The position numbers and the translations under genes are program-made. A model generated the notes under the pieces. The model saw only the letters and a program-made list of their open reading frames with translations, did no database searches and was not told the origin of the DNA. A DNA stretch of 64,000 bases from Malassezia japonica (lineage: Eukaryota > Basidiomycota > Malasseziomycetes > Malasseziales > Malasseziaceae): contig NC_083375.1 of NCBI RefSeq assembly GCF_029542785.1, forward strand, positions 62,001 through 126,000, in the 5' to 3' direction. Every line of letters begins with the position of its first letter. The stretch's first letter is position 1. This document shows, piece after piece, positions 1-64,000 of the stretch.

Positions 1-1335
1 TTTTCCGATGTGCAGGCCTTGCTCGCGTCGCTGGATTTCGAGTATGGATGCGATGTAGGCTACGAGCTGGGCGCGCTGGCCAGGGACCAGCGCGCCCTCA
101 ACGAGGCGCTGGCTGGGCCGAGCGATGTGCGTGCAGACGAGCATCCTGAGCTCATGAATCATGCGCGTAGTCTTATTACACGCAATGGACCACTGCACTG
201 GCCTCTGCCCGCGTCCGAAGTGCCGGCGCCGAATTTCTTGCTGTCGGAAGAGCTGGCGGCGATCGCAGGACGAGAGCGTAGCCTGTCGCTACAGGATATT
301 GGGGAGCACTGGATGGCCGTGCAGCAGGCACTTCATGCGATTCTGTCGCACCTTGCACTCTTTCCGCCGATGACCGTGCCGGCGGATGCGGTAAAAAAGG
401 AGGCGGACAAGGCCCGCGCAAGCAAGACGGCCATGTCGCCGTCTTTGTTGGCAGATGTGCTTGCCTTTAAGCCTGTTCTGGCACAGCGACGCATCGCCGC
501 ACGCTCGCTCGACTGGCGCGACGTGGTGTCGGCTGCATATGCATGCGACGATCCACGTATGGCGCAGGCTGCGGATGCAGTGCGTGAGCGCATGCAGGCA
601 CTGTTTGCCTCGCATGCAGTCGAGCCGCACCTGGAGCGCAAGACATGGTCGATGAAAAAGATGCCGGACGTTGCCGAACGTGTGGGGATCGTGCGGCAGG
701 CAAGAGAAAAGGCAAGAGTCGTGCTCGAGACGCCGCCTTCCGAGATCTGGCAAGAGGCGTGCGCGTCTTTTTTTCCCGAACACGAAAAGGTGCCGAAAGC
801 ATGGGAGGATTGGCAATACTACCAGGATGGTGAGCTGCCTGAAGTGGGGTCGGATTGGGAAGAGCGTGTGAAGGAGGCGTTGGAATGGGATAGTGAGGAA
901 GGGGAGGAGGAAGAAGAGGGAGGGGAAGAGGAGGAGGAAGAGGGGGAAGAACAGGAGGAGGAAGAGGAGGAGGAAGAGGATGGGCAAGAGAATGGCGAAA
1001 AAGATGCCGAGCACAATGAGAATCTAGAAAGCGAAAGCGATTCTATATCGTCCTCCTCGTCATCCACCTCTGGAATCCCCTCGCCTACGCTTACGGTCTC
1101 TCTCTCACGCTCCGAAGCTCCTCCTGAAGCTCTTTTTGATGCCCCTCCCGATACCCCCATCGCACCCCAATCGACCTCGCTGTCCCCTATCCAACCCCGT
1201 CACACTCCTCGCCCTGCGGCCACTGCACGACCCTCCCCCTCGCCCTCTTCCCAATCCCCGTCCAAACGCGGCGCGCCCCCCTCCATTGCCCCCGCGAAAC
1301 GACGCCGAACGCTTCCCCCACGTCGCGGCTTTTGA
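1..1335 (+). CDS. Unrecognised acidic protein, 5'-truncated by window edge
   Basis: The frame is open from base 1 (F-S-D-V-Q...) to a TGA at 1333-1335, with no convincing ATG at its left end, so the gene starts outside the window. About 444 residues are visible. The first ~290 look globular and mildly helical, with Trp-rich stretches such as SEIWQEACASFFPEHEKVPK. Then comes a near-pure Glu run (about residues 297-325, bases 895-985), a Ser run, and a Pro/Ser-rich tail ending in a basic KRRRTLPPRRGF that could act as a nuclear localisation signal. No family was recognised. The tail suggests a nuclear protein, which is inference only. It converges with the KH-domain gene across 31 bp. Confidence 0.6.
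   Translation, partial: FSDVQALLASLDFEYGCDVGYELGALARDQRALNEALAGPSDVRADEHPELMNHARSLITRNGPLHWPLPASEVPAPNFLLSEELAAIAGRERSLSLQDIGEHWMAVQQALHAILSHLALFPPMTVPADAVKKEADKARASKTAMSPSLLADVLAFKPVLAQRRIAARSLDWRDVVSAAYACDDPRMAQAADAVRERMQALFASHAVEPHLERKTWSMKKMPDVAERVGIVRQAREKARVVLETPPSEIWQEACASFFPEHEKVPKAWEDWQYYQDGELPEVGSDWEERVKEALEWDSEEGEEEEEGGEEEEEEGEEQEEEEEEEEDGQENGEKDAEHNENLESESDSISSSSSSTSGIPSPTLTVSLSRSEAPPEALFDAPPDTPIAPQSTSLSPIQPRHTPRPAATARPSPSPSSQSPSKRGAPPSIAPAKRRRTLPPRRGF
895..985 (+). repeat. GAG/GAA low-complexity tract coding poly-Glu
   Basis: Purine-only GAG/GAA/GGA triplets encode an acidic run inside the 5'-cut gene. Tracts of this kind commonly vary in length between strains. Confidence 0.8.
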
Positions 1336-1366
1336 TACCCAAACATGTCCTATTAAGGTATATATA

Positions 1367-2440
1367 TTATGCACGATGCTCCGGCGGCACGTCCTGTCCG
1401 CCCTCGTCCTTGGTCGGCTTGCGGCCGTGGTAGTCCACGAAGCTCTTCTCCCACGCGACATAGTCCTTCCAATACTTTTGCAGGGCCTCGTCCTCCTGTG
1501 CCTGCACGCCATTCGCCTCGTCCTTCGGCGGCTCTTCTTCCGGGGGCGCCTCGTCCTCCGGCGGCGGCGGCGGCAGGTCCGACTGCGGCGGCAGCGGCGG
1601 CTGCTCGCCCTCGACGTCCGGCGGCGGCCCGTAACCGAGTGCGACGTACGCCTTCTTCCACTCCTCAATCACAGCCGCGACGAGATCCTGAGCGAGCTCC
1701 TTGGCCTTTCTCAGCTGAGCCTCCTCCGGGCTCGTGAGGTGCACAAACATGGTCTCGTTCATCTCGCGGCCAGTGTCCGCCTCCAAGTAGCCGGAGCCGA
1801 CGCCGCGAATCTGCGTGCGGACCTTGGTCTCGTTCTGGATGTACTTTACAAAGAGTCCATTCGGCCCCACGAGCTTTGCGCGCACGTTGAAGTTGCGCAG
1901 CGGCTCGAGCGGGACGCGCACCTTTTCTTCCGGCCAGCCGGGGTTGCGGTCGCCGCGGTGCAGGCGGTCGTCGAGGAGCGGCGGCAGATCGCGCGCCATC
2001 AGCTCCGAGATCCGCGCAATGGTCCGGTCCAGGCTCTCGCGCGTGTCTGCGGAGATGTGCAGGAACAGCGGCGGGTCGTTCGGGCGCACGCGCGTCTTGT
2101 CGGGGTACCAGGTGCCCTTGGTAAACACCTTGGCGCCCGTGTCGCGAAAGATGTCGAGCTGCGTCTGGCGCTTGGTCAAGAGGTATCGATTCCTGTGGTC
2201 GTTGATCTCGATGTCGTGCGTAAACGCACCATCCGGCGCCTCTTCGTCAAAGTCGGGGTGGCGCACGAGCGCGCCGGTCGCCGGATCTGGGCGGCCGAAC
2301 TGCGCGGCGATCTTGGCCGCGGCAGCAGCGGCCGCGCGCGCCGCCGGCTTGTGCTCCTCCGCGTTGACGGTGAGCGCGCTCGACGCTCCCTTGGCGCCGC
2401 CCTCGGCAGGCCGGTCCCACTTGCTTCTCCGTTCCGCCAT
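1367..2440 (-). CDS. KH-domain RNA-binding protein, KHDC4/BLOM7-like
   Basis: Single-exon gene of 357 residues, ATG at 2438-2440 in a GCCATGG context, TAA at 1367-1369. After an Ala/Lys-rich N-terminus come HDIEINDHRNRYLLTKRQTQ and GAKVFTKGTWYPDK, followed by DPPLFLHISADT. This is the arrangement of the atypical first KH domain of the KHDC4 (BLOM7) family. A second KH-like segment (NFNVRAKLVGPNGLFVKYIQ) carries the G-P-N-G loop at about residues 185-205. The C-terminus is Pro/Glu-rich. Family members are linked to pre-mRNA splicing, so a nuclear RNA-binding role is likely. It is divergent from PGI1, with 94 bp between the start codons. Confidence 0.75.
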   Translation of the reverse strand: MAERRSKWDRPAEGGAKGASSALTVNAEEHKPAARAAAAAAAKIAAQFGRPDPATGALVRHPDFDEEAPDGAFTHDIEINDHRNRYLLTKRQTQLDIFRDTGAKVFTKGTWYPDKTRVRPNDPPLFLHISADTRESLDRTIARISELMARDLPPLLDDRLHRGDRNPGWPEEKVRVPLEPLRNFNVRAKLVGPNGLFVKYIQNETKVRTQIRGVGSGYLEADTGREMNETMFVHLTSPEEAQLRKAKELAQDLVAAVIEEWKKAYVALGYGPPPDVEGEQPPLPPQSDLPPPPPEDEAPPEEEPPKDEANGVQAQEDEALQKYWKDYVAWEKSFVDYHGRKPTKDEGGQDVPPEHRA

Positions 2441-2474
2441 GGCGATGAAAACGATGTGTAATTCCGCAATTTAG

Positions 2475-4190
<1,716 letters not shown>

Positions 4191-4228
4191 GAGGTAGTTT
4201 CCAGCGCTATTATTCTGTATATTTTGCA

Positions 4229-5072
4229 TTAGGCGAGTCCGGCCGACTTTTTGTACGCCTCGTGCTCTTTCGTGTAGGTCTCGTAGTCCGACTGCGCCTT
4301 GGACTCAAACGGATGCTTGTCCGACGCATTCATCGCCTTCCACCGCTCGCCCGCGAGCTTCGCCAGCTCCTGCACCGGGAGGTGATCGTGGCCGTTCTCG
4401 CGCAGGTGCTGCACGTAGAGGAAAAAGGCACCGGGGGGACGCTTCGGCGCGGCAGGGTCCTTCAGGTTGCTCGGCACCGACTTGCCGAGCTTGCGCTGGT
4501 GCGCGTAGTACAGGTTCTGGCGGCGGATCGCATCGGGCGTGAGCGAGTCCTGCCACTTGGCCAGGTCCTTTTCGTACTGCGCCTTGGCCTTTTCGGCCAG
4601 CTCGTCAATCCGCGCACGCTCCGCCGGCGACAGCGACTTCCACTCGGCACCGACAGCCGTAGTGATCGCCGTAACGTCCACCACACTCTTGCCGCTCGCA
4701 GGCGAAATCTTGCGGTACTCGGTCTTCTCCTTGAGCTGGGGCAGGCGCTCGGAGAAGTAGATCAGGAACGACGAGCGGCGCGTCGGCTTGTTCTCCATAG
4801 GCAGGGGCACTGGGTCAGCGAAAATACGTACACAGCTTGCCGTTCGTGTCGCGGGCCTCCCACGGCTTGTCCTTCTTCGCCTTGGGCTTCGTCTCCTTCT
4901 TGGCAGGCTTGGTGGCCTTGGGCTTCGGCGAGGCACGCTTGGGCTTCGTCTCTTTGGCCGTCTTGGGCAGTTGCAGGTACGCAGTAGTCGAAAGGGGTGC
5001 ACGCACCGCCATCAGCGGCACGCGGGCCAGCAGGGGGCGCGCGCTTGTCCGCAGCACGAGCCTCGAAAACAT
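4229..5072 (-). CDS. ABF2: Mitochondrial HMG-box protein, Abf2/TFAM-like
   Basis: Two exons (5072-4832, 4809-4229) around a 22-nt intron at 4810-4831; the join gives K-L-L-P-L-P-M-E-N-K. The predicted protein has 273 residues. The N-terminus (MFSRLVLRTSARPLLARV) is a typical mitochondrial presequence. A Lys/Pro/Ala-rich linker precedes two HMG-type segments: residues ~85-170 (SSFLIYFSERLPQLKEK...) and the clearer box at ~200-270 (PKRPPGAFFLYVQHLRENG ... GERWKAMNASDKHPFESKA). Two HMG boxes behind a presequence is the Abf2/TFAM plan, which packages and maintains mtDNA. The identification rests on architecture; the first box is weak. It is divergent from the 5'-nucleotidase gene, with a CACGTG between them. 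Confidence 0.8.
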
Positions 5073-5146
5073 CGTTCTCCACTCAATGTGGCGTGGAGAC
5101 CAAACACGTACCTGTGCGTATCCGGCGATCCGCACGGGCAATGTAC

Positions 5147-5152
5147 CACGTG
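5147..5152. promoter_or_regulatory. CACGTG palindrome in HMG/5'-nucleotidase divergent promoter
   Basis: CACGTG within GTACCACGTGGCAC, in the 118-bp space between the start codons at 5072 and 5191. Such E-box-like sites are bound by bHLH proteins of the Cbf1 class in fungi; binding here is inferred. Confidence 0.5.
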
Positions 5153-5190
5153 GCACTTGCATGCGTGCGCACAGACAACCTCTCGCCGTG

Positions 5191-7563
5191 ATGGCGGTCC
5201 ACCTGCCTGTGTTGCACTTTAATGAGTAGGTCGACGCGCTGACGCAGTGTATACCGTGTGCGTCAAAAGGTGAAGGGTATCGAAAAGGCGCTGGGCGCTG
5301 ACCAGTTCGCCGCGAAAATCAACGCGATTCGCGAGACGTGGGGCGAGAAGGACCAGCAGTGCCAGCGCTCGGTGCCTTCACAGCCGTTTGTGTGGGACGA
5401 GCACGCCCAGCGCGACCGGAAAGGCCTTTGCGTCTTTTCGGGTGACCTGTACAACCCTAGCGTCGAAAGCAGCATCACGCGCGGGGCGCATATGGTGCCG
5501 GTAATTAACGCCATGCAGGTCGACGTCGCCTGCTTGGGAAAGTACGTGGTTTGGCTCACACAGCCACGACTGGGACTTTGGGTATCCCCATCTTCAGACA
5601 CTCATGAGCCAAAACAACTTTCCGTGGCTCTTTTCGAACGTCGTCGACGCGTCTTGGCGCGAAGACCACAGCGAACAGACGCCCAAGATGGATCCGCGCG
5701 ACCAGCAGATTCAAGATACCCTGCCTTATTTTATCATGACTGTACAAGGCATCAAGATCGCATGCATTGGACTGGTGGAAGAGTGCGTCGCCCTACTAAT
5801 GCAGAGAATGGCTCGATACCGTACCCGGCTTTCCGGACCAGTTTGAGTACCGCTCCATGGTCGACGTAGCAATGCACCTGTCCAAGGAGCTGCGTGAAGG
5901 CGAGGAAAAGGTCGAGCTCATTATTGCGGTGACACACTGCCGTATGCCGAACGACGTCGACATTGCCAATGCGCTCGGCGCCGTGCGCGACACGGATCCT
6001 TCGTCCCACGGCGTCGACCTTATCTTGGGAGGGCACGACCATATCTACTACGTGGGACGCGGCGTGCACGAGTACCAGGGTGCGGACTACTCTATGGACA
6101 TGCCAGGCGCCGAGAAGGACAAAAATACGTTTCTGATCAAGAGCGGAACCGACTTTCACGACCTCAGCGAACTCGAGATTGTCTTGTCCGAGCCACAGGA
6201 CGCCGTGCGCCGCCGCACCATTTCTTCGATCAAGGTGCAGCGGCATGAAGTGCTTCCCAGCGACCCATCATTGCCGCAGCTCGAAGAGATGCTTGACCAC
6301 CTCATGTCCCGCATGAGTAAGTCGATTGGCCAGCCGGTTGCCTACTCCCTGACAGAGTGGGACGCACGGGCACGTTCTGTCCGGATGGACGAGTCGCCCC
6401 TTGGCGACTTTATTGCCGACATTATTTTGATTTCCATGGAACGCTCGCTGCGCATGCAGCGCGCGGTCCACGCACCCCTCGACAAGGAAGAGCGGGCGGC
6501 CGACTGCTGCCTCATCTGCGGCGGCTCGCTGCGTGGCGATTCTGTCTTTGGGCCAGGCGAGATCACACTCGCCAACCTCCTCGAAATCATGCCGTTCGAG
6601 GACCCGATCATTGTCAAGGAGCTCACGGGCCAGGATATCTGGGACGCGCTTGAAAATGGCTTTAGTGCGTATCCCAAGCAAGAGGGCCGCTTTCCTCAGG
6701 TCGCCGGCTTGCGTGTCGTATGGGACTCGTCCAAGGAGCCAAACAAGCGCGTCGTGAGCGTCGACTTGCTCCAACAGCCATTCGACGGCGAAATTGGCAC
6801 TTCGAGCGACAGTTTGCGCATGAAGTTCCGCGACCAGTATGTGTTCGTCCCGGGAGACGAGAACGAGGACGACGACGTGGTCACAGTGCACCGCGCTGCT
6901 GCCAAAGTCAAAGAGCCGCTGCAGCTGGACAAAAAGTACCGCGTTGTGACACGCTCCTACCTCTGTGCTGGGAACGACGGATATACCGCCCTTACGCGCG
7001 GCAAGTACATCATCGACCATGAGGCCGGCGAGCTGATGTCGACGATTGTGCGCAAGTTTTTGCTGGGCGCGACTTATATCTGGCGCTGGAAGCAGCTGCG
7101 TGCACAGGCGTCCGCGGAGAATGACACAAGTTTTGCATCCGACACGACTGGTACGCCTGATGTCAGCTTCGACACCACGGCGGGCTCGTTGCGTGAGCAG
7201 GTGCAGCGCAAGGTTCACTTGTCGTCCAAGACGGACACGGCCGTGCAACGCGCGGTCGACCTCACACATATGCCCGCACACGGCGCGCCGCCGATGAAGC
7301 GCCGCTCGAGCCTGCAACCCCCGATTGTCGTCGACAATAGCCCTGTTGCGATCCGCGATGCGCTGTTTGTTGCGGGGCACGAGCATCACTCGTCGTATGA
7401 CTCGGCGTCTAGGGCGTACTCCTACGACCGCAAGAATCTAAACGACAATGTCTCGGTGGATACCAAGGCTGTTGAGCAACAGGCCCGCCAAGGCGCTGAC
7501 AACCTCGCTGTTGTCCTTGCAATGGCCGACGGACGCCTGGTGGATTCTGCACGAGCCTCGTGA
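5191..7563 (+). CDS. 5'-nucleotidase-family metallophosphoesterase
   Basis: Four exons (5191-5225, 5248-5541, 5564-5782, 5805-7563) separated by three introns of exactly 22 nt; 768 residues. The first 35-nt exon supplies MAVHLPVLHFND, completed by VYRVRQ in exon 2, which is metal motif I of the family. Further motifs are SGDLYNPS, GNHDWDFG (split by intron 2), AVTHCRMPND and GGHDHIYYV. The phosphoesterase domain spans ~5-235 and the 5'-nucleotidase C-terminal domain ~275-460, with the substrate-stacking region near LCAGNDGYTALTRGKYI. No signal peptide or membrane anchor is visible, so a cytosolic nucleotide phosphatase is more likely than an ecto-enzyme. The tail after ~480 is low-complexity. 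An in-frame ATG at 5161 would add 10 residues. Confidence 0.88.
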
Positions 7564-7579
7564 TTCATAGGTATATGTA

Positions 7580-9712
7580 CTACGTCGCAAACGCCCAGCG
7601 CTGTCCCTCGCTGAGCTCCTTCATTTCCAGGCGGCCCAATTCGCCTTCCATACCGACATCTTCCTCGCCTTGCTCGCCGAGCGTGAGGCCGTCGTACGGG
7701 TGCCACGACAAGTTGCGCTTGAGACGCAGGTGTCTGAGCGGCTCGCGCTCTGCGTCGCTTTTCTCCGCGTCGCCTTCCATGAGCGGAGGGTAAGTAACGA
7801 CCCCCATGCTTCGCAGATGCGCGCGCGCTTCGCGCATACGTTGCTGCTCCGCAGGATCGATCCTGGCGAGGGTTGTGAGTTTTGCGCGGCGCACAAGCGC
7901 CGCATTGTCGTCGTCGTAGCGGCGCCCCACAGCACCGAGCTTTGCAAAGGTCTCAAAAGTGACCAGTGCGGTGAGAATGGCAAAGTTGACGCCAAGGAAC
8001 TCGACAATATTCCAATCCTCCGATACTTTTTTCCCGTCCGCGTCTGTCGTGCTGCTGTGCATCATAGGCAAGAAGAGAATAATAATTCCCATGACCACGC
8101 GAACAAAAAGGCGAAGTGAACGGGGAAGGCGCGTGCTTCCATGCTTGTCCAAGTTCCTGTGCAAAATACCAATTGTAGCAATGCAGAGCAGTGCGACGAA
8201 ACAGCTGCCGCTCCAGTACCACAAGTAACTCGCGGCTTCCTCGCCATCTCGATCCTCGATCAGCTTTGCCAGCGATGCGCCAGCAAGAATAAGACTGGCA
8301 GAAAGCGGAAAGTGGATCAGGCTAAACGTATGCGACGTAAGCCAGTTGCGGCGCAGCGCGTGCTGGTACGTGCGCGAGCTGTCCGCATCGTAGTAGAGCC
8401 AAATGAGCATGAACGAGCAGCCAATGGCAAGAGCCGATCGTCCAAACATTGGATTCACGCCAATGTAGGTTTCTTGCTCGGTGAGACGAGCAACATAGGT
8501 CGAGTTGATGATCATCTCACCCACGACGACAAGGACAAATTGGATTGTGCGCTCGATAGCATGTTCTTGCGAAATGGCAGGGATAAACAAGGCTTCGCCT
8601 CCTTTTCGGAACGCTATGCCGTTGAAAATCCAGAGAATAATGAGCACAATGAAACTGTCAAACAACTCGGCACACATTCCTGCAAACATCAAACCAGTCA
8701 CGGCGACCGCATCGTCAATCCACATGATGGGAAGATAGAGCCCCGAAATCAGGAGACAAACAAACGCGTTTACCCACATAGCTGGGCGGAACTTGGGCAG
8801 GATCAATCCATAGTAGAGACGAAGAAGGATACGGAACAAGCGAAGAGCGAGGTAAAATCCGATTGCCGCGTGCAAGTATCGCGTATAATTCTCGTCGAAC
8901 CAGTAATCGCCAGTGATGTGGTCGTGGTACTGAACATGCTTTCCAGACTTCCCCGAATCTGTACAATAACCGGGTTCATCTGGAAAATTATCAGAATTAC
9001 AGGTGGTAATTTGGATCGCTGCAGCATTGGCAGAGAAACCAGTAAGGAGAATCATGACACCAAGAAGGCCCAGGCGTTCCTTGATATCGTCCGTTCCAGA
9101 CACGTTCAAAAAAGTGCGCACGTCCATCCACACGATCCACGCCGGGAAGAATTCGAGAATGAACTTGAGCACGTTAAATCCAGACGCCTCTTCCGCCGCG
9201 CCGTCCGCGAGAATGTGCGCAATACCGACAAACATCAGGTCGAAAAAAAGCTCAAAGCGCGACGGAATACGTTCGTCCGTCTCGCGATACAGATTGCCTT
9301 TGTACAGCCATTGGCGCACGACAGGGCGCTTGAAAAGGTGAGCAAGCGTGACAGGAACGTCGAATCCGTGCTCTTCCAGGTGCTGGTGCTTCTCGGCCTT
9401 TTCGGTTTTTTTGGTCCGCGCATGCACCATGTTGAACATGGCGTTCAGGTGGACATGGGTATGATCGTTTGCATTTGGTATCGCTTCTGGGCCCTCTGGC
9501 TTTTCTTGCGGTCCCCAGATTGTCTCGAGATTCGGGTCTTCCACTTGGATCGCATGGCTACCCTCGGCGACCGTCTCACCGGGGTTCACTTCTCTCCAGG
9601 TGCCGAATTGGCTATCAGGATCCCCAGCCGCGGCACTGCTGCTGCTTTGGCGAGGTACCCCCGACATCATACGCCGCGCTAGGAACGCGCCCAGGGATTT
9701 TTTGACGCGCAT
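7580..9712 (-). CDS. Low-temperature-requirement A (LtrA) family membrane protein
   Basis: Single exon, 710 residues from the ATG at 9712. An upstream in-frame ATG at 9826 would run into the end of the IBA57 coding region, so 9712 is preferred; 9670 is also possible. After a ~130-residue soluble N-terminus comes the LtrA hallmark RFELFFDLMFVGIAHILADG, followed by about ten hydrophobic segments (for example PAWIVWMDVRTFL, LGLLGVMILLTGFSANAAAI, IQFVLVVVGEMIINSTYVA) and a cytosolic-looking charged tail. LtrA was named in Listeria; its biochemical role is unknown. Base composition is visibly less GC-rich than in the neighbouring genes, notably around 8150-9200. It converges with the 5'-nucleotidase gene across 16 bp. 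Confidence 0.85.
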   Translation of the reverse strand: MRVKKSLGAFLARRMMSGVPRQSSSSAAAGDPDSQFGTWREVNPGETVAEGSHAIQVEDPNLETIWGPQEKPEGPEAIPNANDHTHVHLNAMFNMVHARTKKTEKAEKHQHLEEHGFDVPVTLAHLFKRPVVRQWLYKGNLYRETDERIPSRFELFFDLMFVGIAHILADGAAEEASGFNVLKFILEFFPAWIVWMDVRTFLNVSGTDDIKERLGLLGVMILLTGFSANAAAIQITTCNSDNFPDEPGYCTDSGKSGKHVQYHDHITGDYWFDENYTRYLHAAIGFYLALRLFRILLRLYYGLILPKFRPAMWVNAFVCLLISGLYLPIMWIDDAVAVTGLMFAGMCAELFDSFIVLIILWIFNGIAFRKGGEALFIPAISQEHAIERTIQFVLVVVGEMIINSTYVARLTEQETYIGVNPMFGRSALAIGCSFMLIWLYYDADSSRTYQHALRRNWLTSHTFSLIHFPLSASLILAGASLAKLIEDRDGEEAASYLWYWSGSCFVALLCIATIGILHRNLDKHGSTRLPRSLRLFVRVVMGIIILFLPMMHSSTTDADGKKVSEDWNIVEFLGVNFAILTALVTFETFAKLGAVGRRYDDDNAALVRRAKLTTLARIDPAEQQRMREARAHLRSMGVVTYPPLMEGDAEKSDAEREPLRHLRLKRNLSWHPYDGLTLGEQGEEDVGMEGELGRLEMKELSEGQRWAFAT

Positions 9713-9777
9713 ATGACCCCACGTGGCGGTGCAGAGCGCTCGCGGGGTATTGGCTCCACGTTGGGCTATGCACGTTG

Positions 9778-10902
9778 CTACGCAGGCTCCTGGACTGTGC
9801 TTGCAGGCCACCACGTTGGCCTCCATGCGTGTAGCTGGGCCGCATGGTCACCCACGCTGACCGCGAGGTGCGGCGCGTTCTCCTCCTGGTGCGTTTTTTC
9901 CTCCTGCTCCATGCGGAGCAAGGCCAGGCCGATATTGTGGATGCCGCCGATAAACTTGCCTGCGGAGCGCGAGCGTCCCTGGCGATTCTCGGTTTCGTTC
10001 GAGGCCTCGGCCGCAATGAGGCGCACGTCTGTGCCGTGCTCTGGCACGGCGGTCCAGTTGGTGTCGATCGTAAAAGGTTCAGGGGCGCTGTGTCAGCAAT
10101 AGTACGTACGTCTCGCCGACATTGGTCAGGGCGACCGGCATCACGCGCTTGCGCACGAGGCCCGTAAAGTAGGTGCGTGCGGTAAGCTCCTGCCCGATGT
10201 AGCACCCCTTGTGGAAATCGACTGTGTGAGGAAAGAAAGAGACGTACCTCCGTGCATATAGTCAATACAACTTTCGAGGGGTAAACTCGAGCCGTTCACG
10301 AGCTCGTCTGCGCCTTCCGGTACGCCGTTGAGCATGCGGTGCACCGTGTACTCGTCAAACGACACTGTCGTGCCCGACACCGGCGCCTCGGTACCCGCGC
10401 GCGCCAGGACACGCCAGCCCATGTCCGGCGTGCGCACGTCACGAAAAGCGAGCGCCGCGTCGCCCAGATCGCCCTGTGCATTCGGTCCCCAGGCCTGGTA
10501 TACGTCCCACTCGCTGCTCACGTCCGTAATCTTGACCTTGGAGCGCAGCTTGAAGCGCCGGATGAACTTGAGCAGCTCGCTTGCGATTTTCTCGTCGACC
10601 TCCATGAGCAGCGACGGCTCCTGCGTATCAGGCAAGAGGTACAGGAACGAGTCGGCAATGACGCGCCCCTGCGGAGTGAGAAAGGCCGTGTAGAATGCGT
10701 CGCGCGCCGGTGTGCCGTTCTTGTGTGCGTCTTCGAGCGTCACGACATTGTTCGTGACACTTCCCTGCAGGAACTTGAGCGTATCGCGCCCCTCGAGCGC
10801 AACTATGCTCCTTCGTGGAATCTGTGTGATTGATGTCTGCACCGCTGCCGTCGACAGGCCGCGCACTGCGCCCGGCACGCCCCTCGCCACCGCTCGTAGC
10901 AT
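9778..10902 (-). CDS. IBA57: Mitochondrial Fe-S cluster assembly factor IBA57 (GcvT-like)
   Basis: Three exons (10902-10248, 10221-10110, 10087-9778) with introns of 26 and 22 nt; 358 residues. The diagnostic [16 protein letters not shown], the folate-binding-fold signature of the IBA57/YgfZ family, appears only after splicing intron 1 (CIDYMHG joined to VDFHKGCY). The N-terminus [20 protein letters not shown] is a good mitochondrial presequence; an ATG at 10932 would add ten residues. IBA57 acts with ISA1/ISA2 in maturation of mitochondrial [4Fe-4S] proteins. [20 protein letters not shown] near the N-terminus also fits. It lies head-to-tail with LtrA, with 65 bp from its stop to the preferred LtrA start. 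Confidence 0.88.
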
Positions 10903-10964
10903 GTCTGTGCACGGTAGTCGCTGACTCAGCATTCCGCGGTCTCCGCGGCACGACGCCGATCCTC

Positions 10965-10970
10965 CACGTG
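10965..10970. promoter_or_regulatory. CACGTG palindrome in IBA57/VTT divergent promoter
   Basis: CACGTG 84 bp before the VTT-gene ATG (11054) and 63 bp before the preferred IBA57 ATG. Two CCGCGG palindromes lie nearby at about 10934-10947. Confidence 0.5.
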
Positions 10971-11053
10971 GTGGTGGCGGCCGACGCGGAGGGCGCGTTC
11001 CCCCGTGGTAGACCCGAGGGACGACATTTTTTCAGCACGCCTTCGTACGCACC

Positions 11054-12940
11054 ATGGCCGGTCCTCCGCCAGTCCCGGCGGTACCTCCGGGACAGAAATG
11101 GCGCTCGAAGCCAGAGCGCCCGACCGCCGCGTCGTTCAGCCATAGCGCAGACGGGAATGTGACGCTGCGCTCGTTTGTGCGCCTAGATCGGCGGCTGCAG
11201 CCCGACAGGGGCCCTGGCACGCCAGATGTCACGCTGTCGCCGAACCGCCGCGACCATGTGCGCAACGCACAATCGCTCAGTACGAGCTCTAGCAGCCCAG
11301 AGCAGGGCGCCGCGCCGCGCTTTGCGGGCCTACGCAACTTTTTGACGAAAGTGAGCCCCGGGAACAACACGAATGAGGCGCCGCCGAAGCGCGCGCCACC
11401 TCGCCTGGCGCAGCTCGTGATGCCGGCAGCGCGCAAGGCGGCGCTCCCGATGCTCAACGAAGACAGCCCGCCCCTCTCGCCGGTCTATGACGAGTTTAGC
11501 AGCGAGCGCGAGCTGGATGCATCGTCGACTGATCCGCCGTACGCCTCCGAACGTCCCCACTATGTGGCGCCGCGCCATGCCTGGAGCGCTGCCCAGGCCG
11601 CTGCCGATGCTGCGGCTGCGTCCGATCCCACCTATCACCAGCCGCCGACGCCGATTGATACCCTGCGGTATACCCAGCCCCTTCCGCTCCCGGTCCTAAA
11701 CGACCGCGCGTCGCCGCCTAGCAGCTTGTCCAGTGCGCCGAGCCTGACGTGGAGCAGCAACGAGGACGAGACCAAGCCCCAGAACCAAAAGCTCCAGGTG
11801 CCCGCCTTCCTCTCGCGCATCTACCAGGCGAGCGCTGCCCAGATCGTGCCGGATCTTTCGACGCAGCGCGCAGATGTCGACCCCGCGACGCAGCCATTCT
11901 CGCTCGCGGTGCTCATGCCGCATATCTGGAAACTAGTCCTGCTCGGCCTCTTGTTTGTGGGCGCAACGGCGGTGCTGGGCCTGTGTCTAGGCACGCTCCC
12001 ACTTCACCTTCCCACCCATCTCGCGCAGCTCACGCTCACCGAGATCCGCGACATGTGCAGCGCGCTGCAGGAGTATGCGCGGAGCAGCAACGGCGCCATG
12101 TGGCACGTGTGGATCGTCCTGTCGATCTTCTTTACCTGGAAGCAGGCCTTTTGCGTGCCGGGCAGCCTGATCACCAACATTATTTTTGGTGCCATGTACG
12201 GCGCATACGCGGGCTCGTTCTTTGCCTCGATCTTGACGGCGCTAGGCGGAGTTTTGTGCTACTTGCTTGCGACGCCGTTTGGCGAGGTCGTGGCGCTCGT
12301 GCCGGGCATTGCCAAGCCGCTGAATTCGATGCGCAAAGCGCTCACGACGCCGGCGCCGCCACGCACGAGCGACACGTACTCGGTGCGCATCTCGATGGAG
12401 CAGCGGCGCTCGCACGAAGCGCGCCGCTCGATGGACGCACGCCGCTCGACCGAGCAGAGCATCGCGCCGTCGGGCGTGCAGAGGAACCTGTGGTCCTACC
12501 TCTTGTTTTTGCGCCTGCTTCCGATCGTGCCGTACGGCATGATGAACATTGCATGCGGCGTGCTGCGTGTGCCGCTCCTTCCGTACGCGGTCACGCTGGG
12601 TGTCGGCAGTGTCCCGTGGAACTTTTGCACGGCACAGATCGGCGAAATTCTCCAAGAGGTCGTCACGGCGATCCAGGCGAACCGCGCGCACGTCGCGGCA
12701 AGCAACACGATGGCCGCCGGGACGCTCGAGGCAACGACCGCTGCGACACAGGGCGCCGACTCGTTCCTCGCGAGCGGGACGCTGAGCGTGCTGCTCGACC
12801 GGATCTGGACCGTGGATATGATGGTAAAGCTGCTGCTCCTGAGCGCGGCGAGCGCACTGCCCATTGTGCTTCATCGCATTTTTGCAAAAGAAAACAACGA
12901 AGAGATGCAGATGGAAGAGGGATGTTCGGACCCTGAATAG
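11054..12940 (+). CDS. VTT-domain (TVP38/TMEM64, SNARE-associated) membrane protein
   Basis: Single exon, 628 residues, ATG in a perfect ACCATGG context. Residues 1-~280 are disordered, Ser/Pro-rich cytosolic sequence. A first membrane segment lies at ~292-315 (WKLVLLGLLFVGATAVLGL). The VTT domain follows: CVPGSLITNIIFGAMYGAYA (re-entrant loop with the Pro-Gly pair) and, after a break, LFLRLLPIVPYGMMNIACGV with the second conserved loop, then a terminal membrane helix. Between the two halves sits a ~45-residue basic insertion of near-repeats (RRSHEARRS, MDARRSTEQS). Tvp38-type proteins sit in Golgi/endosomal membranes and related VTT proteins include lipid scramblases. The exact role here is unknown. 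Confidence 0.8.
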   Translation: MAGPPPVPAVPPGQKWRSKPERPTAASFSHSADGNVTLRSFVRLDRRLQPDRGPGTPDVTLSPNRRDHVRNAQSLSTSSSSPEQGAAPRFAGLRNFLTKVSPGNNTNEAPPKRAPPRLAQLVMPAARKAALPMLNEDSPPLSPVYDEFSSERELDASSTDPPYASERPHYVAPRHAWSAAQAAADAAAASDPTYHQPPTPIDTLRYTQPLPLPVLNDRASPPSSLSSAPSLTWSSNEDETKPQNQKLQVPAFLSRIYQASAAQIVPDLSTQRADVDPATQPFSLAVLMPHIWKLVLLGLLFVGATAVLGLCLGTLPLHLPTHLAQLTLTEIRDMCSALQEYARSSNGAMWHVWIVLSIFFTWKQAFCVPGSLITNIIFGAMYGAYAGSFFASILTALGGVLCYLLATPFGEVVALVPGIAKPLNSMRKALTTPAPPRTSDTYSVRISMEQRRSHEARRSMDARRSTEQSIAPSGVQRNLWSYLLFLRLLPIVPYGMMNIACGVLRVPLLPYAVTLGVGSVPWNFCTAQIGEILQEVVTAIQANRAHVAASNTMAAGTLEATTAATQGADSFLASGTLSVLLDRIWTVDMMVKLLLLSAASALPIVLHRIFAKENNEEMQMEEGCSDPE

Positions 12941-12989
12941 AGAACGCTACGCTGTGCGTAGTTGATGATTTACGATAGACAATCTACGA

Positions 12990-15900
12990 TTAAAGTTCAT
13001 CGTGCGCGACGGATGCGTCGCTCGGCGAGCCAAGAGGGGGGGCGCTGGCCGCCGTATGCGCGTCGCTCGACACGGCCTTCGGCGGGACAATCTCGGCGTG
13101 TTTCTCGGCAAGGGACGCGGCGAGCGCAGCGACCTTGGCGTCGAGGATATTCCACTCGGGGATCTGCCGCCGCGCGCGGTCGAGCTTCGGCTCCTTGGTC
13201 TTGGGGTTGCTGCACAGATCGATGGTCTTGGCCTCGGGCAGCCAGTCGTGCGAGCACCACGTCTCGCACCACAGCCAGGTCTTGTCGAGCGTGTGGATCG
13301 GCAGCTGGAATTGCACTGGGTCAGTAGGCGCACGTACAGTGGTTGGGCAGGTCCTGGTCGAGGTTCGCGAGCGAGTTCTTGTCCGCCGTCAGCTTCTGAT
13401 ACTGCCGACGAAGCAGATCGCCGGCGGCGACGTAGCGGAAGCGCTGCAGATCCACGACGTACAGCGCGGAAATATGGTAGGTGCGCCCGCGCAAAAAGTT
13501 GCGCCAGTAGCCCTGCTTCCAGAAGCGGAAACCGTCCATGTCCTCGCTGTCGTCGCCCATCGGAGGATAGCCGTACGGCGCTGTGTGAGTAGATATACGT
13601 ACCTCCTTCCAAGTCCATGTCCACCAGCTCCTGGAGGTCGGCACGCACAATCTGGTCGGCATCCACAAAGATTACGCGGTCCAAGTCCAGGGGGAAGAGC
13701 ACGTCGAGGAATAGGATCTTGTACGCCCAGATCGTGCGCTGCTTTTCCGTCTGCTCACGCAGCCACTTGGGCCATGCATAGGTAATGAGCTCGTACTGGA
13801 ATCCGTACGCCTCGGCCAGGTGGGGGATAAACGCTTTGAACGACGGCGACAAGAAGTTCTCCACAAACCAAAACTTGACCGAGCTCTTGGTGTGCTCCAG
13901 GACAGAGAGGACCATGATGTAGGTCATACGCTCGTACAGATGGCCGCTTGCCAACGTAAAGATATTGATATCCGCGTGGCCGCCCCGCCGCGAGCGCGCA
14001 AGCGACGAGGCAGATTGCGCAGGCGCATCCATCTCGGCGACCAGGTCCACGTCCTCCTTGCCGGGGCGCTTCTCAAACACGGGGTAGATCGTCTTGCCGA
14101 GCAGCGCATCGAGACGCAGCGCAGGGCCGGTCTGCTCCACTGCCGGGCTCTGCCAGCCAAGCGCACCGACGCTCTCGATCTCGTACAGGTCCGCGCTGCG
14201 GCCTTCACGGATCCGCAGATTCCACCGCCCAGGCTGCGCACGGAACTGGAAGTAGCCCATACTCTCCATGACGATCGTATCGAGCGCCTGGCTCCCGTCC
14301 TCGGTCTCGAGCACAAGCTGCAGACCGTGGGGGATGCCACTGTGCTCCGTACGCGCATGGCCCTCGACTAGCAGGCTCTGCACGGAATACACGGCCTCGA
14401 CGCCGGCCTCGCGCGCAGCGGGGGCAAGGTCCGCGAGGCGGATATTGTCCAGGTCGTACACCGCCTCGTCAGCCATCGTGACGAGCGTGCGAGGCGCCAG
14501 CAGCTGCATGGTCAGGACGGCCTGGGGAGGAAGCAAGGCAAAGTCGACGCTCGGCGCACGCTCCCTGCCGCTCTCGTCAAAGGCAGGACGCAGCCGTGCG
14601 TCAAAGTGCGTAAACTGCTGCAGTGGCAGCGCCGGCTGCCGGAACTTGGGGTTCAGTACCACCGTTACCTTGACATCGTCCATCGCCGCGAGCATCTCGA
14701 TAGCGGCTGTCGCCGACGGCGCGTGCGCTGCCAATGGGTCGAGGATGAGCGTGACATGGATCGACGCTTCGTTCGCGCCGGCCGTAAAGGCGGCGGGCGA
14801 GTATTGCAAGGCGGCGGCGACAGCGTAGCGTGTCGGGCGGATCGCCTTGTAGATGCCCTCCTCGGCATGGTTCACTGCAAAGGCCGTGCCGAGGCCGGCG
14901 AGCACAAACTCGATGGCCTGCGACTGCATGTCGCGTGCCTCGTCCGAGACATCGAGCGTTGAAAGAAGCGGCGCGACATGGCGCTCCTCTTCCCACTGGC
15001 TGGCAGCGATGATCTCTGCCGCATCGAGCTCGTCCATATTCTCTAGCCTGACCACCATGCCGTTCACGAGAAGTGCGGGGCTGGCTGTGCCAAGAACACG
15101 CACAAACGGTTCACTAGCCACCTGCCAGAACTCCGAGGCGCCGCTCGGAGAGAGCGTGAGGCTGTGCTTGGCTGCAAGCGCAGCAAGCGTCTCGTGCTCG
15201 AGCGCGCCGCGCAGCTCGGCGGGCGGCAGCGTGCCGAGGAGCCCTTTTGTCTGTGCCGCATAGAGGAACTGGGACACTTCGCCCGACCCACCCGCATGCA
15301 CGAATCCGACGCGCACCGCCGTAGTCTCGGCAGCCGCAAGCGCGTGTGCGACCAGCGCTTTGCCAGTCGTGCTGTCGAGGTCGCCGACGATGCGGATCGT
15401 CACGTTCGACGCGTGCGCATCGTGGTAGACGAGGTCGCGCAGGATATTCGTCTCTCCCCCGACGCTGCTCTCCCGGATCGACTGGAAAGCGGCCGCAAGG
15501 TCGACATACGCAACCTCGCCGTCGTCGAGTGCTGCCAGCACCGCCGACGGTGTACGCTGCGTGTCGGGCAGGTCGTAAAAGTACGTCGCAATCTGCGCCT
15601 CGTCGATCGCATTCTCGTGGATATCCTGCGCAGCCAGGCGCGTAAGACCGACCTGCGTGGAGAGCGCCTCGTGCAGGACATTGTCACTGAACGACAGTGG
15701 CTGGCCGTTGAGGTACGCAGCACCATGCGCGTCGCGCGGTACACGCAGGCGGTGCAAATAGGCAAGCGTCTGCGTGAGGCGCGCGCGCATCGCGTCGTCG
15801 AGCGTGCCGTCCTTGAGGAAGCGCTGCAGTGCTTTCTGGGCGTCGGTAGGAAGCACTTTGCCAAGCGCTTTCCGTGCAGCCTTGGGATCCTTGGCGCTGG

Positions 15901-17638
15901 CGAGCGATGCAAGGAACGGCGAAAGCTCCAAGTTCGCGAGGTGGTCCATGGCGTAGAGGACGACGGCCGCAAATGCGTGCGAGCGCTCCGAAGCGTCGAC
16001 CAGCGGCACGATACCAAAGCGCAGTCCGTACGCCTCGATGCCCGACGCCGTGATCTCGGAGAGGAGATGCAGCGAGTCTGCGTCGGTCACGTTCGGCACG
16101 ACAACGAGGTTGAAAAAGTTGCGCGCAATCGTCAGCGGCTGCCCCGGCCAGCGCGGGCGGAGGAGCGACGCGAGGTCCTTGGGGCCCCGCATGGCCTCTT
16201 CGAGATCGTTGCGCCACTGGATGACGGACACGTCGGTGTGCGCACGTTCGATGCGGTCGCTTGCATCGTAGCGCGGCGGGCGCCGTGCGCTCGGCGCAAA
16301 TGCGGCATTCACGGCGGCATTCGTGAGGATCTGCACGGCGCCCGCCGGCCCGACGCCAATCTCGGGCGCAGCAAACGAGTCGAGGAGGCGGCGCTCGGCG
16401 CGGATCTTTTCCAGGAGCTCAATGGGATGGAACTGGTCCATCGTCATAGCCTTGCCGTTGATCCACGCAATCGACGCGCCGCCGTCGACGGTCTGCGCCT
16501 GCAGGTCGTCGATCGCCGTGTACACTGCATTAGACGACGGCGTCTTTTCCGCATAGCGTGCGAGGCCTGCGGCATGCGCCGGGAAGTGATAGAGCAGCTC
16601 CGCGAGCGTCGCGAGCGGATTCGTCGAGGTGAGCACCGCGTGTGCCGCGCCGAGGCCGAGGAGGCCGATCTGGTCTGCGTCGAGCGCGCTCTGCTGCGCG
16701 ACGGCATCCTGGACATTCTTTGGGCGCTTTGCGCGGCCGTACAGCTTCTGCTCGAGCTTGTGATATGCCTCGCGCGCGTGCTCGCGTGCCTCGCGCACGG
16801 CCGCATCGGTTTTGGTATCCGGCGCCGCCTCAACCTTACGGTCGTCGATCACGAGGTAATCCACCTTTTTCAGGTGGAGCGCCGCGCCAAAGCCAGAGAG
16901 GTAGGATGCCGTCTCACTTGACGAGGGCGGCGTAGGGCGCCAGCGCAAGACGTACTGCACACGCGCTTGTGAGTCGTTAGCAAAGTCAACAAGCGCAGCG
17001 TGCTTTTCGCGCAGTGCGGCATCGAATGGGTCTGCATATAGCACGACTGACGCAATTCCTTCAGTTCCTGCTGCGCGCGGTGCATAGACATGGTCTTGCT
17101 CGCGCGGCGCGTCCGTCTGGACACCTTTTCGAAGATCCGCCTCGATCGCGGCCATGGCCTTCTTTGCATCGCACCAAGTGCTGCCGCCCCAGTGAATAAA
17201 CGACGCACACTCAGGCTCGAGCGCGCGCAAGACACTGCTGGTCTTGTACATTTGGTAGGCCGCCTCGACCTTGGGCGCGTCGGCGTGCCAGGCGACGGCT
17301 GCGCGCCATTCGTCGAGGCGCTGCTGGCTGTCGCGTGCCCGAGCATGCTCGTATACGACACCCTCCATGGTCGTATACAGTTCGTTGTATGTTGCCTCTT
17401 TCAGCGAGAGCCTCGAGAGAGCGTCCGGCGCGTACGCCCTGGACACGAGCGCTGCCATGTCGTTCGGCCAAATGTCGGCTGCCGCCTCGAGCATCTCGAG
17501 GACGTACGCAGCTCCTCCGTCCACGTCCTTGTACCATGGGTGGCGCACGCGCACACTCACCGGCGCATCATCCTGTGGCGCGGAGCCCCACAAGGCCCGC
17601 ACCACGCCCAGCACGCTCAGCACGAGCACGAGCCGCAT
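12990..17638 (-). CDS. gpt1: UDP-glucose:glycoprotein glucosyltransferase (UGGT)
   Basis: Three exons (17638-13603, 13580-13338, 13315-12990), both introns 22 nt; 1534 residues, the usual UGGT size. [18 protein letters not shown] is a signal peptide; the start at 17638 is the first real ATG. Residues ~25-1200 match the thioredoxin-like/beta-sandwich sensor region in length. The GT24 catalytic domain begins near 1220 ([19 protein letters not shown]), with the metal-binding D-A-D in [16 protein letters not shown] (~1324) and [20 protein letters not shown] formed across intron 2. The protein ends in HDEL, the fungal ER-retrieval signal. UGGT reglucosylates misfolded glycoproteins in the ER lumen for calnexin rebinding. 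It is divergent from the Tlg1-like gene with only 44 bp between start codons. Confidence 0.96.
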
Positions 17639-17650
17639 GGTAGAAGGTGC

Positions 17651-17676
17651 CACGTGGCGCGCACGGCCTCCACGTG
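17651..17676. promoter_or_regulatory. Paired CACGTG sites in 44-bp UGGT/TLG1 promoter
   Basis: CACGTG at 17651-17656 and 17671-17676, centred 20 bp apart (two helical turns), lie inside the 44-bp space between the divergent ATGs at 17638 and 17683. Confidence 0.55.
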
Positions 17677-17682
17677 TCGACC

Positions 17683-18318
17683 ATGGCGCGCGATCCGTAC
17701 GATGCGTTTGTGCAGGATATTCAGAGCTCGTTTAGTGCTGCGCGCTCGCTGAGTGACGTCTTCCAGCGCGACGGGAGCACGCGTGCGGAGCTTGCGTCGA
17801 CGCTCACGACGCTGCGGCAGGATATCGCCGAGGTGCGGCAGACGGTGCGCGTCGTCGAGCAGAGCGGCCCTGCCCGCTTCGGCCTTGCGCCCTCGGAGCT
17901 AGAGCGGCGCAAGGCGTTTGTTGCGACGAGTGAGCGTGAACTGGCACGTCTGGAGCGCGTATTTGATCGTCCGGCAGCGTATAAAGACGATGCGAGCGAG
18001 CCTGCGACGTCGCTCGCATGGGAACAAGAGCAGCAGCAGCTTCTTCTCTCGAACCAGGACCAGGCGCTGAACCAGATCGGCACGTCGCTGCACACGCTGC
18101 GCTCGCAGGCGCAGCTGATTGGAACCGAGGCGGACGAGCACGCGGTCATGCTGCAAGATCTCGACGCGAATGTCGACCATGCCCAAAACCGCCTGCAGGC
18201 GGCCGTCCACCGGATGGACAAGTTTGTCACGCGCACCGATGCGCGGCTGGGTGGCTGGTGCGTGTGGATCCTGATTGCGGTCCTCTTCCTCCTCCTCCTC
18301 TTTGTCTTTTTACTGTAA
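17683..18318 (+). CDS. TLG1: Syntaxin-6/Tlg1-type Qc-SNARE
   Basis: Single exon, 211 residues, ATG in ACCATGG context; in-frame GTG/ATG-like codons further upstream fall inside the UGGT promoter and were rejected. The N-terminal half (DPYDAFVQDIQSSFSAARSL ... GPARFGLAPSELERRKAFV) matches the syntaxin-6 N-terminal helical bundle. A SNARE helix follows at ~120-185 (QDQALNQIGTSLHTLRSQAQ ... RMDKFVTRTDAR), and the protein ends in a 20-residue membrane anchor (WCVWILIAVLFLLLLFVFLL). This is the Tlg1/syntaxin-6/10 layout. Such proteins drive fusion at the trans-Golgi network and endosomes. The stop lies 30 bp from the end of the convergent ABC transporter. Confidence 0.85.
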   Translation: MARDPYDAFVQDIQSSFSAARSLSDVFQRDGSTRAELASTLTTLRQDIAEVRQTVRVVEQSGPARFGLAPSELERRKAFVATSERELARLERVFDRPAAYKDDASEPATSLAWEQEQQQLLLSNQDQALNQIGTSLHTLRSQAQLIGTEADEHAVMLQDLDANVDHAQNRLQAAVHRMDKFVTRTDARLGGWCVWILIAVLFLLLLFVFLL

Positions 18319-18348
18319 CATACGATACCCCTGCGTAATCTATACAAG

Positions 18349-21300
18349 CTATTCGCGCGCCTCGGTGTACCGCGAGTCGTCGTAGTCGTCGTCGTCGTCG
18401 TCGTCGTTGTAGTAATACGACAAGCCGGACATGGTCCGCGACGAACGCGTCGAGCCACGCGTGCGGCCCCATCCCCGTCCATCGTGTGCACCAACTGATG
18501 GCGAATCCCTGTAGGAGTAGTGCGTCGAGTAGCGGTGCTTGCCGCTGGAACGGCGCGACTTGCTGCTCTTGTGCCCACTGCGGCGCTTTTGCACAGGCTC
18601 CAGCGGGACTAAGCTTTCGTCCTGCACAGGTTCGTACGCGGCGGGCTGGATCGCCAAATGCTGCTGCGAGGCCGTGGGCTGCGTCGCCCACTGGGAATGC
18701 CCAAGGTTTGGCGTATCAAAGCTCGGCGACATGTCGTAGCCGGCCGAACGGTCGAGAGGGTGCGCAGGATGCGCCGGCGAGTGCATCGACGAGAGACTCA
18801 CGTCGCCGCCTTTCATGCCATCGTGCTCGAGATAAGGGCCTTGCGGCATGAGCTGCGTCGTGGATTCGTTGCCAACCAAGTGGGCCTGCGAACTGTCGGG
18901 GCCGTCGGGGCTGCGCAGGCCCAGGCCAATCGAGTGCGGCGGGCCAAACATCATCGCCGGCGTCTCGAACTGCATCGTGGGCGGCGGCACGGGGCCAACC
19001 TCGCCCTCGCCAGCCTTTGGCGTGGTCTTTTGGCTTTTGCTCCACTTGTGGATGCGGAACAGGTAAAAGAGGCCAAAGAGCAGCGCGGTGTTGAACACAA
19101 TGTACGCGAGAATAATGCCCAAGTCGCGGAAGCGGTTCGCGGCATTCAGCTCGACGCTCGCGAGGTACTCGTCACCCGTGCGGTACTGGCAATAGGCACA
19201 GTTGCCGTTTTGCATCTGCTGATAGTAACCGATGCCGCCCCTAGGGTCACCCTGCGGCGAGGAAAAGCCGTCCAGGTACTGGTCGCACGTCTGGCCGGCG
19301 GGGGGAATAATGACCTGCATCTCTTCGGGGCGGCAAAGAACGTCGACACCACCAATAGCATTGCCGAGAATACCTTCCATAATCCACGTAAAGGGCGAGA
19401 GCATAAACATCCACGAGCGCCAGAAGTACGGCAGCAGGGGAGGAGGCTGCACCACACCACAGAACACCACGACGAACGAGAAGAAGGTCGAGAAGAGAAT
19501 CGAGGCAATCATCGCGTTCGGGCTGATCGCGGCCATGGCCTGCGCAAAGGTGCAGTAGTACAGCTGGAAGAGCATGTACAGACCCCAGCTGTACGCCGAG
19601 CGCTTGGGATCGCTGGGGAACTGGATAAAGAAGTACCATGGAATCCAGTAGATGGTGCCACCCACAAAGTTCCACGGAATCTCGACCAGCAGCGCACTCA
19701 GCACCATCACCGGCCACGTGTACAGCTTCGACGGCTTCTCACGGACTTCAAACAGCGAACGGAATCGGATAAACTCGGGTTGGAGGTGCTGCGACAACGA
19801 CGTCGAGGCGACCAGAGCCAGGAAACAGGCAAAGAGACGGTTCTGCAGCGCAATCTTGTTCTGCTCCTTACCTTGCGCCCAGAACGAGGAGCCGACGACA
19901 AGGCCAGACACGACGTTCAGGATCATCTTGGTAATCAGATACAGGGGGTTGCGCCAGTACGAGATAAAGGCACGTTTCGTCACCTCGATCAACTGCACCA
20001 TGAATGGTTGAGCGTACTCGCGCTGAGAACGCGTCGTGTCCTCCGCCACCACGCCGCGGTTGTTGTGGTGCACCTGCTGCAGTTGCTGCTGAAGCTGCAC
20101 ATACTCGGGGCTCTGCAGGAACAGGTCGTGCCAGTTGTGCTTGGTTGTCGCGGTTGCACCAGCGCCAATCACATCGAGGATGTACTCGGCGGGGTTCGCG
20201 TTCTCCTCACACTTCACTCCACTGCGATCCTCAAAGTACTTGATCAGCGTCATGGAGTTCTCGCCAGTGTCGCCAAAGTACACCGTCTTACCGCCCTTCT
20301 GCAGGAGCAGCAGACGGTCAAACTGGTTAAACAGCTCACCACTCGGCTGGTGGATCGTACACAGAATCGCCTGGCCTTCGTTCGCCAGCTTCTTCAGGAA
20401 GCGCACAACCGACCACGCGGCCTGCGCATCCAGACCCGACGTAGGCTCGTCCAAGAACAACAGCAGACTCGGCTTCGCAGCAAGCTCCACACCAATCGTC
20501 AGACGCTTGCGCTGCTCGACATTCAGGCCCTCGGCCACCTCACCAACAAGCGCCTCGGAGAACGACTGCATTTCGAGCAGTTCAATGACCGTCTCGACGT
20601 AAGCAAGACGGTCCTCCTTGGGGGTTTCACGGGGCTGACGAAGCATCGCAGAGAACTGCAGCGCTTCACGCACCGTCTGCTGTGCAAGATGCACATCCTG
20701 CTGCTGACAGTAGCCCGTGTCGGCCTGGAACGAGCGGGGCAGAGGCTGGCCGTTGACAAAGAAGTCGCCACGCACGACACCGACATTGGTACGTTGCGCA
20801 AGTACGTTGAGCAGCGTCGTCTTACCAGCACCACTCTCACCCATCAACGCGGTCATCTTGCCTGGGGCGACAAAGCCCGAAACATTGTTGAGCAGACGGC
20901 GAGGGTTGCCCTTGATCATCACGTCGTAGTTAATGTTTTCCCACGAGAAGATCGACTCAGACACCTTGAGCTGACCGGGATGCGGCGTCTGGTCGGCGGC
21001 GTGCTGCTGCGCACGCGCCTCGGCCAGCTGCGCCTCGCTCTGGTCGCCAAGCGCCTCGTTGTCGTTGTTGCGAGCCGCTTCGGTGAGAGCCTTGGAGGCC
21101 GTCGCACGGTTGTACAGCATCGTACCACCCGATGCCGCGGGGTCGATCTGCTTCTCGGACGTAACGAGGTACATGATCACGAAGAAGCCCCAGAAGCCAA
21201 GCACGATCATTGCATTGCGCACCGCATTGTCCCACGTGAAGCCGTAGGTAAGAAGCAGGTATTGTGGGCCGTTGACCTTCATCCTACCCGACTCGGCCGC

Positions 21301-23850
21301 AGTGATCGGGCACACCTTGTTGGCCGTGCTGAGGTGCGACCAGTTGTTTGGACCACCCGGCGGATCGTATGGGACGAGTTGTTGACAGTCAAAATCGAGG
21401 CCGCGGTACTCATTCGCAAGCAACAGTTCGAAACCGAAAGCCACGGGGTTGCAGTACGAGAGCCAGCGCCACCAGACCACCATCGATCCACGCGGGATCA
21501 TATAGCCGGTATACAACGCGACATCTAGCACGGCAACACCACCAAACATGGTCGCGAGCGGCTCCGACTTGGTCGACGCGGCAATCATACGGAAGAACGA
21601 GGTCATACAGTAGGTGACCAAGCACGTCACACCAAAGTACGTGAAGAACTTGCTTGCGTCTCTGCTCAGATTGGTCATGAAGTACACGACAATGTCAAAG
21701 ATCAACAAGGAGATCATGCGGATAGGGAAGTCGAGGAGCGTGTTGCCGAGTGCGTCTGCCGAGGGGTGCAGCATCGCGAATCGCTTTTGGCGAATGACGA
21801 TTGGACGCTGTTCGTAACCAAGCGAGATTTCAGACATGGCAGTGAAACTGTTGTACAGCAATGAGAAGAAAAGAACACCACCACGCGAGAAGAATCCCGA
21901 GGTATCCTGCGGCATGTTGTAAAAAACGGAGCCGATAATGAGCGCTTGGAAGAGCGCAGCAAGCATTACCGTGATGTGCGTGCCCATGTCACCCCACGCG
22001 ACCTGCGCGCGGCGCTTCAGGGCAAGACGCACCTGCATGGGCCACGAAATGAGGTACTTGCTGTTCTTCCGTGTGTGGTCCGCACGTTCATCACGCGCCA
22101 GCTCGACGTACTTGTTCGCATTTTGCTTTGTCTGGCGGGTCATCATCATCGCGATGTAGTTTTCCACCTCGGCACGGTTTGCGCGCCCGACCGGCGAGTC
22201 GCGGAATGCCTGTGCTTGCTCATCCGGGTGGCGCGGCACCATGCCGTGGAAGTGGGGATTGAGGTTTTGGCCGCCAAAGTCGGTACACGCGACCAAGAAG
22301 TCGGCGGTGGTTTGGCGGTTAAGCGGCTCGAAACCGATCGAGCGGAAGTAGTCGACAGCGTACATCAGTGGGCCAAAGTAGACCATGCGGCCCTGGTTCA
22401 GCACGACGACCTTGTCAAAGAGCTGGGTGATGTTTTCACCCGCCTGGTAAATGCTCGCAATCGTTGTGCTGAGTGAGATGTTGGTCGAAATGCGCAGCGC
22501 CGTGACGAACTCGAGCGCGGTCGAAGAGTCGAGACCACGCGAGGAGTTGTCAAACATGGCGATCTTGGCGCGCGCTGCGAGCGTCTCGGCGATACTCACA
22601 CGCTTGCGCTCACCACCCGACACACCACGGATCATGTCGTTTCCGACCTTGGTGTTGTAGGTGTGGCGCAGACCAAGAATCGTCGCAAGCACCTCACGCG
22701 TGACGTCAACGTATTCCTTACGGGAGCCGTTTTCGTTCATCGTGATACGGTATTTGGCGTTCGGCGCACGCGTCGCAGTCGCAAATGTGAGCGTCTGTCC
22801 GACAGTGAGCGTCGGGAAGTGCACGTCGTCTTCGGGCGAGTACACAACGTCACCACGCAGCGGGCCATCGATGCTGCGGTGGTCGAGACCTTCGTAGAGG
22901 ACCGAGCCGTCGATGCTGCGGAAGCCGTCGCGGTACGAACACAGCGACTTGAGCAGCGACGTACATCCACTGCCCGGGCGACCGAGAACGAGAAGCATCT
23001 CACCGGGCTTGACGCATCCCTCAAAGTCTTGGATGATGGTCTTGATCGGGGGGTTCATCATGGCACGGATGCCCGAGACGATGCGCAGCGGCGACGTCAG
23101 CAGACTGCCAAACGTCTGGTTCAGCTCGACACCCGAGCCGACGCCGGTGACGGTCAGGTCACGGAAGGCAATGCCCATTGTACGGCGCAGGTTCCCGCGC
23201 TCGTCCGACGCCTGGTACATTTCACGCAAAAGACGGGCGAGGTCAAATTTGTTTTCCTCGTCAAAAGGATCAATGGTCAGTACTTCATCCTTCTTTTCGT
23301 CTTCCTCAGGGAGCACAGAGTGCTGCGGCGTCTGCAGGATACCCGTGATCGGTGCATTCGAGCGCCCCTTGGACAGGCGGCGCGAGAGCTCCTGCACACC
23401 TTGCGGATCAAGCGACTCGATCGGGACCGACTTGCGGCTCCGGCGGCGGCGGCTACTGCGGTGCTCGCGCGGTGTGTCCAGTGCGTCCTGGTCGAACATG
23501 CGGCTCGACGAACTATAGTATGCACGCGGCGTACCGTTGTCCTGGTAAGGCGTGTGTGTGTCGCGAGGCGACGAGTAGTATTGGGTAGGTGTGCGGAGCC
23601 TGTCCATGTCCGGGGAATAGGGGTCCTGCGTGTCAGAGTTGAGCAGATTCAGCGAGGACTGCCCCCCCATTGAGCGGCTCGAGCGGCGATCAACCAAACG
23701 CGGCCGTGTGGGCTGCGCCGCACGAGTGTCCAGCGGCATCATGGGAATCTCACCCAGGTGCCCTACTTCGGACATATTGGGGCGTTGACTAGCAGAATAT
23801 ATCTCCGGTGCTGGTTCCAGCCCTGCACCATTGCGAGCGTACGGCATCAT
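18349..23850 (-). CDS. PDR-type (ABCG) full-size ABC transporter, copy 1
   Basis: Single exon, 1833 residues, (NBD-TMD)x2 order. NBD1 has a degenerate Walker A GRPGSGCTSLLKSLC (~290), an intact signature VSGGERKRVSI (~412) and FDNSSRGLD, with Asn in place of the usual Walker B Asp. NBD2 has the canonical Walker A GESGAGKTTLLN (~1002), a degenerate signature LNVEQRKRLTI (~1112) and LLFLDEPTSGLD. This asymmetry is typical of fungal PDR/CDR pumps. Membrane domains span ~640-900 and ~1310-1640. The protein is some 300 residues longer than Pdr5/Cdr1. The excess is a disordered N-terminus and a ~190-residue C-terminal tail that is Ser/Pro/His-rich, then basic, then a poly-Asp run (DDDDDDDYDD). It is expected in the plasma membrane, exporting azoles, other xenobiotics or lipids. 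It lies tandem with copy 2 upstream. Confidence 0.95.
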   Translation of the reverse strand: MMPYARNGAGLEPAPEIYSASQRPNMSEVGHLGEIPMMPLDTRAAQPTRPRLVDRRSSRSMGGQSSLNLLNSDTQDPYSPDMDRLRTPTQYYSSPRDTHTPYQDNGTPRAYYSSSSRMFDQDALDTPREHRSSRRRRSRKSVPIESLDPQGVQELSRRLSKGRSNAPITGILQTPQHSVLPEEDEKKDEVLTIDPFDEENKFDLARLLREMYQASDERGNLRRTMGIAFRDLTVTGVGSGVELNQTFGSLLTSPLRIVSGIRAMMNPPIKTIIQDFEGCVKPGEMLLVLGRPGSGCTSLLKSLCSYRDGFRSIDGSVLYEGLDHRSIDGPLRGDVVYSPEDDVHFPTLTVGQTLTFATATRAPNAKYRITMNENGSRKEYVDVTREVLATILGLRHTYNTKVGNDMIRGVSGGERKRVSIAETLAARAKIAMFDNSSRGLDSSTALEFVTALRISTNISLSTTIASIYQAGENITQLFDKVVVLNQGRMVYFGPLMYAVDYFRSIGFEPLNRQTTADFLVACTDFGGQNLNPHFHGMVPRHPDEQAQAFRDSPVGRANRAEVENYIAMMMTRQTKQNANKYVELARDERADHTRKNSKYLISWPMQVRLALKRRAQVAWGDMGTHITVMLAALFQALIIGSVFYNMPQDTSGFFSRGGVLFFSLLYNSFTAMSEISLGYEQRPIVIRQKRFAMLHPSADALGNTLLDFPIRMISLLIFDIVVYFMTNLSRDASKFFTYFGVTCLVTYCMTSFFRMIAASTKSEPLATMFGGVAVLDVALYTGYMIPRGSMVVWWRWLSYCNPVAFGFELLLANEYRGLDFDCQQLVPYDPPGGPNNWSHLSTANKVCPITAAESGRMKVNGPQYLLLTYGFTWDNAVRNAMIVLGFWGFFVIMYLVTSEKQIDPAASGGTMLYNRATASKALTEAARNNDNEALGDQSEAQLAEARAQQHAADQTPHPGQLKVSESIFSWENINYDVMIKGNPRRLLNNVSGFVAPGKMTALMGESGAGKTTLLNVLAQRTNVGVVRGDFFVNGQPLPRSFQADTGYCQQQDVHLAQQTVREALQFSAMLRQPRETPKEDRLAYVETVIELLEMQSFSEALVGEVAEGLNVEQRKRLTIGVELAAKPSLLLFLDEPTSGLDAQAAWSVVRFLKKLANEGQAILCTIHQPSGELFNQFDRLLLLQKGGKTVYFGDTGENSMTLIKYFEDRSGVKCEENANPAEYILDVIGAGATATTKHNWHDLFLQSPEYVQLQQQLQQVHHNNRGVVAEDTTRSQREYAQPFMVQLIEVTKRAFISYWRNPLYLITKMILNVVSGLVVGSSFWAQGKEQNKIALQNRLFACFLALVASTSLSQHLQPEFIRFRSLFEVREKPSKLYTWPVMVLSALLVEIPWNFVGGTIYWIPWYFFIQFPSDPKRSAYSWGLYMLFQLYYCTFAQAMAAISPNAMIASILFSTFFSFVVVFCGVVQPPPLLPYFWRSWMFMLSPFTWIMEGILGNAIGGVDVLCRPEEMQVIIPPAGQTCDQYLDGFSSPQGDPRGGIGYYQQMQNGNCAYCQYRTGDEYLASVELNAANRFRDLGIILAYIVFNTALLFGLFYLFRIHKWSKSQKTTPKAGEGEVGPVPPPTMQFETPAMMFGPPHSIGLGLRSPDGPDSSQAHLVGNESTTQLMPQGPYLEHDGMKGGDVSLSSMHSPAHPAHPLDRSAGYDMSPSFDTPNLGHSQWATQPTASQQHLAIQPAAYEPVQDESLVPLEPVQKRRSGHKSSKSRRSSGKHRYSTHYSYRDSPSVGAHDGRGWGRTRGSTRSSRTMSGLSYYYNDDDDDDDYDDSRYTEARE
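18378..18415 (-). repeat. GTC/GTT triplet run coding poly-Asp in PDR copy 1 tail
   Basis: A run of GTC triplets read on the minus strand as GAC/GAT near the C-terminus of PDR copy 1. It is prone to slippage and so a candidate for length variation. Confidence 0.75.
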
Positions 23851-24569
23851 GAATGCGTACCCTGTGTCTGAACCGGGTCAGGAACCAAGCAAGAGCGACA
23901 AAACTTGGAGCGGTCGGTGCCCCTTGAACTCCGGTCGCACTCGGCCGGGCGTATTTCCACGGGGTTTTTTGGAGCAACACTAGAAGTTGTGCCTGCTGCA
24001 TGCATGCCGGCGTAAATTTCTTGATTGGTCCTTGAGGCCCGATTACCTCTTGGGCCGATTCTCTGACAGGACGGCGCGAGTCCAATATGCCCGATCGGGC
24101 TGGCGGCTGACATGACCTAGCGCCGTGCGTTCGGAGTCTGCTCGCGTAGGGGCAGGGGGGCTGCGCACGCGGTGGCCCGTGACAAATCCCTGGACACAGA
24201 GTAGGGACGAATAAGCGAACAAATAGCTCTCCAACGAATTGAATAGGTAGGGGGATGCGCACGGCAAAAAACTATGGAGTTGAGCAACGAAACTTGGGCT
24301 ATATAGGCACCTGACCGGCTGACCATCACCTACCTAAAAGGGGAAGTACGCACGCCGAGACCATGCCAAATGGGGATGGCAACGGGGGGATACTAGCGAG
24401 TATACTAGGGAATAGGAAGTGACATGAGCGTATCAAGGCATCATCGCACCAACCCACGGTGAGATAAGCATAGCAATTCGCGCAGGAACGCAATGCCGCA
24501 AAAATACGTAGCATACACAGACGAATGCGGTAAATTAGGCTGCCGAGGCAAGCAACAAACTATGAAACA
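23851..24569. promoter_or_regulatory. 719-bp spacer: PDR copy 2 3' end and PDR copy 1 promoter
   Basis: No coding sequence was found. It is the longest non-coding gap in the window. It contains a perfect 12-bp palindrome GCCCGATCGGGC (24089-24100), flanked by related words GCCCGATT (~24038) and GGGCCGATT (~24052). A CTATATAG TATA-like palindrome lies at ~24299. CCG/CGG triplets of the kind bound by Zn2Cys6 dimers are frequent. The palindromic cluster is ~190-250 bp upstream of the PDR copy 1 ATG. Confidence 0.5.
24089..24100. promoter_or_regulatory. Perfect 12-bp palindrome, candidate operator for PDR copy 1
   Basis: GCCCGATCGGGC reads identically on both strands and contains everted CCG/CGG triplets. 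It lies 239 bp upstream of the copy 1 start. The function is inferred from symmetry and position. Confidence 0.4.
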
Positions 24570-27500
24570 TTACGCAGACTCTTGAGCGGCCTTTTCGGCG
24601 TCGGCCACCTCACCCTTCTTGCCCTTGCTCTTTTTCTCCTTCGGAGGCTTGATCTTGTTTGACTTCCAGCGGTGCACGCGGAATATGTAGTACATGAAGA
24701 AGATCAGCGCGAAGTTGAAGGCGATGTAGGCACACAGAATACCCAGATCACGGAAGCGGTTGTCCGAGTTCATCTCAATCGACCGGAGGTAGTCCTCACC
24801 ACGGCGCATCGAGCAAACATCGCAGTTGCCGTCGGGACGCTGCACGTAGTAGCCCATCGAGTTGGGGTTGGGCGGCGTAACATCCAGGGGGTACGAAAAG
24901 GGCTGGAGGTAGGAATCGCACGACTGGCCAGGCGGGGGGATAACCATGTTGAGCTCCCTGGGCTCGCAAATCACGGGCTTGTCGTGCACCGCGTTGCCGA
25001 GCATACCCTCCACAATATAGGTGAAGGGCGACAGGGGGTACATCCACTTGCGCCAGAAGTAGGGCAGCTGCGGCGGCGGCTGCACCACACCACAGAACAC
25101 AATCACGAACGAGAAGAAGGTCGAGAAAAGGATCGAGGCGATCATCGCGTTCGGCGCAACCGTAGCGACAGCCTGGGCGAAACCACAGAAGTAGAGCTGG
25201 AAGAGCATGTACAGACCCCAGCTGTAGCCAGCACGGGTGCCCTCGTTACCAAAGCCGACCATGAAGTACCAGGGCACCCAGAAGAGCGTACCACCGAGGA
25301 TGTTCCACGGGATCTCGACAAGCGCACAACCAATCAGGAAAACGGGCCAGGAGTACAGCTTCGACGGGCGCTCACGCACCTCGAAGATGTTGCGGTACAC
25401 AAGGAAAACAGGCTGCAGCTGCTGGGAGAGCGAGGTTGACAAGACGAGCGACATGAACGTAGCGAAAAGCTTGTTCTGCAGCGCAGCTGAGCTGTACTTT
25501 TGGCCCTGGCCCCAGAAACTCGATCCGATAAAGAGACCACCAAAGATGTTGAGGAACAGCTTGGCACCAAGGTAGGTCGGGTCACGCCAGTAAGCAAGGA
25601 AGACACGGCGCGTAACGCGGCTCAGCTGCACCATGAAGGGCTGCGCGTACTCGCGGTTCATGCGCGCGGACTCCTCCTTGGAGATGCCCTGGTCGTTGTG
25701 CTTGAGAGCAGCAATGCGCTTGAGCTGCTCCTGCATCTCAGCGTACTGGGGGCTCTCGCGGTACAGTTGGTACCAGTCCTTATCAGTCGTCGCCGTCGCA
25801 CCGGCACCGATCACATCAAGCATATACTCGGCGGGGTTCGCGTTCTCCTCACACTTCACTCCGCTGCGCTCCTCAAAGTACTTGATCAGCGTCATGGAGT
25901 TCTCGCCCAGCTCGCCGAAGTATGCAGTCTTACCGCCCTTCTGCAGGAGCAGCAGACGGTCAAACTGGTTAAACAGCTCACCACTCGGCTGGTGGATCGT
26001 ACACAGGATCGCCTGGCCTTCGTTCGCCAGCTTCTTCAGGAAGCGCACAATCGACCACGCGGCCTGCGCATCCAGACCCGACGTAGGCTCGTCCAAGAAC
26101 AGCAGCAGACTCGGCTTCGCAGCAAGCTCCACACCAATCGTCAGACGCTTGCGCTGCTCGACATTCAGGCCCTCGGCCACCTCACCAACAAGCGCCTCGG
26201 AGAACGACTGCATCTCGAGCAGTTCAATGACCGTCTCGACGTATGCAAGACGGTCCTCCTTGGGCGTCTCGCGCGACTGGCGGAGCATCGCAGAGAATTG
26301 CAGCGCCTCGCGAACCGTCTGCTGCGCAAGATGCACATCCTGCTGCTGACAGTAGCCCGTGTCGGCCTGGAACGAACGCGGGAGGTCACGGCCGTTGACG
26401 AAGAAGTCACCGCCAACGACACCGACATCCGAGCGCTGCGCAAGCACGTTGAGCAGCGTCGTCTTACCGGCACCACTCTCACCCATCAGCGCGGTCATCT
26501 TGCCCGGGGCGACAAAGCCCGAGACGTCGTTGAGCAGACGGCGCGGGTTGCCCTTGATCATCACATCGAAGTTGACGTGCTCCCAGCTGAAGGTCTCGTC
26601 GGAAACGTCGAGCATGCCCTTGAACTTCTCGGACTGCTGCTTGTCGAGCGTCTCCGAGTCGACTGTCGAGTCGACAGGAATGGCGCTCTCGGCACGGGCC
26701 TCAGCTTCCTCGAGCTCCGAGCGGCTGATGGTGCCACGCTTGAACACCATCACACCACCCGACGCCGCGGGGTCCGTCTGGAACTCGGAGCCGATCATGT
26801 ACAGAATCAGGAAGAAGATCCAGAAACCGATAATGATACCAACGTTGCGGTGCGCACTCTCCCACTTGTAGCCGTACTGCGCGAAAGCGTAGTCGGAAGC
26901 GTTCAAGTTCAGCTGACCCGGCTTGGCACCGGCCACAGCACACACTTGGTTCTCCGGCTGAGCATCTGGGCGCGGCGGGAAAGTCTGGTTCGGGGTACAC
27001 TTCATGACCTTGCCGCGGTACTCGTTCGTCATTAGCACCTCGAAACCAAACGAGATGGGATTGCAGTACGAGAGCCAGCGCCACCAGATCACCATCGACG
27101 GGCGGGGAATGGCATAACCGGCGTACAGAGCGCAGTCAATAACCACAAGACCGGCGACCATCGTAGCAATAGCGACCGAGCGCGTGATCGACGTGACCAT
27201 GCGGAAGAAGGCAACCATCGTAAAGGTGATGAGCATCGTGGTGAAGTAGAAGATGAAGAACTTGCCTGCGTCGCGCGACAAGTTCGAAAGGAAGTACAAG
27301 ACCACAACAAACGCCGTCATACTCAGCGAGCGGACGGGAATGTCGAGGAGCGCGTTACCGATTGCATCTGCAGACGGGTGAAGCATACCGAAGCGCTGCT
27401 GGCGAATAACGACAGGGCGCTGCGCGTAGCTGTTCGGCACCTCGGCCATGGCGGAGAACGAGTTGTAGAGAAGCGCAAAGAAGATGACACCGCTGCGCGA

Positions 27501-29582
27501 GAAGAGCGCCGAGGTATTGTCCTGCATGTTGTAGTACACGGAACCGATAATCAAAGCCTGGAAAAGCGAGGCACAGGCCATGATGATGGCCGTGCCCGCA
27601 TCACCCCACGCAATCTGCGCACGACGCTTGATCGCGAGACGGACCTGCTGGGGCCACGAGAGCATGTAACGCGAGCCCTTGCGAGCGCGGCGCGTACGCT
27701 GCTCGCGCACGTCACTGACGTATTCGTTGCGGGACTCCTTCGAAGAGTGCTGCTGCATCTCCGCCATGTAGGCGTCGACCTCGGCGCGGTTCGCACGGCC
27801 GATCTCCGAGGCGCGGAAGGCAGCAGCCTGCTGCGCACCGCTGAGCGGGATCTCCTTAAAGTCCGGGTTGAGGCGACGACCGACGGGATCCGTGCAGCCG
27901 ACGAGGAAGTCGGACGTGGTCTGGCGCTCGTGCGGGAGGTAACCGATGGACTTGAAGTAGTCGGCGGCCTTGTGCATCGGGCCGAAGTAGGCGCAGTGGC
28001 CCTTGTTCAGCACGATGACCTTGTCGAAGAGGTTCGAGAGCGACTCACCGGCCTGGTAGATACTCGAGATGGTGGTCGTGTTGCCGACGTCGGTCGTGAT
28101 GCGCAGCGCCTGGATGAACTCGAGCGCGGTCGAAGAGTCGAGACCACGCGAGGAGTTGTCAAACATGATGATGCGCGCGTGCGATGCAAGCACCTCGCCG
28201 ATACTGACACGCTTGCGCTCACCACCCGAGACACCGCGGATCAGGTCGTTACCGACCTTGGTGTTGTAGGTGTGGCGCAGACCGAGCACGGTCGCGATCA
28301 CCTCGGTGACCATGCCAATGTAGCTGCGGCGCGAGTCCTTCGCGTCGCCCGTCACACGGAATTCCGAGCGCGGCGTGCGCGAGGCGGCGGCAAAGTCGAG
28401 CGTGTTCTTGACAGAGAGAGTACCAAAGTGCACGTCGTCTTCCGGCGCGTACACAACCTCACCACGCAGGGCGTGGTCGATGGCCTTGTGGTCAAAGCCC
28501 TCGTAGAGGACCTCGCCCTCGATGCTGCGGTAACCGTCGCGGTACGAGCAGAGCGACTTGAGCAGCGTCGTGCTACCGCTACCGGGGCGGCCAAGCACGA
28601 GAAGCATCTCACCCGGCTTGACGCAACCGTCGATGCCCTTGAGAATATGCTTGACGTCCTTCTTGAAAATGCCCTTGAAGTCGGTGATCATGCGTACGGG
28701 CGCCGAGAGGACGGAGCCGAGGGTGCTGTTGAACTTGGCGCCGATACCGTAGCCCGTCACGTTCAGGTTGCGGAAAGCAAGGCCCATCTGGCGCGGGTCC
28801 TTGCCGCGCTCGCGGCGGGCCTCGAGCTGCTCGCGCAGGAACTGTTCCAGGGAGAAGCGGTTCTCCGTGTCGAAAGGGTCGGCGGTGCCCCAAGACTGCT
28901 TCTCGGGGTCGCCCCCGTCAGCCTCCTCGCGCTGGAGCGTGCGCTCCGTGTCCGAAATGCGGTCCGAGAGCTCACGCGCGCCCTCCGGGTCGAGCGTGTC
29001 GAAAGGGATGCGCGACTGCACCTGGGACTCGGGCAAAAAGTCCACTGGGCGGTCGTGGTGCGCATCGACGAGCGGTGCGGTGTGCGAAGGGAGCGCCGGT
29101 GCGACGCCCTCGACGTGCGTCGTCTCGGGCGCGGCGCGGATCTCGGTGTCGGCCGGGATGCTGTAGGCGAGCGAGGTGTATCCGTTGTTTTCCGCCTCGC
29201 GCGTGCCGTCCGGGAGCTGGGTGACGTTCGAGGCGGCACCCTGCGTCGAGTACAGGTCGGAGAAGACGATAGGGGCGGGCAGATTGTGCGCGGCACGGGT
29301 CTCCGTCTCGAGCTGCTCACGCTCGGTGTTGTTCAGCGTGGGCTCGGCCTCGGTGTAGTGCGTGTCGTTGCTGTGAGCCGCAGTGTAGTGCGAGGTCGTG
29401 CTCTCAGCAGCCGGGAAGTTGTACGAGGTGTGCTCGGTGCTGTGCACCGCATCCTCATGCTCGGGCAAAACATTGCCCGAGACAATTGGGGGCGCAAGGT
29501 CCGAAGGCGCACTATGCGCCTCGCCCTCACGACGGGACGCGATTCCCGCGTCGGGAATCGCAGGCACGGGATGCTCAGACAT
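24570..29582 (-). CDS. PDR-type (ABCG) full-size ABC transporter, copy 2
   Basis: Single exon, 1670 residues, same (NBD-TMD)x2 plan as copy 1. NBD1 carries GRPGSGSTTLLKSLC (~331; Ser replaces the Cys of copy 1), VSGGERKRVSI and FDNSSRGLD. NBD2 carries GESGAGKTTLLN (~1032), LNVEQRKRLTI and LFLDEPTSGLD. The N-terminal ~200 residues are disordered, with His/Thr/Glu-rich repeats. The C-terminus is a short Lys-rich tail (KIKPPKEKKSKGKKGE) in place of the long tail of copy 1. NBD2 is almost identical to copy 1 at the DNA level (25930-26250 against 20288-20610), while NBD1 and the membrane domains are clearly diverged, as expected after gene conversion. The predicted role is plasma-membrane drug or lipid efflux. 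Confidence 0.95.
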   Translation of the reverse strand: MSEHPVPAIPDAGIASRREGEAHSAPSDLAPPIVSGNVLPEHEDAVHSTEHTSYNFPAAESTTSHYTAAHSNDTHYTEAEPTLNNTEREQLETETRAAHNLPAPIVFSDLYSTQGAASNVTQLPDGTREAENNGYTSLAYSIPADTEIRAAPETTHVEGVAPALPSHTAPLVDAHHDRPVDFLPESQVQSRIPFDTLDPEGARELSDRISDTERTLQREEADGGDPEKQSWGTADPFDTENRFSLEQFLREQLEARRERGKDPRQMGLAFRNLNVTGYGIGAKFNSTLGSVLSAPVRMITDFKGIFKKDVKHILKGIDGCVKPGEMLLVLGRPGSGSTTLLKSLCSYRDGYRSIEGEVLYEGFDHKAIDHALRGEVVYAPEDDVHFGTLSVKNTLDFAAASRTPRSEFRVTGDAKDSRRSYIGMVTEVIATVLGLRHTYNTKVGNDLIRGVSGGERKRVSIGEVLASHARIIMFDNSSRGLDSSTALEFIQALRITTDVGNTTTISSIYQAGESLSNLFDKVIVLNKGHCAYFGPMHKAADYFKSIGYLPHERQTTSDFLVGCTDPVGRRLNPDFKEIPLSGAQQAAAFRASEIGRANRAEVDAYMAEMQQHSSKESRNEYVSDVREQRTRRARKGSRYMLSWPQQVRLAIKRRAQIAWGDAGTAIIMACASLFQALIIGSVYYNMQDNTSALFSRSGVIFFALLYNSFSAMAEVPNSYAQRPVVIRQQRFGMLHPSADAIGNALLDIPVRSLSMTAFVVVLYFLSNLSRDAGKFFIFYFTTMLITFTMVAFFRMVTSITRSVAIATMVAGLVVIDCALYAGYAIPRPSMVIWWRWLSYCNPISFGFEVLMTNEYRGKVMKCTPNQTFPPRPDAQPENQVCAVAGAKPGQLNLNASDYAFAQYGYKWESAHRNVGIIIGFWIFFLILYMIGSEFQTDPAASGGVMVFKRGTISRSELEEAEARAESAIPVDSTVDSETLDKQQSEKFKGMLDVSDETFSWEHVNFDVMIKGNPRRLLNDVSGFVAPGKMTALMGESGAGKTTLLNVLAQRSDVGVVGGDFFVNGRDLPRSFQADTGYCQQQDVHLAQQTVREALQFSAMLRQSRETPKEDRLAYVETVIELLEMQSFSEALVGEVAEGLNVEQRKRLTIGVELAAKPSLLLFLDEPTSGLDAQAAWSIVRFLKKLANEGQAILCTIHQPSGELFNQFDRLLLLQKGGKTAYFGELGENSMTLIKYFEERSGVKCEENANPAEYMLDVIGAGATATTDKDWYQLYRESPQYAEMQEQLKRIAALKHNDQGISKEESARMNREYAQPFMVQLSRVTRRVFLAYWRDPTYLGAKLFLNIFGGLFIGSSFWGQGQKYSSAALQNKLFATFMSLVLSTSLSQQLQPVFLVYRNIFEVRERPSKLYSWPVFLIGCALVEIPWNILGGTLFWVPWYFMVGFGNEGTRAGYSWGLYMLFQLYFCGFAQAVATVAPNAMIASILFSTFFSFVIVFCGVVQPPPQLPYFWRKWMYPLSPFTYIVEGMLGNAVHDKPVICEPRELNMVIPPPGQSCDSYLQPFSYPLDVTPPNPNSMGYYVQRPDGNCDVCSMRRGEDYLRSIEMNSDNRFRDLGILCAYIAFNFALIFFMYYIFRVHRWKSNKIKPPKEKKSKGKKGEVADAEKAAQESA
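25930..26250 (-). repeat. NBD2 segment near-identical to PDR copy 1 (20288-20610)
   Basis: Reading the two stretches side by side I count only about four mismatches over ~290 bp, including silent sites. NBD1 and the membrane domains differ at many more positions. The pattern points to recent gene conversion between the tandem genes. Confidence 0.8.
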
Positions 29583-29912
29583 CTGTGCCAGAGAGAGGTG
29601 AAGAGTGTTTGGGAAGAGCCGCGCTTAAGAAGCGCGCCACAATCGACCAACAAAGGCCTAGGTCCGAGGAGATTAATTACAACCTCGGCAGCACCTCCTC
29701 GGACATGCACTACCTCCACGTTTGGGCCAACCAACGTAGGTTTTTTTCCTCGGTGCTCCGCGGAGGTGTTCCGGATAAACAAATGCGTGCAGCAGGCGCA
29801 CGAAAAGTAGGGCACAACACTGGAATTATTTGGCTCGGCCTGACAAGGGCGCGGCGGCTGCCAAGCGAACCACACGCAAGTCCGTGGAGGGCGCTGGGCG
29901 ATGACTAGATAG
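29583..29912 (-). promoter_or_regulatory. PDR copy 2 promoter region
   Basis: 330 bp between the CSM1 stop and the PDR copy 2 ATG, with no gene. It contains a perfect 9-bp inverted repeat TCCGAGGAG (29663-29671) / CTCCTCGGA (29695-29703), a further CCTCGG at 29683-29688, and a TCCGCGGA octamer at 29757-29764. These CCG/CGG arrangements are typical Zn2Cys6 targets. Confidence 0.55.
29757..29764. promoter_or_regulatory. TCCGCGGA, match to the yeast pleiotropic drug response element
   Basis: Exact match to the Pdr1/Pdr3 consensus palindrome of S. cerevisiae, 175 bp upstream of the PDR copy 2 start. Whether a Pdr1-like protein exists in this organism cannot be judged here. Confidence 0.5.
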
Positions 29913-30907
29913 CTACTTCCGGAGTGCTTGAAGCAGTGTGGCGAGGAAATTCGTAGTGACAGCACGATCGAACTTGATCTGCTGCAAAAAGTGGTCCGGG
30001 ACGCGTGTCGAGGCCAGCAGCGCCGCGTCGCGTTCGTCGTCCAAGTAGGGAATATAGATGAGGTCGTTGCGCACCTCGGCCGTGGAGGTGGACCGTGCTG
30101 GATGCGAGCCAATGCGCTGCTGCGTCTCTTCGAGCGTGCATTGCAATTCTGGATGAGTAGCGCGACGTACCGTGGTAGTTGGCACCCGAAAAGAGCAGGT
30201 GGAAGCGCCGAAAGTCGCTCCCGGGCTCGGCGCGCTCCACCTCGGTCACGGTGAAGCCGGTGAGGTCTTCGTACAGGCGCCGGATCGCCAGGTCGTCGTC
30301 GGACGCGCGGGGGGCTTTGGACTGCGTCGCAAGTGCCTCGCGCTCGTCTTGGACCGATGCGAGCTCGCGCTGGAGCGCCGCGAGCTGGTCCTCGAGCTGC
30401 TTCACACGGCCGCTCGGCTCGCCCCCTCCGCCGTGCTCCTCGAGCTCGGTGAGGCGGTGCTCGGCGTGCTCGGCGCGCTGTTTCCACCCTTTCGCGGTAT
30501 CGGCCATGTCTGTGTGAGATAGGAAACGTACGCCGTATCCGCGCGTCGCTCGCCTTCTTGACTTCGGCGAGGGTCTTTTCGCTCTGCGTCACGCGCAGCT
30601 CCTTGAGGCGGTCAAACTGCGCCTGGATCGCCTCGCGCTCACGCACAGCCTCGGCGACACGGTCGTCGATCCCTTTCTCGTACCGCGCACGGAGGTCTTG
30701 GAGCACGCCGTCGAGGTCCTCCGCATTCTGGTGCGCGAGCTGCACGTCGAGCACGCTGCCACGCGGCGAGTCGAAACTGTCGATCTTGCGCGCCTTGCTA
30801 TCCGAACTGTACCCACGGACCTGCTCGTCATACTGCGCGCGCAGCTGGGGGTCCTTTGGCGGGCGCCCGCGCGGCCGCCCGGTCCCCGCTTTCTGTCCAA
30901 AGGCCAT
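29913..30907 (-). CDS. CSM1: Csm1/Pcs1-like monopolin subunit
   Basis: Three exons (30907-30532, 30509-30171, 30148-29913), both introns 22 nt; 316 residues. An AT-hook-like GRPRGRPPK lies at ~10-18, followed by long heptad-rich coiled coil (~65-200: VLQDLRARYEKGIDDRVAEA, VKQLEDQLAALQRELASVQ). The globular C-terminal domain (YEDLTGFTVTEVE ... FRRFHLLFSGANYHELQCTL ... LDDERDAALLASTRVPDHFL) fits the Csm1/Pcs1 family in order and size. Csm1/Pcs1 clamps microtubule sites at kinetochores and acts in rDNA condensation. The AT-hook is unusual for the textbook protein but could bind AT-rich DNA. It is divergent from UBC6 over 59 bp. Confidence 0.68.
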
Positions 30908-30914
30908 GGCAGGA

Positions 30915-30953
30915 ACGCGTCGCGCGGCGCGTCGGTTAGGCAGTAGTCACGTG
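30915..30953. promoter_or_regulatory. ACGCGT and CACGTG sites in CSM1/UBC6 divergent promoter
   Basis: ACGCGT (MluI cell-cycle box, the MBF target in yeasts) at 30915-30920 and CACGTG at 30948-30953, both inside the 59-bp space between the divergent ATGs. An MBF site would fit a cell-cycle gene such as CSM1. Confidence 0.45.
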
Positions 30954-30966
30954 CAGTGCACCCACC

Positions 30967-31832
30967 ATGGCGACCAAGGCCGCTTCGAAGCGCGTGCGTA
31001 GCGTAGCTCACGCAGCTCGGCAAGGAGGCCGTGTTGATGGAAAAGGACCCGCCGCCGCTATGCTATGCTCGGCCGCGCGAAGATAATATTTTGGAATGGT
31101 ACGTCGAGCGTCTGACCCAGGCACTTTATCCTCCGGGGGCCGCCAGGCACGCCGTTCGAAGGGGGGGAGTACTGGGGCCAGCTGCTCTTTCCGGGCGACT
31201 ACCCGTTCAAGCCGCCGTACGTAGCATCGCTGACGCAGGGGCATCAAGGTGCAGACGCCGAGCGGCCGCTTCCAGCCGGACACCAAGATCTGCACGGTAG
31301 GTCGCCGCACTGACCCAGTCCATGAGCGACTTCCACCCCGGCAGCTGGAATCCGGCGTGGTCGGTGTCGAGCATGTATGTATTGTGTCTTATGCAGCCTC
31401 GTCGGCCTTTTGTCGTTTATGTGCACCGATGAACTCACCACGGGCTCGGTCATGATGTCGTCGCGCGAGCGCCGCCTGCTCGCCGCACAGTCGCACGCAT
31501 ACAATATCCGCCAGCGCCGCTTTACGCAGCTCTTTCCCGAGTACGTCGGGCCGATGGCCAAGGACCTGCCCAACATGTCGCGCCCGGCCAACATGCCGGC
31601 GGCGGCCGCCAAGGCGCCCGAGGCCAAAGCACCGGCGCCCACCGCCGCGCAAGAGCCCGCGCCAGAGCCCGCGCCAGAGCCCGCGCAAGAGCCGAGCGAG
31701 GCGCAGGACACGCTGCGCGAGAACCGCGAGGCGCATGATGCGCCGCGCAGCTACCGCGGCCTGGCATGGACCGCCGGCGTGGTTCTCCTCGCGCTCTTCT
31801 CGGCCAAGGTGATTGAGAAGCTCGCCAAGTAG
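30967..31832 (+). CDS. UBC6: Tail-anchored ubiquitin-conjugating enzyme E2 (UBC6/UBE2J)
   Basis: Six exons (30967-30993, 31016-31098, 31121-31216, 31239-31296, 31319-31374, 31397-31832) with five introns of exactly 22 nt; 251 residues. The spliced protein begins MATKAASKRLGKEA and runs through PREDNILEWHFILRGPPGTP, YWGQLLFPGDYPFKPP and GRFQPDTKICTSMSDFHPGS, with the catalytic Cys at residue 87, the same number as in yeast Ubc6. WNPAWSVSSILVGLLSFM completes the UBC fold. A Pro/Ala/Glu-rich linker leads to a C-terminal anchor (WTAGVVLLALFSAKVI). Ubc6 works in ER-associated degradation with Doa10-type ligases. Its TAG directly abuts the ELP5 stop. No exon except the last would be called as an ORF. 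Confidence 0.95.
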
Positions 31833-33175
31833 CTAGACGTCCAAGTCGTCGTCGGGGTCCTCGTCGTCCTCGTCGTCCTCCGACTCGGGCTCGAAAAAGA
31901 TTGCACTCTGCCCAGTCGATCCACGCCACGCGGATTCCGGCGCTGGCGTGTCGTGCAGCTGGTAGGCGTACGGCAGCGAGACCTGCTCGCGGCGCTCGCG
32001 CTGCTGCGGCGTCTCGTTCAGATTAAAGGGGAGCTGCTGCACGAGCGACGCGTGCGGATCCGCCGCCGGCGCAGCGACCTGCACGTTCGACGTATCCATG
32101 TCGAGCGCATGCAGCTTCAGGCGCCGCTGGGGGCCGTACGCGAGCGCCGCCAGCTCTTCGACGTGCTTGCCGGTGGACAGCGCCGCACGGACCTCGAGGT
32201 AGCCGTAGCCGGTGCTGTACGCATCGGCCGTGTCGCTGTGCAGACCAAGCGCCTCCTCCGCAAAGAGCACCGGCCCGAGCGGCGGCGCAGGTGCCTCCAT
32301 CGCCTGCAGGCGCGACGCAGGCGCACGCACCGCGCTCCACCAGCCGCGGTCGTCGTCGAGGCCAAACGGGCCGCGGCCGGCGACGCTGTGGAGCACGCTC
32401 CAGAAGCGCGCATCGGCTTTGCGGTCGTCCGACACACTCTGGGTGCTTGTGCCAGCGTCGGCGTGCGCCGCGCGGTACAGCGCGGCGCCGGACGTGGGGG
32501 GCACAAGGCCATAGGACGAGTAGAGATGGCGCACGAGCGCCGGCGGATGCAGCCGCGCACGGAGCGTTGCGTGCGACCACTGGTTGCCCGATCCCAGTTC
32601 GTCTGGCTCCTGCCCATTCCAGAACTGTGGCGAGGTGAGCGCAGCACACACGCCCTGCGCGTCGCGGCTGGCGTCGACGTCGCTGCCGACGACGAGGCGT
32701 GCATACATCGGCAGGCGCGCCAGGGTACCAGAGAGGAAGCGGTACGTCTCGGCGACACTCGCGCCGGACGCCTCGAGCAGGCCCTCGATCGAGTCCACGT
32801 AGAAGCTCGTGCGGGAGGGCGGCACTGGGTCAGTGCGTCGGCGTACCTTGCCCAATGAGTGTGTCGAGGTGCGCGCGGATCTCGGCGAGGGACGTGCCCG
32901 GCATGCGCGACATGTCCATCACCTTGATCGTGCGCGACTCCCTCGCTCCTAGCACGTCCGGTGTCGCGCGAAAGCACGCGAGGATCGCAACGTTTCCCCT
33001 GCATCAGCGGTGGCACCTACCTCTCCTCCCCCCGTGCAATCATCTCGCGCAGGACGCCAAGCGCCGACTGCACGATACTTCCCTCGACCACCGCAAGCTG
33101 CTTGCCTTGCGGCAGCTTCCCGCCCCCACTCGACGCCGTGCCGTGCTCGAGCAGCGCCGCGGCGAGACACGCCAT
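31833..33175 (-). CDS. ELP5: Elongator complex protein 5
   Basis: Three exons (33175-33021, 32998-32847, 32824-31833), both introns 22 nt; 432 residues. The join across the introns gives GSIVQSALGVLREMIARGEE then RGNVAILACFRATPDVL and LIGQVPPSRTSFYVDSIEG. This is a RecA-like fold start without a P-loop, as in the Elp4-5-6 ring. The C-terminus is the acidic, Tyr/Phe-containing tail typical of Elp5 (SAIFFEPESEDDEDDEDPD). Elongator modifies wobble uridines of tRNAs in the cytoplasm, with Elp5 in the accessory subcomplex. Assignment rests on layout and tail, so it is probable, not certain. The stop codon is adjacent to that of UBC6. Confidence 0.72.
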
Positions 33176-33176
33176 C

Positions 33177-33184
33177 CCAATTGG
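33177..33184. promoter_or_regulatory. CCAATTGG palindrome in ELP5/MCM2 divergent promoter
   Basis: Overlapping CCAAT boxes on both strands, immediately upstream of the ELP5 ATG and within the 75-bp gap to MCM2. This is a candidate Hap-complex site for either gene. Confidence 0.35.
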
Positions 33185-33250
33185 TTGGTGTGCTTAGTCA
33201 GCAGGAGTGCGCGTTAATGGCGACGGGCGACGCGCTTCTCTCGGACCGGC

Positions 33251-36073
33251 ATGGTGCGTAGCGAGAACTAATGCAGTCTTCCGACCAGGACGCTAGTCAC
33301 AGAAAACGGCGACGCTCAACGTCGCGCGGTCCTCTCGACCCCTCGTCGCCCTGGGGCGCGTCCGGAGAAAGCGATGGCGGCCACGAACGCGCCTCGTCGA
33401 TTCCGCCGTCGTCGCTGCCGACTTCGAGTCCGCCCGGCGCGATGTCGGACCTGACGGATGGCGAAGAGGCCGAGGACCGTAGTGTAATCGACGAGGGCGA
33501 CGTGCGCGACCTCGACGACGAGGCTGACGACGACGAGGGCGAGGACCTCTTTGGCGACCAGATGGAGCGGTACGTTTCCGCGCTGACCCAGTGATTACGA
33601 GGCGAATGCAGAACTCGACCGATACGACTCGGAAGGGATGGACGAAGCGTTCCAAGGCGCGATGAGTGCGGATGCCCGCCAGCTGGCCGAGATGCGCATG
33701 GCGCGCCGCGACCGTGCCGAGGGTGTCGGGCGCATCTCACGTCGTGCGCCCGTCTTTTTGCAGAGCGACGACGAGAGCGAGGACGGGGTGCTGCGCCGCC
33801 GGCGCCGCCGCCACTATGACGAGGCGCCGGATGAGGAGGCGATGGCCGATGACTTGCCGATCGAGCAGCTCGGCGACGTCAAGGCAGACAGCATCGCGGC
33901 GTGGGTCGCGACGGAAAATGTGCGCCGGACGATCGTGCGCGAGTTCCGCAACTTTCTGGTGACGTACGTCGACGAACAGGGTGTGAGTGTGTACGGCCAG
34001 CGCATCAAGCAGCTCGGTGAGCTGAACCTCGAGTCGCTCGAGATTTCTTTCCTGCAGCTCGTCGACGCCAAGGCGATTCTGGCCTACTTTTTGGCCAACT
34101 CGCCAGCAAGCATCCTGCCCATCTTTGACGAGGTCGCATTCGATGTCGTGCTCTTGTACTACCCGTCGTACGACCGCATCCATCCAGAGATCCACGTGCG
34201 TGTGGCCGACCTGCCCACGTCGCTCACGCTGCGTGATCTGCGCCAGAGCAACCTGAACTCGCTCGTGCGTGTGAGCGGCGTAGTAACGCGCCGCTCCGGC
34301 GTCTTTCCCCAGCTCAAATACGTCAAGTTTGACTGCTTGAGCTGCGGCGAAGTCCTCGGGCCTTTTTGGCAGGACTCGAACCAGGAAGTGAAGGTGAGCT
34401 TCTGCAGCAACTGCTCGCGCCGCGGCCCTTTCCGCGTGAACTCGGAACAGACCGTCTACCGCAACTACCAAAAAATGACTCTGCAAGAGTCGCCCGGAAG
34501 CGTGCCGCCCGGCCGCCTGCCGCGCCATCGCGAGGTGATCCTGCTCTGGGATCTGGTCGATGCGGTCAAGCCCGGCGAGGAGATCGAAGTCACGGGCATC
34601 TACCGCAACAACTTTGACGCGGCGCTCAACACCAAGAACGGGTTCCCGGTGTTTGCGACAGTCATTGAAGCAAACCACATTGCCAAACGCGATGATGCGT
34701 ATGCCGCCTTCCGGCTCACCGAAGACGATGAGCAAGCGATTCGTGCGCTGGCGCGCGACGACCGGATCGGCAAGCGCATCATCAAGAGTATGGCGCCGAG
34801 TATCTATGGCCACCAGAGCGTCAAGACGGCTATTGCGCTGAGTCTCTTTGGCGGTGTGTCGAAGGACGTCGGCGGCAAGCACCGCATCCGTGGCGATATT
34901 AATGTGCTCCTGCTCGGTGACCCCGGTACGGCCAAGTCGCAGTTCCTCAAGTACGTCGAAAAGACGGCGAGCCGCGCAGTGTTTGCAACCGGTCAAGGTG
35001 CCTCTGCTGTCGGTCTCACGGCGAGCGTACGCCGCGACCCCGTCACGCGCGAGTGGACGCTCGAGGGCGGTGCGCTGGTGCTCGCCGACAAGGGCGTGTG
35101 CCTTATCGACGAGTTTGACAAGATGAACGACGCGGACCGCACGTCGATCCACGAGGCGATGGAGCAGCAGAGCATTTCGATCTCCAAAGCAGGCATCATT
35201 ACCAGCCTGCAGGCGCGCTGTGCGATCGTCGCCGCGGCGAATCCGATCCGCGGACGCTACAACCCCACGATCCCCTTTAGCCAGAACGTGGAGCTGACCG
35301 AGCCGATCCTGTCGCGTTTCGACGTGCTATGTGTGGTGAAGGATACGGTCGACCCTGTCCAGGACGAGATGCTTGCGCGGTTCGTCGTGAGCTCGCACCT
35401 GCGTGCGCACCCCCTCTTTGATGACGAGGTGGACGAGCAGCGCGTCGCGACGTCTTGGGATGCGGACATCATTCCGCAGGACATGCTGCGCAAGTACATT
35501 ACCTATGCGCGCGACCGCATCAAGCCGCGCCTCGACGCGCTGGACGAGGAGCGCCTCTCGCGGCTCTATGTCGACCTCCGCCGCGAGAGTCTCAACACCG
35601 GCTCCTACCCCATCACCGTGCGCCATCTCGAGAGCATGATCCGTATGGCCGAGGCGAGTGCCAAGATGCACCTGCGCGACTATGTGCGTTCCGACGACAT
35701 CGACCTCGCGATCCGCGCGACGGTCGAGAGTTTCGTGAGCGCGCAAAAGATGAGCATCAAGCGTACGCTCGAGCGTGGCTTCCGCAAGTACATCCACCAG
35801 GCGCGCGACCACGACGAGCTGCTTTCTTTCCTTTTGGGCGGTATTGTCAAGGACAAGATGCGCTTTTCGCAGTACGGCCACCGGCGCCGCGAGGCCGATG
35901 CGCCCTTTACTATCACCGTCTCCCTCGCCGAGCTCGAGTCGCGGGCCAAGGAGCTGGATATCTTTGACGTGCGTCCGTTCCTGCTCAGCCGCGTGTTCAA
36001 AGCGAACGGGTACGTCTGGAACGAGAGCCAAGGCACGATCGCCAAGCGCTTTGGTCCCGCCGACGAGCGCTAG
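33251..36073 (+). CDS. MCM2: MCM2 replicative helicase subunit
   Basis: Proposed exons 33251-33253, 33277-33569 and 33592-36073 (introns 23 and 22 nt), 925 residues. The first exon is just the ATG; an alternative unspliced start at 33271 lies inside that intron. The N-terminus is acidic (DLDDEADDDEGEDLFGDQME) and joins to RDYEANAELDRYDSEGMDE, diagnostic of MCM2. It has a C4 zinc finger (FDCLSCGEVLG ... SFCSNCSRRG, ~345-375), SPGSVPPGRLPRHREVILL, Walker A GDPGTAKSQFLKY (~541), Walker B CLIDEFDKMND (~603) and the arginine finger LSRFDVL (~671). MCM2 is part of the MCM2-7 hexamer at replication forks; its acidic N-terminus also handles histones. Confidence 0.96.
33254..33276 (+). other. Candidate 23-nt intron directly after the MCM2 start codon
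   Basis: GTGCGT at the donor and CTAATGCAG at the acceptor match the other introns here, especially intron 3 of the 5'-nucleotidase gene. Removing it joins ATG directly to TCTTCCGACCAG in frame with MCM2. If retained, translation can still begin at the ATG embedded in its acceptor (33271). Confidence 0.6.
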
Positions 36074-36111
36074 TCGTAGTGTAGCCAATAATCCAATTCC
36101 GCCTAATTTAC

Positions 36112-36447
36112 CTATTCCGACTGCTTGCCAAACTTGAGGGCGTTCGAGTGCTCAGCAAGGTACTGGCCGCCTTCGGTAAACTTCTTCTGCGTCGCGTCCT
36201 GCGTCAGTAGGGCATACGCACAATGTACGAGGCGCGGTCCATCGCAGCGCGGTTCGAGCGGATGGAAATACCCTCGGACGAGATGTTGACACCTTTGGCC
36301 TGGGTCAGTTACGCCACACACCTTAAGTTCCTTCTTCTTCTCGCTCAGCGCCTGCTTCACGTCACCCGAGTTATGGAAACCCTGGTAGATCGCGTACACC
36401 AGTGCAAGGATCAGCGCAAGTCCAATGTAGTCGCCCACCGTCGCCAT
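36112..36447 (-). CDS. Small single-pass membrane protein, unknown family
   Basis: Three exons (36447-36322, 36299-36222, 36198-36112) with introns of 22 and 23 nt; 96 residues. The N-terminus is a membrane helix (YIGLALILALVYAIYQGF). It is followed by KKKELKAKGVNISSEGISIR and SNRAAMDRASYIDATQKKF, soluble and amphipathic. Splicing is supported by the donor/acceptor pattern, by the in-frame join and by the improbable cysteine-rich sequence read if the introns are retained. I do not recognise the family. Short N-anchored proteins like this often sit in the ER or mitochondrial inner membrane. It converges with MCM2 across 38 bp. Confidence 0.7.
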   Translation of the reverse strand: MATVGDYIGLALILALVYAIYQGFHNSGDVKQALSEKKKELKVCGVTDPGQRCQHLVRGYFHPLEPRCDGPRLVHCAYALLTQDATQKKFTEGGQYLAEHSNALKFGKQSE

Positions 36448-36606
36448 GGTACCTGAGCAAGGCGGGGCGTGCGTCTTACATAATAAAACCCGTCTCTGGA
36501 AAAGATATATCGTTACACAGCAATAAGGCAGCGGTGCGCTATGGAATCAGGGGTGGCAGCCGTAGGTGCATCGCCGTTTTGATTTGCCTGTACGCAGGGG
36601 ATCAAA

Positions 36607-37572
36607 TTACAAAAAGTACTGGGTCAGCAAAAGTAACGTACGTCGGGCACGCGGCGCGAGACGAGCGGTTCGCCGGTACGGGGCGCCGGGTCGAACTGCA
36701 GGAAGGTGTACTTCAGGTTTTCGTCGATCTCCATGATCGCCGCCTGGTTACCGCAGCGGTAGCAGTAGTTCGGCGCCGAGAAGATCGTAACAACGTTGCG
36801 CTCCTGCGACCAGTTGAAGCCGTCCATGACGAGCTGGTGCGCCCTCGCGATTAGCGTCAGGCCGTTGTTGTGGTTAAAGGCCTCGCTGATGTCCTGGCCG
36901 AAGGTGTAGCCTGCACCACGAGGCGAGATGCCCCATCCGCAGCGGTCGTCGGGGTCGGACCAAAGGAGATCGCACATCGGACCCTCGTGCGGCACTTCCT
37001 GCACGCGGTCGATCGAGCGGATCTGGTCGAGCGTATCAATGGACGGCGACAGACCACCGTGCAAGCAAAAGATCTGGTCGTCGATCAGCGCCGTGAGCGG
37101 GAGGTAGTCAAAGAGGTCCGTGAAGTACTTCCACACGTTGGCGTTGCCGTATTTGCGCAGGCACTCGTCGTAGAAGCCGTACACTTGCGTGATCTGGCGC
37201 GACTCGTGGTTACCACGCAGAATCGTGACGCGGTCGGGGTGGCGCACCTTGAGCGCAACGAGGAGCGTCACGGTTTCCACCGAGTAGTAGCCGCGGTCGA
37301 CATAGTCGCCCATAAAAAGGTAGTTGGTATCCGGCGAGTTGCCACCGATGCGGAACAGCTCAGAGAGATCGTGCTGCGTTAGAAGGAACACGTACGAATT
37401 GGCCGTGGATGTCACCACAGACCGTCACGGGGCAGCGCACTGGCTGCACGTTCGATTCCTCCAGAAGGACATCGCGCGCCTTCTCGCACAGGCGCTTGAT
37501 ATCGTTCTCACTCAGCTGCTTGCATTCGCTCAGATAACTGATCCAGTTATCCTGCTCCTGGATATCCACCAT
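36607..37572 (-). CDS. PPH21: Protein phosphatase 2A catalytic subunit
   Basis: Three exons (37572-37396, 37373-36642, 36618-36607), introns 22 and 23 nt; 306 residues against 309 for human PP2A-C. The start at 37572 (ACCATGG) gives a normal short N-terminus; an upstream ATG at 37623 is in frame but would add 17 atypical residues. Metal-binding motifs are all present: [14 protein letters not shown] (across intron 1), [48 protein letters not shown]. The final 12-nt exon codes only Y-F-L-stop, completing the conserved PDYFL end whose Leu is carboxymethylated to control B-subunit binding. It acts as a major cytosolic/nuclear Ser/Thr phosphatase with A and B subunits. Confidence 0.97.
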
Positions 37573-37623
37573 GGTGACAAAGTGACCCGCCACCTTCCGT
37601 AGACGGGCCTCAATGCCCGACAT

Positions 37624-37629
37624 CACGTG
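37624..37629. promoter_or_regulatory. CACGTG palindrome in PP2A/NDUFB8 divergent promoter
   Basis: TCACGTGA, an 8-bp palindrome, in the 90-bp space between the divergent ATGs at 37572 and 37663. Confidence 0.5.
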
Positions 37630-37662
37630 ACATCACGCGACGCAAACCGGTCGTTTCCCCCG

Positions 37663-38241
37663 ATGACCATGCTGACTCGGATCGCTCAGCGCGGCGTGCG
37701 CATGCCGCTGCGTGCTCTGTCGACGTCATCGAAGGCGTCAATCCAGGGCGAGACGCCGTCTACCACGAACGAGCTGCCGAAGGGCACCGTCGTGCCCGGC
37801 GAAAAGGTCGACCCGCAGCTCGGCGACTACCCGGACATGCCCCTGTTCAACCAGCAGTTCCGCCCGTATAGCAAGAAGTGGTGGGACACGCAGGACCGCC
37901 GCAACTACGGCGAGACGGTACGTGGTAATTCTGACCTCAGCTCCATGAGCAAGACGATGTGCTCTCGATGTGGTCCCCGGACGCCTACAAGACCCCTGGA
38001 CCGCTCGCGCTCCGTCACTTTTTGATCGCGGTCGGCGCTATTGGCGCCTTCTCGACGCTTGTGTACGCTACGACGCCGGAGCCAGTGATGCTGCGCAAGA
38101 CGTTCCCGCGCGACGGCCTCGCGGCTGAGCTCGGCGGTGAACTCGCTCGCGTACGTACGGATTGACTGACAGCAGGCTCGTGTCGACGCGGACCTCGAGG
38201 AGCCGGCTGCGGACGAGGAAGAGGACGAGGACGACGAGTAG
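37663..38241 (+). CDS. NDUFB8: Complex I subunit NDUFB8 (ASHI)
   Basis: Three exons (37663-37917, 37941-38150, 38173-38241); 177 residues, or 176 if the second of two tandem acceptors (38175) is used. The N-terminus (MTMLTRIAQRGVRMPLRALS) is a mitochondrial presequence. SKKWWDTQDRRNYGET joined across the 23-nt intron 1 to LHEQDDVLSMWSPDAY matches the family core W-W-D-x-Q-x-R-R-N-x-G-E-x-x-H-E-x-D-D. A single membrane helix (HFLIAVGAIGAFSTLVYAT) follows, then an acidic tail. It is an accessory subunit of the membrane arm of NADH:ubiquinone oxidoreductase. Its presence implies that the organism keeps respiratory complex I, unlike S. cerevisiae. Confidence 0.85.
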
Positions 38242-38536
38242 AGGATAGAATATCTTACTTGATCGAAATGTGCGTGGAGAGCGCAGAGGGGAGGGGGGAA
38301 GAAGAGGAAAAGAGAGGGAAGAATAAGAGGCAGTGGGATGGCGAGACCAGGGAGAGAACCCCCACGAGTCGAGAGGAACAGAGTGCCAAGCGCCGAGCGC
38401 TGTGAGCAGACACTGAGAAATTCCTGGTACTCTATAAATTCTCAGCGATCCTGACAAAGCGTGGGGCGATTCGCATGCATGTCCCTTTCTCATCATAGTA
38501 CGGGCATTGCCCTACGTCATAGCTACACACTGTCGC
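38242..38536. other. 295-bp convergent 3' spacer with purine-rich tract and hairpin
   Basis: Lies between the NDUFB8 and RAD2 stops; no coding or tRNA signal was seen. A strongly purine-biased stretch covers ~38275-38330. An imperfect inverted repeat, CTGAGAAATT / AAATTCTCAG (38413-38445; nine of ten pairs, 13-nt loop), may serve as a 3'-end structure on either strand. Confidence 0.5.
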
Positions 38537-41500
38537 TTACTCAGTCATCAGAGACGACGAGCGGCCTGCTTGAGCGGCACTCTCTCCTTTGCGGCGGCGC
38601 TGTGTCGGACGCGGCACATACTCCTCTTCCTCATCCGAAGCACGGCGCGGCGCACGCTTTTTCGGGGCACGCTTCGGCGCCTCGTCGACCTCGGGCGTAC
38701 GTTGCCGTGCGGCCGACCGGAAATCGTTAACGACCTTTTGCAGACGCGTCGATCCGTAGGCAGGGCCACGCGGCGCACCGGACGAACGCATCTCGCCAAC
38801 GAGCCGCCCCGAGATGAAGCCCGACTGGTCCAGCGTCGATTGCACGCGGCGCAGGCGGTCGTTCTTGCGCTGCTGCTCAATTACTGGCAAGAGATACTGG
38901 TCGGTCTTGGTCGATGGCCAGTGCAGATACTCGCCTAGGAAGGCACGCAATGCATCGAGATCCGCATTGCCCCATACAAAGGGCTCGTCGCTGGCATCGA
39001 CACTCGGCTCGACATAGGCCTGCTTGGCGCCTTGGTCGGGCCAATCGTTCGAGAGATGGACGCGGTCGCGCAGCGCACGCTTGATACGGCGCCGGACCTT
39101 GATGCGACTGTCGTTGGGGTCATTCTCTGCACCGATCTGCACTTGCTGCCACCAGCCACGGAACTTTTCCAGACCGTCTTGGCCGGGGTACAAGGACAGG
39201 ATCTCCATGGCCATCACCGGTCCGACGCCCGCAAGGCCTTCGGTATAGTCGCTGCCCAGCAAGAAAGCCAGCTGGATCAGCCGGCCACGGTCGAGGCTAA
39301 GCTCGCGCTGGATATCACTCAACAAATAGCACTCGACCATGCGCTTGTTGTTAAACATGTTGCGATAGACAGGCGTGCCGCCAAAAAGAAAGACATCGCT
39401 GTCGTCGGTGATGATTCCGTCGACGAGGTTCTGCGTTGCAAGCTGTGCACACTGTGCCTCGGCTTCCATCGGCGCCGTGACATACGGCAGACCAAAGAGA
39501 CGCAGCATCGCCTGGACTTCGGCCGCCATCTGTAATGTCACATCTTCCTCGGAGCGGCGCAGACGCGCACGGTCCTGCCGCAGTGCCTCGACCTCGGCAC
39601 CGACTTCGCGCTGCAGATCGCGAAAGTTGCGGCCGCTCGTCGTGCTGAGGAACGACGCAAACTCGGTCTGGTCGGTGTCGAGGTGCGTCAGCTCGGCCTC
39701 TTCAGCCTCTTCGAGCTCGGCGACTTCTTCGGCACTGGGAAGAGGGAATCCGTCCGGACCGAGCATCTGGGGCTCGGGCGAGGGGCTCGGCGACCACTCG
39801 AATGGCGTAGGATCCCGGGGGGAGTGTGCCTCGGTGGGGCGGGGCGAAATCGTAGCAATAGGTGCTGGTGATGGCTCGGGTGCCGCTGCACCGGCATTGC
39901 TTTCGTCTCGGGTCGGGTAGGTTAGCTCGGGCGTCGCATCGGGGAACGACTGGGAGGGTATTGAGTCCGGTGGGGACTGTACAGGTGCCGGCTCCGAAGG
40001 CCTCGTGTCGGCAGACAGCTCTGGCCGCTGGGATGGTGCATGAGGCGGGGCAGATGGAATCGGCGTCGAGGAGACATGTTTTTGAGGCGTAGGTGCAGAG
40101 GGCTCTCTAGTCACAGGCTCAGGCGGGGCTTGTGGGGCATACAGGGCAGAAGGGACCTCTGAGGTAGGCTCTGGAGCTCCTGATGGGGCCGTACAATCCG
40201 CGTCAGAGGTCGCAAGAGGGGCCTTCACAGGCTTGCTCTTGGGCGGTGCACTTGGAGCCGACGTTGCAGCCTTGGTCGTCGACTCTGCAAAAGGAGTCAT
40301 TATCGGTACAGCCGTCTCTGTAGCTGGCTCTGGTACCTCTAACGATGCCTTGGCCGCCGCTTGCGTGTAGGGTGCATCTTTCTGCAATCGCGCACGGACC
40401 GGCTCCGCCTGCGTTGCCATCTGTGGCTCGGATGCCTCGCTTTTTTGCTCCCGCTCTTTCCGCTCACTCTGGTCCTTGTCGAGCACGTCCTTGACCGGCT
40501 TTGCCGGGGAAGATATCACGAATACGTCGTCCTCTTCCTCTTTCACGTCGCTTGCCTCTTGAGGCTTGCACTCCTCCTCGAGCTGAGCACTGGGTATAAT
40601 CTCGAGGTTTGGAATGGCGTGCTCGTTCGCAGGCGCCGTCTTGGATTCGCGCGCCGAGGCAAGTGACACGTTGACATCCTCGTCGTCTGCACTCTGCACA
40701 TCTACCCTCTCGTCCGGCGCATCCATATGTGCCGCAGGACGCTCCTCGCGGAACGCGTCCACTTCGACGTCCTCCATGTCGTCCTCGTCGGCATCCGGAA
40801 CAAACGTATCGTCCTCTGCATCGTCATCCGAAAGCTCTTCCACAATCGAGCGCGTCCTTGTCGCGTCTTTTCTCTGCATTGCAGCGCTGCGGCCGTCGCG
40901 AAAGAGCGTCGATGGCGCATGCTTCTCGACATGCCCATACATGCGCTCCTCGCGTGCCTCGGCACCTGACTCGGTGCGCTTCTGGCGGCGGTGATGCTCG
41001 GCACGCGCGCCGAGCAGTTCTAATGCGCGCTCTTTTCGCACCTTGGGATCACTTTCGAGATGGACAAGCGCATCGAGCTCGGGGTCCGGCGCAGGTGCCT
41101 CGCTAGGGATCTCGACATCCTCCATGCCAAGGGCTTCGAGATCTTCGTCGTCGTCAATGTGCGCGAGCGGCATGCGGCGCTTCTCTTCCTTTTCGACATC
41201 AATGGCCGTTTCTTGTGTCGTGCCTGCGTCGCGCGTTCCCAATGCGTATCCTCCGTCGCCATCGTCGATGTGCACCAGCACGTACTCCCGGTTGCGCTGT
41301 CCCGCAACGCGCAGCGGCACTTGGATATTGGCGCTGCCGATCTCGTCCGTAACGGTAAGCACCTTTTGCGTCAGGTCGTTTCGCGTGCGAAGTCCGGCGA
41401 TCTGCGCTTTGGAAAAGTCGATGGGCGTAGGAGCTGCGGCGAGCATGTCCTGGAGGCGCTGGTATGATGTTCCACGGGACTGTGCGCGCAGGTCGCCGAC

Positions 41501-42215
41501 CAACTCGTACTGCAGTTCCGGCGGGAGGCTGCGGAAGAGCTCCGAGTTCGTATCGAGGTCATCCGGTGCGAGTTGGTTCATCAGCGCACGTAGTTCCGAC
41601 TCGGTAGCAAGGCGCAGGTCCTGCTTCTTGGCTGGCCCCGTTGGCAGCGCCTCTTCGAGCGCCGGGAGCTGGTACGGATCCTTGTGGTATTGCCGCTTTT
41701 TCTGGGGCGCCGCCGCCGGCGTATCGTTCATGCGCCCCGAGACCTGAGGCCGATTGGTGCGCCCTACGCTGTCGTAGTACACCGTTCCATCAGCGAGTCC
41801 CTCGTCCTGCGCAGGTGCAGGCCCGTGGATGTGCGCAAGGGCCGCCTGGCGCAGCTGTGCGGCCAGGAGCTTTTCGGCAGCGCGTGCGTGCGTCTCGGTG
41901 GCGTTCGTGCGCTGCTGCTTGCGGTTTGCCAGGGTGCGGCGTTTTTGAACCGGCGCGCCACCGTCAAACACAAAGACGGGCCGGATGCCGTAAAAGAGCA
42001 GTTTGAGGATGCGCCACAGAAAGCCGAGGAGGTGCGCATTGGCCAACGTACGTCCCTCTCGATCGCGCATCGCCATCTGAAAATGGTACAGCCAGATTGA
42101 CGAGTCAATAGCGAGCCGCTTTCCCTGTAGCGATTCGAGGCTGCGTCAGTCGCTTCACGTACGTCACTGGGCGCGCCGCCGGCTGCAGCAGCTGCCACAG
42201 ACCATGGACCCCCAT
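38537..42215 (-). CDS. RAD2: DNA repair endonuclease RAD2/XPG
   Basis: Two exons (42215-42163, 42140-38537) with one 22-nt intron; 1218 residues, close to human XPG (1186). Exon 1 encodes the invariant MGVHGLWQLLQPAARPVT and joins to LESLQGKRLAIDSSIWLY. The N nuclease domain covers ~1-95 (GIRPVFVFDGGAP). A ~750-residue acidic spacer follows. The I domain has MEAEAQCAQLATQNLVDG and ITDDSDVFLFGG (~905-935) with the metal-binding acidic residues, and the helix-hairpin-helix SDYTEGLAGVGPVMAMEIL (~986). The C-terminus is basic, PCNA/TFIIH-type tail territory. It makes the 3' incision in nucleotide excision repair. Its ATG lies only 32 bp from that of the divergent sorting nexin. Confidence 0.95.
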
Positions 42216-42247
42216 GGTGGTGGAGGCTGATTCAGCACATCCCCACG
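42216..42247. promoter_or_regulatory. 32-bp divergent gap between RAD2 and sorting nexin start codons
   Basis: Both flanking starts are fixed by invariant N-termini (MGVHGLW of XPG; the membrane anchor of the nexin). The core promoters must therefore lie in or across coding DNA. No TATA or CACGTG is present. Confidence 0.7.
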
Positions 42248-45200
42248 ATGACCCTAGCGGTGAACGCTGCGTTGGTGGTGCTGGCACTGCAGGTGCTGCG
42301 CCTCGGCGTGTGGCCGACGGTGCTGGTTGTCGCACTGATCGGCGTCTTGCTATGCCACCCGACGGTGCGCCTGTTTCTTGAGTTTGCCGTGCCGAATTAC
42401 CTCGAAGGCGACAAGAGCACGGAGCGGGACGAAGCCAAAAAGGACGCGCTCCACGGCCGCCTCGCGCAGCTTGCCTCGCGGGAGCGCGGGTCGGTCGAGG
42501 CCAAGGGGCGCATGGACCTCTCGTCTCTGCCCACACCGCTGCAGCCCGAGCTTGCAAAGATCATGCAGCTGATTAAGCGCGACTTTGTCCAATACTGGTA
42601 CGACCCGATTACCTTTGGCGACCAGACCTTTCCCGACGAGGCGATCGCGAGTCTCGAGCATGTGATTGCACAAGTCTCGATGCGTCTCGAGCAGTTCCGC
42701 CGCGCGAACGTTGCCACCGAGCTCTCGCTCACTGTCCTCTCGGTGCTCGTCGCTGCCCTGCGCCGCCGGCGGACGGCCCAGGGCGATATCGCGGCCGGTG
42801 CGGGCCTGGGGCTCTGGGAGAGCTCGGAAGCGCGGATCGAGAGTCTGCGCACGTCCATGTCGACGCTGCTGCTGCAGAGTCTGCCGCACGAAGACCGCCG
42901 GTCGCCCGCGCTCGTTACGATGCTGACCGAGATCTTTACCAAGCAGATCTGGGAGACGCTGCAATCCCAGAGTGACCCGGATGTGCTGAACCAGTACATT
43001 GTGCAGTACGGCAAAAAGTCGCCCGGGACAGCCATCACGGCCATGGCCTTCGGTGAGGTGCCGACCAAGGTCGAAGCCGTCGCTGAAAAGAGCGCGGCGG
43101 CGGCGATACGTGCGCCGGACCTCGCATCATCGGTGCTTAAAGAAACGCCTCATGTCGCATCCTCGGTCACGTCGACTCTCGGCTCGGCCGTCGCCGTGTC
43201 GGTCCCTGCCGTGGCCGAGGCCAGCGAGCAGACGGCCGGCGTCCTCAAAGAGGCGTACTCGGCACTGGCCAACGCTGCCGTCGGTGAAGCGCCGGGTCAC
43301 GGTGCAAAGATTGAGCTGGGCGCTGCGGGCAGCGCAAACGCCCTGGACGATGCCAAGACCAGGCCAAGTGCTCCGCGTGAAGCTGTGCCCAAGCCGAGTG
43401 CCGCGCGCGAATTGCCGGCCAAGCCGAGCGCCCCTCGCGAGTCGCCGGCCAAGCCAAGCGTTCCCCGCGACAGTGCGCCTGTAGACCTGCTGAGCGGCCC
43501 TGAGCCGTCGACGCACTCGCTGCCTCCTACGCCGAGCAGCGCGCCCCTGAAAGCGCCCGAGTCCTGGCCCGAAGCGCATGCTCAAGCCAAGGAAGACGCA
43601 CAGGCCGCCCTCGCATCCAGTCGCCGCTCCCTTCCGGAGCCTGCCGCGTCCAAGGCGCCGCTTGACGAGGACCCCATGTCGAATCCGTGGGCGGAAAAGA
43701 CGGCCCGCAAAGAGCTGCCGGACGATTATCGCACCGAGCGTCCGTCGCTTCCTTCGCGTCCTTCGGATGCGGCGCAGCTCAAGGGTGGGCCGCACGAAGG
43801 CGCACTGATCGACACCGATCTGCTGGATCTGTCGGACGATCTGCAGCGCCCCGGCCCCCCGGCGCTGCCGATGGACATTCCCAAAGAGATGAAGGAGCCG
43901 CCGCTTCCCCCCAGTCTGCAGCAGAGCAAGCGCAACTCGGGCCTTGCGTACGAGCCGCGGCGCAGCCAGTCGCCCCGCCTGCCGCATGTGCGCGACCTGC
44001 TGGCGAGCCGCGACGCGTCTCTCCTCGATCCGTTCGAAGCGTACCTGCAGCAGATCGACCCTGCGACGGACCGTCGCCCCGAAGGAATCGCGCTCTTGCA
44101 GCTGCATGCCAACCTCGATGCGCTCGTGCAGACTGCGGACCACCACTCGACCACACCCGAGCTCTTTGAGAGCGACGTGCGTGCGATTTTCAAGGCTGTC
44201 CACGATGCGCTGCCCGAGCACGAGACACCGCCGGCGGCGCCCAGTGCGCAAGTGCGGCCCGCGATCCGCACCGCTCTCGACGGTGCGCTTACGACGCCTG
44301 CCGGTGTTGAGCCCGTGCAGCGCGCAGTCCTTGCACGGCTGCAGCAGCTGTGGGAGGCGTCGCAAGCCCCCAAGTTCAAGTACGAGCCGCGCCAGAAGCC
44401 GTCGTCGCGCCCGTCGTCGCGCACTGGCGTGGCGCGTGTGCGCTCACCCGAGCTCGCACGCACTGTGTCGCCGCCTGTGGATGCCGGGATCACTACGATC
44501 ACAGTCGTGGACGTGAGCGCGAATGCAGAGCGTGCCGGCCCGGTCGACGCACGCACGCTGCAGGTGCTTGTCTCGATCGAGGATTCGTCGAGCAACGCGG
44601 GCGGCTATGTCCTCCTGCGCTCCTGGGCGCAGTTTGAGGCGCTCCAGACGGAGCTCGAGCGGATGTATGCGCAGCGCCCGGCGGATACGGTGCTGAGCGC
44701 GCCGCCGCCGCCGCTCCCGTCGCTGCGTGCCAAGTCGAGCCAGGCGGCGTGCGAGGCAATCCAGTCGTACCTTGTGGCGCTCCTTGCGCCTCTGGACGGT
44801 GTCGCGTGGTACAGCACGACGCAGGCCGTGCAGCGGTTCGTCGACAAGACGCGTGCCGACGAGGAACCGGCGCGTATGAAGAGTGCCAACCTCATGACGA
44901 GTCTCGGCGGCGTCGGCCGCAGCTTTGCTAGCGGCGTTGCTGGCGCGGCTGGCACGGCGCGCAAAGGCATCGGCCAAGGCATCGGCCAGATCGGCGCCGC
45001 AGCGCCAGTCGCGGCCAATGCGCCGGTGCGTATTGGCGCGGGCCTCTCGCGGGGTCTGTTTGGCAACAGGGAAGGGCGGAGCAGCCTGGATGGCGACTGG
45101 CCGCCGTACGAAGTGCGGCGCGAACGGTCGTCGTTTGACGGGCGATCTTCCGAGGAACGTGCTGCGGATCTACCGCGCCCGCCCCTGCCTACGCGTGCCA

Positions 45201-46135
45201 AGAACAGCCAGCCGCTCGAGCGGAGCACGGAGGGCGTGAGAGAGGAAGCGAGCAACGCCAAGGATGGGCTGGAGGGGAAGGACGCGAATGAGGCGAAAGC
45301 AGTCCACAAAGCGCCCGCCGCCAGTAACGGCGTCGAGAGCATGCCGGAGGCCCGCTCGACGACGCCCTCGGCCGCGCCCTCGGCCGCTCCTGTGGACTCG
45401 GATGCGAGTGCCAAGCGCCCCTTGCCGGCTCCTCCCAAGCCCGCCTCGAAGCCTGCTTCGAAGCCGGCGTCGAAGCCTGTCGAGAAGCCTGCCTCGAAGC
45501 CGGCGCCGAAGCCCGTCGAGAAGTCTGTCGCTTCCAAGCCTGCCGAGAAATCCGCACCTGCTGCCAGCAAGCCTGCATCCGAGGCGCATGGCGCCCCCCT
45601 CCCCGACGGCCAAGAAGAGGCCGAGTCGCTTGCGCCGCAAGACGTCGATGCGATCCTCACGGCGGTCTTTGCCGTGGTCCACGAGGCCTTTAACCTGCAA
45701 GGCAGCTGGACGTTGCGGCGTGGCCTCTTGCGTGTCCTCGAGCAGGTGGTGCGCACAACGTACAGCACGAGCGTTGTGAGCACGCTCGTGTACTTTGCCT
45801 CGATGCTCTCCCTCCCCGCCCTTGTCTCTTGGTTCGAAGTGCTGCGCACGACGCTGTGGCCGAACGGCGCGTGGAACGCCGAGTCGGCGCCCCCCCGCAC
45901 CCCTGCCGAGAAGGCCGCAACCGCGAAGGAAGCGCGCGAAGTCGTGCTGAGCTACACCCCCACCCAGGCCGCCTATGCGATCGGCATGGGCGGCAAGCAG
46001 ACGTGCATGGACGCGCTCGCGACCGTGCACGACGTCGTGACCGACCCCGTCGTGTCGCTGGACCTCCACCTCGCGCTGGTGCTGCGCGTGTTGGACTTGG
46101 CCATGGGCACAGCATCGGGCGATCGGGGTTTGTAG
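42248..46135 (+). CDS. PXA-PX-Nexin_C sorting nexin, Mdm1/SNX13-14-like
   Basis: Single exon, 1295 residues. Two N-terminal hydrophobic segments (AALVVLALQVL; VLVVALIGVLLCHPTVRLFL) form an ER-type hairpin anchor. A PXA domain follows (~85-265: ELAKIMQLIKRDFVQYWYD, TKQIWETLQSQSDPDVLNQY). A long Pro/Ser/Lys-rich linker leads to a PX-like domain (~745-875: TLQVLVSIEDSSSNAGGYVL, then LRSWAQFEALQTELERMY). A second linker with Lys-Pro-Ala-Ser repeats precedes a Nexin_C domain (~1135-1275: FNLQGSWTLRRGLLRVLEQV). I see no RGS domain. Mdm1-type proteins tether ER to vacuole or lipid droplets. The basic loop of the PX domain is degenerate, so phosphoinositide binding is doubtful. Confidence 0.82.
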   Translation: MTLAVNAALVVLALQVLRLGVWPTVLVVALIGVLLCHPTVRLFLEFAVPNYLEGDKSTERDEAKKDALHGRLAQLASRERGSVEAKGRMDLSSLPTPLQPELAKIMQLIKRDFVQYWYDPITFGDQTFPDEAIASLEHVIAQVSMRLEQFRRANVATELSLTVLSVLVAALRRRRTAQGDIAAGAGLGLWESSEARIESLRTSMSTLLLQSLPHEDRRSPALVTMLTEIFTKQIWETLQSQSDPDVLNQYIVQYGKKSPGTAITAMAFGEVPTKVEAVAEKSAAAAIRAPDLASSVLKETPHVASSVTSTLGSAVAVSVPAVAEASEQTAGVLKEAYSALANAAVGEAPGHGAKIELGAAGSANALDDAKTRPSAPREAVPKPSAARELPAKPSAPRESPAKPSVPRDSAPVDLLSGPEPSTHSLPPTPSSAPLKAPESWPEAHAQAKEDAQAALASSRRSLPEPAASKAPLDEDPMSNPWAEKTARKELPDDYRTERPSLPSRPSDAAQLKGGPHEGALIDTDLLDLSDDLQRPGPPALPMDIPKEMKEPPLPPSLQQSKRNSGLAYEPRRSQSPRLPHVRDLLASRDASLLDPFEAYLQQIDPATDRRPEGIALLQLHANLDALVQTADHHSTTPELFESDVRAIFKAVHDALPEHETPPAAPSAQVRPAIRTALDGALTTPAGVEPVQRAVLARLQQLWEASQAPKFKYEPRQKPSSRPSSRTGVARVRSPELARTVSPPVDAGITTITVVDVSANAERAGPVDARTLQVLVSIEDSSSNAGGYVLLRSWAQFEALQTELERMYAQRPADTVLSAPPPPLPSLRAKSSQAACEAIQSYLVALLAPLDGVAWYSTTQAVQRFVDKTRADEEPARMKSANLMTSLGGVGRSFASGVAGAAGTARKGIGQGIGQIGAAAPVAANAPVRIGAGLSRGLFGNREGRSSLDGDWPPYEVRRERSSFDGRSSEERAADLPRPPLPTRAKNSQPLERSTEGVREEASNAKDGLEGKDANEAKAVHKAPAASNGVESMPEARSTTPSAAPSAAPVDSDASAKRPLPAPPKPASKPASKPASKPVEKPASKPAPKPVEKSVASKPAEKSAPAASKPASEAHGAPLPDGQEEAESLAPQDVDAILTAVFAVVHEAFNLQGSWTLRRGLLRVLEQVVRTTYSTSVVSTLVYFASMLSLPALVSWFEVLRTTLWPNGAWNAESAPPRTPAEKAATAKEAREVVLSYTPTQAAYAIGMGGKQTCMDALATVHDVVTDPVVSLDLHLALVLRVLDLAMGTASGDRGL
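45438..45590 (+). repeat. Lys-Pro-Ala-Ser tandem repeat in sorting nexin linker
   Basis: Roughly 12-nt units (AAGCC-GCNTCG type) coding KPAS/KPVE repeats, PEVK-like and probably disordered. Confidence 0.75.
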
Positions 46136-46141
46136 AAAACC

Positions 46142-46655
46142 ATGAGCGAGGCGCCGCGCACCGAGGGGTTTGTGCCGCATGCCTTTGCGCCTCAGGCCGA
46201 GTTCTTAGACAATACCGAGACGAATCGTGCGCGCCCCCTGACTGATGCGGTAATCACTGTGCGCGTCATCAAAAACTTTGAGTACCGCACGATGAAGGCG
46301 CTCGTGCTCCACGTCGACCTCACGACGATGACCATGGCGCAGCTGCGTGAAAAGTGCATCGAGTGTGTCAGGACGCAGCCTGCGTTCAAGGCGTACCGCA
46401 ACGTGGCGGACAAGCTCGGTACGTCTCCCTGCTGACCCAGACACGCTGAAGCTGTACACGCGCGCGCACGGCGCCAAGACGACGAACCTCATCATCAACC
46501 TCGACCACCCCGAGTGGATCTACGACTGCTCGCCGAACGGCCCGCCGCTTGCGGAGCTCGGTATTGAAAATGAGACGGAGCTCTCACTCTTTGAGCGCGA
46601 GGCGTACGATGCGTTTTTGGCGGATCCGCAGACCCGCTGGGATGCTTCTGGGTAG
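46142..46655 (+). CDS. C2orf76/UPF0538-like protein
   Basis: Two exons (46142-46418, 46441-46655) with a 22-nt intron; 163 residues. After a short leader, VITVRVIKNFEYRTMKALVL and, across the junction, YRNVADKLDTLKLYTRAHGA plus TNLIINLDHPEWIYD and LGIENETELSLFEREAY match the ubiquitin-like C2orf76 family in order and length. The biochemical function is unknown. Its ATG is only 6 nt after the stop of the sorting nexin on the same strand, so its promoter must lie in the upstream gene or the two share transcripts. Its TAG abuts the CHK1 stop. Confidence 0.78.
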
Positions 46656-48469
46656 CTATGTAGGCCGCGCAATCAGTTCGCGCACCGCAGGGTCCGCGCA
46701 CACGTTGCGGAAGAGGCGGCGCCACTCGAGGGGGTTGCCCTTGCTGCGGCGCATCAGCACAAAGCTCGGGTCGTGCTGCTGCGCGCAGTGCTCGAGCTCG
46801 GGCGGGAGCTCGGCGAGGCGCTCGATGCGCACCTCGCCCTTGAGCGCGCACTTGCGGCGGTCGACGAGGCCGAGGCGGATGCGCACGCCGCGTGCGCCCG
46901 AGAGCGGCTGCGACGGCTTCGCCTCGGGCTCCTCGCCGGTGGCCATGTCCTCGTACGCCTCTTGGAGCTCTGAGTCGTCGCCCATCGGCTCGAGGGAGAA
47001 CTGAGCCTTTTGGCGCTCGAGCGCCTGCGCCAGCGCCTGCGCCACCGTGCCCGGCTCCGCGGCCGAGTAGAAGCGCGTGAGCTGCAGCGCCATGCTTGCG
47101 CCGGTCGGCATGGCCGACGATTGTGTCTGGGTCAGCGAGGAGGCGACGTACAAAGTAGCCGAGGGCCTGGGTAAACTGCGCCTCGTCCGCCTGTGTCGCC
47201 GACTCTGCCCGCGGGCGCACGATCTGCGACTGAGCGAGGCTGCGGCGCGCGTGTAGCGCCGGCTGCGCGGTCGACGACGGGATCGACGTGTTGAGGCGGA
47301 GCGAGTGCGACTGGAGCGCCTCGGGCTGCGTCAGCGAGAGGCTCTCGGGCACCGGCGCACGCTGCCCGTCGCTGTGCAGGGCCAGCTGCACATCGCCCGA
47401 CACAATGAGGCCTTGCAGGAGGCGCTCCGCAAGCGACACGGGGTCGTTGCACTTGCCCGAGGTGAGCAGCTCGTTCGGGCGGGTAAACCAGCGGTGGCGC
47501 TGGATCTGCTCGAGCGACGAGCGCTTGCGTGGATCGGGGTGCATCATGCGGCGGAGGAGCGCTAGGTCAGTGTATCTACATACAGAGTGCGTCGCCGCTG
47601 ATGCGCGTCCAGGGGTCCATGCGCAGCAGCTCGCCGGAGAGGTAGGCGCGGTATTCCGGGCTGCGGCTCGTCGGCTCATCCCATGGGGTGTCTGGTGAGT
47701 CGTGCGTGCGACGTACTGCCAACCAAGAGTGCAAAGAGCACCACGCCCGAGCTCCATACGTCGACCGGCTCGCCGTGGTACGGCTGGCCGTTCATTTCCG
47801 GGGCAATGTACGGCAGCGAGCCGCATGTGCCGTGGAGCGTGCGTTCCTTTCCCTTGTACTTGTATACGCTGCACAGGCCAAAGTCGGCGATCTTCAAGTT
47901 GCCCTGCGCGTCGAGGAGCATATTCTCCGGCTTGATATCGCGGTGCGTGACGCCCTGCGAGTGGATATAGGTCTGGTGAGCAGCGCGACGTACCAAGCCG
48001 GCGACGAGCTGGGTAAAGTAAAAGTGTGCGAGGTCTTCCTCGACACCGACGTCCGGCGCTGCGTCAGGCACGCTACCTACCAATCTTGTCGAACAAGTCG
48101 CCGCCCGCGCCGAGTTCGAGGAGGATATAGAGGCCGCGCACGTAGTTGCTCGGTGCGGACGAGCCGATGGCGTACTCGACGGACCCCAGGAACTCGAGCA
48201 CATTCTTGTGCTTGAGGATGCTGTGAATCTGCACCTCTTTCTGGAGCGCACGCCGGTCGATCGGCTGCCGCACCGAGGTCGAGGCGTAGGACACGACCTT
48301 GACCGCCGCCTGCGGGTGCTGCGCCGACGCGCCATTCACCGCGCGAAACACGCTGGGTAAGACAGAGTACATACCGCGAGAATCCGCCGCCGCCCAGCAG
48401 CTGCACGATCTGGTAGCCGAGCACCGCCGGGTACGACTGCCCCGTGGACGACGTCGGGCGCGTCGCCAT
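46656..48469 (-). CDS. CHK1: Checkpoint kinase CHK1
   Basis: Seven exons (48469-48375, 48352-48081, 48058-47994, 47972-47717, 47691-47584, 47561-47152, 47126-46656) with introns of 22, 22, 21, 25, 22 and 25 nt; 558 residues. Spliced kinase motifs are VQLLGGGGFSRVFRAV (Gly loop), QAAVKVVSYAS (catalytic Lys), QLVAGLTYIHSQGVTHRDIK then PENMLLD, IADFGLCSVYKYKGKERTLH, GTCGSLPYIAPEMNGQPYHG and LLVGNTPWDEPTSRSPEYRA. The activation-loop and pre-APE sequence are CHK1-like rather than CHK2-like (no FHA domain), and the C-terminal half fits the KA1-type regulatory domain. The kinase halts the cell cycle on DNA damage. An in-frame ATG at 48496 would add nine residues. It is divergent from NEM1. Confidence 0.9.
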
Positions 48470-48536
48470 CGTGTCGTGTTGCTTCTCCACATGCATACTT
48501 CCTCGACACGGGTGCCGTGCTCCGTGCCCCTCCACG

Positions 48537-49454
48537 ATGGGCTCCGACGGGGTGGACGGAGCGGATGGCGCGCGGGAAGGCGATCCGCCCGCGCCGCCGG
48601 CCCAGCTATACGACGCACCGAGCGCGTCCAGCTCTAGTACCAGTCTCCCCTCGATCGAGGCGCTCGTCTCCCAGCGCCGGCGCTCCTGCGATGATACCCC
48701 CCAGCGCGACGCAGACCCTCCCAAGCCGCGCGAGGACGAGAAGAAAAAGAGCCGCGTGCCCCGTGGCCCGTCGAGCGTAATTCAGCAGACGCCAAAAGTG
48801 CTCGTGCTTGACTTGGACGAGACTTTGATTCATTCCAAGCTGCGCACCGCGCCGCACTGGAGCCTGCTCGGCGCCGGCTACTCGAGCAACGACCCCGAGG
48901 CGGTCGGCGCGCGGAGCTCGAGCGGGCTGCTGAGCTTTCTGGGCCTCGGGACGCGCGGCCGGCCGTCGCCCCCTCTCGCCACCGCCGCGCACGCTCGGCT
49001 GCAGCCAACGGTGATCGAGGTGGCGATCGATGGCCGGAGCGTCTTTTACCAGGTGTACAAGCGGCCGTGGGTCGACTACTTTCTGCGCAAGGTCGCGTCG
49101 TGGTACCAGGTCGTGATCTTTACCGCGTCCATGCAAGAGTACGCAGATCCGGTGATCGACTGGCTCGACGGCGGCCAAGGGCTCATTAGCGGCCGCCTCT
49201 TTCGCGAGTCGTGCACGCTGCGCGACGGCTCGTACTTGAAAGATTTAGCATGCGTCGAGCGCGACCTGAGCCGCGTGTGCCTCGTCGACAATTCTCCGAT
49301 CAGCTACCTCTTGCAAGAAGCCAACGGCATCCCCATCGAGGGCTGGACACACGACCCGAGGGACGAGGCGCTCCTCGACCTGCTGCCGATCCTCGACGGG
49401 CTGCGCTATGCAAGCGACGTGCGGCATATATTAGGACTCCGGGGGTTTCTGTAG
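48537..49454 (+). CDS. NEM1: NEM1/CTDNEP1-type phosphatase
   Basis: Single exon, 305 residues. The ATG at 48537 was chosen because the upstream in-frame ATG at 48444 overlaps CHK1 exon 1. The HAD-family catalytic motif DLDETLIHS lies at ~92-100. A low-complexity insert follows, then VYKRPWVDYFLRKVASWYQV, IFTASMQEYADPVIDWL, CLVDNSPISYLLQEANGI, IEGWTHDPRDEALLDLLPIL and RYASDVRHIL, all closer to Nem1 than to Psr or Scp phosphatases. Nem1-Spo7 activates lipin (Pah1) at the nuclear/ER membrane. No obvious membrane helix is present at the N-terminus, which differs from yeast Nem1; membrane targeting may depend on a Spo7 partner or a missed 5' exon. Confidence 0.85.
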   Translation: MGSDGVDGADGAREGDPPAPPAQLYDAPSASSSSTSLPSIEALVSQRRRSCDDTPQRDADPPKPREDEKKKSRVPRGPSSVIQQTPKVLVLDLDETLIHSKLRTAPHWSLLGAGYSSNDPEAVGARSSSGLLSFLGLGTRGRPSPPLATAAHARLQPTVIEVAIDGRSVFYQVYKRPWVDYFLRKVASWYQVVIFTASMQEYADPVIDWLDGGQGLISGRLFRESCTLRDGSYLKDLACVERDLSRVCLVDNSPISYLLQEANGIPIEGWTHDPRDEALLDLLPILDGLRYASDVRHILGLRGFL

Positions 49455-50960
49455 CTACTTCTTCGCCTTTTGCTCGTCAATATACTGTTGCACACGTGCC
49501 AGGCGCTCCGCACGGCGCTCGGAGAGGACCGCGAGGATGTTGCCGTGGCGCGCCGTCGGCACCGAGCCGGAGCGCGTGAGGAGCTGCGCCGTCTTTTCGC
49601 CCGCCGCCTCGTCCGGCGCGCCGGCGCTCTGGTAGGCGTGGTTGCGGTCGAGCGCCTTGGACAGCGCCTTGACGCTCTTGGTACCGCGCCAGCGGCGGCC
49701 CTTGGTCATCTTGAGCATCATGCGGCGCTCTTCGTACAGCATCTCTTGCGAAAAGAGGTGCGTACGCAAGAACTCTTTCGAAAGGCCAGGGAAGACAAAC
49801 GGCTCCAAAAGGCCCACCTCGACCTTCTTAAAGGTGCGGTCGCGGCCGGGCGTGCGGCGCTTCTTTTGGAAGTTGAAGATGATGCGCGAACGGTAGATCA
49901 TCGAGCGCGCCCACGTCGTGCGCAGGCCGTAAACGGCCAAGAGGTACGAGCGGAGCGTGTGCTTGTGCACATTCAGCGGCACACGGAACGTCGCCTTCCA
50001 CGCATCGTACGCCTGGCCGGCGGGCGTATAGTTGCGCACAAGGCGCACCGTCAGGTTCGGCAGGAACTGCAGCTGGCCGGCGCGCTGGGGGTGCGCGTAC
50101 CAGCGGGGCGCGACGCTGCCAAGCACGCGCGTCGTCGGCGCATCGTCGACATACACCAGCGAGCGGTCGCGCTGCTTCCACGCCGTGTCCCACTCGACCG
50201 CACGCTCCTCGCGCGAGAGCGCCTGCCACGCGTCCCATGCGTGCGCGTCCTCCTCCTCACGCAGCGCACGCCACGCGGCGCTCGTCGCCACCGGGCGCGG
50301 CGTCGCCTTGTTCGTGCCGGGGTAGCCCGACGAGAAGCCCAAGCGCCAGCCGAGCTTGCGCACGCACTCGAACGAGACACGCGTCAGGGCGCTCTCGCGC
50401 TCCTCGGCGCTCATCTGGAGCCACAGGGGGAGGAGCAGCGTATCGGCCTGCTCCTGCACGTCCATCTGCTCGAGCTCGTCGGCCGTGCAGCGGCCGACGC
50501 CGTCATCCACAAGCTGCTCGCGCAGCGCCGCCGTCTCCTTGTCGAGGTACGCATCGAGCGACGAGGCACCCGCGCGCGTAAGCGCCGCATCGCTGGGAAG
50601 CCAGCCGCGCGCGCGCGCCGTGCGGTACGCACGCGCCGTCTCGTATGTCTCGGCGAACCACGCCGGAGGCTGCGTCGCGCCAGCCGAGTCCGACGTCGAG
50701 ACTAGGTACGCCTCGAGCTCCGCGCGCGCATCCGGCTCCAAAAAGTTCCAGCGCAGGAGCTTGCGGGCGTGCGCGGGCGCATCGGTCAGTGCTTTCGGGA
50801 GATTTGGCACAGGCGCCGTCGGCGTGTGTGTCGCGACCGCCGCGCGGTACACCCGCGCGGTGCTCGCGATGCTGCGTGCTGCAGGAGCAATGGCAGGAGC
50901 CGCAATGCGCATGCGCGCATAGCGGCTCAGCACGCCCCGCACACTCTTCACCAGCGACAT
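49455..50960 (-). CDS. MRP20: Mitochondrial large-subunit ribosomal protein uL23m
   Basis: Single exon, 501 residues. The N-terminus is an Ala/Arg-rich mitochondrial presequence (SRYARMRIAAPAIAPAARSI). The uL23 core appears at ~300-375: QFLPNLTVRLVRNYTPAGQ, YDAWKATFRVPLNVHKHTLR and SYLLAVYGLRTTWARSMIYR, the strand-helix pattern of the family. The protein is about twice as long as Mrp20; the extra ~290 N-terminal residues are helical, Trp-containing and unassigned. The assignment rests on the core segment. uL23 lines the exit of the mitoribosome tunnel. Its stop abuts NEM1 and its start is 46 bp from the divergent DPW-protein gene. Confidence 0.68.
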   Translation of the reverse strand: MSLVKSVRGVLSRYARMRIAAPAIAPAARSIASTARVYRAAVATHTPTAPVPNLPKALTDAPAHARKLLRWNFLEPDARAELEAYLVSTSDSAGATQPPAWFAETYETARAYRTARARGWLPSDAALTRAGASSLDAYLDKETAALREQLVDDGVGRCTADELEQMDVQEQADTLLLPLWLQMSAEERESALTRVSFECVRKLGWRLGFSSGYPGTNKATPRPVATSAAWRALREEEDAHAWDAWQALSREERAVEWDTAWKQRDRSLVYVDDAPTTRVLGSVAPRWYAHPQRAGQLQFLPNLTVRLVRNYTPAGQAYDAWKATFRVPLNVHKHTLRSYLLAVYGLRTTWARSMIYRSRIIFNFQKKRRTPGRDRTFKKVEVGLLEPFVFPGLSKEFLRTHLFSQEMLYEERRMMLKMTKGRRWRGTKSVKALSKALDRNHAYQSAGAPDEAAGEKTAQLLTRSGSVPTARHGNILAVLSERRAERLARVQQYIDEQKAKK

Positions 50961-50988
50961 GAGGGAAAAGCCAAAGGTTCTTCTACGT

Positions 50989-50994
50989 CACGTG
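50989..50994. promoter_or_regulatory. CACGTG palindrome between uL23m and DPW-protein genes
   Basis: CACGTG in the 46-bp gap between the divergent ATGs at 50960 and 51007, 12 bp before the latter. Confidence 0.5.
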
Positions 50995-51006
50995 CCTGAA
51001 ACCGGC

Positions 51007-52572
51007 ATGGATCCCTGGGCGAGTCCGTGGGGCAGCGATGCGCCGGCGGCGCTCCCTGAGCCGGAGCCTGTGCGGATCGTCGCTCCAGTAGGCATCGCAG
51101 ACGACGAGCCGTGGGGGAGTGCAGCGCTGGACGCGGCGCCGAAGAAGGAGGAGCCGGAAACGAGCAAGGACCACGGACGCGTCCCGCCCACGCTCGGCCA
51201 CGACGCGTTTGGCGCGAGTGCGCTCACGGCAGACGCATTTGGCACGAGCGCGCTCACGGCGGACGCGTTTGGCGGCTCTGGATTCGGCACCGAGTCCTTT
51301 GCGAAGCTCTCGCTCGATGATGACGTGCCGGCGTTTGGCGCAAAAGCGGACGCGCTCGCGCTCGATCCAGACGTCGCGAAGCTCTCGACCGAGGCCGCGG
51401 CGATCGAGGAGAACGTGTGGGGCGGTGGCGACACGATCCAGACGCGTGTATGGCGCAAGGATCACGAAGAGGAAGAGGAGGAAGAGGCGGCGGATGGCGA
51501 GCACGACACCGAGGAGCACGGCGCCGAGGAGCACGACGCCCCTGACCGAGAACCGAATCATGACACGCACGGCGCTGCGCCGAGCTCTGCTGTCGACGGC
51601 ACGCGCGATACACCGGCCGCGCCTGCTGAATCCAAACCCTCTGATACCACGCCGAATACCAACGACGCTCCGGCGTCGACCATCTCGCGCCTTTCGTCGG
51701 CGATCGGCACATGGCGCCGGCGCCAGCCCGAGGCGCCCAAGCCCGAAGAGCAGCAGGGCTGGAAACGCGTCGCGCCGCCACAGACGTCGACCAGCAAGCT
51801 GAGCAGCTGGCTCGGCAAAAAGTCGGAGCCCGGCACGCCGACGACCGAGTCGGCGCCCGGCGGGATCCTGCGTGGCTGGCGCAAAGGCACCGCGTCTCCC
51901 GCCAAGCCCGCGTCGCCCGCGCCTGCGTCGCCCGCGCCCGCGTCGCCTGCAAAGCCCTCGGCGAAGCCTGCGACGCTCAACGATGCGGACCTCTCGTGGC
52001 TCGACACTGCATCCGCGCCCAAGCGGCGCCCCCGCGACGCGCCTGCGCGCCCCCTGTACGATACGCACTACGACGACCCCGGCGCGCCCGATGCGATGTA
52101 CGCGCCGAGCGACCCCCACGAATTGTACTCCCCCGAGCTGTCGTTTGGCGACGAGCACGGTTTCGGGGATCCGTACAAGTACGACCCCGACGTGATTGAC
52201 GCGGCCGAGGCGCCGCGCACCGGTCCGTTGGTCGACCGAGGGCGTGGCGAGCGCTATGGTACATTGCAGCAGTATGAAGCGCCCAAGCGTGCTATGAACC
52301 TCGCGTACAAAGACGCGCCGAGCACCGCGTACACCGACGCGCCCAAGAAACACATCAAGCCGCTTGCGCCGCCGCCACCTCCCGCGCGTGCGCGCAACAA
52401 GGTAGACTTGCTGAGCACGTCGCCCCCCCCCGCGCCGCTGGCGGGAGGCAAGGCGACGACGTCCTCGACGCAAAACTCGCTCACGTCGGCGACGCAGCGC
52501 CCAAAGCCCGCCGCATCCTCGCGTCCCGGGCAGCTGTCCAACGCCGATCTAGACTTTTTCGAGAGGTTATAG
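51007..52572 (+). CDS. Disordered acidic protein with DPW motifs, unknown family
   Basis: Single exon, 521 residues. The start at 51007 was chosen because an in-frame ATG at 50959 overlaps the divergent gene. The sequence is mostly low-complexity. It opens with DPWASPWGSDAP and DEPWGSAALD, short motifs reminiscent of the DPW/DPF peptides that bind clathrin-adaptor ear domains. A 10-residue tandem repeat (SALTADAFG-type, bases ~51208-51290) follows, then an acidic stretch, repeated SPAPASPAP, and a conserved-looking C-terminus (RPGQLSNADLDFFERL). Short hydrophobic/aromatic segments such as GWKRVAPPQT, SKLSSWLGKK and LSWLDT recur. An endocytic or coat-associated scaffold is a guess from the DPW motifs only. 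Confidence 0.65.
   Translation: MDPWASPWGSDAPAALPEPEPVRIVAPVGIADDEPWGSAALDAAPKKEEPETSKDHGRVPPTLGHDAFGASALTADAFGTSALTADAFGGSGFGTESFAKLSLDDDVPAFGAKADALALDPDVAKLSTEAAAIEENVWGGGDTIQTRVWRKDHEEEEEEEAADGEHDTEEHGAEEHDAPDREPNHDTHGAAPSSAVDGTRDTPAAPAESKPSDTTPNTNDAPASTISRLSSAIGTWRRRQPEAPKPEEQQGWKRVAPPQTSTSKLSSWLGKKSEPGTPTTESAPGGILRGWRKGTASPAKPASPAPASPAPASPAKPSAKPATLNDADLSWLDTASAPKRRPRDAPARPLYDTHYDDPGAPDAMYAPSDPHELYSPELSFGDEHGFGDPYKYDPDVIDAAEAPRTGPLVDRGRGERYGTLQQYEAPKRAMNLAYKDAPSTAYTDAPKKHIKPLAPPPPPARARNKVDLLSTSPPPAPLAGGKATTSSTQNSLTSATQRPKPAASSRPGQLSNADLDFFERL
51208..51287 (+). repeat. 30-nt tandem repeat in DPW-protein gene
   Basis: Two and a half units coding FGxSALTADA, differing mainly at silent sites. 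Confidence 0.7.
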
Positions 52573-52573
52573 C

Positions 52574-52791
52574 TCATTTCGATCCCTTGGTCTCTTTAAA
52601 GAGCACATGGCGTTTCACTGTGTCAGGCGCCGCACGTACCGACCGGGTCGTACTTCATCATGCTCAGCTTGTCGGCCACACGTAGCCGGCGGGTCGTGTA
52701 CATGTACCCCGTGCCGGCAGTCGACAGGAGCCGCGCAATGATCACCCTGCGTCAGCCTTCGCACCTACCGTGTCTTGGATTTGGCGGCCAT
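52574..52791 (-). CDS. MRPL39: Mitochondrial ribosomal protein bL33m (hidden three-exon gene)
   Basis: Three exons of 23, 107 and 44 nt (52791-52769, 52746-52640, 52617-52574) with two 22-nt introns; 57 residues. The spliced protein reads MAAKSKTRVIIARLLSTAGT, then GYMYTTRRLRVADKLSMM, then KYDPVVKRHVLFKETKGSK. This aligns end to end with bacterial and mitochondrial bL33 (about 55 residues), including the S-T-A-G-T-G, Y-T-T and K-Y-D-P-V-V-K-R-H-V-L-F core. KYDPVV is split by intron 2. No exon is long enough to be flagged as an ORF. It converges with the DPW-protein gene (1 nt between stops) and is divergent from POM152 (33 bp, CACGTG). Confidence 0.93.
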
Positions 52792-52803
52792 GAAGAAAGG
52801 TGG

Positions 52804-52809
52804 CACGTG
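52804..52809. promoter_or_regulatory. CACGTG palindrome between bL33m and POM152
   Basis: CACGTG in the 33-bp gap between the divergent ATGs at 52791 and 52825. Confidence 0.5.
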
Positions 52810-52824
52810 ACGAACCTTCACGCC

Positions 52825-55800
52825 ATGGTCAGCCCGGCGCGACGGCGCGAGCCGCGGGTCCCGCTGGCGGTCGCCGATGCGCCGACGCAGCGCTTCTATG
52901 CCGCGGCGCTCTTTGTGGGTGTAGAGGTTTGGAAGTACTCGCGTATCGCGGCGGTGCACCTGCTGGGTGCGACGCCGCACGCATACGAGCCCGTGACACT
53001 CTTTCGCGCACTGTTGCTCGACTTTGCGCTGCTGTACGCGCTCTGGTGGCTCGCGATTCCCACCGGCACCGAGGTGGCGGACGCGGCGGTGGCGAATGCG
53101 CGCGCACGCCGCCCGCTCACGGCGGTGCACTACGCCGCGGCGTTTGTCGGCCTCGGCATCCTCAACGTAGCGCTCCTCGGGCGGGATACGCACCTCGGCC
53201 CCACGGCCTCGGCCGCGCTCTCGACGGTGCTCTCGCCGGTGCTTGCGCTGGCCGGCCTCGATGCGGAAGTGCACCTTGGCCTCGGCGAGCGCCGCATGCG
53301 TGTGCGCGACGTCGTCCAGCCGTCGGTGCACCTTTCGGGCCAGCACACGATCCATATCCTCCCGTACGGCACTGCGCGCCTCGCACCGGCGCGCGCGTGC
53401 CAGTGCCTCGGCACGGACGTGACACTCCCGGTGTACTTTAACCAGACCGTGCCGGCGCTCCTGCAGTACTCGGTCACGGACGTGGTCCGCGGCAACAGGA
53501 GCGTCTTCCAGGTCAAGGCGCCCAAGACGCGCACCGTCGCGCCGTCCCCGCCGCCGGGCGACGCGGCGCCCGATGTCCCGGGGCACGCGCAGGGGCTGTC
53601 GCTGCGCGAGCGCAAGTGGCTGCGCCAGGCCGCCAAGGAGCGCGCCAAGAGCGCGCCGGACGCCGAGGTCGTGCACGACCTTGTCCTGTCGCAGCCCGGC
53701 CTCGTGCGCCTCGAGGCGGTGCACGACAAGCACGGAAATGCAGCGCGCCTCACGGCGACCGACGTGCTGCTCGTCGCGTGCCCGGAAGCGTCGTTTGCCG
53801 CGCCCCGCCGCGACTATTGCCCCGGCGACGAGGGCGACTTGTCGGTTGATGTGCGTGGACTCGCGCCGATGGAGCTCGTGTATGCACACACGAGCGACGG
53901 CAAGACGTCGCAGCACGTTCTTTCGCAGCTCGCGGACGCAGCGACCGGCGACCGCGTATCGCAGCGCCTCGGCGCGCTCGAGCGCCTGACGCCTGACGCG
54001 CTGCAGTTTGCGCAGGCGACGAGCCTCTCGCTTCCGCTTGCGCTCGACCTGGGCGCGCCTGGGAGCCAGACGTTTGCACTGGCGTCTGTGCGCGATGCGT
54101 GCGGCAATGTCGCACAGCTCCACGGCACGAGCGAGGTCAAGGTGCATCCCCGCGCAGCGGCGACGTTCGACGCGCAGGTGTGCACGCCCGGGCGCCCGCT
54201 CAAGCTGCTGCGCAACACGAGCGGCGTCGCGCTCCCCATCACCGTCGGGTCCGACCAGGCGTGGGACGCCGAAGTGCAGTATACGCCGCGCGACGGCGTG
54301 CGCCCAGAGTGGACGCGGTCCCTCTCCATCGCGGGGCGCGGCGAGGTGCAGGCGACGGCGCCCGGCACGTATGCGCTTACTGCGCTGCACGGTCCCCACT
54401 GTGCCGGCACGATCGGCGCGCCGTGGACGTGCGAGGTGGTCGACGTCCCCCCGCCCAAGGCAGACATCCACTTTGAGAGCATCGAGGACCCGTGTGCGGG
54501 GACGGTGGGTGTGAAGGCCTTGTCGGTGCTCGAAGGCGAGCCGCCGTTCCGTCTGACGTACGAGGTGCAGCGCCAGGGCCAGCCCCCCCGGCGCCAGGTG
54601 CGTGTCGTGGAGCAGCAGACGCGCGACGAGCTCGAGTTCTGGCCGAGCACCGAAGGGCTCGTCACGTACAAGTTCCTCGCCCTCGACGATGCCAACTACC
54701 GCCAGATTGCGCTCGACGGCCCGACCTTTACGCAGGTCGTGCACCCCCTCGCCGACGCCGCGTTTACCGCGCGCGGCAACGGCAACGAGGCGGTGGTGCG
54801 CTCGTGCGGCAAGGCGCAGGCCGACGCCGAGGTCGCGCTCAGCGGCCATGGGCCGTGGGAGCTGACCTACTCGGTGCGCGGCGGCAAAGCGTCCGAGCAG
54901 CGCACGGTGCACATTGACGCGCCGAAGCACACGCTGCACGTCGACCTGCCGCCCGACGTGCAGAAGAATGCGCGCGCCACCATCTCGCTCGAGCGCCTGC
55001 GCGACGGCAAGGGCTGCGAGCGGCGCCTCGCGACGCGCGATCTGCGCATCGACGTGAGCCACACACGGCCCACGATTGGTTTCTTGCCGGGCGGCGACGT
55101 CCCCCGTGTGTACTCTGTGCGCGACGGCGCGACGGCGCGCCTGCCGCTGCGCCTCGCCGGCGACGCGCCGTGGCGTGTCTCGTATACCCACCGCAGCGCG
55201 CCGGACGCTGCGCCGGCGTGGCACGAGGTCGTGGTAAACAGTGCCAACGACTTCCTCGACGTCACCAAGCCCGGCCTGTACACGCTGCAGACGCTGCGCG
55301 ACGCGCACTGCGAGGGCGACGTCCTCTCGCCGCAGCACACCTTTAATGTGACCGTGCGTCCCCGGCCGCAGGCGGCGTTTGGGCTCGCGGCCGGCCGCGT
55401 CGCGTCGAACGGCAGCACGCTGCGCGAGGCCGTGTGCATCGGCACGCAAGACGCGGCGCCGATGCAGCTCCAGGGCTACGCGCCGGTGACGGTGCGCTAC
55501 CTGCACCATGCGCCTGGGCGCGCGGGCGACGCACGCACCTTTGCCACGAGCCAGACCGCGCCGCCGCTTACGCTCGCGACCGACGCGGCAGGTTGGCACA
55601 CGTACGAGATCACCGACGTGGGCGACGCGCTGTACAGCTCGGCAGGGATCAGCGCCGGCATTGGGCCGCAGCGCCTCGAGCAGATGGTCTATCCCCAGGC
55701 GCACGCCGCGTTTGCCTCGCAAAAAGTGTCGACGGCCTTTTGCGTGGGCGACACGCTGCACGGCGCGCTGCCTGCGGTCGAGCTGCAGGGCACGCCGCCC

Positions 55801-56595
55801 TTTACGCTCGGCCTCTCGCTGCGCCCTGCCGCGACGAGCGCGCAGCCCACACACGCCGCGCTCGCGTACACCTTTACGCGCGTCGTCTCCGGCCAAAAGT
55901 ACACGCCGCGCCTCGAGAGCGACGAGTTTGTCTTTGGCGCGAGCGGCGCGTGGACCTTGTCGCTGGACCACGTGAGCGATGTGCACGGATGCCGTGCGTC
56001 GCTGCGCAGTGCCCCCCTTGCGCTCGAGGTGGTGGAGACGGCTGGCATTGCGCCTGCGTCTGCGCGCACAGACTACTGTGTGGGCGAAGAGATTGACTAC
56101 ATGCTGCAAGGCATGTCGCCGTGGACGGTGCGCTACTCGTTCAACGGCAAGGAGCTGCGTGCGACGTCGCGCACGGCCGAGTTCTCGCGCACGGCCGACG
56201 AGCCGGGTGTGCTGGTGATGCACTCGGCGGCGCACCAGCAGAACCAGTGCCGCAGCACGCGCGCGGCGACCTCGGCGCGGATCCACGCGCTGCCGAGTGC
56301 GCAAGTGTCCAGTGGCAAGCACCGTGTCGAGTCGCTGCATCAGGGCCGCCACGCGGAAATCATCTTTACACTGCGTGGCGAGCCGCCGTTTGCGTTTACG
56401 TACCAGCGTACGGAGCCTGTCGACATGCATACCCACCCCAAGGTCCTCGAGACGCACACCGTGGAGCGTGTGGACGGCACCGAGTACCGTATCCAAACCA
56501 CGCAGGAAGGCACCTGGTCCGTGGTCTGGATCCAGGACCAGTGGTGCCAAGTGTCGCTGGGCGAGGCGAGTGGGCCATCGACGTGGCGTGCGTAG
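52825..56595 (+). CDS. POM152: Nuclear pore membrane glycoprotein POM152
   Basis: Single exon, 1256 residues. The ATG at 52825 (GCCATGG) was chosen because longer versions would overlap bL33m. The N-terminal region carries the POM152 opening (PTQRFYAAALFVGVEVWKYS) and three hydrophobic segments within ~25-135 (for example LLLDFALLYALWWLAIPTG). SGQHTIHILPYGTARLAPA then starts a long lumenal part built of repeated Ig-like modules. These recur about every 100 residues with motifs like GEPPFRLTYEV, GHGPWELTYSV, GDAPWRVSYTH and MSPWTVRYSFNG, each close to C-x-G or Y-C-x-G elements. POM152 anchors the nuclear pore membrane ring. Length agrees with yeast (1337). Confidence 0.9.
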   Translation: MVSPARRREPRVPLAVADAPTQRFYAAALFVGVEVWKYSRIAAVHLLGATPHAYEPVTLFRALLLDFALLYALWWLAIPTGTEVADAAVANARARRPLTAVHYAAAFVGLGILNVALLGRDTHLGPTASAALSTVLSPVLALAGLDAEVHLGLGERRMRVRDVVQPSVHLSGQHTIHILPYGTARLAPARACQCLGTDVTLPVYFNQTVPALLQYSVTDVVRGNRSVFQVKAPKTRTVAPSPPPGDAAPDVPGHAQGLSLRERKWLRQAAKERAKSAPDAEVVHDLVLSQPGLVRLEAVHDKHGNAARLTATDVLLVACPEASFAAPRRDYCPGDEGDLSVDVRGLAPMELVYAHTSDGKTSQHVLSQLADAATGDRVSQRLGALERLTPDALQFAQATSLSLPLALDLGAPGSQTFALASVRDACGNVAQLHGTSEVKVHPRAAATFDAQVCTPGRPLKLLRNTSGVALPITVGSDQAWDAEVQYTPRDGVRPEWTRSLSIAGRGEVQATAPGTYALTALHGPHCAGTIGAPWTCEVVDVPPPKADIHFESIEDPCAGTVGVKALSVLEGEPPFRLTYEVQRQGQPPRRQVRVVEQQTRDELEFWPSTEGLVTYKFLALDDANYRQIALDGPTFTQVVHPLADAAFTARGNGNEAVVRSCGKAQADAEVALSGHGPWELTYSVRGGKASEQRTVHIDAPKHTLHVDLPPDVQKNARATISLERLRDGKGCERRLATRDLRIDVSHTRPTIGFLPGGDVPRVYSVRDGATARLPLRLAGDAPWRVSYTHRSAPDAAPAWHEVVVNSANDFLDVTKPGLYTLQTLRDAHCEGDVLSPQHTFNVTVRPRPQAAFGLAAGRVASNGSTLREAVCIGTQDAAPMQLQGYAPVTVRYLHHAPGRAGDARTFATSQTAPPLTLATDAAGWHTYEITDVGDALYSSAGISAGIGPQRLEQMVYPQAHAAFASQKVSTAFCVGDTLHGALPAVELQGTPPFTLGLSLRPAATSAQPTHAALAYTFTRVVSGQKYTPRLESDEFVFGASGAWTLSLDHVSDVHGCRASLRSAPLALEVVETAGIAPASARTDYCVGEEIDYMLQGMSPWTVRYSFNGKELRATSRTAEFSRTADEPGVLVMHSAAHQQNQCRSTRAATSARIHALPSAQVSSGKHRVESLHQGRHAEIIFTLRGEPPFAFTYQRTEPVDMHTHPKVLETHTVERVDGTEYRIQTTQEGTWSVVWIQDQWCQVSLGEASGPSTWRA

Positions 56596-56745
56596 AAAGT
56601 ATCTATTGCGGTCGTATCTAAACGGTGTATAGCCGCAAAGCGGTCTATAGCCGCCTAACTACGGAAAACCATCGAGACGAATGAGAGGTTGAAACTGTGC
56701 GGGCGCCAAGGGGTCGGATAACATTGCAAAGAGAGCCAGTTGTGC
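56596..56745. other. 150-bp convergent spacer with hairpin and direct repeat
   Basis: Between the POM152 and Zn2Cys6-gene stops. TATAGCCGC (56628-56636) pairs with GCGG-T-CTATA (56640-56649) to form a 9-bp stem with one bulge, and TATAGCCGC recurs as a direct repeat at 56646-56654. A role in 3'-end formation is possible. No gene was seen. Confidence 0.5.
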
Positions 56746-58111
56746 TTAAGCGTTGCTCGGCGCGAGCTGCGTCCACGAAGAAAGGACGGGAAGACTGCTC
56801 GGCTCGAGGTCCCCTCCAAAGCCCAGGTGAGAGTCATGCGCAGGCAGGGAGGAGCTGTACAAAGGGTCGTCCGGTCCATCGAGTCCGCTAAAAGGACGCT
56901 GTTCCATATTCGCCTCGAAACCATCAAAAGAAGCCGGGGCAAGCTGCGGCGAGAGTGGGGACATGTTCATCGACATGGGGCCAAAGGCGCTCGAGCCAGT
57001 GTCGCTGACGGTATTGGTATCCACCGAAGACGGCGTGGTGGCCATCGTGCTCGGGAGTTGCGTATCGCTAAACAGTTTCAACGGCGTATCCATCGCCGTG
57101 TTCAGCTCAAGAGGGTCGACGACCGTCGACTCGCTCTCGAGCGAGGTGGCAGACAGCGCAGAAAGCGACTGCCCAAAGTCGTTCAGGTGCGCAGAGCTAA
57201 AGCCCGCGTCGCTCGGCGACATGGAGCGTTTCGTATCCATCCACGGCATGCTCATTAGCGACGGCGAGTCGGTTGACAGTGCCGACGGCGGCGCACTCAG
57301 CTCCAGCAGCGAGGGGTCGGCCGTAGAACGCAGCGAGACCAGCGAGTCTTGCTGCGGCGACATGCTCGCAGAAGAGTTCAGCGTGCCCTCCGACGTGCCC
57401 ATCGATGCAGGCATAATCCACGGCATCATTTCTTTCGTCGGGTTGCCTTGGGCGGTGGCCCATGCAGGCGAGATCGTCGCATCGGGCGCAGGTGCCGAGG
57501 CGATCATCGAGGTGGGGATATCAGTGGGGGAGGTTTGTGTCGTAACACTCATGGTAGACACGGGTATGGAGAAGGAGGGCGATTGCGCCTTGTGATCAAA
57601 AGGGATATGCACTTGCGGCATGCCCGAATTGCCCGATTTTTCCTCGCCGCTCGAGTCCGAGTTGTTGCTGTTGTTCGTGTTGCTGTGCGACAGCGTCGTC
57701 GCAGCAATACGCGCAGCCTTTCGTTCACGGCTCAGCCGCTTACGCTCGCGCGATAGGAGGTTGTCGTGCTCAGACACACGCTCGTACTCACACTTGCGCT
57801 GGAGACGTGTACACGTGTAGCACGAGGGCTGAGCGCCATCACAGCGGATTTTTCTGCGTTAGCGAAACAACATACCTGTGGCGACAATGGACGCAGGCCA
57901 TTGCGACACGGCAGCGAAACTTGTTCGAGTTGCCACGGCCATGACTCGCATCGCGCGAATCATGCTTGCCGGTCGCTGATCCTTCGCTGGGCGGCGAGGC
58001 CGAATCCTCTGACCGCGCCTTGGTATCATTGTCCTTGCTGTTATAGCTCAGCGCGCTGTGATTCGAGCCCGAGTTCGTATCGGGCATGGATGCAACATCA
58101 GATGCGGCCAT
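56746..58111 (-). CDS. Zn(II)2Cys6 transcription factor
   Basis: Two exons (58111-57876, 57853-56746) with a 22-nt intron; 447 residues. The binuclear cluster is split by the intron and complete only after splicing: C73-x2-C76-x6-C83-x6-C90-x2-C93-x6-C100 (ACVHCRHRKIRCDGAQPSCY then TCTRLQRKCEYE). A basic segment follows (SRERKRLSRERKAARIA), and the rest is Ser/Pro/Met-rich, consistent with an activation region (for example SPSLLELSAPPSAL, MSPLSPQLAPASFD). No fungal-TF middle homology domain was recognised. Target genes are unknown. Its own upstream region is long (510 bp to the next ATG) with CCAAT and CACGTG sites. Confidence 0.9.
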
Positions 58112-58621
58112 TTCGCGTCGCAGCTTGACAGGTCAAAGAAGTGCGCAACGAGAGCCAGTGGGTTATAGAAGCGCGCCAAGAGTCCTGTTAGGCGGCAGTC
58201 ACTCAATTAATATGTAGGAGAGAGCCGACTCAACGCTAACAGTTGCTCAGCAAGAGGGCAGCAAAGCGTTGGGTCTTGGCGGTGCAAGAACCTTGCTAAG
58301 AGCTAGGGCACCCCTGCACTGGCCGCCAAGTCCTGGCTCCAGCGCCGCACGTGTGTCGCTTCGTTGGGTGTTTGCCCTGCATCTGCAAGCTTACGTGATC
58401 AAATGCACCAGCCAAGCTGCCCAATCTCGATAGCCATTGCGCCAATCAGCTACGCCCCCAATGGCGAAACCCTGCCCTTGTGACCGAAATTCTGCTATGG
58501 CCGACGGATTAACCCCAGATGCTCAACCAGTGATGTCACGCGCCAGTGCGCATTGACCCCCGATTGCGCGCTGCGCATCCAGGGTCAGCCCAAAATTGAG
58601 CAGCCTCTTTTGCCAAAAACC
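58112..58621. promoter_or_regulatory. 510-bp divergent promoter: Zn2Cys6 factor and LAMTOR2-like gene
   Basis: No coding sequence is supported; an in-frame ATG at 58553 (actually GTG/ATG-like extension of the LAMTOR2-like frame) was rejected. Sites seen: CACGTG at 58348-58353 and three CCAAT boxes within 42 bp (58421, 58442, 58458), a spacing suited to Hap2/3/5-type binding. Confidence 0.45.
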
Positions 58622-59715
58622 ATGTTAAGGCTGTCGGCGATAGCGTCATTACTCGACGCTATCGTACAGTCAGGAGGGGGGAAAGAAGAAGAGGGCGCCC
58701 ACATGGCCCTTCTTACCCTATACAATACGGCTGAACTCTATGCGTACGCCGCACGCCCTACGCTTGGCGCATCGTCGTCACGCTCCGCTGGGCTGATGAC
58801 CAGCGATATTGATACCCCCTTGGACGGCGAAGACCGCGCGCGGATCCTTTCGGCGATCGCTGTCGCGGCTTGGCGCGATCAGATGCAACCGTCGGCTCCA
58901 CCTACCTCGGTGGCAAACCGCGCCACACCGCGCAAGCAGGACATGTCGCCAGAAGTACGCACCCACAATGCGCGCCGCTTCCACTCGAGTCATCGTCGTG
59001 ACGCGTCGACCAGCACGGATACCCCGGGACGGATGTCCAACGGCGCAGGCGCCGTCCGCTTCCAAGGCAACGACGGCTCGGGCATGTCGGAAGTGGAAGA
59101 ACACTCGCCGGCGCTCGAGTCTGAGACGCTGGGCGATGCAGAAACACTCCCTTTGCTTTTGGAAAACGAAGTATGTGCTTTTTTTTTTTTTTCTAACCTC
59201 AGTACGGCCGCATGCTTGTTGTGCCCGTTTTAATTTCGGGGCTGGCCAGTGCGACGGAGTCGCGCCGATCTCACCGATCCCAACATTTGGCGCGTACGCG
59301 GCACGATCGTAGCCGGCGGCCGTCATATACCGGCTCGAGTGATGCGCCACTCGGCGGCCGTCCGGCTCGGGCGATCCTCCGATCGATGGGCGGGGGTACG
59401 GATGAAGGCACGGATACGGGTTTCTCGACAGAGGACGAGCTCGCGTCCGGCGCCGATACCGACAAAGACTCTGTGCGCTCTGGCAGTGTGGTACGGAGCT
59501 CTACTGAAATGGCAACGGGTGGCACCGTCATGCTGCTGACCCTCCACGTTCCTTGGGCCGATGGCCGCGGCCCGCCCCCCAGCGACCCTGTGGCGCAGCA
59601 AGCGTGGCAAACTTTGCAAAGCCAGGCGACCTGTTTTGCGGAAGCCAATGCGCCGGATACCTCCGCTTGCAGCTCCACTGTACTGCCACGTCGCGATACC
59701 GCCGCACGAGCCTAA
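58622..59715 (+). CDS. LAMTOR2/roadblock-like protein with large insertion
   Basis: Two exons (58622-59170, 59203-59715) with a 32-nt intron containing 14 consecutive T before CTAACCTCAG; 353 residues. The start MLRLSAIASLLDAIVQSG, then HMALLTLYNTAELYAYA, ARILSAIAVAAWRDQMQ, LLLENEYGRMLVVPVLIS and, far downstream, TVMLLTLHVPWADG follow the order of a roadblock/LC7 fold as in LAMTOR2 (Ego2-type). The blocks are separated by a ~90-residue Ser/Thr/Arg-rich insert in the middle and a ~95-residue insert before the last strand/helix. If correct, it would be a Ragulator/EGO subunit placing Rag GTPases on the vacuole for TORC1. The assignment is tentative, and exon 2 between 59230 and 59520 is low-complexity. 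Confidence 0.5.
58638..58664. repeat. Perfect 10-bp inverted repeat just inside the LAMTOR2-like CDS
   Basis: CGATAGCGTC (58638-58647) and GACGCTATCG (58655-58664) with a 7-nt loop, 16 nt after the ATG. In mRNA this would be a stable hairpin near the start codon. Confidence 0.8.
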
Positions 59716-59742
59716 TGATATGCCTGCAGTCAGCCCTAATGG

Positions 59743-59870
59743 CACGTGCGCCGTGCAGAAGATAGTTGCTTATAGCACGCGTATACCACTCCTGTATAAT
59801 TGCTATGTGCACACGCCAATTATGCAGCTGCCGCATCCACTGGCAGCGCACGGCGCACTAATACCACGTG
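59743..59870. promoter_or_regulatory. Two CACGTG sites upstream of gluconokinase
   Basis: CACGTG at 59743-59748 and 59865-59870 in the 185-bp spacer between the LAMTOR2-like stop and the gluconokinase ATG (59901). The second is 30 bp from the start. Nothing else was recognised in the spacer. Confidence 0.45.
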
Positions 59871-59900
59871 TATTTAATCAAAGTTGCCCTTGACCTGCAT

Positions 59901-60464
59901 ATGGGCGTAACCTGTGTGGTGGTGATGGTACGATGACACAGCATGTCTGACACTCGGTAGGGGGTAGCGGGCGCCGGCAAGTCGACGGTCGGCGCCGCGA
60001 TCGCCGATGCTCTTGGCGCACCGTTTCTGGATGCGGATGATTTTCACAGCGAAGCCGCGGTCGCCAAACTCGCGCACGGCGTACCGCTTACGGACGAGGA
60101 CCGTTTGCCTTGGCTGGCGCGCGTCGCACACGCAGCGCACGAGGCAGGCGCACAGTCTGCGTCTCGGCGGTGTATCGTGGCCTGCTCGGCATTAAAACAG
60201 TCCTACCGCGACACGCTGCGCGACGCCGAGGCGATGCGCGTGGTGCACGTCTACTTACGGCTTGCGCCGGCTCTGCTCCTCGAGCGCCTTGAGCAGCGCA
60301 AGGGGCACTTTATGAAGGCGGCAATGCTCGAGTCGCAGCTCGAGACACTCGAAGAGCCTTATGTAGACAAAGAGCGCGACATCCTGGTCGTCGACATTGT
60401 CGCCGACTCGTCGCCCGCGATGGTCCTCCACATGGCGACACAAGGGCTGGAAGCGCTGCTATAG
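59901..60464 (+). CDS. Gluconokinase (GntK/IdnK family)
   Basis: Two exons (59901-59927, 59961-60464) with a 33-nt intron; 176 residues, normal for the family. Exon 1 codes only MGVTCVVVM; joining gives VVVMGVAGAGKSTVGAAIA, the beta-strand and P-loop of gluconokinase. DADDFHSEAAVAKLAHGVPL and TDEDRLPWLARV (gluconate-site region), VACSALKQSYRDTLR and LLLERLEQRKGHFMKAAMLE complete the match. The enzyme phosphorylates gluconate to 6-phosphogluconate for the pentose phosphate pathway. Without splicing the P-loop frame is preceded by a TAG at 59958-59960, which is the acceptor itself. The gene converges with the CAF120-like gene, 3 nt between stops. Confidence 0.9.
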
Positions 60465-60467
60465 AAA

Positions 60468-63400
60468 TTATTCACGAGGCACGGGCCGTGCCGTGGTACT
60501 GTGACGGGGGCTCTGGTTGCGCGCCTCTTGAGCGCCGTAGCGGTGGCCAGACATGTGCGAGTCGCGCGACGAGGAAGCCGCCATGCCCGGTGCCGACGGG
60601 CCGCTCTCGGGCGTGCCAGGCGAATGGAACATGCCCGGCATGCCGTACGGCGGCATCGGCATCCCGGCAGGCATCGGCATCCCGGCAGGCATCGACATGC
60701 TTGGCGGCATCGACATACCGGGGGGGACCGGCATGCCTTGGGGCATCGGCATCATGCTAGGCGGCGTCGGCATGCCACTCGGCATGCTGGGGGGGGTCGG
60801 CATCGGTCCGCCGTGGGCTTGCGCCATGCTACATTAGTCAAGAAACGTACGCTTGCATGTAGGCCTGTTGCGCGGCCTGCATCGCCTGCTGCTGCGCCTG
60901 CTGCTGCGCTTGCATCGAAGGATACTGCGTGTCGCGGTTCTGCGGCATCACGCCCATCATCATCATCATCTGCTGCTGTTGCCAGTAGTACATGTTCATC
61001 CACATCTGCTGCTGCGATGCAGACGGCGACATTTGGCTGTGCGCCTGCGAGCTGCCACCACGCGCGGGGCTCGCCATGGACTCGCGGCGGGCGCGCTCAG
61101 CCGTGCGTCGGTCATGGGAGTGGATTGCACCCATCAGTCCGGCCTGCGGAGGGGGGGGTTTGGTCGGCATGTTGACCAGGGCCTGACCCGAACCACGCGC
61201 CTCTTGCTCACGCACCGAGCGGTCCAAACGCTCTTGCGACGCAGAGGCAAGTAGGCCTTGGGGGACCTTGCTCTGGTCCTCGGGGTCGAGACGCACAAAC
61301 GTCTGGCGAGGACGCTCGAGCTGCAGCGAGGACGAGGACCCGGTCTTGTTTTGGTACATGCCCAGACTCGAGGCGCTGTTGTTCGAGCGCATGTACGCGC
61401 CGGTAAACGCGCTCGACGGGCGGTGCAACGGCTCAGTAAATGCACTCACGGGGCGGGCCTGGTGGCTCTGTTGCGAGTACCCAGGCGACACCTCCGCCAG
61501 GGAGCCGGCCGAGCTGCTTGCGCCGAGGCGGCTGGGGGGCTGCGGCGGCGCGGCGAGGTGCGTCGCACTCACGTCGCTCTCGTCATAGTCCACCCAGTCC
61601 TGTGCGCGGCCAGAGGCAGGCACAGCGCCGGGCGCACGGCCGGGGCGCGCGTACGCGGGGTGCCCGGCTTGGTCGCGCGCCGCCTTTTCTTGCGTGCGCT
61701 TGTTGTGCCCAAAGGACGAGGGGTACGGCTCGTGCTTGGGGCTCTCGGCGCCGTACGCGTCCTCTTCTTCCTCTTCCTCGGGCTCTTGAGGAGCAGGCGG
61801 CGACGCAATACGCACGGCCGGCGTCGTGGCAATGGGTGTCACCGTCGCACGCGTCGCAGGCGCCGACGACGGCGCGGATGTCGGCGCATGGCTCATGTCC
61901 GAGCCGAGCGCAGGCGAAGTCAAAGCGCTGTGCTCGTTCATGTAGTCTTCGAGGATGCGGGTCTCGGTGCCGTCCGAGACGAGACGCGACTGGCTCGAGA
62001 CCTGGCGGCCAGGCGCCGAGGGCGCACGCAGCTCATCCTTGGCAGGCGATGTACCAGGCGATGTGTCAGCCGCCGGTGCGAGGAACGAAAGCTGCGTCGT
62101 GAGGGCCGGCGAGAGGGGCGAGATCTCGCGGTCCTTGCTAGAGTTGGGCACGGGCAAGAGTGGGGGGGCAGCCGGTCGCGTGCTGAACGGATTCGTGCTC
62201 GCGTAGTCCGAGCGCGGCTCGGATGTGCCGCTGCGCGGCGGATCTGTGAGCTGCTCGGTGATTGGCGAGAGCTCCGTGTATTGGTGTGCCGCCTGGAAGT
62301 CTGAGTTGGCCTGCGACAGGAGCGACACGTCGCCCGTCATCGACTCGCCAGACACGACACGCTCCTTGGGCTGCACAGGCCAGGGGTACACTTGCTCGTG
62401 GCGGGGGTTCACCACCGGCGCCGTGACGGTGGTGCGCTGCGCAGGCGCAAGAGGCTTGGGCGCCTCGGGCGCGGGCACCTCTGGGGTTGCGGCAGGCACA
62501 ACACGCACCGCCGCCGGTGCGGCCGCCTCACGCGAGGCACTCGTGGGTGCCGACACGGGCGGAGGAGCCGGGCGCTCGCTGCCTGCCGAGGGCTGCGCCG
62601 ACCTCTCGTCACGAGGCGTCGAGACGTAGCTCGTCGCTGTGGGGTACGACGACGCGAGCGACGAGGCGGGCGTCGCCTCCTGCGGGCGCGCCTGCTTAAA
62701 GGCACCAGCTGTCAGCGTCTGCGACACGGGGCGGGGGCGCTGGCCCTGGAAAGAGTCGCGGGGAAGTGGCGCGTCGCGCGACTCGGGCGATGGTACATTA
62801 CGGGCGCGGGCCTCTTTTTCAGCGCGTTCCCATGCCATGGCCTCTTGAGCGGCCTGCTCACGAGCCTCGGCGTGAGCACGCTGGGCTTTGCGTTGGGCCT
62901 CGTGCTCGATCTGCGCTTCGTACTCGGCCTTGGCCTTGGCCTGCGCTTCGTATTCGGCCTTGGCCTTGGCCTGCGCTTCGTATTCTGCCTGTGCTTTGGC
63001 CTGTGCTTCGTACTCGGCCTGTGCTTTGGCCTGCGCTTCGTATTCTGCCTGTGCTTTGGCCTGTGCTTCGTACTCGGCCTGTGCTTTGGCCTGTGATTCT
63101 GCCTGTGCCTTGGCCTGTGCTTCGTACTCGGCCTGTGCTTTGGCCTGCGCTTCGGCCTGAGCCTTGGCCTGTGCTTCGTACTCGGCCTGTGCTTTGACCT
63201 GCGATTCGTATTCAGCCTGTGCTTTTGCCTGCGCCTCGTACTCTGCCTGTGCCTTGGCGTCGGCCTTGGCGTCGGCCTTGGCGTCGTACTGCTGCGCTCC
63301 CACCTGTCCGTATACCTGATCAAATGCCGTGCTTGGCTCCCTGTGCCCCTCCAAAGCGGCCTGCGCTTGTTTTACGGGGACTTGTGCCTCGCGTTCGGCG

Positions 63401-64000
63401 TGCACCTCGTCCGCGACGGCTCTGCCGACCGCAGTCGGGCGGCGCGATACCGACGCGGGCTGCGTCACCGGCAGCGGAGGCAGTAGCATCGTGTTTTCGC
63501 CGCGCATTCTCGCTGCCATAATATCGTGAAGTTCCTGACGCGTGGTCATGTGGTCTTCGATCGTCACGTCGAGGAACTCGGCCAAGGCGCGATCCAAAAA
63601 GAGGTGGTCCTTGTACGGACCGATCGGGTACGCAAAGAAGGGCGACGTGGGATTACGTGCGTCCCATGCAAACGATCCCGGGCGGCCATAGAGGCGGAAT
63701 GCATCCATGAACGCAATGATCCACTTCATCATTTCCGCATTCGCTCCCCGTGCCTGAGGCGCGCGGAGTTCCGGCATAAACATCACCCAGCCCGTCTTGC
63801 GCGGCCGGTGCGTAGCAGAAAGGACGCCGCTCTGGGGCAGCGATCCCTCGACCTTGAATAGCACCGAGCCTTCGACGAGATCAGGACGCGATGGGTATAC
63901 AGCGTACACGTGTCGCACATGCCAGAGGCTCGCAAAGGGCTTCTTGGCCTTTTTGGATTCGTAAAAGTAGGCGACGGCCGGCGACGCCAACGTGCCCGGC
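60468..64000 (-). CDS. CAF120: CAF120/SKG3-like PH-domain protein, 5'-truncated by window edge
   Basis: The gene continues beyond the right edge: the frame is open through base 64000 without an ATG. The visible exons are 64000-60851 and 60828-60468, around a 22-nt intron (60829-60850), with about 1170 codons visible. The start of the visible part holds a PH-type domain: VAYFYESKKAKKPFASLWHV, RHVYAVYPSRPDLVEGSVLF and a Trp-containing strand, matching fungal Caf120/Skg3 proteins. Then come a ten-fold AEYEAQAKAQ coiled-coil repeat, long disordered stretches, a Gln/Met-rich segment, and, in the last exon, a Met-Pro-Gly repeat. Caf120 associates with the CCR4-NOT mRNA decay complex, and Skg3 with cell polarity. 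The final exon would be mistaken for a separate small gene if the intron were missed. Confidence 0.78.
60640..60825 (-). repeat. Met-Pro-Gly repeat in last exon of CAF120-like gene
   Basis: Degenerate 12-24-nt units coding GMPMPAGM/PPSM; low-complexity and probably disordered. Confidence 0.75.
62911..63285 (-). repeat. 30-nt coding minisatellite (AEYEAQAKAQ units)
   Basis: About ten 10-residue units plus two shortened 8-residue ones. Neighbouring units are nearly identical in DNA, and the region is flanked by DAKADAKA repeats. It codes a charged coiled-coil or single alpha-helix stalk. Confidence 0.85.

Follow-up and report, generated by a model that had tools for sequence, protein, structure and literature searches.

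Twenty-two-nucleotide introns and a fixed donor-to-branch spacing in Malassezia japonica

Short introns in a 64-kb window

The stretch of Malassezia japonica DNA analyzed here (the window, 64 kb) carries genes for, among others, UGGT, UBC6, MCM2, the PP2A catalytic subunit, CHK1 and the mitochondrial ribosomal protein bL33m. Many of these genes are interrupted by very short segments (Table 1), and the evidence below supports the view that these segments behave as introns within coding frames. A scan of the window with a relaxed donor and branch-acceptor pattern gave 57 rows, 38 of which were retained: 28 of 22 nt, 4 of 23 nt, 1 of 21 nt (47973-47993), 4 of 25-26 nt (at 10222, 47127, 47692 and 38151, the last with two possible ends), and 1 of 32 nt (at 59171). 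The 19 discarded rows comprised 10 that overlapped a retained row and had its acceptor in common and 9 others, 8 of them outside same-strand gene models and 1 an uncalled 35-mer inside CHK1. The original prediction, made from the window sequence, had placed about 29, 4, 1, 3 and 2 introns in the corresponding length classes, close to what the scan retained.

Table 1. Introns and candidate introns in the window (A, position of the branch A; tail, nucleotides from branch A to intron end)
Coordinates	Strand	Length (nt)	Gene	Basis and remarks
4810..4831	-	22	HMG-box-like protein, 4229-5072 (named by eye)	gene finder and motif
5226..5247	+	22	metallophosphatase/5'-nucleotidase-like, 5191-7563 (named by eye)	gene finder and pattern
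5542..5563	+	22	same gene	gene finder and pattern; joins GNHDWDFG
5783..5804	+	22	same gene	gene finder and pattern
10222..10247	-	26	IBA57/CAF17-like	junction gapless against PDB 7z3h; A at 21, tail 5
10088..10109	-	22	IBA57/CAF17-like	gene finder; junction within gapped stretch of PDB alignment
13581..13602	-	22	UGGT	gapless against PDB 7zlu
13316..13337	-	22	UGGT	gapless against PDB 7zlu
30510..30531	-	22	Csm1-like	gene finder
30149..30170	-	22	Csm1-like	gene finder
30994..31015	+	22	UBC6, intron 1	junction gapless against PDB 9en5
31099..31120	+	22	UBC6, intron 2	residue-level protein alignment
31217..31238	+	22	UBC6, intron 3	residue-level protein alignment
31297..31318	+	22	UBC6, intron 4	residue-level protein alignment
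31375..31396	+	22	UBC6, intron 5	residue-level protein alignment
32999..33020	-	22	Elongator Iki1-like	gene finder
32825..32846	-	22	Elongator Iki1-like	gene finder
33254..33276	+	23	MCM2, 5' end	candidate; pattern; ATG-led frame with or without removal (weak)
33570..33591	+	22	MCM2	gene finder; spliced protein matches MCM2_N, MCM_N, MCM_OB
36300..36321	-	22	small gene without family match	candidate; motif only
36199..36221	-	23	same small gene	candidate; motif only; A at 18, tail 5
37374..37395	-	22	PP2A catalytic subunit	gapless against PDB 2ie4
36619..36641	-	23	PP2A catalytic subunit, before last 3 codons (YFL)	restores conserved PDYFL terminus; A at 18, tail 5
37918..37940	+	23	NDUFB8-like	gene finder; A at 17, tail 6
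38151..38172	+	22	NDUFB8-like	or 25 nt (38151-38175); both ends leave frame open
42141..42162	-	22	XPG-like nuclease, 5' end	removal completes Pfam XPG_N
46419..46440	+	22	DUF2340	removal completes Pfam DUF2340 (143.4 vs 52.7 bits)
48353..48374	-	22	CHK1, intron 1	gapless alignment
48059..48080	-	22	CHK1	gapless alignment
47973..47993	-	21	CHK1	homology; multiple of 3; A at 17, tail 4
47692..47716	-	25	CHK1	gapless alignment; A at 21, tail 4
47562..47583	-	22	CHK1	gapless alignment
47127..47151	-	25	CHK1, 3' part	gene finder; A at 20, tail 5
52747..52768	-	22	bL33m, 52574-52791	frame and residue-level alignment
52618..52639	-	22	bL33m, 52574-52791	frame and residue-level alignment
57854..57875	-	22	Zn-cluster-like factor (named by eye)	gene finder
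59171..59202	+	32		removal lengthens ORF considerably; T-rich spacer; A at 26, tail 6; uncalled by gene finder
60829..60850	-	22		removal extends ORF; gene finder took 64-nt alternative with shared donor

A gene finder run independently, with the length prior left flat, predicted 30 introns across 27 genes of the window; 23 were 22-mers. It called 22 of the 28 pattern-matched 22-mers. Among the 6 that it missed, one (36300-36321) lies in the small gene treated below; removal of the other 5 opened or extended the frame, and 2 of these 5 (42141-42162 and 46419-46440) restored full Pfam domains; for XPG_N, the match covered profile positions 1-100 with 108.5 bits after removal and positions 43-100 with 45.9 bits before. 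When the gene finder was given bare GT..AG ends, with no donor or branch motif and a flat length, 22 nt remained the most frequent length, with 20 of 139 calls, ahead of 31 nt (5 calls). In a 264-kb sample (the window plus 20 pieces of 10 kb from contig C1), the motif pair occurred 82 times at 22 nt, whereas ten third-order Markov simulations gave 0.1 on average; it never occurred at 19, 20 or 21 nt, and it occurred once at 18 nt. Gene-finder calls longer than about 30 nt cannot be relied on, with some introns misplaced, such as a 64-nt call at 60787-60850 and a 59-nt call in L039/L040 that spanned two 22-mers and a 15-nt exon.

Known-protein alignments supported 17 window introns at the residue level (thirteen of 22 nt and one each of 21, 23, 25 and 26 nt; 47127..47151, outside the PDB-aligned CHK1 domain, was excluded), and their removal from mRNA is implied. 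The restored Pfam domains supported two further 22-mers at the domain level. Neither the PDB CHK1 sequence nor any of 9 aligned relatives has the seven-residue insertion that the retained CHK1 21-mer would produce. In the small gene at 36199-36321, the frame was open with both segments kept or both removed; neither product had a Pfam match, and no PDB match was found.

It had also been proposed that every retention event shifts the frame and would in this way feed nonsense-mediated decay. The first part fails for the CHK1 21-mer, which is a multiple of three and open, so that its retention would only add seven residues. Such decay would need premature stops: in silico retention of 47 of the 22-nt introns led to a stop no more than 150 nt from the intron start in 30 cases, and to none before the gene end in 4. 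Lengths divisible by three made up 6 of the 29 gene-model introns of 20-48 nt other than 22-mers, too few to judge avoidance of such lengths, and some of the longer calls among the 29 are probably misplaced.

Genome-wide lengths and the donor-to-branch spacing

A whole-genome search for GTACGT-n-CTGACNCAG gave 715 matches at 16-46 nt, distributed over all 9 contigs, against 4 for the reversed-pattern control (0 for the 23-nt form). Of these matches, 569 (80%) were 22 nt long, 66 were 23 nt, 79 were 24-46 nt (by subtraction), and 1, a 17-mer, fell at 16-21 nt; this tally rests on one strict motif, which fits only 9 of 55 gene-model 22-mers. The length histogram was a narrow pile at 22 nt rather than a broad distribution, and the 22-nt observation was confirmed beyond the window, across the genome. 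The idea that length itself is quantized at 22 nt found no support in that form; the distribution is one-sided, a floor with a tail.

The 55 gene-model 22-mers started with GTACGT, GTATGT, GTGCGT or GTAGGT and ended in AG. The branch word CTNAY was present in 54 of them, with spacers of variable sequence, and 50 fitted GTRNGT..CTNAYNYAG, in agreement with the claim that nearly all share a donor and a fused branch/acceptor motif. The donor words, the branch word, the GT..AG ends and canonical U2 and U6 boxes are those of U2-type (major) introns, in which the donor pairs with U6/U1 and the branch word with U2 GUAGUA. The U12 consensus has an RTATCCTT donor and a TCCTTAAC-like branch word; both words differ from those found here, and a U12 type was rejected. 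The short, fixed branch-AG distance and the lack of a polypyrimidine tract are those of a fused branch/3' site. A tract shifted upstream of the branch was also rejected, as the T content of the spacer was 25% in 22-mers, 32% in 23- to 26-mers and 20% in 27- to 48-mers, with no clear enrichment.

We then located the branch A from the motif. It lay at position 17 in 91 of 166 motif combinations, 82 of these with a 5-nt tail, as had been proposed. Positions 10-16 accounted for 13 combinations versus 19 with a reversed donor, giving no excess over the control of a branch A nearer the donor than position 17 in the 264 kb; for tail length this control is not independent, as real introns are among its 3' halves. 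The tail measured about 5 nt (3-6) and leaves some 2 nt separating the branch word from AG. Two gene-model introns shorter than 22 nt, a 20-mer with a tail of 3 and a 21-mer with a tail of 4, kept the A at 17, as did the CHK1 21-mer. When the genome was searched at 15-26 nt for GTACGT..CTGACCAG, the pattern turned up in a 21-mer with its A at 17 and in a 23-mer with its A at 19. Introns longer than 22 nt mostly add length before the branch. These results showed that what is fixed is a minimum donor-branch spacing together with a tail of some 5 nt, not total length: an A at 17 and this tail give 22 nt, and most introns are exactly 22 nt because the donor-branch distance sits at its minimum.

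Spliceosome components and the origin of the floor

The original prediction invoked a spliceosome tuned to one geometry, with U2AF, SF1 and U2 snRNA among the parts to inspect for changes. The geometry is fixed and genome-wide, and support for such tuning that was not anticipated came from RRM1 of the U2AF large subunit, U2AF65; the U2 and U6 boxes, U2AF1 and the SF1 domains appeared canonical. Both the U2 GUAGUA and the U6 ACAGAGA boxes were canonical, so that altered boxes were rejected as a cause, and SF1 had its SF1-HH and KH domains and zinc knuckles. Loss of U2AF1, which in yeasts is linked to different branch-to-3'-site distances (PMC8496845), was likewise rejected, as an intact U2AF1 of 250 aa is present (E=8.7e-80 to a U2AF 23 kDa subunit). 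A Rfam search for U1 gave no match in the genome, nor in its controls. None of 18 Malassezia(-like) proteins (6 named Malassezia and 12 clusters assigned by score rank) retained all three RNP aromatics of U2AF65 RRM1, versus 79 of 82 outgroup proteins (11 gapped outgroup rows set aside). One or two of the three remained in 15 of the 18; RNA binding may therefore be weakened rather than lost. RNP1 of RRM2 was also partly changed, with one aromatic missing in 14 of 18. The RRM1 losses in all 18 proteins probably reflect one ancestral change and could have causes unrelated to introns; they fit introns that have no room for a polypyrimidine tract, the stretch that U2AF65 normally reads.

We consider it likely that these are ordinary U2-type introns shrunk to the smallest size that the M. 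japonica spliceosome tolerates, the floor lying in the donor-branch distance. Seventeen nucleotides would be the shortest distance at which U6 can stay on the donor while U2 occupies the branch site, so that deletion-biased drift would pile introns onto this floor. As the introns lack a polypyrimidine tract, SF1 and U2AF1 would recognize the 3' end as a single fused branch-AG word, and U2AF65 might be retained mainly as a scaffold, relaxing RRM1. A bolder version, which we put forward tentatively and would not bet on, is that Malassezia abandoned polypyrimidine-tract reading: RRM1 of U2AF65 would be a dead RNA-binding domain kept as a scaffold, SF1 and U2AF1 would read the branch-AG word, and the B complex would tolerate the 17-nt span through a compact early geometry. 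In the human B complex, 15 nm separate the U6/donor and U2/branch helices. On this reading a 17-nt span could not bridge this distance, and early assembly would therefore need a compact geometry, of a kind that to our knowledge appears in no known structure.

The peak at exactly 22 nt, four-fifths of the strict-motif matches, is also what a molecular ruler would give, with a spliceosome that measures 22 nt or the donor-acceptor distance and refuses shorter and longer introns. Lengths above 22 nt were common and those below were not, which led us to reject a two-sided ruler, and introns that carry these signals at lengths of 20, 21, 23, 25 and 26 nt were placed in coding frames by the gene finder or homology; such measurement is improbable. 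Uniform short inserts occur as eliminated DNA in ciliates, and the 22-mers could be removed as DNA, bypassed in translation, or be sequencing or assembly artifacts. Their spliceosomal-type donor, branch and acceptor words with variable spacers, the U2 and U6 genes with canonical boxes, and the spread of matches over the contigs with a near-empty reversed control make an explanation other than splicing scarcely credible.

The canonical U2/U6 boxes, SF1 domains and U2AF1 would also suit deletion-biased compaction to a universal physical minimum, with no specific spliceosome change and with RRM1 decay as a side effect or coincidence. We regard this as rather unlikely. Human assembly is reported to fail at a donor-branch distance of 35 nt (one substrate), with an estimated need of about 52 nt (PMC6692369), so that 17 nt would not be a universal minimum, and in Stentor this distance reaches 10 (PMC9505925). 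The floor bears on the structural question of how short a span a spliceosome is able to bridge; the human donor-branch minimum has been put near 50 nt (PMC6692369). The floor that we favor involves a 17-nt span used at some 2,700 sites in M. japonica (a rough estimate), with strict signals and mostly canonical parts; since gene-replacement protocols are available in the genus (PMC7426719), it is testable residue by residue, and the U2AF65 change is a specific candidate for it.

Other short-intron systems and public Malassezia proteins

Ultrashort uniform introns elsewhere and "very short" introns in Malassezia are already known. A narrow distribution piled near the minimum is common to such introns and to those described here; the ultrashort class of the Stentor, mikrocytid and nucleomorph type spans 15-21 nt (below about 22 nt), and in M. 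japonica the shortest called introns were 20-21 nt and the mode, 22 nt, lies outside that range. According to PMC9505925, Stentor coeruleus introns are 15-16 nt, near-uniform in length, with 5 nt following the branch A (10+5, against 17+5 in M. japonica), conserved U2 branch-recognition and U6 ACAGAGA sequences, and listed U2AF1 and U2AF2 homologues. However, the Stentor branch A lies at 10-11 and has no strong consensus, whereas M. japonica has it at 17 in a strict CTNAY. Stentor Cwc25 also lacks the conserved N-terminal glycine plug (Gly2-Gly3-Gly4 in human; PMC9505925), while M. japonica Cwc25 reads MGAG. Mikrocytid introns, at 16-17 nt, vary very little in length (16 nt in 217 of 224) and have conserved motifs, but they number only 224 and the spliceosome is reduced, with 17-19 proteins identified (PMC10245619); M. 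japonica probably has thousands of introns and carries SF1 as well as both U2AF subunits. Paramecium introns are tiny and stereotyped, with a median of 22 nt in P. caudatum, yet about 98% of those in P. tetraurelia are scattered between 20 and 30 nt, and the splicing signals are weak (PMC5485702). A branch point fixed a few nucleotides before AG, with no polypyrimidine tract, is found in Yarrowia, Trichomonas and Giardia (PMC2483917, PMC6679479), which unlike M. japonica are intron-poor, Yarrowia having long introns (PMC2483917). Lineages with very short introns are described as having degenerate signals, and the intron-poor E. cuniculi and T. vaginalis as having short and strict ones (PMC2483917); against that pattern, M. 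japonica combines short, numerous and strict introns.

Within the genus, introns are stated to be very short, with a median of 30 nt in the RNA-seq-guided annotation of M. restricta, means of 76-79 nt in M. globosa, and 68 nt (median 40) in M. arunalokei (PMC7426719, PMC9241646, PMC6473144, PMC4634964). A 22-nt mode or floor for Malassezia was not found stated in the open-licence literature searched and may be reported elsewhere. At the site of UBC6 intron 5, public M. caprae and M. equina proteins have in-frame inserts of 8 and 9 residues, which look like retained introns. Public M. furfur CHK1 lacks the stretch between two such intron sites, a gap that spans more than the CHK1 21-mer. Given these inserts and this gap, Malassezia proteomes may hold many such errors.

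Intron lengths in the window and the genome

The assembly scanned comprised 8,433,779 bases in 9 contigs, with the window at C6:62001-126000. Pairs of a GTRNGT donor and a CTNACNYAG branch-acceptor motif at 22 nt were found 22 times in the window and 43 times in 200 kb of another contig, C1. With a slightly looser motif, these 264 kb together gave 82 matches at 22 nt, none at 19 to 21 nt, and 5, 2, 5, and 2 matches at 23, 24, 25, and 26 nt, respectively; a third-order Markov sequence used as a control gave about 0.1 or fewer matches per length. A relaxed search of the window returned 57 candidate rows. Nineteen were dropped (ten overlapping a kept row and nine others), and the 38 kept consisted of 28 candidates of 22 nt, four of 23 nt, one of 21 nt, four of 25 to 26 nt, and one of 32 nt. 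A gene finder was made for this analysis, with a three-periodic coding model, a flat prior on intron length, and the strands run separately. It called 27 genes with 30 introns in the window (23 of 22 nt) and 122 genes with 100 introns in the 264-kb sample (55 of 22 nt). When its donor and branch terms were turned off, 22 nt was still the top length (20/139).

The whole genome was then covered with a strict pattern, GTACGT..CTGACNCAG, at lengths of 16 to 46 nt. It matched 715 times, compared with 4 times in a reversed control; 569 matches were at 22 nt, 66 at 23 nt, 1 at 16 to 21 nt, and the remaining 79 at 24 to 46 nt. This tally extends the predominance of 22 nt noted in the original prediction to the whole genome. 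Since the strict pattern occurred 17 times in the 264-kb sample and the loose one 82 times, some 2,700 22-nt introns would be expected in the genome, as a rough estimate. Very short introns in Malassezia have already been published, according to excerpts from three papers (PMC7426719, PMC9241646, and PMC6473144); the exact 22-nt mode, the floor at 17 nt, and the U2AF65 change described below were not found in the literature searched.

Protein alignments and the effect of intron retention

The introns had been predicted to interrupt coding frames, and protein alignments backed this, arguing at the residue level for 17 introns in the window. In UBC6, all five junctions left by five 22-nt introns were gapless against a Ubc6 structure sequence. 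The PP2A catalytic subunit, with introns of 22 and 23 nt, aligned with PP2A alpha, the last three codons beyond intron 2 included; UGGT, with two introns, aligned to a UGGT catalytic domain; and three 22-nt introns and one 25-nt intron were crossed by the alignment of CHK1. In an IBA57-like gene, a 26-nt intron was crossed, and its 22-nt intron, which sits in a gapped stretch, was left out of the count. If retained, the 21-nt candidate of CHK1 would insert VRRAAHQ in the kinase domain; neither the CHK1 sequence from the PDB nor the Thecaphora protein has this peptide, seven other named Malassezia proteins lack it as well, and the public CHK1 model of Malassezia furfur (P0130) has a longer gap at the site. 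Six kept 22-nt candidates had no gene-finder call, two of them being introns required by a bL33m gene and counted among the 17. Removal of a third and of a fourth completed the Pfam domains XPG_N (108.5 versus 45.9 bits) and DUF2340 (143.4 versus 52.7 bits), respectively, and that of a fifth gave a longer open reading frame (ORF). For the sixth (36300), taken together with its 23-nt neighbor, there is an open frame whether the two are kept or removed.

It had also been proposed that every retention event shifts the frame. This held for 22-nt introns, which are never frame-neutral, but not for all introns, since lengths divisible by 3 exist (the 21-nt CHK1 intron and the 24- and 27-nt UBC6 inserts of two related species described below). 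When 47 introns of 22 nt were retained in silico, a stop was met within 150 nt in 30, inside the intron in 14 of these, and 4 reached the gene end without a stop. In the public proteins of Malassezia caprae and Malassezia equina (P0005 and P0024), the site of UBC6 intron 5 carries in-frame inserts, 8 and 9 residues long and equal to 24 and 27 nt, that look like introns retained by annotation. Tiny introns probably misled the annotation both at these inserts and at the M. furfur CHK1 gaps, which are bounded by intron sites. Joint retention of one neighboring candidate pair, 45 nt in total, keeps the frame open, so that a frame-neutral double retention is possible there.

Coordinates of individual features (window positions unless a contig is named)
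Position	Strand	Feature
18349-29582	minus	Two neighboring PDR-type ABC transporter genes, both intronless
36199-36321	minus	Pair of 22-nt (36300) and 23-nt candidates with full splice motifs; frame open either way
37918		23-nt intron with branch A at 17
47973-47993		21-nt candidate in CHK1
52574-52791	minus	bL33m gene, 57 residues, overlooked by the gene finder; adjoins or overlaps the POM152 ORF start on the opposite strand
59171-59202		32-nt intron; spacer is a T run ahead of the branch point
60829		22-nt intron whose removal lengthens an ORF
C1:63943-64001		Paired 22-nt motif matches flanking a candidate 15-nt microexon
C1:481746-481807		Paired 22-nt motif matches flanking a candidate 18-nt microexon
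C9, L031 1480-2943		U2AF large subunit gene

A few longer introns besides the 32-nt one also had T or C runs in the spacer before the branch point.

Donor-to-branch span

The position of the branch A, counted from the donor, was tabulated against the tail that follows it in the 264-kb sample. Of 166 combinations, 91 had the A at 17, and in 82 of these 91 the tail was 5 nt long. Positions 10 to 16 accounted for 13 combinations, compared with 19 in a reversed-donor control; therefore, no excess of a branch A nearer than 17 was found in this motif table. With the A at 18 to 23, the tail was 3 to 6 nt in 26 of 29 combinations; the reversed-donor control, whose 3' halves contain real introns, has the same tail bias, and the conclusion on the tail therefore rests on gene models. 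Below 22 nt, the A stayed at 17 and the tail was shorter (a 20-nt and a 21-nt intron of the gene models and the 21-nt CHK1 intron). One 23-nt intron kept the A at 17 with a longer tail, and homology-supported introns of 23, 25, and 26 nt had the A at 18 to 21 with tails of 4 to 5 nt. A genome search at 15 to 26 nt with a shorter end, CTGACCAG, gave two matches, one of 21 nt (A at 17) and one of 23 nt (A at 19).

These positions and tails suggest that 22 nt is the sum of a minimum donor-to-branch span of 17 nt and a near-constant tail of 5 nt, the branch A being placed by motif. Of the original view that introns are quantised at 22 nt, the fixed geometry was retained; a ruler holding the length at 22 nt from both sides fits less well than a donor-to-branch minimum, since introns of 20, 21, 23, 25, and 26 nt occur. 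In human B complexes, the U6/donor and U2/branch helices lie 15 nm apart, from which the minimum span is estimated at about 52 nt, and 35 nt on one pre-mRNA abolishes assembly, as stated in parts of PMC6692369. A 17-nt span is too short for 15 nm, and we infer that such introns would be assembled more compactly or with different timing than in the human B complex. Stentor, with 10 nt from donor to branch, goes further than the 17 nt found here, whereas the 5-nt tail is common to both (a passage of PMC9505925). In lineages with very short introns, degenerate signals are the pattern described in a section of PMC2483917; in contrast, the introns of M. japonica are short, numerous, and strict.

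Splicing factors

The original prediction also suggested looking for changes in spliceosomal parts acting at the branch and acceptor sites. The U2 branch-pairing box, U2AF1, and the SF1 parts turned out to be conserved, whereas RRM1 of the U2AF large subunit was changed. The U2 and U6 snRNA genes scored 123 and 81 bits, and their branch-pairing and ACAGAGA boxes were canonical; the Rfam U1 model had no match in M. japonica and none in the control genomes either. U2AF1 is an intronless ORF of 250 residues, of which residues 3 to 176 aligned with a U2AF 23-kDa subunit. The part of SF1 that was read contained the C-terminal part of SF1-HH, the KH domain, and the zinc knuckles, and the conserved start of Cwc25 was MGAGDLNMKKSWHP.

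The U2AF large subunit is identical to M. japonica MJAP1_004289 over all 487 residues. Its best piece scored 224 bits, under the family cutoff of 310, and only RRM2 was reached by Pfam; yet the RRM1-RRM2 region aligned with human U2AF65 structures. Three RRM1 positions, the third of RNP2 and the third and fifth of RNP1, which we take to be the pyrimidine contacts in those structures, were scored for aromatic residues in 111 homologues (P0241 to P0351): 18 top-ranked Malassezia or Malassezia-like proteins (six named Malassezia), 82 ungapped outgroup proteins, and 11 gapped ones. All three were aromatic in 79 of the 82 ungapped outgroup proteins versus none of the 18, among which two were retained in 6, one in 9, and none in 3. 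At the matching RRM2 positions, two of three were aromatic in 18/18, and the third (in RNP1) was lost in 14/18. The Trp that presumably binds U2AF1 was retained in 17/18. Loss of residues for RNA contact in RRM1 with the linker Trp retained is what would be expected if the polypyrimidine tract were no longer read, whichever change came first.
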